DNA of 19,664 nucleotides from DRGV01 sp018903055 [NCBI: bacterium] (GTDB lineage Bacteria; UBP18; UBA7526), in contig JAHIPW010000089.1 in NCBI GenBank assembly GCA_018903055.1, positions 1 through 19,664 of the forward strand, given 5' to 3'. Shown in pieces: positions 1-19,664 of the stretch. Positions within the stretch are counted from its first letter, which is position 1; every line of letters starts with the position of its first letter. A model generated the notes under the pieces. That model was not told the DNA's origin. It searched no databases and was given only the letters and a program-made list of their open reading frames with translations. Position numbers and translations under genes: made by a program.

Positions 1-69
1 ATAAATAATCCATTTGGAGTCGGTATCAAAACTATTAGAAAAATTACAGAACGATATTTGAGAGTCTAA
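1..69 (+). CDS. C-terminal end of an unidentified protein (partial)
   Basis: Frame 1 is open from the window edge to a TAA at 67-69 and encodes 22 residues that read like a real protein C-terminus: NPFGVGIKTIRKITERYLRV, a glycine turn followed by an amphipathic basic helix. The sequence after the stop changes to iterated intergenic words, as at the other gene ends here. The NPFG-x-G start loosely resembles the NPYGDGKASERI tail of UDP-GlcNAc 2-epimerases, but 22 residues are too few to assign a family. The gene begins outside the window. Confidence 0.4.
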   Translation: MNNPFGVGIKTIRKITERYLRV

Positions 70-87
70 CGGGGTTTAAGGGTATAG

Positions 88-215
88 AAACTCGTATCGA
101 GGCTTGAATCTGCCTGTCTGTCGGCAGACAGGGAAGCTCGAGGCTGGATTGTGCTAAAGAAATGAAAGAGAATCGAGTATCGAGCCTCCATACCGAGCAT
201 CGTTACGAGCATCAA
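88..215. repeat. Iterated TCGAG words with a short perfect hairpin
   Basis: This spacer between the partial gene and the first complete gene holds repeated variants of ATCGAG, CTCGTATCGAGGC and CCGAGCATCG. Copies at 137-150 and 170-183 are roughly inverted relative to each other. Inside it is a perfect hairpin, CCTGTCTG (113-120), loop TCGG, CAGACAGG (125-132). There is no T-run after the hairpin, so it does not look like a classical terminator. Related ATCGAG/CTCGATC words recur at 2363-2460. No ORF of interest is present. Confidence 0.6.
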
Positions 216-287
216 CAACGACAAACTTTTATTAATGATAAACAGCAGATTTGCAAAAGTTGAGTTAGTTATTAGTGGGGGGTAAGG

Positions 288-494
288 ATGGAAAGAGATA
301 CTAAAAAAACTTTAATTGTTTTTGGACTGGGCCTCTTGATCGCTGCTTCAGGATTTCTCTATCTCTGGAGAGGCTCCCTCACTGCTGCCCCCATCCTGAT
401 CATTGGTGGCTATTTAGTCATGATCATTTCTCTTATTCCTTTTAAGGGGGGAAAAAGTAATGAAAAAATATCTGGAGGAAAAGAATTAAAATGA
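288..494 (+). CDS. Small two-TM membrane protein
   Basis: The 68-residue protein has two hydrophobic segments (about residues 8-27 and 33-52) separated by a short WRGS turn, and a polar, lysine-rich tail. It should sit in the inner membrane as a helical hairpin. I recognise no family. The ATG follows a strong purine-rich ribosome site (GGGGGGTAAGG) at close spacing, which supports the start. Its stop overlaps by 4 bases (ATGA) the first possible start of the next gene at 491, but the more likely start of that gene is 626, leaving a 131-base gap. It is real by RBS and composition; its role is unknown. Confidence 0.6.
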   Translation: MERDTKKTLIVFGLGLLIAASGFLYLWRGSLTAAPILIIGGYLVMIISLIPFKGGKSNEKISGGKELK

Positions 495-512
495 AAAAGG
501 AACCACCCGTTC

Positions 513-625
513 AGGACTCCGAATGGAGTCCTTTCAGGGTTCCAGAGGAGCGGATTAAACAGATTAAACAGATTTTCAAAGAAAATATTAATCTATGGAA
601 TCTGCCCCGAAGGGATCCCGTTGGG
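513..625. repeat. Intergenic-type repeat block within the 5' end of the TPR reading frame
   Basis: The segment contains a perfect hairpin, AGGACTCC (513-520), loop GAAT, GGAGTCCT (525-532); its core ACTCCGAATGGAGT is identical to the one at the mlaF RBS (18875-18888). Then come iterated CGGATTAAACAGATTAAACAG words answered by AATCTATGGAATCTG, as in the other spacers. At the end ATCCC (615-619) can pair with GGGAT (623-627) across the ATG at 626. It stays open in the frame of the TPR gene but looks like leader sequence. Confidence 0.6.
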
Positions 626-2362
626 ATGAAATCTGTGGTTATTATATTGCTTCTTATTTCTTGGTTATTTTATTTTCCTGTAGATAGCTTCTCATTTGAG
701 ATTGAAGAGAAACCATTTACGCCTCCCAAGGAAGAGAAAAGAATCATCCATCCTTTAAGCTATTCCCATTATAGCCTGGGGGTCATCTATGATGAGGAGG
801 GTGATTTCAAGAAGGCCATCAAACAGTATGAGAGGGCTTTAAGGTATGCGCCGGATTCCAGTACCATCCTTACTGCTTTAGGGAAGGATTACCTCAGATT
901 AGGAAAGTTCAAAGAAGCTAAAGAGCTCTTTCGTCAATCCTTATGGACTGATCCCCTTCCCTTCCAGACCCACTTCTTGTTAGGAACCCTATATATCGAG
1001 AAAGGAGAGATAGGGAAAGCAAGGGAATGTTATGAGAGGGCGATAGATCTGGAGCCAGATTATACCGAGGCTCACTTCATTTTGGGGAATCTTTATGCCC
1101 GAAAAGGAGACTTTGAGAGAGCCATAGACTCCTATGAGGAGGTCAGGAGGCTGGAACCGGATTATACAAGTGCCTACTTAAACCTGGCCCTTCTCTATAG
1201 TGGAAAGGGGGAATTCGATAAAGCCATTCATTCTTATAAGAAAATCTTAGAGTTCAATCCAGAATACCTTCCGGCCAACTTAAGCTTGGGCTTCTTATAT
1301 GAATTGAAGGATGAGACGGAGAAAGCAAAGGAGGAATATGCCCAGGTATTGACGAAGGATCCCAAGAATATTACTGCCCGAAACCGCCTGGCCCAGATCT
1401 ACTGCAACCAGAATAAGCTAAAAGAGGCTATTTCCCAGTATGAGAAGATCTTAGAGATAAATCCCGGAGAGATAAGCGTGGCTAAGAGATTGGCCCTAAT
1501 CTACTACTATCAGGGAGAGGTAGATAAGGCCATAGAAGGTTTCCAGAAAGTCCTGAAAATAGCACCAGAGGATGTGAGGGCTCACTACTATCTGGGAGTT
1601 CTATTTGAGGAGAAGAAGGATTACCAGAGAGCAAGAGAGGAATTTAAGAAAGTTATCGATTTAAAGGAAGACTTCTTAGAGGCCTATCTTCACTTAGGTT
1701 ATATCTATAGCGAGACGGGAAAGGAGAGAAAGGCAGTCAGAATCTTCAAGAAGACCACCGAACTGAGGCCAGAGAATGCCCAGGTCTGGTTCTTCCTCGG
1801 CCTGGCCTATCAGGGAATAGAAAATTATGAAAAAGCAATTATCTCTTTCCAGAAGTCCCTCTCCTTGAATCCAGAGGATGGAGCAGTCCACTTCAACCTG
1901 GGAGTATCCTATGATAAAAAGGAAGAGTTTGAGAGGGCAGTAGATAGTTTCCGAAAGGCAATAGAATTAGATCCCAAATTAGCCAATGCCTATAACTACT
2001 TAGGTTATCTCTACATTGAGAGGGGAATAAACCTCGAGGAATCCATGGAATTGGTGGAAAAGGCCTTGAAGATCGAGCCAGAGAATGGGTATTTCCTGGA
2101 TAGCCTGGCCTGGGGTTACTATCAAAAAGGGGATTATGAGAAGGCCTTAGAACTCTTAGAGAAGGCCATGGGTTTTGTCTCTGACGATCCCGTCATCTTC
2201 GACCATCTTGGTGATGCTTATCAGAAGAAGAATCTATTGGAGAAGGCCCTTCATTCCTGGGAGAAGTCTTATAATCTCAATAAGGACAAGAAGGTTAAGA
2301 AGAAGATAAAGAGAGTAAGGAAAGAATTAGAGAGAAAAAGGGAAGTAAAGGAAGGAGAATAA
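626..2362 (+). CDS. Exported protein with about 15 tetratricopeptide repeats
   Basis: From ATG 626 the protein is 578 residues. It begins with MKSVVIILLLISWLFYFP, a lysine plus a hydrophobic core typical of a signal peptide or membrane anchor. It then has about 15 back-to-back 34-residue TPRs of consensus (A/H)xxxLGxxYxxKGxxxxAIxxYxxxLxxxP, and ends in a highly charged Lys/Glu/Arg helix. It is likely a periplasmic or envelope-anchored scaffold; its partners are unknown. The frame is open upstream to ATG 491, which would add 45 residues, but that stretch is repeat-like and would bury the signal peptide, so I prefer 626. TPR proteins beside ispE are familiar in other diderms. No enzymatic domain is visible. 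Confidence 0.85.
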   Translation: MKSVVIILLLISWLFYFPVDSFSFEIEEKPFTPPKEEKRIIHPLSYSHYSLGVIYDEEGDFKKAIKQYERALRYAPDSSTILTALGKDYLRLGKFKEAKELFRQSLWTDPLPFQTHFLLGTLYIEKGEIGKARECYERAIDLEPDYTEAHFILGNLYARKGDFERAIDSYEEVRRLEPDYTSAYLNLALLYSGKGEFDKAIHSYKKILEFNPEYLPANLSLGFLYELKDETEKAKEEYAQVLTKDPKNITARNRLAQIYCNQNKLKEAISQYEKILEINPGEISVAKRLALIYYYQGEVDKAIEGFQKVLKIAPEDVRAHYYLGVLFEEKKDYQRAREEFKKVIDLKEDFLEAYLHLGYIYSETGKERKAVRIFKKTTELRPENAQVWFFLGLAYQGIENYEKAIISFQKSLSLNPEDGAVHFNLGVSYDKKEEFERAVDSFRKAIELDPKLANAYNYLGYLYIERGINLEESMELVEKALKIEPENGYFLDSLAWGYYQKGDYEKALELLEKAMGFVSDDPVIFDHLGDAYQKKNLLEKALHSWEKSYNLNKDKKVKKKIKRVRKELERKREVKEGE

Positions 2363-2478
2363 GCTATCGAGATACCAAGCTATTCCCTCGATCCTGAGGA
2401 TCTCGGGATCCGAAGGGCAAGAATACAAAAACTTGATTGCTCGATCGCTTGACAGCTAAGTTCAATCATCAAAGCAGA
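2363..2478. repeat. Spacer with GATCC/GGATC hairpins and CTCGATC words
   Basis: This gap between the TPR gene and ispE contains GATCC-TGA-GGATC (2390-2402) and the competing GGATC-TCGG-GATCC (2398-2411), flanked by CCCTCG and CGAAGGG, then CTCGATCGCTTGACAGC. It belongs to the same word family as 88-215. There is no U-tract, so this is not a standard terminator. Confidence 0.5.
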
Positions 2479-3342
2479 ATGAAAAAACTTTTTTTAAAAT
2501 CGCCAGCCAAGGTAAATCTTTTCTTGGAGGTCCTGGGAAAGAGAGAAGACGGCTACCATAACGTAGAAACCGTTTTAGAAACAGTAGACCTCTTCGATGT
2601 TATCAGCCTAAAGGAGTTGAAAGAAGGGATAGAAATTAAAAGTAACCTTCCCGAATTGCCTTTAGGGAAAGAAAACCTGGCCTACCAGGCAGCTTTTCTC
2701 TTAAAAAAGAGATTGGGACTAAAGAAAGGAATCCAGCTCACAATTAATAAGAGAATCCCCCTGGCCAGTGGCCTGGGAGGGGGCTCTAGTAATGGGGCGA
2801 GCGTTCTTCTGGGATTGAATAAATTATGGGATCTAGACCTAAGTTATGAAAAATTACTCGGCCTTGCTCGCGAGATAGGGGCAGATGTTCCTTTCTTTTT
2901 AAGGAAAGGAAGGGCATTGGGTAGGGGGAGAGGAGATGAACTTTGGCCCCTTCCTCAAAGCCCGACTCTTTACTTTGTTCTCATCTTTCCTGGTTTTGAG
3001 ATCTCTGCGGAGTGGGCCTACAAGAACCTGAAGGGGAACTTGACAAAAGAGAGACAAAGTATTAAAATGATTTTGTCTGCCCTGAAATCTGGCAAGATAG
3101 AGAAAATAGGTAATAGCTTATATAATAGGTTAGAAGAAGCAGTCATTCCCAGGCATCCCTTGATCGCCAGGATAAAGGAGAGGCTTCTGGAATTGGGTGC
3201 TTGTGGAGCTTTAATGAGTGGCTCTGGCTCCTCAGTCTTCGGTCTGGTAGAAGACGGTAAAAGAGCAAAAAAGATTTATAATAAGATAAAGAAGGATTTT
3301 AAAAAAATCTTTCTTTTGAAATCTTTTAAACAGCTTGCATAA
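2479..3342 (+). CDS. ispE: 4-diphosphocytidyl-2-C-methyl-D-erythritol kinase
   Basis: IspE is a cytoplasmic GHMP kinase that phosphorylates CDP-methylerythritol with ATP in the non-mevalonate (MEP) isoprenoid pathway. From ATG 2479 the protein is 287 residues, normal for the family. Motif 1 SPAKVNLFLEV (Lys11) and DGYH lie at the N-terminus. The ATP-binding loop PLASGLGGGSSNGA is at about 94-107, the catalytic Asp136 is in GADVPFF, and motif 3 GALMSGSGSSVFGL is at 243-256. A TTG at 2437 would add 14 residues before the family start and lies in repeat-like sequence, so I rejected it. The gap to spoVG is 19 bases, so the two are probably cotranscribed, as in Bacillus. Confidence 0.95.
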   Translation: MKKLFLKSPAKVNLFLEVLGKREDGYHNVETVLETVDLFDVISLKELKEGIEIKSNLPELPLGKENLAYQAAFLLKKRLGLKKGIQLTINKRIPLASGLGGGSSNGASVLLGLNKLWDLDLSYEKLLGLAREIGADVPFFLRKGRALGRGRGDELWPLPQSPTLYFVLIFPGFEISAEWAYKNLKGNLTKERQSIKMILSALKSGKIEKIGNSLYNRLEEAVIPRHPLIARIKERLLELGACGALMSGSGSSVFGLVEDGKRAKKIYNKIKKDFKKIFLLKSFKQLA

Positions 3343-3361
3343 GAAAGGTGGTGAGCAGTAG

Positions 3362-3742
3362 ATGGAAATCACGGAAATACGCATCAGACTCAGGGATGAG
3401 GAGAAGTTGAAGGCCTTTGCTTCCATCGTTTTCGATGGTTGCTTCGTGGTGAGAGGTCTGAAGGTGATCAATGGCATAAGGGGACTTTTTGTCTCTATGC
3501 CCTCTCGCAGGCTACCAGATGGAAGCTTCAAGGATATCGCCCATCCTCTGAACAACGAGACTCGGAGGATGATTGAAGAGAAGGTCATCGGAAAGTACCA
3601 AGAAGAGCTCGCCTCTCAGGGAGCAGTTCCAGAGGCAGTGGTTCCGGAAGAGCCCAAGGTCTACGAGGAGACCCCTGAAGTGAGAGAGGGGGTAGAAGGA
3701 ATTACTCCTGAGGAACCCAAGAAGCCCGAAGAGAAGGAGTAA
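3362..3742 (+). CDS. spoVG: SpoVG family nucleic-acid-binding regulator with a long acidic tail
   Basis: Residues 1-85 match SpoVG: MEITEIRIRL, the DEEKLKAFASIVFDGCFVVRGLKVI strand-helix core, GLFVSMPSRRLPDGSFKDIAHPLN, and a C-terminal helix ending near GKYQEEL. SpoVG proteins bind DNA and RNA and act as site-specific regulators in Firmicutes and spirochetes. The protein has 126 residues, about 30-40 more than usual; the extra part is a Pro/Glu-rich tail with almost no hydrophobic content, likely disordered. The start is supported by AAGGTGGTGA upstream. It lies in the ispE-spoVG-glmU-prs-ctc-pth order known from Bacillus. I see nothing sporulation-related here, so the name reflects family only. 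Confidence 0.9.
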   Translation: MEITEIRIRLRDEEKLKAFASIVFDGCFVVRGLKVINGIRGLFVSMPSRRLPDGSFKDIAHPLNNETRRMIEEKVIGKYQEELASQGAVPEAVVPEEPKVYEETPEVREGVEGITPEEPKKPEEKE

Positions 3743-3771
3743 AAAGATTTCTAAAAGAGTCAGAAATCTTT
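3743..3771 (+). promoter_or_regulatory. Perfect 10-bp hairpin between spoVG and tRNA-Gln
   Basis: AAAGATTTCT (3743-3752) pairs perfectly with AGAAATCTTT (3762-3771) across a 9-base loop, starting at the base right after the spoVG stop and ending 6 bases before the tRNA. It is AT-rich and followed by TAAGAG, not a T-run, so a strong intrinsic terminator is unlikely. A processing site that releases the tRNA from a spoVG transcript is a reasonable inference. Confidence 0.55.
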
Positions 3772-3777
3772 AAGAGT

Positions 3778-3848
3778 TGCCGGGTGGTCTAATGGTAGGA
3801 CACGGGCCTTTGGAGCCCGGTGTGGTGGTTCGATCCCATCCCCGGCAG
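3778..3848 (+). tRNA. tRNA-Gln (anticodon UUG)
   Basis: A complete cloverleaf can be drawn. The acceptor stem is TGCCGGG (3778-3784) with CCCGGCA (3841-3847) and discriminator G3848. The D stem is GTCT/GGAC with loop AATGGTA. The anticodon stem CGGGC/GCCCG has loop CTTTGGA, so the anticodon is TTG at 3810-3812, which reads CAA (Gln). The T stem GGTGG/CCATC has loop TTCGATC. CCA is not encoded (GCT follows), so the CCA-adding enzyme is needed. It sits in the spacer between spoVG and glmU, same strand; tRNA-Gln near prs-rplY-pth is known from Deltaproteobacteria. Confidence 0.97.
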
Positions 3849-3851
3849 CTA

Positions 3852-3955
3852 AACGCAGATTGCCGCAGATAACAACGCAGATGACCGCAGATAATAATCA
3901 GCGGCAATCAGCGTCTGAATACCCACGCAGTAAGCAATACAAAAGAATCTGCGTT
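3852..3955 (+). repeat. GCAGAT-word palindrome in the glmU leader with alternative pairings
   Basis: After the tRNA come two near-identical units (AACGCAGATTGCCGCAGATA and AACGCAGATGACCGCAGATA), then inverted words. AACGCAGATTGCCGC (3852-3866) can pair with GCGGCAATCAGCGTC (3901-3915, nearly perfect). Alternatively AACGCAGATT (3852-3861) pairs perfectly with AATCTGCGTT (3946-3955). The latter lies directly before the GAGGAG ribosome site of glmU. The two pairings exclude each other. Confidence 0.6.
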
Positions 3956-3967
3956 GAGGAGTAAGAG

Positions 3968-5341
3968 ATGAAAGATATGGTAGCCATTATCCTGGCAGCA
4001 GGTGAAGGGACTCGGATGAAGTCCGGATTGCCCAAGGTCTTGCACCAGGTCTGTGGCAAGCCCATGATAGAGTATGTCATCGATAGATTAGAAGAGCTGA
4101 ACATAGACAAGAAGATAGTCATCATTGGATATAAAGGAAACCTGGTTAAGGAGACCCTGGGTAAAAAGGTAGATTACATCTGGCAGAAGGAGCAACTGGG
4201 CACCGGCCATGCCTTGGCGCAGTGTAGAGAAATCCTCGCTAAATTTAAAGGGGACCTTCTGGTTCTGAGCGGAGATACTCCTCTCTTGACTACCCAGACC
4301 TTGAAGAGATTGATTGAGGTCCAAAGAGAGAAGAATGCCTTAGCTACTATTCTTACTGCTATTTTAAAGCCTCCTACAGGATATGGGAGGGTCGTCAGGC
4401 ATGGGGATGGAACTATCCGTAAGATAGTGGAGGAAGAGGACGCCACAATAATTGAGCTGGCTAATGAGGAAGTTAATGCCGGGACTTATTGTTTTAAAAA
4501 GGAAGCTATCTTCCAGGCCTTAGAGAAGATAAGGCCGGAAAATGTTCAGGAGGAATATTACCTAACAGATGCCATTGAGGTTTTGACCAGGAAGGGCCAT
4601 AGGGTAGAGGCTTGCACTACAGATGAGGCAGATGAGATCATTGGGATTAACTCCCGCAAGGATCTATCCCTGGCCACTAAGATTATGAGGGAGCATATCT
4701 TAGATAGGCTCATGCTTAATGGGGTGACCATTATCGATCCTCTGACTACCACCATTGATCGGGAAGTGGAGATTGGTCGGGATACCATCATCTATCCCTT
4801 CACCATAGTTGAAGGAAAGACGAAGATCGGCCAGGATTGTATCATCGGCCCTGCGGTTCAGATAAAGGATAGTAAGATAGCCCACAAAGTAGAGATTAAG
4901 AACTCAAGTGTCCAGAATAGTATCATAGAATCAGAGGCTAGGATCGGTCCCTATGCCCACCTGAGGCCGGAGAGTAGAATCGGGAAGAAAGCCAAGATCG
5001 GGAACTTTGTAGAGATAAAGAAGTCCACTATTGGAAAAGAATCCAAGGTGTCTCATATGTCCTATATCGGGGATGCTACCCTGGGAGAAAATATCAATAT
5101 TGGGGCGGGAACCATCACCTGTAACTACGATGGCTTTAAAAAGTACCCCACATATATTGAGGATAAAGTATTCGTGGGAAGCAATACCAACTTTATTGCT
5201 CCAGTTAAAATTGGAAAGGGAGCGGTGATTGGAGCCGGCTCCACCATTACCGAAGATGTTCCTCCCTATGCCTTAGCCATTGCTCGGGGAAGACAGCGGA
5301 ATATAAAAGGCTGGGCAAAGAAAAAAACACAGAGAAAGTGA
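3968..5341 (+). CDS. glmU: Bifunctional UDP-N-acetylglucosamine pyrophosphorylase / glucosamine-1-phosphate N-acetyltransferase
   Basis: GlmU makes UDP-GlcNAc, the precursor of peptidoglycan and lipid A, from glucosamine-1-phosphate, acetyl-CoA and UTP in the cytoplasm. The 457 residues equal the normal length. The N-terminal nucleotidyltransferase shows LAAGEGTRMKS (9-19), QLGTGHA (76-82), LSGDTPLL (about 100-107) and EEYYLTD (about 195-201). The C-terminal half is a left-handed beta-helix of hexapeptide repeats. Acetyltransferase residues fall at the same numbers as in E. coli: Arg333, His363, Tyr366, Asn377 and Asn386. ATG 3968 follows GAGGAGTAAG. Its stop codon lies at the start of a GCAGG/GTGAG repeat that fills the next spacer. 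Confidence 0.97.
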   Translation: MKDMVAIILAAGEGTRMKSGLPKVLHQVCGKPMIEYVIDRLEELNIDKKIVIIGYKGNLVKETLGKKVDYIWQKEQLGTGHALAQCREILAKFKGDLLVLSGDTPLLTTQTLKRLIEVQREKNALATILTAILKPPTGYGRVVRHGDGTIRKIVEEEDATIIELANEEVNAGTYCFKKEAIFQALEKIRPENVQEEYYLTDAIEVLTRKGHRVEACTTDEADEIIGINSRKDLSLATKIMREHILDRLMLNGVTIIDPLTTTIDREVEIGRDTIIYPFTIVEGKTKIGQDCIIGPAVQIKDSKIAHKVEIKNSSVQNSIIESEARIGPYAHLRPESRIGKKAKIGNFVEIKKSTIGKESKVSHMSYIGDATLGENINIGAGTITCNYDGFKKYPTYIEDKVFVGSNTNFIAPVKIGKGAVIGAGSTITEDVPPYALAIARGRQRNIKGWAKKKTQRK

Positions 5342-5472
5342 GCAGGCGTGCAGGTGGGAAAGTGAGACGGAGAAACGGGGACACGGGGAAACGGAGCGAA
5401 ATCGATAGTCCATAGTCCGTAATTAATAGTCGGTTGTTTTCTCATTTTTACTTTTTACTTGTTAATTGTTAA
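5339..5472. repeat. Iterated spacer between glmU and prs
   Basis: The spacer opens with GTGAGCAGGCGTGCAGGTGG-GAAAGTGAG, a variant of the block at 17917-17945. Short-period words follow: AAACGGGGACACGGGGAAAC, then ATAGTCCATAGTCCG and TAATTAATAGTCGG, then CATTTTTACTTTTTACTTG and TTAATTGTTAATT. No gene, no convincing promoter and no U-tract terminator are visible. Confidence 0.6.
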
Positions 5473-5495
5473 TTCCGACCGAAGGGAGGTAAGGG
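5473..5495 (+). promoter_or_regulatory. prs ribosome-binding region with CCGA...GGGAGG motif
   Basis: TTCCGACCGAAGGGAGG (5473-5489) precedes the prs ATG at 5496. It is one of five or more starts in this window where a CCGA element lies 4-7 bases before the Shine-Dalgarno (compare 8035, 10369, 16757 and 18878). Confidence 0.55.
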
Positions 5496-6425
5496 ATGAA
5501 GAATAAGTTAAAGGTCTTGACAGGAAATGCCAATCCAGAATTAGCAAAGGAGATCTGTAAGTATCTTAAGATTTCTTTAGGCAAGGCAAAGGTGACCCAG
5601 TTTCCGGATGGGGAGATCTATGTCAAGATACTGGAGAATATAAGGGGAAAGGATGTCTTCATCATCCAGCCTACCTGTCCTCCAGTGAATAAGAACCTGA
5701 TGGAGCTTCTCCTTATGATCGATGCTGCCCAGAGGGCGTCTGCGGAGAGGATTACCGCCGTTCTACCTTACTATGGATATGCCCGGCAGGATAGGAAGGT
5801 GGAGCCAAGGGTTTCTATCGCGGCCAAACTGGTGGCCAATCTCATTGCCCGTTCTGGTGCCCATAGGGTGCTCACTATGGACCTCCATGCTGCCCAGATA
5901 CAGTCCTTCTTCGATATCCCGGTAGATCACCTATTCGCTACCCCAACCATCTGCAGATACTTCAAGAAGAAGAAATTCGTTGTCGTTGCTCCCGATGCTG
6001 GTGGGGTAGCCCGGGCGAGGTTCTATGCCAAGAGATTAGGGGTTCCCTTAGCCATTATCGACAAGAGAAGAGATTTAACCGGGAAGACGACAGTGATGAA
6101 TGTCATTGGTGAGGTAAAGGGTAAGAACCTGGTCATTGTCGACGACATCATAGATACCGCCGGGACTTTGATACAGGCGGTGAGAGCCTTGAAAAATAAG
6201 GGGGCAAAGGAGATCTCCGCTGCCTGCACCCATGGGGTCTTCTCTCCTCCGGCAACAAAGATATTGAAAGATAAGATAATTAAGGAAGTAATAATTACCA
6301 ATTCCATTTCTCTGCCTAAGGAAAAGAGGCTCAAGAAAATAAAAGTTCTCTCTGTTGCCCCCCTACTGGGAGAAGCAATAAAGAGGATCTACAAGGGAGA
6401 GTCGGTAAGCTCCTTATTTGATTAG
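5496..6425 (+). CDS. prs: Ribose-phosphate pyrophosphokinase (PRPP synthase, class I)
   Basis: The enzyme transfers pyrophosphate from ATP to ribose-5-phosphate, giving PRPP for nucleotide, His and Trp synthesis. The 309 residues match class I length. Visible motifs are FPDGEIYV near 36-43, YYGYARQDRK (92-101), Asp129-Leu-His131 in TMDLHAAQIQ, APDAGG (165-170), DKRR with Lys190, and the PRPP-binding loop VIVDDIIDTAGT (213-224). The C-terminus NSISLP and KVLSVAPLLGEAI are also typical. The start is fixed by GGGAGGTAAGGG just upstream. It follows glmU as in Bacillus (gcaD-prs-ctc) and is separated from rplY by a GTTAA/TTAAC palindrome, so it may be on the same transcript. Confidence 0.97.
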   Translation: MKNKLKVLTGNANPELAKEICKYLKISLGKAKVTQFPDGEIYVKILENIRGKDVFIIQPTCPPVNKNLMELLLMIDAAQRASAERITAVLPYYGYARQDRKVEPRVSIAAKLVANLIARSGAHRVLTMDLHAAQIQSFFDIPVDHLFATPTICRYFKKKKFVVVAPDAGGVARARFYAKRLGVPLAIIDKRRDLTGKTTVMNVIGEVKGKNLVIVDDIIDTAGTLIQAVRALKNKGAKEISAACTHGVFSPPATKILKDKIIKEVIITNSISLPKEKRLKKIKVLSVAPLLGEAIKRIYKGESVSSLFD

Positions 6426-6439
6426 ACACAGATAGATTT

Positions 6440-6548
6440 GTATAAGTTAATAACGGTTAATAACAGTTAAAAACAGTTAAAATCGGTTACATTAAAGAAG
6501 GCAACTGATGTTAACCGTTGTTAACCGATAGTAACTGATATTAACCGA
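6440..6548. repeat. Long GTTAA/TTAAC quasi-palindrome upstream of rplY
   Basis: The left arm (about 6440-6490) iterates GTTAATAACGGTTAATAAC, CAGTTAAAAACAGTTA and TCGGTTAC. After a short loop (ATTAAAGAAGGCA) the right arm (6504-6548) iterates TGTTAACCGTTGTTAACCG and ACTGATATTAACCG. As RNA it would fold into a hairpin of roughly 45 bases per arm, ending right before the AGAGGTAAAG ribosome site. A 22-base stretch (6504-6525) recurs exactly, inverted, at 12960-12981. Confidence 0.75.
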
Positions 6549-6558
6549 GAGGTAAAGA

Positions 6559-7284
6559 ATGGAGAAAGTAAATTTAGAAGCTAAAATAAGAGAAAAGGTA
6601 GGCAAAGGCTCCTCGGGAAGGCTGAGGAGAACCGGCTATATTCCAGCCGTCCTCTATGGAGAGAAAGAGGAACCTCAACCCCTGATTGTGAATACTAAGG
6701 ACCTGGAGAAGGCCCTCTCTACTGAGGCGGGAGAGAACGTCATTATCTCTCTAAAGGTAGGAGATAGGCCGAGGACAGTCATTGTAAAGGAGCTGCAGAC
6801 CGATCCCGTAAGGGGAGACCTTTTACATGTCGACCTCTGTCAGATATCCCTGAGAGAGAAGTTAAAGGCCGCAGTTCCTATTGAGGTGAGGGGAGAGGCT
6901 CCCGGGGTGAAGGAGGGAGGAATACTCCAGTATAGATTGAGGGAGATAGAGGTGGAGTGTCTTCCCACTGAGATTCCAGAATCTATTCCTGTTGATATTG
7001 GGGGCTTAGGGATCGGAGACTCCTTACATATCAAGGATTTGAAAATAACTGGGGATATTAAGATATTGATGGATAAAGAAGAGACGGTGGTCTCCATCGT
7101 TCCTCCGACAGTAGAAGAGGTTGCTCCACCCACACCAGAGGAGGTGGTGACCGAACCTGAGGTCATCGGAGAGGAGAAAGAGGTACCACCAAAGGAAGTA
7201 GGGGAGGCAAAGGAGGCCAAGCCTCCTGCTAAGGAAGAGAAGAAATCGGAGAAAGCACCAAAGGCAAAAGAAAAGAAGAAATGA
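6559..7284 (+). CDS. rplY: Large subunit ribosomal protein bL25, Ctc form
   Basis: This protein binds 5S rRNA in the 50S subunit. Residues 1-93 form the L25 domain (NLEAKIREKVGKGSSGRLRR, GYIPAVLYG, VIVKELQTDPVRGDLLHVDL). Residues about 100-185 match the second, mainly beta TL5/Ctc domain (PIEVRGEAPGVKEGGILQ, VECLPTEIPESIPVDI). The last ~56 residues are a low-complexity Glu/Pro/Lys tail ending AKEKKK, which makes the 241-residue protein longer than most Ctc proteins. The frame overlaps pth by 4 bases (ATGA), implying translational coupling. The order prs-ctc-pth is the same as in Bacillus. Confidence 0.95.
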   Translation: MEKVNLEAKIREKVGKGSSGRLRRTGYIPAVLYGEKEEPQPLIVNTKDLEKALSTEAGENVIISLKVGDRPRTVIVKELQTDPVRGDLLHVDLCQISLREKLKAAVPIEVRGEAPGVKEGGILQYRLREIEVECLPTEIPESIPVDIGGLGIGDSLHIKDLKITGDIKILMDKEETVVSIVPPTVEEVAPPTPEEVVTEPEVIGEEKEVPPKEVGEAKEAKPPAKEEKKSEKAPKAKEKKK

Positions 7285-7850
7285 TCCTATTCCTTGGTCT
7301 GGGGAACCCAGAGAAGAGATATCAGAAGACACGCCATAACTTGGGCTTCCGCATTCTTGATTCTCTGGCCAAAAAACTCAAGATCGACATAAAGACCAAG
7401 AGATATAAATCCCTTATGGAAAGGGGAAGGATAGGAAGAAAAAAAATCGTTCTTGCCCAACCCCTAACCTTTATGAATAATTCTGGAGTGGCCGCGGCTT
7501 CCCTGGTTAGAGGTCTGGAGATTCCTCTGAAGAATCTGGTCGTTGTCTGTGATGACATCGACCTTCCTTTAGGAAGAATAAGAATCAGGAAAAAAGGTTC
7601 ATCCGGTGGCCATAAAGGCCTGGAATCCATAATTCAAAATTTGAAAAGTGAGGGATTCCCTCGCCTGCGCATCGGGATTGGGAGGCCTCCTCAGGGGATG
7701 AATCCTAAAGAGTATGTCCTTCAAAATTTTACCAAAGAAGAAAATTTACTAATTAAAAAAGCGACTGATAAAGCCGGGGAGGCCCTGATCTTCCTTGTGG
7801 AAGAAGGGATTATTCCTGCTATGAACAAATATAACATTAGTAACCAGTAA
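7281..7850 (+). CDS. pth: Peptidyl-tRNA hydrolase
   Basis: Pth cleaves peptidyl-tRNA released from stalled ribosomes, recycling tRNA in the cytoplasm. The 189 residues are family length. Key positions seen: GLGNPEKRY with Asn9, catalytic His19 in RHNLG, Asn66 in TFMNNSG, the Asp of CDDIDLPLG (about 91), and GSSGGHKGLESI, where Lys112 stands in place of the Asn found in E. coli GHNGL; Lys is seen in some homologues. Start overlaps the rplY stop (ATGA). The final codons AGT AAC CAG TAA belong to an AGTAACC repeat that continues into the spacer, so the last residues (SNQ) were probably set by the repeat. Confidence 0.96.
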   Translation: MILFLGLGNPEKRYQKTRHNLGFRILDSLAKKLKIDIKTKRYKSLMERGRIGRKKIVLAQPLTFMNNSGVAAASLVRGLEIPLKNLVVVCDDIDLPLGRIRIRKKGSSGGHKGLESIIQNLKSEGFPRLRIGIGRPPQGMNPKEYVLQNFTKEENLLIKKATDKAGEALIFLVEEGIIPAMNKYNISNQ

Positions 7851-8036
7851 CCAGCGAACAGTAACCAGCAAAACTACAGATTACCAGAACATCAGAGTAT
7901 CAGAATGAGGATTCAGATGGTCAGAATGTCAGATTTAATCTGAAGTTTGATATCTGACCTTCTCTATCTGATAATCTGGTTATCTGATGCTCTTCTATTT
8001 TTTACTGTAAACTGGTTACTGTAAACTGTTAACTCC
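7839..8036. repeat. Two-tier ~200-base quasi-palindrome between pth and hppA
   Basis: The outer left arm AGTAACCAGTAACCAG and AACAGTAACCAG (7839-7870) faces the outer right arm ACTGTAAACTGG and TTACTGTAAACTGTTAACT (8004-8034). The inner left arm (7874-7940) iterates CAGATTACCAGAACATCAGA, ATCAGAATGAGGATTCAGAT and GGTCAGAATGTCAG. The inner right arm (7941-7992) iterates AATCTGAAG, TATCTGACC, TATCTGATAATCTGG and TTATCTGATGC. It begins inside the pth stop and ends in the hppA ribosome region. The same inner words recur at 11508-11615. Confidence 0.75.
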
Positions 8037-8051
8037 CGAGTGAAAGGATGG
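8021..8051 (+). promoter_or_regulatory. hppA leader element shared with alr
   Basis: GTAAACTGTTAACTCCCGA (8021-8039) is identical over 19 bases to 16743-16761 in front of alr. In both cases a GTGA(A/G)(A/G)G ribosome site follows immediately. The conserved placement suggests a copied leader module, not chance. Confidence 0.6.
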
Positions 8052-8057
8052 AGAGAA

Positions 8058-10121
8058 ATGATTCCAGTATTTGGTGATTTGACATCTTTAATAGCTGCCC
8101 TGGCCTGTGGGGTAGTGGGTCTCTTCTTCGTTCTCATTCTTTCCCGAAGAATACTGAGGAAGGATGCGGGTAGTGAGAAGATGATCAAGATCTCGGATAG
8201 CATTCATCAGGGAGCCATGGCCTTTCTATATCGAGAGTATAAGGCAATCGCCTTCTTCATTCTGGCCATCGCCATAATCCTCTTCTTCGCTGTGGCAAAG
8301 AAGACCGCCTTGGCCTTCTTAGCGGGCGCCCTCTTCTCCCTCTTAGCTGGCTACTTGGGGATGCAGATTGCCACCAGGTCCAATGCCCGCACCGCTCAGG
8401 GGGCGAAGAAGAGCTTCAATGAAGCCCTTTCCATCGCCTTTCCCGGAGGGGCGGTGATGGGCCTCTCTGTTGTCTCCCTTGGCCTATTGGGTCTCTCCCT
8501 GGTCTTCCTACTCTTCATTGGTAAAGGAGAGATGGAATTATCAGATAGAATCATAGAGGCCACTTCACTCATCGTGGGATTTTCCATGGGCGCTTCCCTG
8601 GTGGCCCTATTCGCCAGGGTAGGAGGAGGAATCTATACCAAGGCCGCGGATGTTGGTGCTGATTTGGTGGGAAAGGTGGAAAAAGGGATACCGGAGGATG
8701 ACCCTCGAAATCCAGCGGTTATTGCTGATAATGTGGGCGACAATGTAGGGGATGTGGCAGGCATGGGGGCTGATCTATATGAATCCTATGTGGGAGCCAT
8801 CATCGCCTGTTTAGTCATCGCTGCCGCGGCATTCAATACCAAGGGGATGATGCTCGCCATGCTCTTGGCTGGCTGGGGAATCTTTGCTTCTATCATTGGG
8901 GTATTCTTCGTAAGGATGAAGGAGGGCCAGGATCCTCAGAGAGCACTGCGTAACGGCATGGTATCAAGCGCCCTGGCTCTGATAATGGGAGCCTTCATTC
9001 TAACTACCTACTGGTATAACGAATCCTGGAAGATATTCAATACCTTTTTTAGTGTTTTAGCCGGTCTGGTAGCGGGCCTCGTTGTGGGATTCACCGCAGA
9101 GTACTTTACTAGTGGGAAAGAGGTGCGCCAGATCGCCCAGGCAACGACTACTGGTCCAGCAACCAATATCATTCAGGGCCTGGCGGTGGGAATGAGATCT
9201 ACTGCCCTCCCCATGGTGGCCATCGGCCTGGCAACCATGGTTGCCTACTGGTTAGAAGGGATCTTCGGGGTGGCCTTGTCTGCCATTGGGATGTTATCCA
9301 TAACGGGAATGACCGTGGCGGTCGATGCCTATGGACCTATTGCCGATAACGCTGCCGGGATTGCCGAGATGGCAGGAATGGGGCCAGAGGTTCGGAGGAG
9401 GGCGGAGAGGTTGGATGCCGTTGGGAATACTACGGCTGCCATTGGAAAGGGATTTGCTATCGGTTCTGCTGCTCTGACTGCTCTTGCTTTATTCGTCGCC
9501 TATTCTAAAGTAGTGGACATCACTCTCATCGATTGCCTCAAGGCCAAGGTGGTTGCCGGACTATTCATAGGGGGAGTAGTACCATTTCTCTTTTGCTCGA
9601 TGACCATGCAGGCCGTAGGAAGGACGGCCCATAAGGTGGTGGAGGAGGTGAGGAGGCAGTTTAAGGAGATAAAAGGCCTCATGGAAGGGAAGGCGATGCC
9701 TGATTCCTATAAATGCGTAGATATCACTACCCGGGGGGCCTTAAGGGAAATGATTGCCCCCGGGATTATGGCAGTTATCATTCCTTTTATCATCGGCATT
9801 CTCTTGGGAGTGGAAACCCTGGGAGGATTTCTAATCGGTTCTTTAGTGGCCGGTGTTCCCCTGGCCATTATGCTCGCCAATACGGGTGGCGCCTGGGACA
9901 ATGCCAAGAAGTACATTGAGGAAGGAAATTTAGGAGGGAAGGGCTCTCAGGTCCATAAGGATTCTATCATCGGGGATACGGTAGGGGATCCCTTCAAGGA
10001 TACCGCCGGGCCCTCTTTAAATATTCTATTGAAGCTCATGGCCATCGTTTCATTGGTCTTTGCTCCTGTTATCCTATCCCTCAATAAGCATCTCATGGCA
10101 CTCATTGAGAGAATATTCTAA
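8058..10121 (+). CDS. hppA: Membrane-bound K+-dependent pyrophosphatase (H+ or Na+ pump)
   Basis: The enzyme couples PPi hydrolysis to cation export across the inner membrane. From ATG 8058 it has 687 residues and many TM helices. The PPi/Mg site is clear: [11 protein letters not shown] (198-208), [20 protein letters not shown], and the second-half [19 protein letters not shown] and [25 protein letters not shown] carries Ala460 and Gly463, the K+-dependent pattern; K+-independent forms have Lys and Thr there. The Glu in ADLYE (Glu242) is at the position of Thermotoga Glu246, one turn before the plant site. That arrangement occurs in Na+-PPases and in some K+-dependent H+ pumps, so the ion is unsettled. 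A GTG at 8040 would overlap the RBS and is rejected. Confidence 0.95.
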
Positions 10122-10141
10122 AGTATCAGAACTTCAATAGT

Positions 10142-10285
10142 TACACGGATGGGCACAGATTAAAAGATACGGATTAGCACTGATTCTCATAACTAAATCC
10201 GTGTCAATGCTTAATTATTTATGCTCTCTAGGATGCCAACGAAGTGCATCCTGTAATCAGTTTAGTCAATCCGTGCTAATCTGCT
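10142..10285. repeat. ACGGATTAGCAC / GTGCTAATCTG quasi-palindrome after hppA
   Basis: Left words ACACGGATGGGCACAGATTA, GATACGGATTAGCACTGATT are answered by AAATCCGTGTCAATGC and AGTCAATCCGTGCTAATCTG. Near its middle is a separate perfect 7-bp hairpin, AGGATGC (10230-10236), loop CAACGAAGT, GCATCCT (10246-10252). No T-run follows either structure. No ORF is credible in this stretch. Confidence 0.65.
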
Positions 10286-10287
10286 TG

Positions 10288-10361
10288 CCCCGCACCTTTT
10301 AATATTCAGAATTTTCTGAATACTTAAATAATGCCTTTATGAATGCTAAAAAGGTGCGGGG
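10288..10361 (+). promoter_or_regulatory. 13-bp inverted repeat spanning the ychF translation start region
   Basis: CCCCGCACCTTTT (10288-10300) is perfectly complementary to AAAAGGTGCGGGG (10349-10361), with 48 bases between. The interval holds a second hairpin, ATTCAGAA (10304-10311) with TTCTGAAT (10314-10321). The 3' arm contains the AAGGTG ribosome-like site and the first base of a GTG codon at 10361. An almost identical pair of arms flanks the rplI start (13346-13358 and 13443-13455). Confidence 0.65.
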
Positions 10362-10390
10362 TGAAATTGCCGAACGAAGTGAGGCTTATT

Positions 10391-11428
10391 TTGCAGATCG
10401 GGATCGTGGGACTTCCCAATGTGGGAAAGACAACCCTATTCAATGCCCTAACCAGGGGACATGCCAAGGTTGAGAGATATCCCTTTACTACCATAGAGCC
10501 CAATATCGGCGTGGTAAAAGTTCCGGATGAGAGATTAGGGAGATTAAAAGAACTTATAGAGGCATGCGAGGTGACCCCAGCCACCATTAAGTTCCTGGAT
10601 ATTGCCGGATTGGTTAAGGGGGCAAGTAAGGGAGAAGGACTGGGGAATCAGTTCTTAGCAAAGATAAAGGAAGTAGAGGCCATAGTTCATGTTGTGAGAT
10701 GTTTCTCGGATCCCAATATTGCCCATATCGCTCCCGACCTCAATCCCATAAGAGATATCGAAATTGTCAATCTGGAGCTTGCCTTAGCAGACTTGGAATT
10801 AATTGAAAAAAGAAGAGAAAAAATAGAGAAGGACCCCAAGGCAAAGGAAGAACTTAAACTGCTGGAAAAAGTTCAAGAACGCTTGAAGCAAGAAGGGGTG
10901 CCAGAATTAAATGAGAAAGAGAGAGAAGCCCTTAAAGGGTATCATCTTCTCTCTTTGAAGCCTACTCTCTATGTTGCCAATTTAGGCGAAGGAGGAGAGA
11001 TTCCGGAGGAGTTAAAGAAATATCGGGCAATTGGAATCTATACCAAATTAGAGTCTGAGATGCAGGAACTACCAGAAGAGGAGCGCGCCCAATTTCGAGC
11101 CGAGCTGGAAATTGGGGAGATAGGGTTGGAAAGGTTGATTAGAGAAAGTTATAGATTACTGGGCCTTGTTACCTTCTTTACCTTGGAGAGAAAGAAGCTT
11201 CGCGCCTGGACCTTAGAGGATGGGAGAAACGTCAGGGAAGCAGCGGGGAAGATACATTCAGATATGGAGAAAGGATTTATTAAGGCAGAGGTAATTAACT
11301 ATTCCGAGCTGGTAAGTGTCGGCTCCTTACTTAAGGCAAGGGAGAAGGGTCTTTTAAGAATAGAGGGGAGGGATTGCAAGGTAAGGGAAGGGGATATCAT
11401 AACCATTAAATTTCACTTGACCAGATAA
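10391..11428 (+). CDS. ychF: Ribosome-binding ATPase YchF (Obg family)
   Basis: YchF is a conserved Obg-family P-loop protein that prefers ATP and associates with ribosomes. Visible are G1 GLPNVGKTTLF at the extreme N-terminus, G3 DIAGLVKGASKGEGLGNQFL, the coiled-coil insertion rich in Lys/Glu, YVANLGE, and the C-terminal TGS domain (TFFTLERKKLRAWTLEDG, KGFIKAEVINYSEL). Starts are ambiguous: TTG 10391 gives MQIGIVGLPN (345 residues) behind an AGTGAGG site at 10378-10384; GTG 10361 gives 355 residues behind AAGGTG; ATG 10343 is further out. Family N-termini favour 10391. The neighbour order ychF-rpsF-ssb-rpsR is that of Bacillus. Confidence 0.93.
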   Translation: MQIGIVGLPNVGKTTLFNALTRGHAKVERYPFTTIEPNIGVVKVPDERLGRLKELIEACEVTPATIKFLDIAGLVKGASKGEGLGNQFLAKIKEVEAIVHVVRCFSDPNIAHIAPDLNPIRDIEIVNLELALADLELIEKRREKIEKDPKAKEELKLLEKVQERLKQEGVPELNEKEREALKGYHLLSLKPTLYVANLGEGGEIPEELKKYRAIGIYTKLESEMQELPEEERAQFRAELEIGEIGLERLIRESYRLLGLVTFFTLERKKLRAWTLEDGRNVREAAGKIHSDMEKGFIKAEVINYSELVSVGSLLKAREKGLLRIEGRDCKVREGDIITIKFHLTR

Positions 11429-11447
11429 TCTTAGTGTGCTAATATAA

Positions 11448-11480
11448 AAAAAGTAGGAAAGAAGAAGAGTAGGAAAGTAG
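11448..11480. repeat. AGTAGGAAAGTAG words after ychF
   Basis: AAAAAAGTAGGAAAGAAGAA and GAGTAGGAAAGTAG form an unpaired purine-rich block. The same words appear at 18773-18818 with their inverted partner at 18841-18880, and again after mlaF at 19642-19664. Confidence 0.6.
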
Positions 11481-11507
11481 AAATCAATGCAAAATAGAAA
11501 GAGTATC

Positions 11508-11615
11508 AGATTACCAGAATACCAGATGGAGAAGGACAGATATTAGAAGGTCAGATTGAGTCTGAAATCTGATTCCTGAATTCTCATTCTGATACTCTGA
11601 TGTTCTGATATTCTC
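11508..11615. repeat. ATCAGATTACCAGA / TCTGATACTCTGAT quasi-palindrome upstream of rpsF
   Basis: The left arm GTATCAGATTACCAGAATAC, CAGATGGAG, GACAGATATTAG, GGTCAGATTGAG faces the right arm TCTGAAATCTGATTCCTGAA, TTCTCATTCTGATACTCTGA and TGTTCTGATATTCTC. It uses the same words as 7874-7992, in the same polarity. Downstream, 11622-11666 holds three copies of the separate TAATC(T/C)GTG word without a left arm. Confidence 0.7.
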
Positions 11616-11686
11616 AATTATTTGTAATCTGTGCTAATCCGTAATTAATCTGTGATAATCTGTGTTCAAAAAGGAGGTCTAACGGG

Positions 11687-12073
11687 ATGAATAAGTATGA
11701 ATCAATATTCGTCATAAATCCCAAATTGGCAGAAGAGAAGAGGAAGGAACTCATCGAGAAAGTGAAAGGGATAATAGCTTCTGGTGGGGGAAAACTTCTG
11801 AGTCTTGAAGAGTGGGGAGTGAGGAGGTTGGCCTATCCGGCAAAGGGATGCCAGGAAGGATATTACTGCCTTCTGAACTTAGAAGCTATTCCCTCAGTTA
11901 TCGAAAGCCTGGAAAGGAACTATAGAACAATAGAAGAGATCATTAAATACCTGAGCGTGAGGATAGAGGAGCGAAAACCAAAGAAGGTGAAGCCAAAGAA
12001 ATATAGACCAAGGATTCAAGAGAAGAAAGAATATTACGAAAGGAGAGGAGGAAGAGAAAGATGGCGAGAATAA
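11687..12073 (+). CDS. rpsF: Small subunit ribosomal protein bS6
   Basis: bS6 binds S18 and the central domain of 16S rRNA. Residues 1-95 match the family: MNKYESIFVINPKL, a long helix, GKLLSLEEWGVRRLAYPAKG, EGYYCLLNLEA and RNYRTIEEIIKYLSVRI. A basic Lys/Arg/Glu-rich tail of about 30 residues follows, common in many lineages. The start is secured by AAGGAGGT at 11671-11678. The gene overlaps ssb by 13 bases, so the two are translated from one message. The order rpsF-ssb-rpsR is the widespread bacterial one. An AATCTGTGTT repeat word ends 4 bases before the ribosome site. Confidence 0.96.
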   Translation: MNKYESIFVINPKLAEEKRKELIEKVKGIIASGGGKLLSLEEWGVRRLAYPAKGCQEGYYCLLNLEAIPSVIESLERNYRTIEEIIKYLSVRIEERKPKKVKPKKYRPRIQEKKEYYERRGGRERWRE

Positions 12074-12480
12074 ATGTGAATCAGGTCTTCATATCTGGGA
12101 ACCTGACTCATGATCCAGAACTAAAGTATACCCCAAGTGGCCAGGCGGTGACCAACTTTCAGCTTGCCAATAACCGGAGATATCGTGATCAATCCGGGGA
12201 GTGGAAAGAAGAGACGAGCTTCATACGTATCGTTGCTTGGGCAAGGCAGGCAGAGGTCTGCAGTGAATACTTGAAAAAGGGGAGCCCGGTCTTAGTGGAA
12301 GGAAGACTGATGCAGCGTTCCTGGCAGACACCAGAAGGGCAGAAGAGAAGCATTGTTGAGATCATTGCCCAGAGAGTTCACTTCTTGAGTGCTGCTCCTC
12401 GGGCAGAGGCAGTTGAAGAAAAGGTAGTAGAAGAAGCATTACCTAAAGAAGAGGAAGGGGAGGAAGAGATCCCCTTTTGA
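12061..12480 (+). CDS. ssb: Single-stranded DNA-binding protein
   Basis: SSB coats ssDNA during replication, recombination and repair and recruits partners through its C-terminal tip. The OB fold covers about residues 5-108 (NQVFISGNLTHDPELKYTPS, VTNFQLANNRRY, ETSFIRIVAWARQAEVCSEY, KKGSPVLVEGRLMQRSWQ). A short Glu-rich linker leads to the acidic tip EEEIPF, the partner-binding motif. Its 139 residues are slightly shorter than average because the linker is short. ATG 12061 lies within the 3' end of rpsF behind GGAGGAAGAG. The stop codon is immediately followed by the CACAGATT repeat. Confidence 0.96.
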   Translation: MARINVNQVFISGNLTHDPELKYTPSGQAVTNFQLANNRRYRDQSGEWKEETSFIRIVAWARQAEVCSEYLKKGSPVLVEGRLMQRSWQTPEGQKRSIVEIIAQRVHFLSAAPRAEAVEEKVVEEALPKEEEGEEEIPF

Positions 12481-12586
12481 GACACAGATTCACACAGATT
12501 TTTTACAGATGGACACAGATAACGGATCTTCCTCAACTAATCTGTGATCTGTGAGAATCCGTTTTTGATCTGTGAAGATCCGTGTT
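12481..12586. repeat. CACAGATT / AATCTGTG quasi-palindrome between ssb and rpsR
   Basis: The left arm GACACAGATTCACACAGATT and TACAGATGGACACAGATAAC is answered by CTAATCTGTGATCTGTGAG, AATCCGTTTTTGATCTGTG and AAGATCCGTGTT. The left arm touches the ssb stop, and the right arm ends 1 base before GAGGAGG of rpsR. T-runs occur within the arms, not after a GC stem, so it is not a standard terminator. It interrupts an otherwise compact ribosomal operon. Confidence 0.75.
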
Positions 12587-12601
12587 AGAGGAGGAAAGAG
12601 A

Positions 12602-12892
12602 ATGGTTTATCAGGCAAGAGGGGGAGCATTTCGACCGAGAGAGGAAGCATTTCGACCGAGAGGGGGTGTTCGTCCCCGGTTTTTCAGGAGAGAGAAACCC
12701 TGTCGTTTCTGTGTCAAGAAAGACCTCATGATCGATTATAAGGATGTCGCCATCTTAAGGAATTACATTAGTGATCGGGGAAAGATAAAGCCCAGAAGGT
12801 TTACTGGGAACTGTGCCCGACACCAGAGGCAGCTTGCTCGGGCTATCAAGAGGGCAAGGAATATTGCTCTGTTACCTTTTAAGGGCGAGTAG
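12602..12892 (+). CDS. rpsR: Small subunit ribosomal protein bS18, zinc-binding (C+) type
   Basis: bS18 partners bS6 on the 30S platform. The core [48 protein letters not shown] and ALLPF is unmistakable. Cys pairs in CRFC plus CARH suggest the C+ form that binds Zn. From ATG 12602 (site GAGGAGG at 12588-12594) it has 96 residues. The N-terminus carries a duplicated AFRPR segment encoded by a 21-base tandem repeat: the 17 bases at 12625-12641 recur exactly at 12646-12662. A GTG at 12572 is further out but lies in the repeat and ahead of the RBS, so I rejected it. Confidence 0.96.
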
Positions 12893-12977
12893 ATACTTCT
12901 GTCATCATACTCCTCTTCCTTTCCCCTCTTAGATCTCGCCATGGCTCCCTTCCTCTTCAGTTAACAACGGTTAACAT

Positions 12978-13155
12978 CAGTTAATAAGGATGCCTTTCGC
13001 TAACGCTCAGGAACCTTGTTTCTTCGCTATCGCTCAGAAATAGCAGTTAATAAGGATGCCTTTCGCTAACGCTCAAGAACCTTGTTTCTTCGTTTTACTC
13101 AGAAATAAGCCAAGCAAGTTGTCTCTTTCTTCGCTTTGCTCAGAAATAACAGTTG
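12978..13155. repeat. Direct repeat of a ~65-base unit built from TTCGCTnnnGCTCAG words
   Basis: Copy 1 (12978-13042) and copy 2 (13044-13107) both read CAGTTAATAAGGATGCCTTT, CGCTAACGCTCA(G/A)GAACC, TTGTTTCTTCG, then CTCAGAAATA. They differ only by a few bases. A third, shortened copy (TTTCTTCGCTTTGCTCAGAA-ATAACAGTT) lies at 13128-13155. Each copy itself holds two TTCG(C/T)Tnnn(G/A)CTCAG sub-words. A further sub-word, TTTCGCCGATACTCAGGG, occurs at 13384-13401. Confidence 0.8.
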
Positions 13156-13196
13156 CATTTTTCAAGGCAACCGATTTTAACCGCCCCTCGTTTTCA

Positions 13197-13261
13197 CCCC
13201 TCGGCTTTGCCTTCGGGATACTTCGCCGAGGTATCCTGAGCCGTAGGCGAAGGGCTCGGGA
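13197..13261. repeat. GC-rich nested hairpin element
   Basis: Outer stem CCTTCG (13210-13215) pairs with CGAAGG (13248-13253). Directly stacked on it, GGATAC (13216-13221) pairs with GTATCC (13231-13236) around loop TTCGCCGAG. CTTCGCC (13221-13227) could alternatively pair with GGCGAAG (13246-13252). The element is markedly richer in GC than its surroundings, with CCCC and GGGCTCGGG at the edges. It is followed by ACTAGGCGAT, not a T-run. Confidence 0.6.
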
Positions 13262-13345
13262 CTAGGCGATCCTGAATGAAATGAAGGACCGTTAATAACC
13301 GTTTTTAACCGATATTAACCTCTTCAGTGAAGGAGCGAGAGATGA

Positions 13346-13455
13346 ATCCCGCACCTTTCTTTAGAATTGGTTATGAGAAAACCTTTCGCCGATACTCAGG
13401 GATGAGATGTATAAATAATATACAGAGATATCTAAGAAGGAAAAAGGTGCGGGAT
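13346..13455 (+). promoter_or_regulatory. 13-bp inverted repeat enclosing the rplI leader and start codon
   Basis: ATCCCGCACCTTT (13346-13358) is perfectly complementary to AAAGGTGCGGGAT (13443-13455), 84 bases apart. The 3' arm contains the AAGGTG ribosome site and the first two bases of the rplI ATG (13454). Folding would hide the start. The arms share CCCGCACCTTT / AAAGGTGCGGG with the ychF leader (10288-10361). Confidence 0.7.
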
Positions 13456-13897
13456 GAAGGTAATTCTTAGAGAGAAGATAGAGAATTTAGGAAATATTGG
13501 GGATGTGATAGAGGTAAAGGTTGGCTATGCCCGAAATTTCTTGATACCTAAGGGCCTGGCCCTGGAGACAAATCCCAAGAACTTGAGGATTCTAGAGCAA
13601 GAGAAGAGGATGAAGGAGGCAGCAAAGAAGAGAGAGAAGGAAAAGACAATTGCCTTAGCCCAGAAGTTAAAGGAGATTTCCTGTACCGTGAGAGTGAAGG
13701 CCGGAGAGGATGATCGAATATTCGGTTCGGTCACTCCCCTGGATATCAAGAAGGCCTTAGACAGCCAGGGGATAGACATCGATAAAAGAAATATATCCAT
13801 AGAGGAGAATATAAAGACTCTGGGAATCTATCATGCCCTGATCAGGCTTCACCCTGAGGTAGAGACAAAGATAAAGGTCTGGGTGGTAAAGGAATAG
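13454..13897 (+). CDS. rplI: Large subunit ribosomal protein bL9
   Basis: bL9 sits at the base of the L1 stalk and influences frame maintenance. The N-domain MKVILREKIENLGNIGDVIEVK and GYARNFLIPKGLA (24-36) is textbook. A long Lys/Glu-rich helix (about 42-75) follows, then the C-domain GEDDRIFGSVTPLDIKKAL and VWVVKE. It has 147 residues, as usual. The start is certain from the family N-terminus; the ribosome site AAGGTG lies only 4 bases upstream inside an inverted-repeat arm. The next gene begins 3 bases after the stop, so the downstream membrane protein is probably coexpressed. Being cut off from rpsR by 561 bases of repeats is unusual. Confidence 0.96.
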   Translation: MKVILREKIENLGNIGDVIEVKVGYARNFLIPKGLALETNPKNLRILEQEKRMKEAAKKREKEKTIALAQKLKEISCTVRVKAGEDDRIFGSVTPLDIKKALDSQGIDIDKRNISIEENIKTLGIYHALIRLHPEVETKIKVWVVKE

Positions 13898-13900
13898 ACA

Positions 13901-14230
13901 ATGACGGGAGCACAGATCTGGGGTCTTATTGGAGGAGTCAGTCTTCTCCTTTTGGGAATAGTAGGAATCATCCTGAAGGTCTTTTATAAGGGAGAAGCCT
14001 CCCTGGGAATAGAGCTCCTCAGGCGCTGGACATTATTCGATTCCCTTATGACCATCTTCCTCCTCTTGGGGACAGGCATCCTCATTTCTGGACTTATCTC
14101 TTTGAGTATGAGCGAGGTGGAGGAAGAGATGAGATATCTCCTCTGCTTCGTAGGAACCTTATTTACCCTCATTGGCGAACTAAATCTGTTCATCAAGATA
14201 ATTCTAAGACTTCGTTCTCCAAAGAAATAA
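13901..14230 (+). CDS. Three-TM membrane protein of unknown function
   Basis: The 109-residue protein has three hydrophobic segments: about 5-27, 46-69 and 78-102. The loop between the first two is basic and contains GEASLGIELLRRW. A short acidic stretch, SEVEEEMR, lies between TM2 and TM3, and the C-terminus is basic (RLRSPKK). I recognise no family. The ATG lies 3 bases after rplI, with AAGGA of the rplI end as ribosome site, so expression with rplI is likely. It is followed after 19 bases by another membrane protein. No catalytic motif is visible. It is real by position and composition. Confidence 0.7.
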   Translation: MTGAQIWGLIGGVSLLLLGIVGIILKVFYKGEASLGIELLRRWTLFDSLMTIFLLLGTGILISGLISLSMSEVEEEMRYLLCFVGTLFTLIGELNLFIKIILRLRSPKK

Positions 14231-14249
14231 ATCTTAGGAAGGTCTACTT

Positions 14250-15185
14250 ATGAACGTTTCAAATAGATTAATGGGCATCATCATTCTCTACCTTATCACT
14301 GCCTTCATCTGTATCGGCCTTCTGGCTAAGAAGATAGAAAATAGAGAAATAGCAGAAAATTGTTATCAGCTGGGCATTAAATTAGAAGAAATGGGAGAAT
14401 TGGAAGAAGCAAAGAAATCTTATTTAAAAGCCTACCAGCTTAATACTATAAATCTTGCTTATGAGAAAAAGATTTCTTCCCACGAAAAATATATTACTTA
14501 TATAAGACATTCTAAGACTTTAATGGAACAGAAAAAGTATAAAGAAGCCATTAAATACTGTCAAGAGAAGATAGAAGAGTTCAAAGATAGCCCACTTGCA
14601 ATAGAAAGAGCGGTAACAGCTGCACTTCATCTACGACTTGCTCAAATATATGAAGAGGAAGGCAAAAAAGATCTGGCAGAAAAAGAAGAGAGAATAGGTC
14701 AGAAAATAAGGACAGAAATATCTCACTGGAGAAATCTCTTTATGTCATTAATAATACTTCCTGTTGTCGCTTCTGGTATGTCAGTGGTTAGTATAGGCTT
14801 ATTAATCATAGTTTTAGGAATTGTTCTCGGTATTACTCGACTCACCGAAAAAGGAAAGAAACGCTTATCTATTGAATCTAAGTTCAGGCCGAAGGAAATA
14901 GTTTTGGTAGTAATATTGTCCATTCTTCCTTTCTTCGTCTTTCTTTTTCCCTTTTTCACAAAGTATGGAATAGGATGGGCGATTGGTTTCCCTTGTTTCC
15001 TGTGGCTACTCATCATCAGTTCTTTAGTATATTTCTTAAGGAGACGTAGAAAAAAAAGTGTAATACTTCTTGTTAAGGAACTCCTCTTTCTCTGTATGAT
15101 TATCTTTCCTTTCTGGCTTGTTGTCTTTATGTTCTACTGGTCGATTGGAGTACCAATCGTCTACTCCTGGCTAAAATATTACTAA
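14250..15185 (+). CDS. Membrane protein with TPR-like domain and multi-TM C-terminus, unknown
   Basis: The 311-residue protein starts with a TM helix (8-26). A helical, TPR-like region of about three repeats follows (roughly 34-63, 83-112, 122-150; for example YQLGIKLEEMGELEEAKKSY and LRLAQIYEEEGKKDLAEKEE). After it come a long hydrophobic stretch at 163-198 and further TM segments near 216-236, 240-263 and 271-297. The soluble part would lie on one face of the membrane; its side cannot be told. The ribosome site TAGGAAGG precedes the ATG. Codons are visibly more A/T-ending than in rplI or dnaB, suggesting lower expression, faster evolution or acquisition. I recognise no family. Confidence 0.75.
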   Translation: MNVSNRLMGIIILYLITAFICIGLLAKKIENREIAENCYQLGIKLEEMGELEEAKKSYLKAYQLNTINLAYEKKISSHEKYITYIRHSKTLMEQKKYKEAIKYCQEKIEEFKDSPLAIERAVTAALHLRLAQIYEEEGKKDLAEKEERIGQKIRTEISHWRNLFMSLIILPVVASGMSVVSIGLLIIVLGIVLGITRLTEKGKKRLSIESKFRPKEIVLVVILSILPFFVFLFPFFTKYGIGWAIGFPCFLWLLIISSLVYFLRRRRKKSVILLVKELLFLCMIIFPFWLVVFMFYWSIGVPIVYSWLKYY

Positions 15186-15232
15186 TTGATGACTAACCCG
15201 AGACAATGAACCCAAAGTTAAAATTTGCTGAT

Positions 15233-15284
15233 ATTACATCTGTTATCTGTGTGAATCTGTAATAAATCTGTGATAATCTGTGTA
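15233..15284. repeat. AATCTGTG words before dnaB
   Basis: ATCTGTTATCTGTGTGAATC, TGTAATAAATCTGTGATAAT and CTGTGTA repeat the TAATCTGTG word about five times. Only the right-hand arm of the usual palindrome is present. The last word ends 4 bases before the AGGAGG ribosome site of dnaB. Confidence 0.65.
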
Positions 15285-15300
15285 TAATAGGAGGTTTACC

Positions 15301-16662
15301 ATGTGCGCTGAGGCAATAAGGAGAGAGGAAATGATTGAGAAGGTCCCTCCCCAGAATATTGAGGCAGAGAAGTCGGTAATTGGTTCCATGCTCGTTGAGA
15401 AGGAGGCCATTGGAAAGGGCATCGAGGTTTTAGGAAATGAGAAGCCCTTCTATAAGGAGGCCCATAAGAAAATCTATTCGGCAATTGTGGAACTCTTCAT
15501 GAAGAATGAGCCGGTGGATCTGGTGACCATGACTGAGGAATTGAGGAGGAAGGGAAACCTGGAGGCCATTGGGGGGACAGCCTATTTAACAGAAATGATA
15601 AACTCCGTTCCTACGGCAGCCAATGTTGAATACTATGCCAAGATTGTTCAAGAAAAAGCGACATTGAGGGGATTAATCAATGCCTGTGACGAGATAAAGA
15701 ACCTGAGTTATGAGAGTGGGGAAGAGGTGGACAGGATTGTAGACAGCGCAGAGAAGATAATCTTCTCTGTTACCCAGGAGAAGATAAAACAGGACTTTAT
15801 ACTAATAAAGCATATCATAAAGGATAGTTTCCAGGCCATTGAGGAGTTATATGCTAAGAAGGAGCATGTCACCGGCATTCCCACTGGCTACAGAGAATTT
15901 GACCTGAAAACAAGTGGACTACATGGCTCTGAATTAATAGTTATTGCGGGAAGACCCAGTATGGGGAAGACCTCCTTTGCTTTGGGGATCGCCCATAAGG
16001 CCGGGGTAGAGGAGAAAATCCCGGTTGCTATATTTTCCTTGGAGATGTCAAGGGAACAGCTCGTTCAGAGGATGCTCTGCTCCGAGGCCCGGGTCGATGC
16101 CCAGAAGGTGAGGACCGGCTACTTGAGTGAATCCGACTGGCCAAAGCTTACCATTGCTGCCGGAAGGCTGGCCGAGGCCCCGATATTCATAGATGATACC
16201 CCAGCCATCTCTGTTCTGGAAGTAAGAGCCAAGGCGAGGAGATTGAAGGCAGAGCATAACATAAGCTTACTCGTCATCGATTATTTACAACTTATGTCTG
16301 GTTCGGGAAGGATAGAGAATAGGCAGCAGGAGATCTCAGAGATCTCCCGTTCCTTGAAATCCCTTGCCCGCGAGCTGAATGTTCCGGTAATTGCCCTCTC
16401 TCAGCTTTCCCGAGCTGCAGAACAGAGACCAAGCCATAAGCCCCAGCTCTCTGATTTGAGGGAGTCGGGCGCCATTGAGCAGGATGCCGACCTGGTGGCC
16501 TTTATTTTCAGGGAAGAGTATTATGAGCCGGATAATCCAGAGGTAAGAGGGATCGCAGAGATAAATATCGGAAAGCAGAGGAATGGTCCGACTGGAACAC
16601 TGCAATTAGCTTTCATAAAGGAATATACCAGGTTTGAGAACTTAGCCAAGAGAGCAGAATAA
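15301..16662 (+). CDS. dnaB: Replicative DNA helicase DnaB
   Basis: DnaB is the hexameric helicase that unwinds DNA ahead of the replisome. From ATG 15301 (site AGGAGG at 15289-15294) it has 453 residues. The N-terminal primase-interaction domain shows PPQNIEAEKSVIGSML (16-31) and VDLVTMTEEL. The RecA-like C-domain shows Walker A AGRPSMGKTSF (216-226), FSLEMS, Walker B LLVIDYLQ (323-330), the Gln/Ser of ALSQLSR, SDLRESGAIEQDAD and the KQRNGPTG arginine-finger region. No intein interrupts it. A GTG at 15280 precedes the ribosome site and is rejected. It sits in the common rplI-dnaB-alr neighbourhood. Confidence 0.97.
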   Translation: MCAEAIRREEMIEKVPPQNIEAEKSVIGSMLVEKEAIGKGIEVLGNEKPFYKEAHKKIYSAIVELFMKNEPVDLVTMTEELRRKGNLEAIGGTAYLTEMINSVPTAANVEYYAKIVQEKATLRGLINACDEIKNLSYESGEEVDRIVDSAEKIIFSVTQEKIKQDFILIKHIIKDSFQAIEELYAKKEHVTGIPTGYREFDLKTSGLHGSELIVIAGRPSMGKTSFALGIAHKAGVEEKIPVAIFSLEMSREQLVQRMLCSEARVDAQKVRTGYLSESDWPKLTIAAGRLAEAPIFIDDTPAISVLEVRAKARRLKAEHNISLLVIDYLQLMSGSGRIENRQQEISEISRSLKSLARELNVPVIALSQLSRAAEQRPSHKPQLSDLRESGAIEQDADLVAFIFREEYYEPDNPEVRGIAEINIGKQRNGPTGTLQLAFIKEYTRFENLAKRAE

Positions 16663-16684
16663 GCTGATAAGCGGAGCAAGGAGG

Positions 16685-16755
16685 GGTTTACGGTTCACGG
16701 TTTACGGTGAACGGTAAACAGTCCCGACGGATGTCGGGACGGGTAAACTGTTAAC
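16685..16755. repeat. GGTTTAC / GTAAAC palindrome with CCCGAC hairpin upstream of alr
   Basis: GGTTTAC recurs at 16685 and 16699, and GTAAAC at 16714 and 16743, giving several nested pairings (for example 16700-16705 with 16714-16719). Between the GTAAAC copies lies a perfect hairpin, GTCCCGAC (16721-16728), loop GGAT, GTCGGGAC (16733-16740). No T-run follows it. The block runs into the alr ribosome region. Confidence 0.7.
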
Positions 16756-16773
16756 TCCCGAACAGAGTGAGGG
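16743..16773 (+). promoter_or_regulatory. alr leader element shared with hppA, with CCGA...AGTGAGG motif
   Basis: GTAAACTGTTAACTCCCGA (16743-16761) matches the hppA leader exactly over 19 bases. ACTC at 16754-16757 can pair with GAGT at 16765-16768, placing part of the GAGTGAGGG ribosome site in a small stem ahead of ATG 16777. Confidence 0.6.
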
Positions 16774-16776
16774 AAG

Positions 16777-17907
16777 ATGGATAGCCAATCCACCTGGGCA
16801 GAAATTGATTTAGCTGCTTTAATCCATAACTTTAAAGAGATCAGGAAAAAAGTGGGCCCGGATGTGGGAGTCATGGCCATTGTTAAGGCTCAGGGTTATG
16901 GCCATGGGATGGTCCAGGTCTCAAGGCCCCTGGAGAAGGAAGGGGTAAATTATTTTGGTGTGACCTCTCCTACCGAAGCCTTCCTCCTCCGAAAAGAAGG
17001 AATCGAATCGCCCATTCTTATTCTGGGCCCCACATTGCTTGAAAAGATAGAAAAGATCATAAAAAAGAATATTACTCAAACGATATGCACTAAAGAGATG
17101 GCCCTTGCTCTGCAAGGAGAATGCAAGAGATTCAAGAAGAGGCTCAAGGTTCATATTGAAGTAGATACCGGGATGGGAAGAACCGGAGTTCCCCATCAGA
17201 GAGCGCTGAAGTTAATAAAAGAGATAATAAAAATTCCGGAACTGGTGGTAGAGGGAATCTTCACTCATTTCTCAACAGCAGATGAAGAGGATAAGAGTTT
17301 TACCAAAGAACAGATAAAAAAGTTTAAAGAAATCTTAGAAAAGTTAGAGAAAGAAAAGATAAATATCCCCCTGAAGCATGCGGCGAACTCAGCCGGGATC
17401 CTGGGCTTCCCAGAGAGTTATTTTAATATGGTAAGGCCGGGTCTTGCCCTCTATGGCATCTATCCTTCTAGGTACGTTTCAAGGTCCCTGGACCTCCATC
17501 CGGTAATGAGTCTCAAGAGTAAAGTGATATATCTAAAGAGGGTTAAGAAAGGTGCTACCATAAGCTATGGCAAGACCTATGTTACAAATAAAAATACCAC
17601 CATTGCCATCCTTCCCATCGGCTACGAGGATGGCTACAATCGTCTCCTTTCCAATAAGGGAGAGGTTATCATAAGGGGGAAGAGGGTCAGGATCGCGGGA
17701 AGGGTCTGTATGGACCAGACGATCATAGATGTTGGTGAGGTTCCCGATGTTAAGGTAGGCGATGAGGCAGTTCTCATAGGAAAGCAGGGGGGAGAGAGGG
17801 TCTCTGTTGAGGAAATAGCAGAGAAGGTGAATACTGTCCCCCATGAGGTAGTCTGTAGGATTGCCGGGAGGGTCCCCCGTGTTTACCTTAAAAGCAGTAA
17901 CCAATAA
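16777..17907 (+). CDS. alr: Alanine racemase
   Basis: Alr is a PLP enzyme that makes D-alanine for peptidoglycan. Its 376 residues are family length. Lys37 in VKAQGYGHG binds PLP, with Tyr41 of the same motif. IEVDTGMGRTG (127-137, Arg135), THFSTAD, RPGLALYGIYPS (220-231), catalytic Tyr264 in SYGKTY, and VCMDQ (Cys311-Met312-Asp313) follow, with GYEDGYNR replacing the usual GYADGYPR. The ribosome site GAGTGAGGG fixes the start. The last codons AGT AAC CAA TAA coincide with the AGTAACC repeat, and the stop lies in the loop of hairpin CCAAT-AACC-ATTGG (17901-17914). Confidence 0.96.
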   Translation: MDSQSTWAEIDLAALIHNFKEIRKKVGPDVGVMAIVKAQGYGHGMVQVSRPLEKEGVNYFGVTSPTEAFLLRKEGIESPILILGPTLLEKIEKIIKKNITQTICTKEMALALQGECKRFKKRLKVHIEVDTGMGRTGVPHQRALKLIKEIIKIPELVVEGIFTHFSTADEEDKSFTKEQIKKFKEILEKLEKEKINIPLKHAANSAGILGFPESYFNMVRPGLALYGIYPSRYVSRSLDLHPVMSLKSKVIYLKRVKKGATISYGKTYVTNKNTTIAILPIGYEDGYNRLLSNKGEVIIRGKRVRIAGRVCMDQTIIDVGEVPDVKVGDEAVLIGKQGGERVSVEEIAEKVNTVPHEVVCRIAGRVPRVYLKSSNQ

Positions 17908-17964
17908 CCATTGGACAGCGAGCAGGTGAGCAGGTGAGAAAGTGAGTAAAAAGCACACTTTCTC
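17901..17964. repeat. alr stop hairpin and GAGAAAGTG / CACTTTCTC palindrome
   Basis: CCAAT (17901-17905) pairs with ATTGG (17910-17914) around the alr stop. Then GCGAGCAGGTGAGCAGGTGA leads into GAGAAAGTG (17936-17944), which pairs perfectly over 9 bases with CACTTTCTC (17956-17964), and imperfectly further out with CTGATCACTG. The left-arm words match those at 5339-5367 after glmU. No T-run follows. Confidence 0.7.
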
Positions 17965-17998
17965 CTGATCACTGATTACGGCACATAGGAATGCGAAA

Positions 17999-18769
17999 AT
18001 GAAAAAGTTTTTCGAATTCATTGGCAGATGGACGACCTTTATCCTGAAACGTACGGGAGAGGTGGTCATCCTATTCTTCAGAATCTTATCCTGGATAGTG
18101 AGGCCGCCCCTGGATCTTAAGAATATCACTAGTCAGATGGTGGAGATTGGAATAAGGTCCTTACCTGTGGTGAGCCTGGTTGCTCTCTGCATCGGTATGG
18201 TCTCTGCCTTGCAGGGAGGCCATGCGGCCCAGTTAGTTGAGACCATGGGCATTGTGGCGGGAGGGGTAGCCCTGGGCATGGTCCGGGAACTAGGTCCGGT
18301 CTTGACCGCATTAATGCTTGCTGGGAGAGTGGGGGCAGGGATTACCGCAGAGTTAGGGACCATGAAGGTTACCGAACAGATAGATGCTTTAGAGACCCTG
18401 GCCACCGACCCCATTAAGTACCTTGCTGTTCCCAGGTTTATTGCTGGGGTTATTATGACCCCTATACTTACTATCTATGCCACTGTCATAGGCATTGCGG
18501 GTGGCTATTTCATCGGGGTACGTAAACTGGGCATCGGCTCTCGACAGTATATAGATGGCACCATAGAAGCCCTCTCTACCGATGCCCTCTTCTCCGGTCT
18601 CATCAAGGCTGTGGTCTTCGGCGCCATTATCATAACCATCGGTTGTTATCAGGGTTTTCGGACCAGGGGAGGAGCAGAAGGGGTGGGAAGGGCGACCACC
18701 CTCTCAGTAGTTACTTCCTGTGTCCTGATTTTGGCTGCCGATTACTTTCTAACCGCGGCCCTCTTCTAA
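17999..18769 (+). CDS. mlaE: MlaE-family ABC transporter permease (outer-membrane lipid transport)
   Basis: The 256-residue protein matches the MlaE/YrbE family. An N-terminal amphipathic helix and a first hydrophobic segment are followed by RSLPVVSLVALCIGMVSALQ, VRELGPVLTALMLAGRVGAG, the signature AELGTMKVTEQIDALETLATDP, and several further TM segments ending AADYFLTAALF. In diderms MlaE works with MlaF and an MCE protein (MlaD) to move phospholipids between the inner and outer membranes. ATG 17999 follows AGGA at a slightly long spacing. mlaF lies 125 bases downstream across a repeat spacer. Substrate specificity cannot be read from sequence, so the name is at family level. Confidence 0.94.
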   Translation: MKKFFEFIGRWTTFILKRTGEVVILFFRILSWIVRPPLDLKNITSQMVEIGIRSLPVVSLVALCIGMVSALQGGHAAQLVETMGIVAGGVALGMVRELGPVLTALMLAGRVGAGITAELGTMKVTEQIDALETLATDPIKYLAVPRFIAGVIMTPILTIYATVIGIAGGYFIGVRKLGIGSRQYIDGTIEALSTDALFSGLIKAVVFGAIIITIGCYQGFRTRGGAEGVGRATTLSVVTSCVLILAADYFLTAALF

Positions 18770-18772
18770 AAT

Positions 18773-18880
18773 AAAGTAGGAAAGTAGAAAAGAAGAAAAG
18801 TAGGAGAGTAGAGATTGAAAGAAACAAAGTCAAAAGAGAAATACTTTCTTACTTTCCTACTCAGATACTTTCTTACTCCG
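18773..18880. repeat. GTAGGAAAGTAG / CTTACTTTCCTAC quasi-palindrome between mlaE and mlaF
   Basis: The left arm AAGTAGGAAAGTAG, AAAAGAAGAAAAGTAGGAGA and GTAG (18774-18815) is answered by ATACTTTCTTACTTTCCTAC and TCAGATACTTTCTTACTCC (18841-18879). The centre is AGATTGAAAGAAACAAAGTC. It begins 4 bases after the mlaE stop and ends in the mlaF ribosome region. The block starting at 19642 after mlaF repeats the left-arm end (GAGTAG-GGATTGAAAGA). Confidence 0.75.
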
Positions 18881-18892
18881 AATGGAGTGAGG
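18875..18892 (+). promoter_or_regulatory. RBS-overlapping hairpin ACTCC-GAAT-GGAGT at mlaF
   Basis: ACTCC (18875-18879) pairs with GGAGT (18884-18888). The 3' arm forms part of the Shine-Dalgarno GGAGTGAGG (18884-18892) just before ATG 18895. The same 14 bases occur at 515-529, in the leader of the TPR gene. Confidence 0.55.
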
Positions 18893-18894
18893 CG

Positions 18895-19641
18895 ATGATT
18901 GTCATTGAGGATTTACACAAATCGTTTGGAGATAATAAGGTCTTAAGAGGGGTAAATCTTAAGATCGAGAAAGGAAAGACCTTTGTCATCATTGGAAGAA
19001 GCGGCTGTGGGAAGAGCGTTCTATTAAAGCACATCATTGGAATCTTAAAGCCAAATAAGGGAAGGATACTAATCGATGGCTGCGATATAACAAAATTGGA
19101 TAAGAAAAGACTGAATGAGGTGAGGAAGAAGTTTGGTATGCTCTTCCAGGGAGCAGCTCTCTTCGATTCCCTGACTGTGGAAGAGAATGTGGCCTTTGGG
19201 CTGAGAAGGCATACCAATTTGAGCAGAGAAGAGACAAGAAGAATTGTTAACGAGAAGCTGGGGCTGGTTGGTCTGGCAAGGAATGGGCTCTTAAGACCGG
19301 CTGAGCTCTCGGGAGGAATGAAGAAGAGGGTTGGTCTAGCAAGGGCCATCGCTATGGAGCCAGAGATCGTTCTCTATGACGAACCCACTACTGGGGTAGA
19401 TCCTATCATGGGGGATGCCATAAACGAACTCATCATTGAATTGCATGATAAGTTGAAGATTACCTCCGTTGCTGTTACCCACGATATGATTAGTGCCTAT
19501 AAGGTTGCAGACAGAATAGCCATGCTCTATGAAGGAGAGATTATTGAAGTTGGCACCCCAAGAGAGATTAAGAATACCAAAAATCCTGTGGTCAGGCAGT
19601 TCATCACCGGAGCAGCAATAGGTCCCATTACTGCCGACTAA
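18895..19641 (+). CDS. mlaF: MlaF-family ABC transporter ATPase
   Basis: MlaF is the cytoplasmic ATPase that powers the MlaE permease. Its 248 residues contain Walker A GRSGCGKS (34-41), the Q-loop FQG with Gln85, the ABC signature LSGGM (138-142), Walker B IVLYDEP (158-164, Glu163), the D-loop TTGVDP and the H-loop THD with His196. GRSGCGKSVLLKHIIGILKP, FQGAALFDSLTVEENVAFGL, LSGGMKKRVGLARAIA and YDEPTTGVDPIMG are characteristic of the Mla branch. The ribosome site is GGAGTGAGG. An MCE-domain mlaD gene would be expected next, beyond the window edge. An outer membrane follows as an inference from this pair. Confidence 0.95.
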   Translation: MIVIEDLHKSFGDNKVLRGVNLKIEKGKTFVIIGRSGCGKSVLLKHIIGILKPNKGRILIDGCDITKLDKKRLNEVRKKFGMLFQGAALFDSLTVEENVAFGLRRHTNLSREETRRIVNEKLGLVGLARNGLLRPAELSGGMKKRVGLARAIAMEPEIVLYDEPTTGVDPIMGDAINELIIELHDKLKITSVAVTHDMISAYKVADRIAMLYEGEIIEVGTPREIKNTKNPVVRQFITGAAIGPITAD

Positions 19642-19664
19642 TAGAGTAGGGATTGAAAGAGGCA
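19642..19664. repeat. Start of another AGTAGGGATTGAAAGA repeat block
   Basis: The 23 bases after the mlaF stop read TAGAGTAGGGATTGAAAGAG, close to GGAGAGTAGAGATTGAAAGA at 18804-18823 in the mlaE-mlaF spacer. The window ends inside what is probably the left arm of a further palindrome. Confidence 0.5.

Follow-up and report, generated by a model that had tools for sequence, protein, structure and literature searches.

Palindromic words in the operon spacers of DRGV01 sp018903055 as probable ORF-less derivatives of S23 and GxxExxY insertion elements

Why are the genes on a 19,664-nucleotide contig of DRGV01 sp018903055 (JAHIPW010000089.1; the whole stretch analysed, hereafter the window) separated by spacers of iterated short words that read as imperfect palindromes, and where do such spacers come from? 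We scored each window spacer for self-inversion against 200 dinucleotide shuffles, giving as the figure the shuffles that reach the observed score. The original prediction had called eight spacers imperfect palindromes, and seven of them hold at 0 to 4 of 200: no shuffle reaches the score of the spacers at 3850-3967, 6426-6558, 7851-8057, 11429-11686 and 17908-17998, and four do so at both 12481-12601 and 18770-18894, with 10122-10390 being weak (12/200). Self-inversion was also detected in spacers not listed before (16663-16776, 0/200; 12893-13453, 3/200; 1-290, 5/200; and, weakly, 2363-2478, 15/200), while the spacers at 5342-5495 (168/200) and 15186-15300 (173/200), where words occur without a partner arm, proved non-palindromic. 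The features are as follows, with strand given where assigned.

3852..3957, + strand: palindrome in the tRNA-Gln-glmU spacer, its GCAGAT words being of GxxExxY-type vocabulary.
About 3925-3957, the 3' arm of the preceding palindrome: asymmetric GCAGTAAGCAATAC...ATCTGCGTT stretch, two further copies of which adjoin a GxxExxY ORF (L179).
5359..5455: unpaired word arrays GGGAAAGTGAGACGG... and ATAGTCCATAGTCC in the glmU-prs spacer, a non-palindromic relic.
6440..6548: palindrome of AACRGTTAA words from prs to the L25 gene, by eye resembling some S23 ORF arms (L124).
7839..8036: nested palindromes in the pth-hppA spacer, the outer of GTAACCAG and its complement, the inner of ATCAGAATACCAG-like words that by eye resemble those flanking the S23 ORF of L137.
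10142..10285: palindrome of CACAGATT / CACGGATT words in the hppA-ychF spacer, shuffle-weak as above, matching both arms of GxxExxY element L167 above null.
11446..11490: GTAGGAAAG word array after ychF, a relic with no partner arm.
11508..11615: ATCAGATTACCAG words forming a palindrome ahead of rpsF that by eye resembles the arms of S23 element L137.
11625..11668: relic ahead of rpsF, a single 3' arm made of ATCTGTG words.
12481..12586: palindrome of CACAGAT / CACGGAT words in the ssb-rpsR spacer.
12955..13330: GTTAAC-type arms enclosing several other inserted words in the rpsR-rplI spacer.
15240..15287: partnerless 3' arm ahead of dnaB, made of ATCTGTG words (173/200 in the shuffle test).
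16686..16757: palindrome in the dnaB-alr spacer, its GTTTACGG words enclosing a GTCCCGAC hairpin.
17917..17972: palindrome of GAGAAAGTG-like words in the alr-mlaE spacer.
18773..18880: palindrome of GTAGGAAAG words in the mlaE-mlaF spacer.

As had been proposed, all palindromes follow one architecture with differing words, some of which recur between spacers, and they are not copies of one transposed sequence. Orthologues of the ssb-rpsR junction in three related genomes (G003, G005 and G004) carry different words or word variants from those of the window, and at the mlaE-mlaF junction the words of G003 and G004 are unrelated to the window's. The window's family exhibits fast word turnover at fixed operon junctions, with words and even their presence differing between close relatives. 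Of 312 co-directional spacers on contigs sampled from three genomes, 143 beat all 25 of their shuffles, where about 12 would be expected.

The arm words had also been said to lie always in the 5' arm, with their complements in the 3' arm. In a tally of 12 window spacers (1-290 and 12893-13453 left out), this placement was clear for C[A/G]GAT, which falls 20 times in the 5' half of a spacer and twice in the 3' half (complement, 4 and 21), and the few copies of GTAGGAAAG (3 vs. 0; complement, 0 vs. 1) and GAGAAAGTG (1 vs. 0; complement, 0 vs. 1) were placed likewise, but GTTAA alone was without polarity (5 vs. 6; complement, 0 vs. 5), so that "always" is too strong. Arm order is nonetheless nearly constant between genomes: word orientations trained on G003 called 26 of 27 palindromes of the window's own genome as consistent and 1 as opposite, and those trained on the own genome called 49 of 56 G003 palindromes as consistent and 4 as opposite, with 3 uncalled. 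What was taken for constant polarity relative to transcription, however, means that the words point inward. Because an inverted repeat X...X' is its own reverse complement, arm order is uninformative about transcription, the refuting test first put forward (arm order against gene strand) is ill-posed, and we dropped strand polarity as a property of these strand-symmetric palindromes. Orientation relative to transcription can be assessed only on asymmetric parts, such as a GCAGTAAGCAATA-like stretch of the 3' arm present in 12 copies in gene-called loci; its strand is that of the next called gene in 11/11 copies with a called neighbour (the twelfth, L064, has none), some of these 11 being the same junction in two genomes.

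An RNA-level role was the leading inference of the original prediction, namely selected intercistronic hairpins serving mRNA processing, termination or stability. Nearly all palindromes do lie in co-directional operon spacers, many spacers fold better than shuffles (108/200 at z below -2), sense folds better than antisense in 64/93 palindromes, and RNase III is described as cutting rRNA intervening sequences (PMC4990558). Mismatches within the palindromes, however, are about equally G·T and A·C (237 vs. 223 in one tally, 320 vs. 340 in another), and hence give no sign of selection on RNA stems, and the preference for sense over antisense folding is smaller in palindromic (82 vs. 61) than in non-palindromic spacers (111 vs. 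55). The differences in words and presence between close relatives, and the partnerless arrays at 5342-5495 and 15186-15300, also speak against selected hairpins. With a sense-folding bias that is unremarkable beside that of non-palindromic spacers, we rejected an RNA structural role as the main explanation and regard it as quite unlikely.

Arms of the same architecture were found around two families of small ORFs, S23 (TIGR02436/PF05635, a four-helix bundle; present in 102/290 genomes) and GxxExxY (TIGR04256/PF13366, PD-(D/E)XK nuclease-like; 65/290). In a full element, degenerate words of 7-11 bases stand in tandem in the 5' arm, their complements make up the 3' arm, and a single ORF occupies the loop between the two. 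Testing 200-base flanks of 29 ORFs of each family against 373 other open frames from the same loci, we detected arms above the 99% control level in 12/29 S23 and 17/29 GxxExxY ORFs, and above the 95% level in 15/29 and 22/29. A control drawn from the own family, where spacers around the 218 small genes used contain palindromes as well, left 9/29 S23 and 11/29 GxxExxY ORFs above 99%, and an alternative test (350-base flanks, mismatched-pair control) gave 10/30 and 12/30. The pattern extends to named S23 loci from many phyla (80 taken, 79 testable), with inward arms above 99% in 33/79 and above 95% in 44/79 (509 controls); S23 ORFs without arms above the 95% control number 14/29 and 35/79 in the two sets. 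Among 10 plasmid records opened (3 of 8 GxxExxY and 7 of 34 S23 matches), arms were seen by eye, with no control, in 10/10, the 3' side being short in Sphingomonas, and neighbours were annotated on the ORF's strand in 10/10. The elements examined lie between protein genes or adjoin tRNA genes, mostly in sense orientation and between, or just inside, the stop codon and the next start (a tally without an orientation baseline).

Word vocabularies are specific to the ORF family. ACRCNRAK occurs inward three or more times at 12/30 GxxExxY ORFs vs. 0/30 S23 ORFs. In genomes outside the own family, CAGATT-type pairs are associated with GxxExxY (16/19 vs. 43/265, odds ratio 27.5, p = 1e-9) and, with GxxExxY held fixed, not with S23 (p = 0.22 and 0.57), and CAGNAGN heptamers are associated with S23 (21/28 vs. 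75/256, odds ratio 7.2, p = 3e-6) and, with S23 held fixed, not with GxxExxY (p = 0.31 and 0.16), all of these statistics ignoring genome kinship. When only GxxExxY-positive genomes are considered, the association of heptamers with S23 does not reach significance (odds ratio 3.5, p = 0.18). A reversed-pattern heptamer control is not a clean null, matching in some genomes because reversal of the heptamer yields a further word of this kind.

ORF-less spacers match the arms of some of these elements. Taking the best of 2808 shuffles as the null, 5 of 14 family elements (L130, L137, L167, L177 and L179) match 3 to 12 of 351 spacers with both arms, all 351 being kept, including any that adjoin known S23 or GxxExxY ORFs; coding stretches gave 0 matches for these five and swapped arms 0 to 2. 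The remaining nine have either no ORF-less match above null (5) or one (4) among the 351 spacers. A one-shuffle-per-spacer null, under which 10/14 elements passed, was set aside in favour of this stricter one, as it lay near chance level. Sharing of exact 12-mers with ORF arms is modest, at 48 (S23), 55 (GxxExxY) or 99 (either) of 339 ORF-less spacers, compared with 17 and 12 for coding controls and 7 and 17 for shuffled ones. The other 240/339 share no exact 12-mer with 15 sampled ORF elements, and part of the word families may therefore have arisen differently.

Near-identical cyanobacterial plasmids provide filled, empty and ORF-truncated alleles at one operon junction. An S23 insert faces a clean junction there, with flanks 99% and 97% identical, the filled and empty alleles differ by a clean 428-base unit, and a relic at the same junction retains S23 residues 1-36 at 75% identity. 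In a Nostoc operon, S23 occurs at two junctions in different words, with ORF-less palindromes at a third, or none. These alleles bear on a purely mutational origin, in which slippage and template switching in spacers would generate quasi-palindromes and ORFs would be captured by chance. Such a process would fit the tandem degenerate words, nested palindromes and lone arms, as well as the many ORF-less spacers that lack a long word in common with the sampled ORF elements; the clean filled and empty alleles of the 428-base unit, and the specificity of the words to one or the other ORF family across unrelated lineages, argue against it, and we consider it unlikely.

REP/REPIN sequences (RAYT transposase) and MITEs are likewise short intergenic palindromes in many copies, with non-autonomous forms, and for elements of such a type a transposase, Y1 (RAYT) or another, might act in trans. 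With regard to target-site duplication, S23 site A has GTAA at its two junctions and is alone in this among the sites compared (site D by eye cuts the end of the upstream gene); this would be in keeping with such movement, as would the MITE-like appearance of another element of these genomes, CCCGCACC...GGTGCGGG. Those families, however, have fixed ends and a transposase, whereas the ends here are variable words: in place of the shared terminal inverted repeats of MITEs, we found words that differ between copies, even at orthologous junctions. Y1 transposase (PF01797), the one transposase family searched for, was found in 0/6 draft family genomes by a search that was positive in 5/14 control genomes, and reverse transcriptase (PF00078) also in 0/6. 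We therefore hold transposition of this kind to be very improbable.

With arms around the ORFs, the double association of words with ORF families, the three kinds of allele, fast turnover and sense position all observed, the spacer palindromes are in our judgement likely to be ORF-less derivatives of S23/GxxExxY insertion elements inside operons. Such elements would lose their ORF, decay to lone arms, nest and be replaced. During insertion the arms may work as DNA hairpins or cruciforms, with GxxExxY as the putative cutting enzyme of one element class, the S23 ring as a candidate word-binding scaffold in the other, and copying presumably left to host repair or replication; insertions might persist because both neighbouring reading frames are spared. 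The iterative copying process first suggested may still describe how word arrays grow, but the arms themselves are apparently carried by the ORF-bearing elements. If so, many spacers of this lineage may hold fast-turning insertions rather than regulatory sequence, scattered reports of heptamer and palindromic spacer repeats gain a candidate cause, two common protein families of unknown role find a place in one kind of insertion element, and the role of rRNA intervening sequences and S23 proteins becomes testable in cultured cyanobacteria that have natural filled and empty plasmid alleles.

A wider reading, which we put forward tentatively and at somewhat less than even confidence, is that of a phylum-spanning element class without conserved ends, in which elements of two or more unrelated ORF families, every family tied to an evolving vocabulary of its own, insert in sense at operon junctions without a reverse transcriptase or known transposase and seed non-autonomous palindromes that fill spacers. 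The identity of such a class would lie in its architecture, with inward iterated-word arms, a purine-rich 5' side and one small ORF, encoding either a bAvd-like scaffold or a PD-(D/E)XK nuclease. Were this true, heptamer, STRR, TAACTGA, GGGAATC and rRNA intervening-sequence repeats would be one phenomenon.

Among known systems, the STRR of cyanobacteria are heptamer repeats. The DGR accessory protein Avd offers a likeness at the protein level, as the S23 protein of L132, one of two S23 family members scanned, matches the bAvd-like PF22296 above cut-off (NF033474 at 1e-10, below cut-off), although, unlike in Avd-bearing DGRs, no reverse transcriptase was found in the six draft family genomes. 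Iterated 7-mer words in spacers are shared with STRR and with the repeats reported for Xanthomonas (GGGAATC, where convergent pairs of repeats number 70 and 75) and Nostoc (GGGGA(C/T)T) (PMC4692102) and for Beggiatoaceae (TAACTGA; PMC4679880). These differ by their description as simple repeats, G-quadruplexes or regulator sites (PMC4692102, PMC4679880); the terms "23S" and "helix bundle" are absent from both main texts, and "S23" from that of PMC4692102. Among the matches listed from open-licence PubMed Central, no paper linked such words to S23 or GxxExxY in operons.

The closest known kind are the S23-bearing intervening sequences of 23S rRNA. The accessible part of PMC4990558, which mentions neither ORF-less spacer copies nor GxxExxY forms, describes for instance that of Coxiella burnetii, whose complementary ends form a stem with the S23 ORF in the loop and which has tandem GACAGAT heptamers just before that ORF. 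Complementary termini were found here for about half of S23 ORFs (above the 95% control), and an S23 ORF lies inside the full S-type elements, not in ORF-less or GxxExxY forms. No 23S-located insertion was found: inverted pairs of 20 or more are absent from the only 23S gene recovered (G000), and the search of the other five family drafts gave no match. The present elements share with these intervening sequences their stem-forming complementary ends, the placing of an S23 ORF within the loop, and heptamers in tandem (PMC4990558), and differ in lying between protein genes instead of inside 23S rRNA.

Seven of the eight intergenic spacers that the original prediction described as imperfect palindromes were borne out, each matched in score by only 0 to 4 of 200 dinucleotide shuffles, although the spacer at 10142-10285 proved weak (12/200). 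Additional window spacers also pass as palindromic against 200 dinucleotide shuffles, and among co-directional spacers of 60-300 bases in sampled contigs of the window's own genome (G000) and two family relatives (G003 and G004), 143/312 are palindromic vs. approximately 12 expected. The proposed constant polarity holds in part: words point inward, and word orientation trained on one genome predicts that in another. Because an inverted repeat is identical on both strands, however, this constant arm order reflects inward-pointing words rather than polarity relative to transcription. The suggested RNA-level role fared less well. Were sense stems under selection, G·T mismatches (which become G·U in RNA) should outnumber A·C, and this excess is absent from the palindromes (320 vs. 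340; 237 vs. 223 in a first set), so the palindromes show no sign of RNA-stem selection; the sense strand gives the better fold in 82 palindromic spacers and the antisense strand in 61, a bias that is larger in non-palindromic spacers (111 vs. 55).

The window corresponds to contig C77 in a draft genome (1.085 Mb in 191 contigs) with one relative in the same genus and four in the same family. Its 16 called genes all lie on one strand, in an order retained in G002-G005 within the fetched stretches (protein identity 60-95%). The gene at 14250-15185, between dnaB and a small gene after rplI, has no tblastn match in the relatives' fetched stretches, which in G003, G004 and G005 extend this far. 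Operon junctions stay fixed while palindrome words change, with different-word palindromes at orthologous junctions of relatives such as mlaE-mlaF, ssb-rpsR, hppA-ychF and prs-L25; at prs-L25, the window's words are retained in G005. A comparison of G003 with G004, whose proteins have a median identity of 91%, covered 52 orthologous spacers between co-directional genes: 12 were short in both, 10 present/absent (some of them not word elements on inspection of flanks), 13 long in both and alignable, and 17 long in both and unalignable. The ispE-spoVG spacer, for instance, has 19 bases in the window and G003; in G004 it is 127 bases long and contains a palindrome. The next junction contains:

3778-3849, tRNA-Gln gene, between spoVG and glmU

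At this spoVG-glmU junction, G003 has an S23 (PF05635) ORF between TTAGTCGATAGTC-type arms and the window has an ORF-less palindrome; past the tRNA gene, GCAGAT palindromes occur in the window and G004, the S23 element in G003, and an other-word palindrome in G002.

The spacers also hold other recurring sequences. A second type of element, CCC(C)GCACCTTT...AAAGGTGCGGG(G), lies at 10288-10361 and 13348-13453, its right end abutting the start codon and providing the Shine-Dalgarno sequence. One G004 copy (L197) lies where stop and start codons overlap as ATGA and has ATGA on either side; G003 has plain ATGA there. A loose regular expression, which missed the window copies, gave 15 matches (several being one copy on both strands), many bordered by ATGA(A) and TGA(A). 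A CCGAANGGAGTGAGG-like word embedding ribosome-binding sites recurs before start codons (8034-8050, 16753-16773, 18878-18893) and in several family spacers. The spacer at 12990-13290 contains the further recurring words TTCGCTAACGCTCAGGAACC and CCTTCGCCTACGGCTCAGGATACC; similar words occur in many unrelated genomes.

The word arms belong to S23 ORFs and to GxxExxY (PF13366) ORFs. PF05635 was present in 6/6 family genomes (8, 8, 4, 10, 10 and 2 matches), 26/60 genomes searched and 0/14 controls; PF13366 was present in 6/6 and 21/60, with 3/14 controls at E 0.001 and 0/14 at 1e-10. For each ORF we scored the inverted match between its two 200-base flanks, with 373 other open frames from these loci as controls: 12/29 S23 (0.3 expected) and 17/29 GxxExxY ORFs exceeded the 99% control, as did 9/29 and 11/29, respectively, against 218 small own-family genes. 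Among named-genome S23 loci (the best 80 of 587 stretches, 79 with both flanks), 44/79 exceeded the 95% and 33/79 the 99% control; armed loci came from Acidobacteria, Planctomycetes, Bacteroidota, Chloroflexi, Nitrospirota, Cyanobacteria, Omnitrophota and others, and the 5' arm was purine-rich at 42 of the 44. Where both neighbouring long frames share one strand, the ORF lies on that strand at 54/59 of these named loci and, in our first sets, for 21/24 S23 and 19/21 GxxExxY ORFs, and 8/8 gene-called own-family places are in sense (all raw counts without a baseline).

ORF-less spacer copies match these ORF-bearing elements. We counted a spacer as a match when it fitted the two arms in their order with a score higher than any of 2808 shuffled spacers; of 14 family elements, 5 had several matches, 4 had one and 5 had none. 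For the five with several, coding stretches gave 0 matches and swapped arms 0 to 2.

Family elements with several ORF-less spacer matches
L137, S23, 12 matches, best L074:4031
L130, S23, 8 matches, best L073:2613
L167, GxxExxY, 11 matches, best L076:13624
L177, 3 matches, best L194:4900
L179, GxxExxY, 8 matches, best L212:4441

The window spacer before glmU and L179 have in common an asymmetric 3'-arm stretch, which is on the next gene's strand in 11/11 copies having a called neighbour.

Each ORF family goes with its own word vocabulary. ACRCNRAK points inward at least three times at 12/30 GxxExxY vs. 0/30 S23 ORFs (p = 1e-4). Across 284 phylogenetically non-independent genomes outside the family, using patterns picked after such words had been seen, CACRGATTNNCACRGATT occurred in 19, with GxxExxY in 16/19 vs. 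43/265 others (odds ratio 27.5; 13/13 vs. 26/83 within S23-positive and 3/6 vs. 17/182 within S23-negative genomes) and no association with S23 once GxxExxY was fixed. The heptamer pattern CAGNAGNCAGNAGNCAGNAG occurred in 28 of the 284, with S23 in 21/28 vs. 75/256 others (odds ratio 7.2; 6.9 within GxxExxY-negative genomes, p = 6e-4, and 3.5 within GxxExxY-positive genomes, p = 0.18) and no association with GxxExxY once S23 was fixed.

Natural plasmid alleles exist with and without the unit. We examined 3 of 8 matched GxxExxY and 7 of 34 matched S23 plasmid records, three of the seven being close mutual relatives at or near the element; by eye, word arms were present in 10/10, and both neighbours were annotated on the ORF's strand in 10/10, including fabD-GxxExxY-fabG and cas10-S23-cmr3. 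At site A, the empty allele of a Nostoc linckia plasmid reads AAAAAGTAA, TTAACAAATAAAT and ATG in succession, and the filled Trichormus allele has a 428-base S23 insert with GTAA at both junctions, on near-identical plasmids whose 800-base flanks are 99% and 97% identical. Nostoc C052 retains at this junction a 132-base relic with the 5' words and with residues 1-36 of S23 (75% identity). S23-less alleles were also found at sites B, C and D, the upstream gene's end being cut off, by eye, in the filled allele of D. In a second Nostoc operon, the plasmids variously have S23 at one junction, a differently worded S23 unit at the following one, ORF-less palindromes at a third that are built of the first junction's words (self-inverted scores of 85 and 46 vs. 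maxima of 31 and 28 in 200 base shuffles), nothing, or another small ORF. On two C052 plasmids (L319, L324), the gene upstream of the ORF-less palindrome terminates within the words, its last codons reading them, and in G003 (L085) an upstream gene likewise ends in ACGCGAAT words.

At least 90% of 26 GxxExxY protein sequences conserve each of the E..Y, D, ExK and Q positions, the pattern expected of PD-(D/E)XK nucleases. The S23 protein L132 matches bAvd-like PF22296 as well as PDB entries 2rld and 2gsc, both five-chain structures; a Coxiella study reports that S23 from Xanthomonas forms a homopentamer in its solved structure (PMC4990558). Neither a reverse transcriptase nor a Y1 transposase was found in the six draft family genomes. 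From these nuclease residues, S23 matches and absences, we infer that insertion may proceed via a DNA-level hairpin or cruciform using host repair; the ORF products might act on their own element's words.

Among the matches listed in open-licence PubMed Central, no paper joined such repeats or intervening sequences (IVS) to operon S23 or GxxExxY ORFs. GGGAATC repeats of Xanthomonas are reported to occur as 70 and 75 pairs in convergent orientation (PMC4692102), and most Beggiatoa TAACTGA repeats to end no more than a few bases from a start codon (PMC4679880). The Coxiella IVS places tandem GACAGAT heptamers before an S23 ORF, the same plan as our spacer elements, but in rRNA (PMC4990558).
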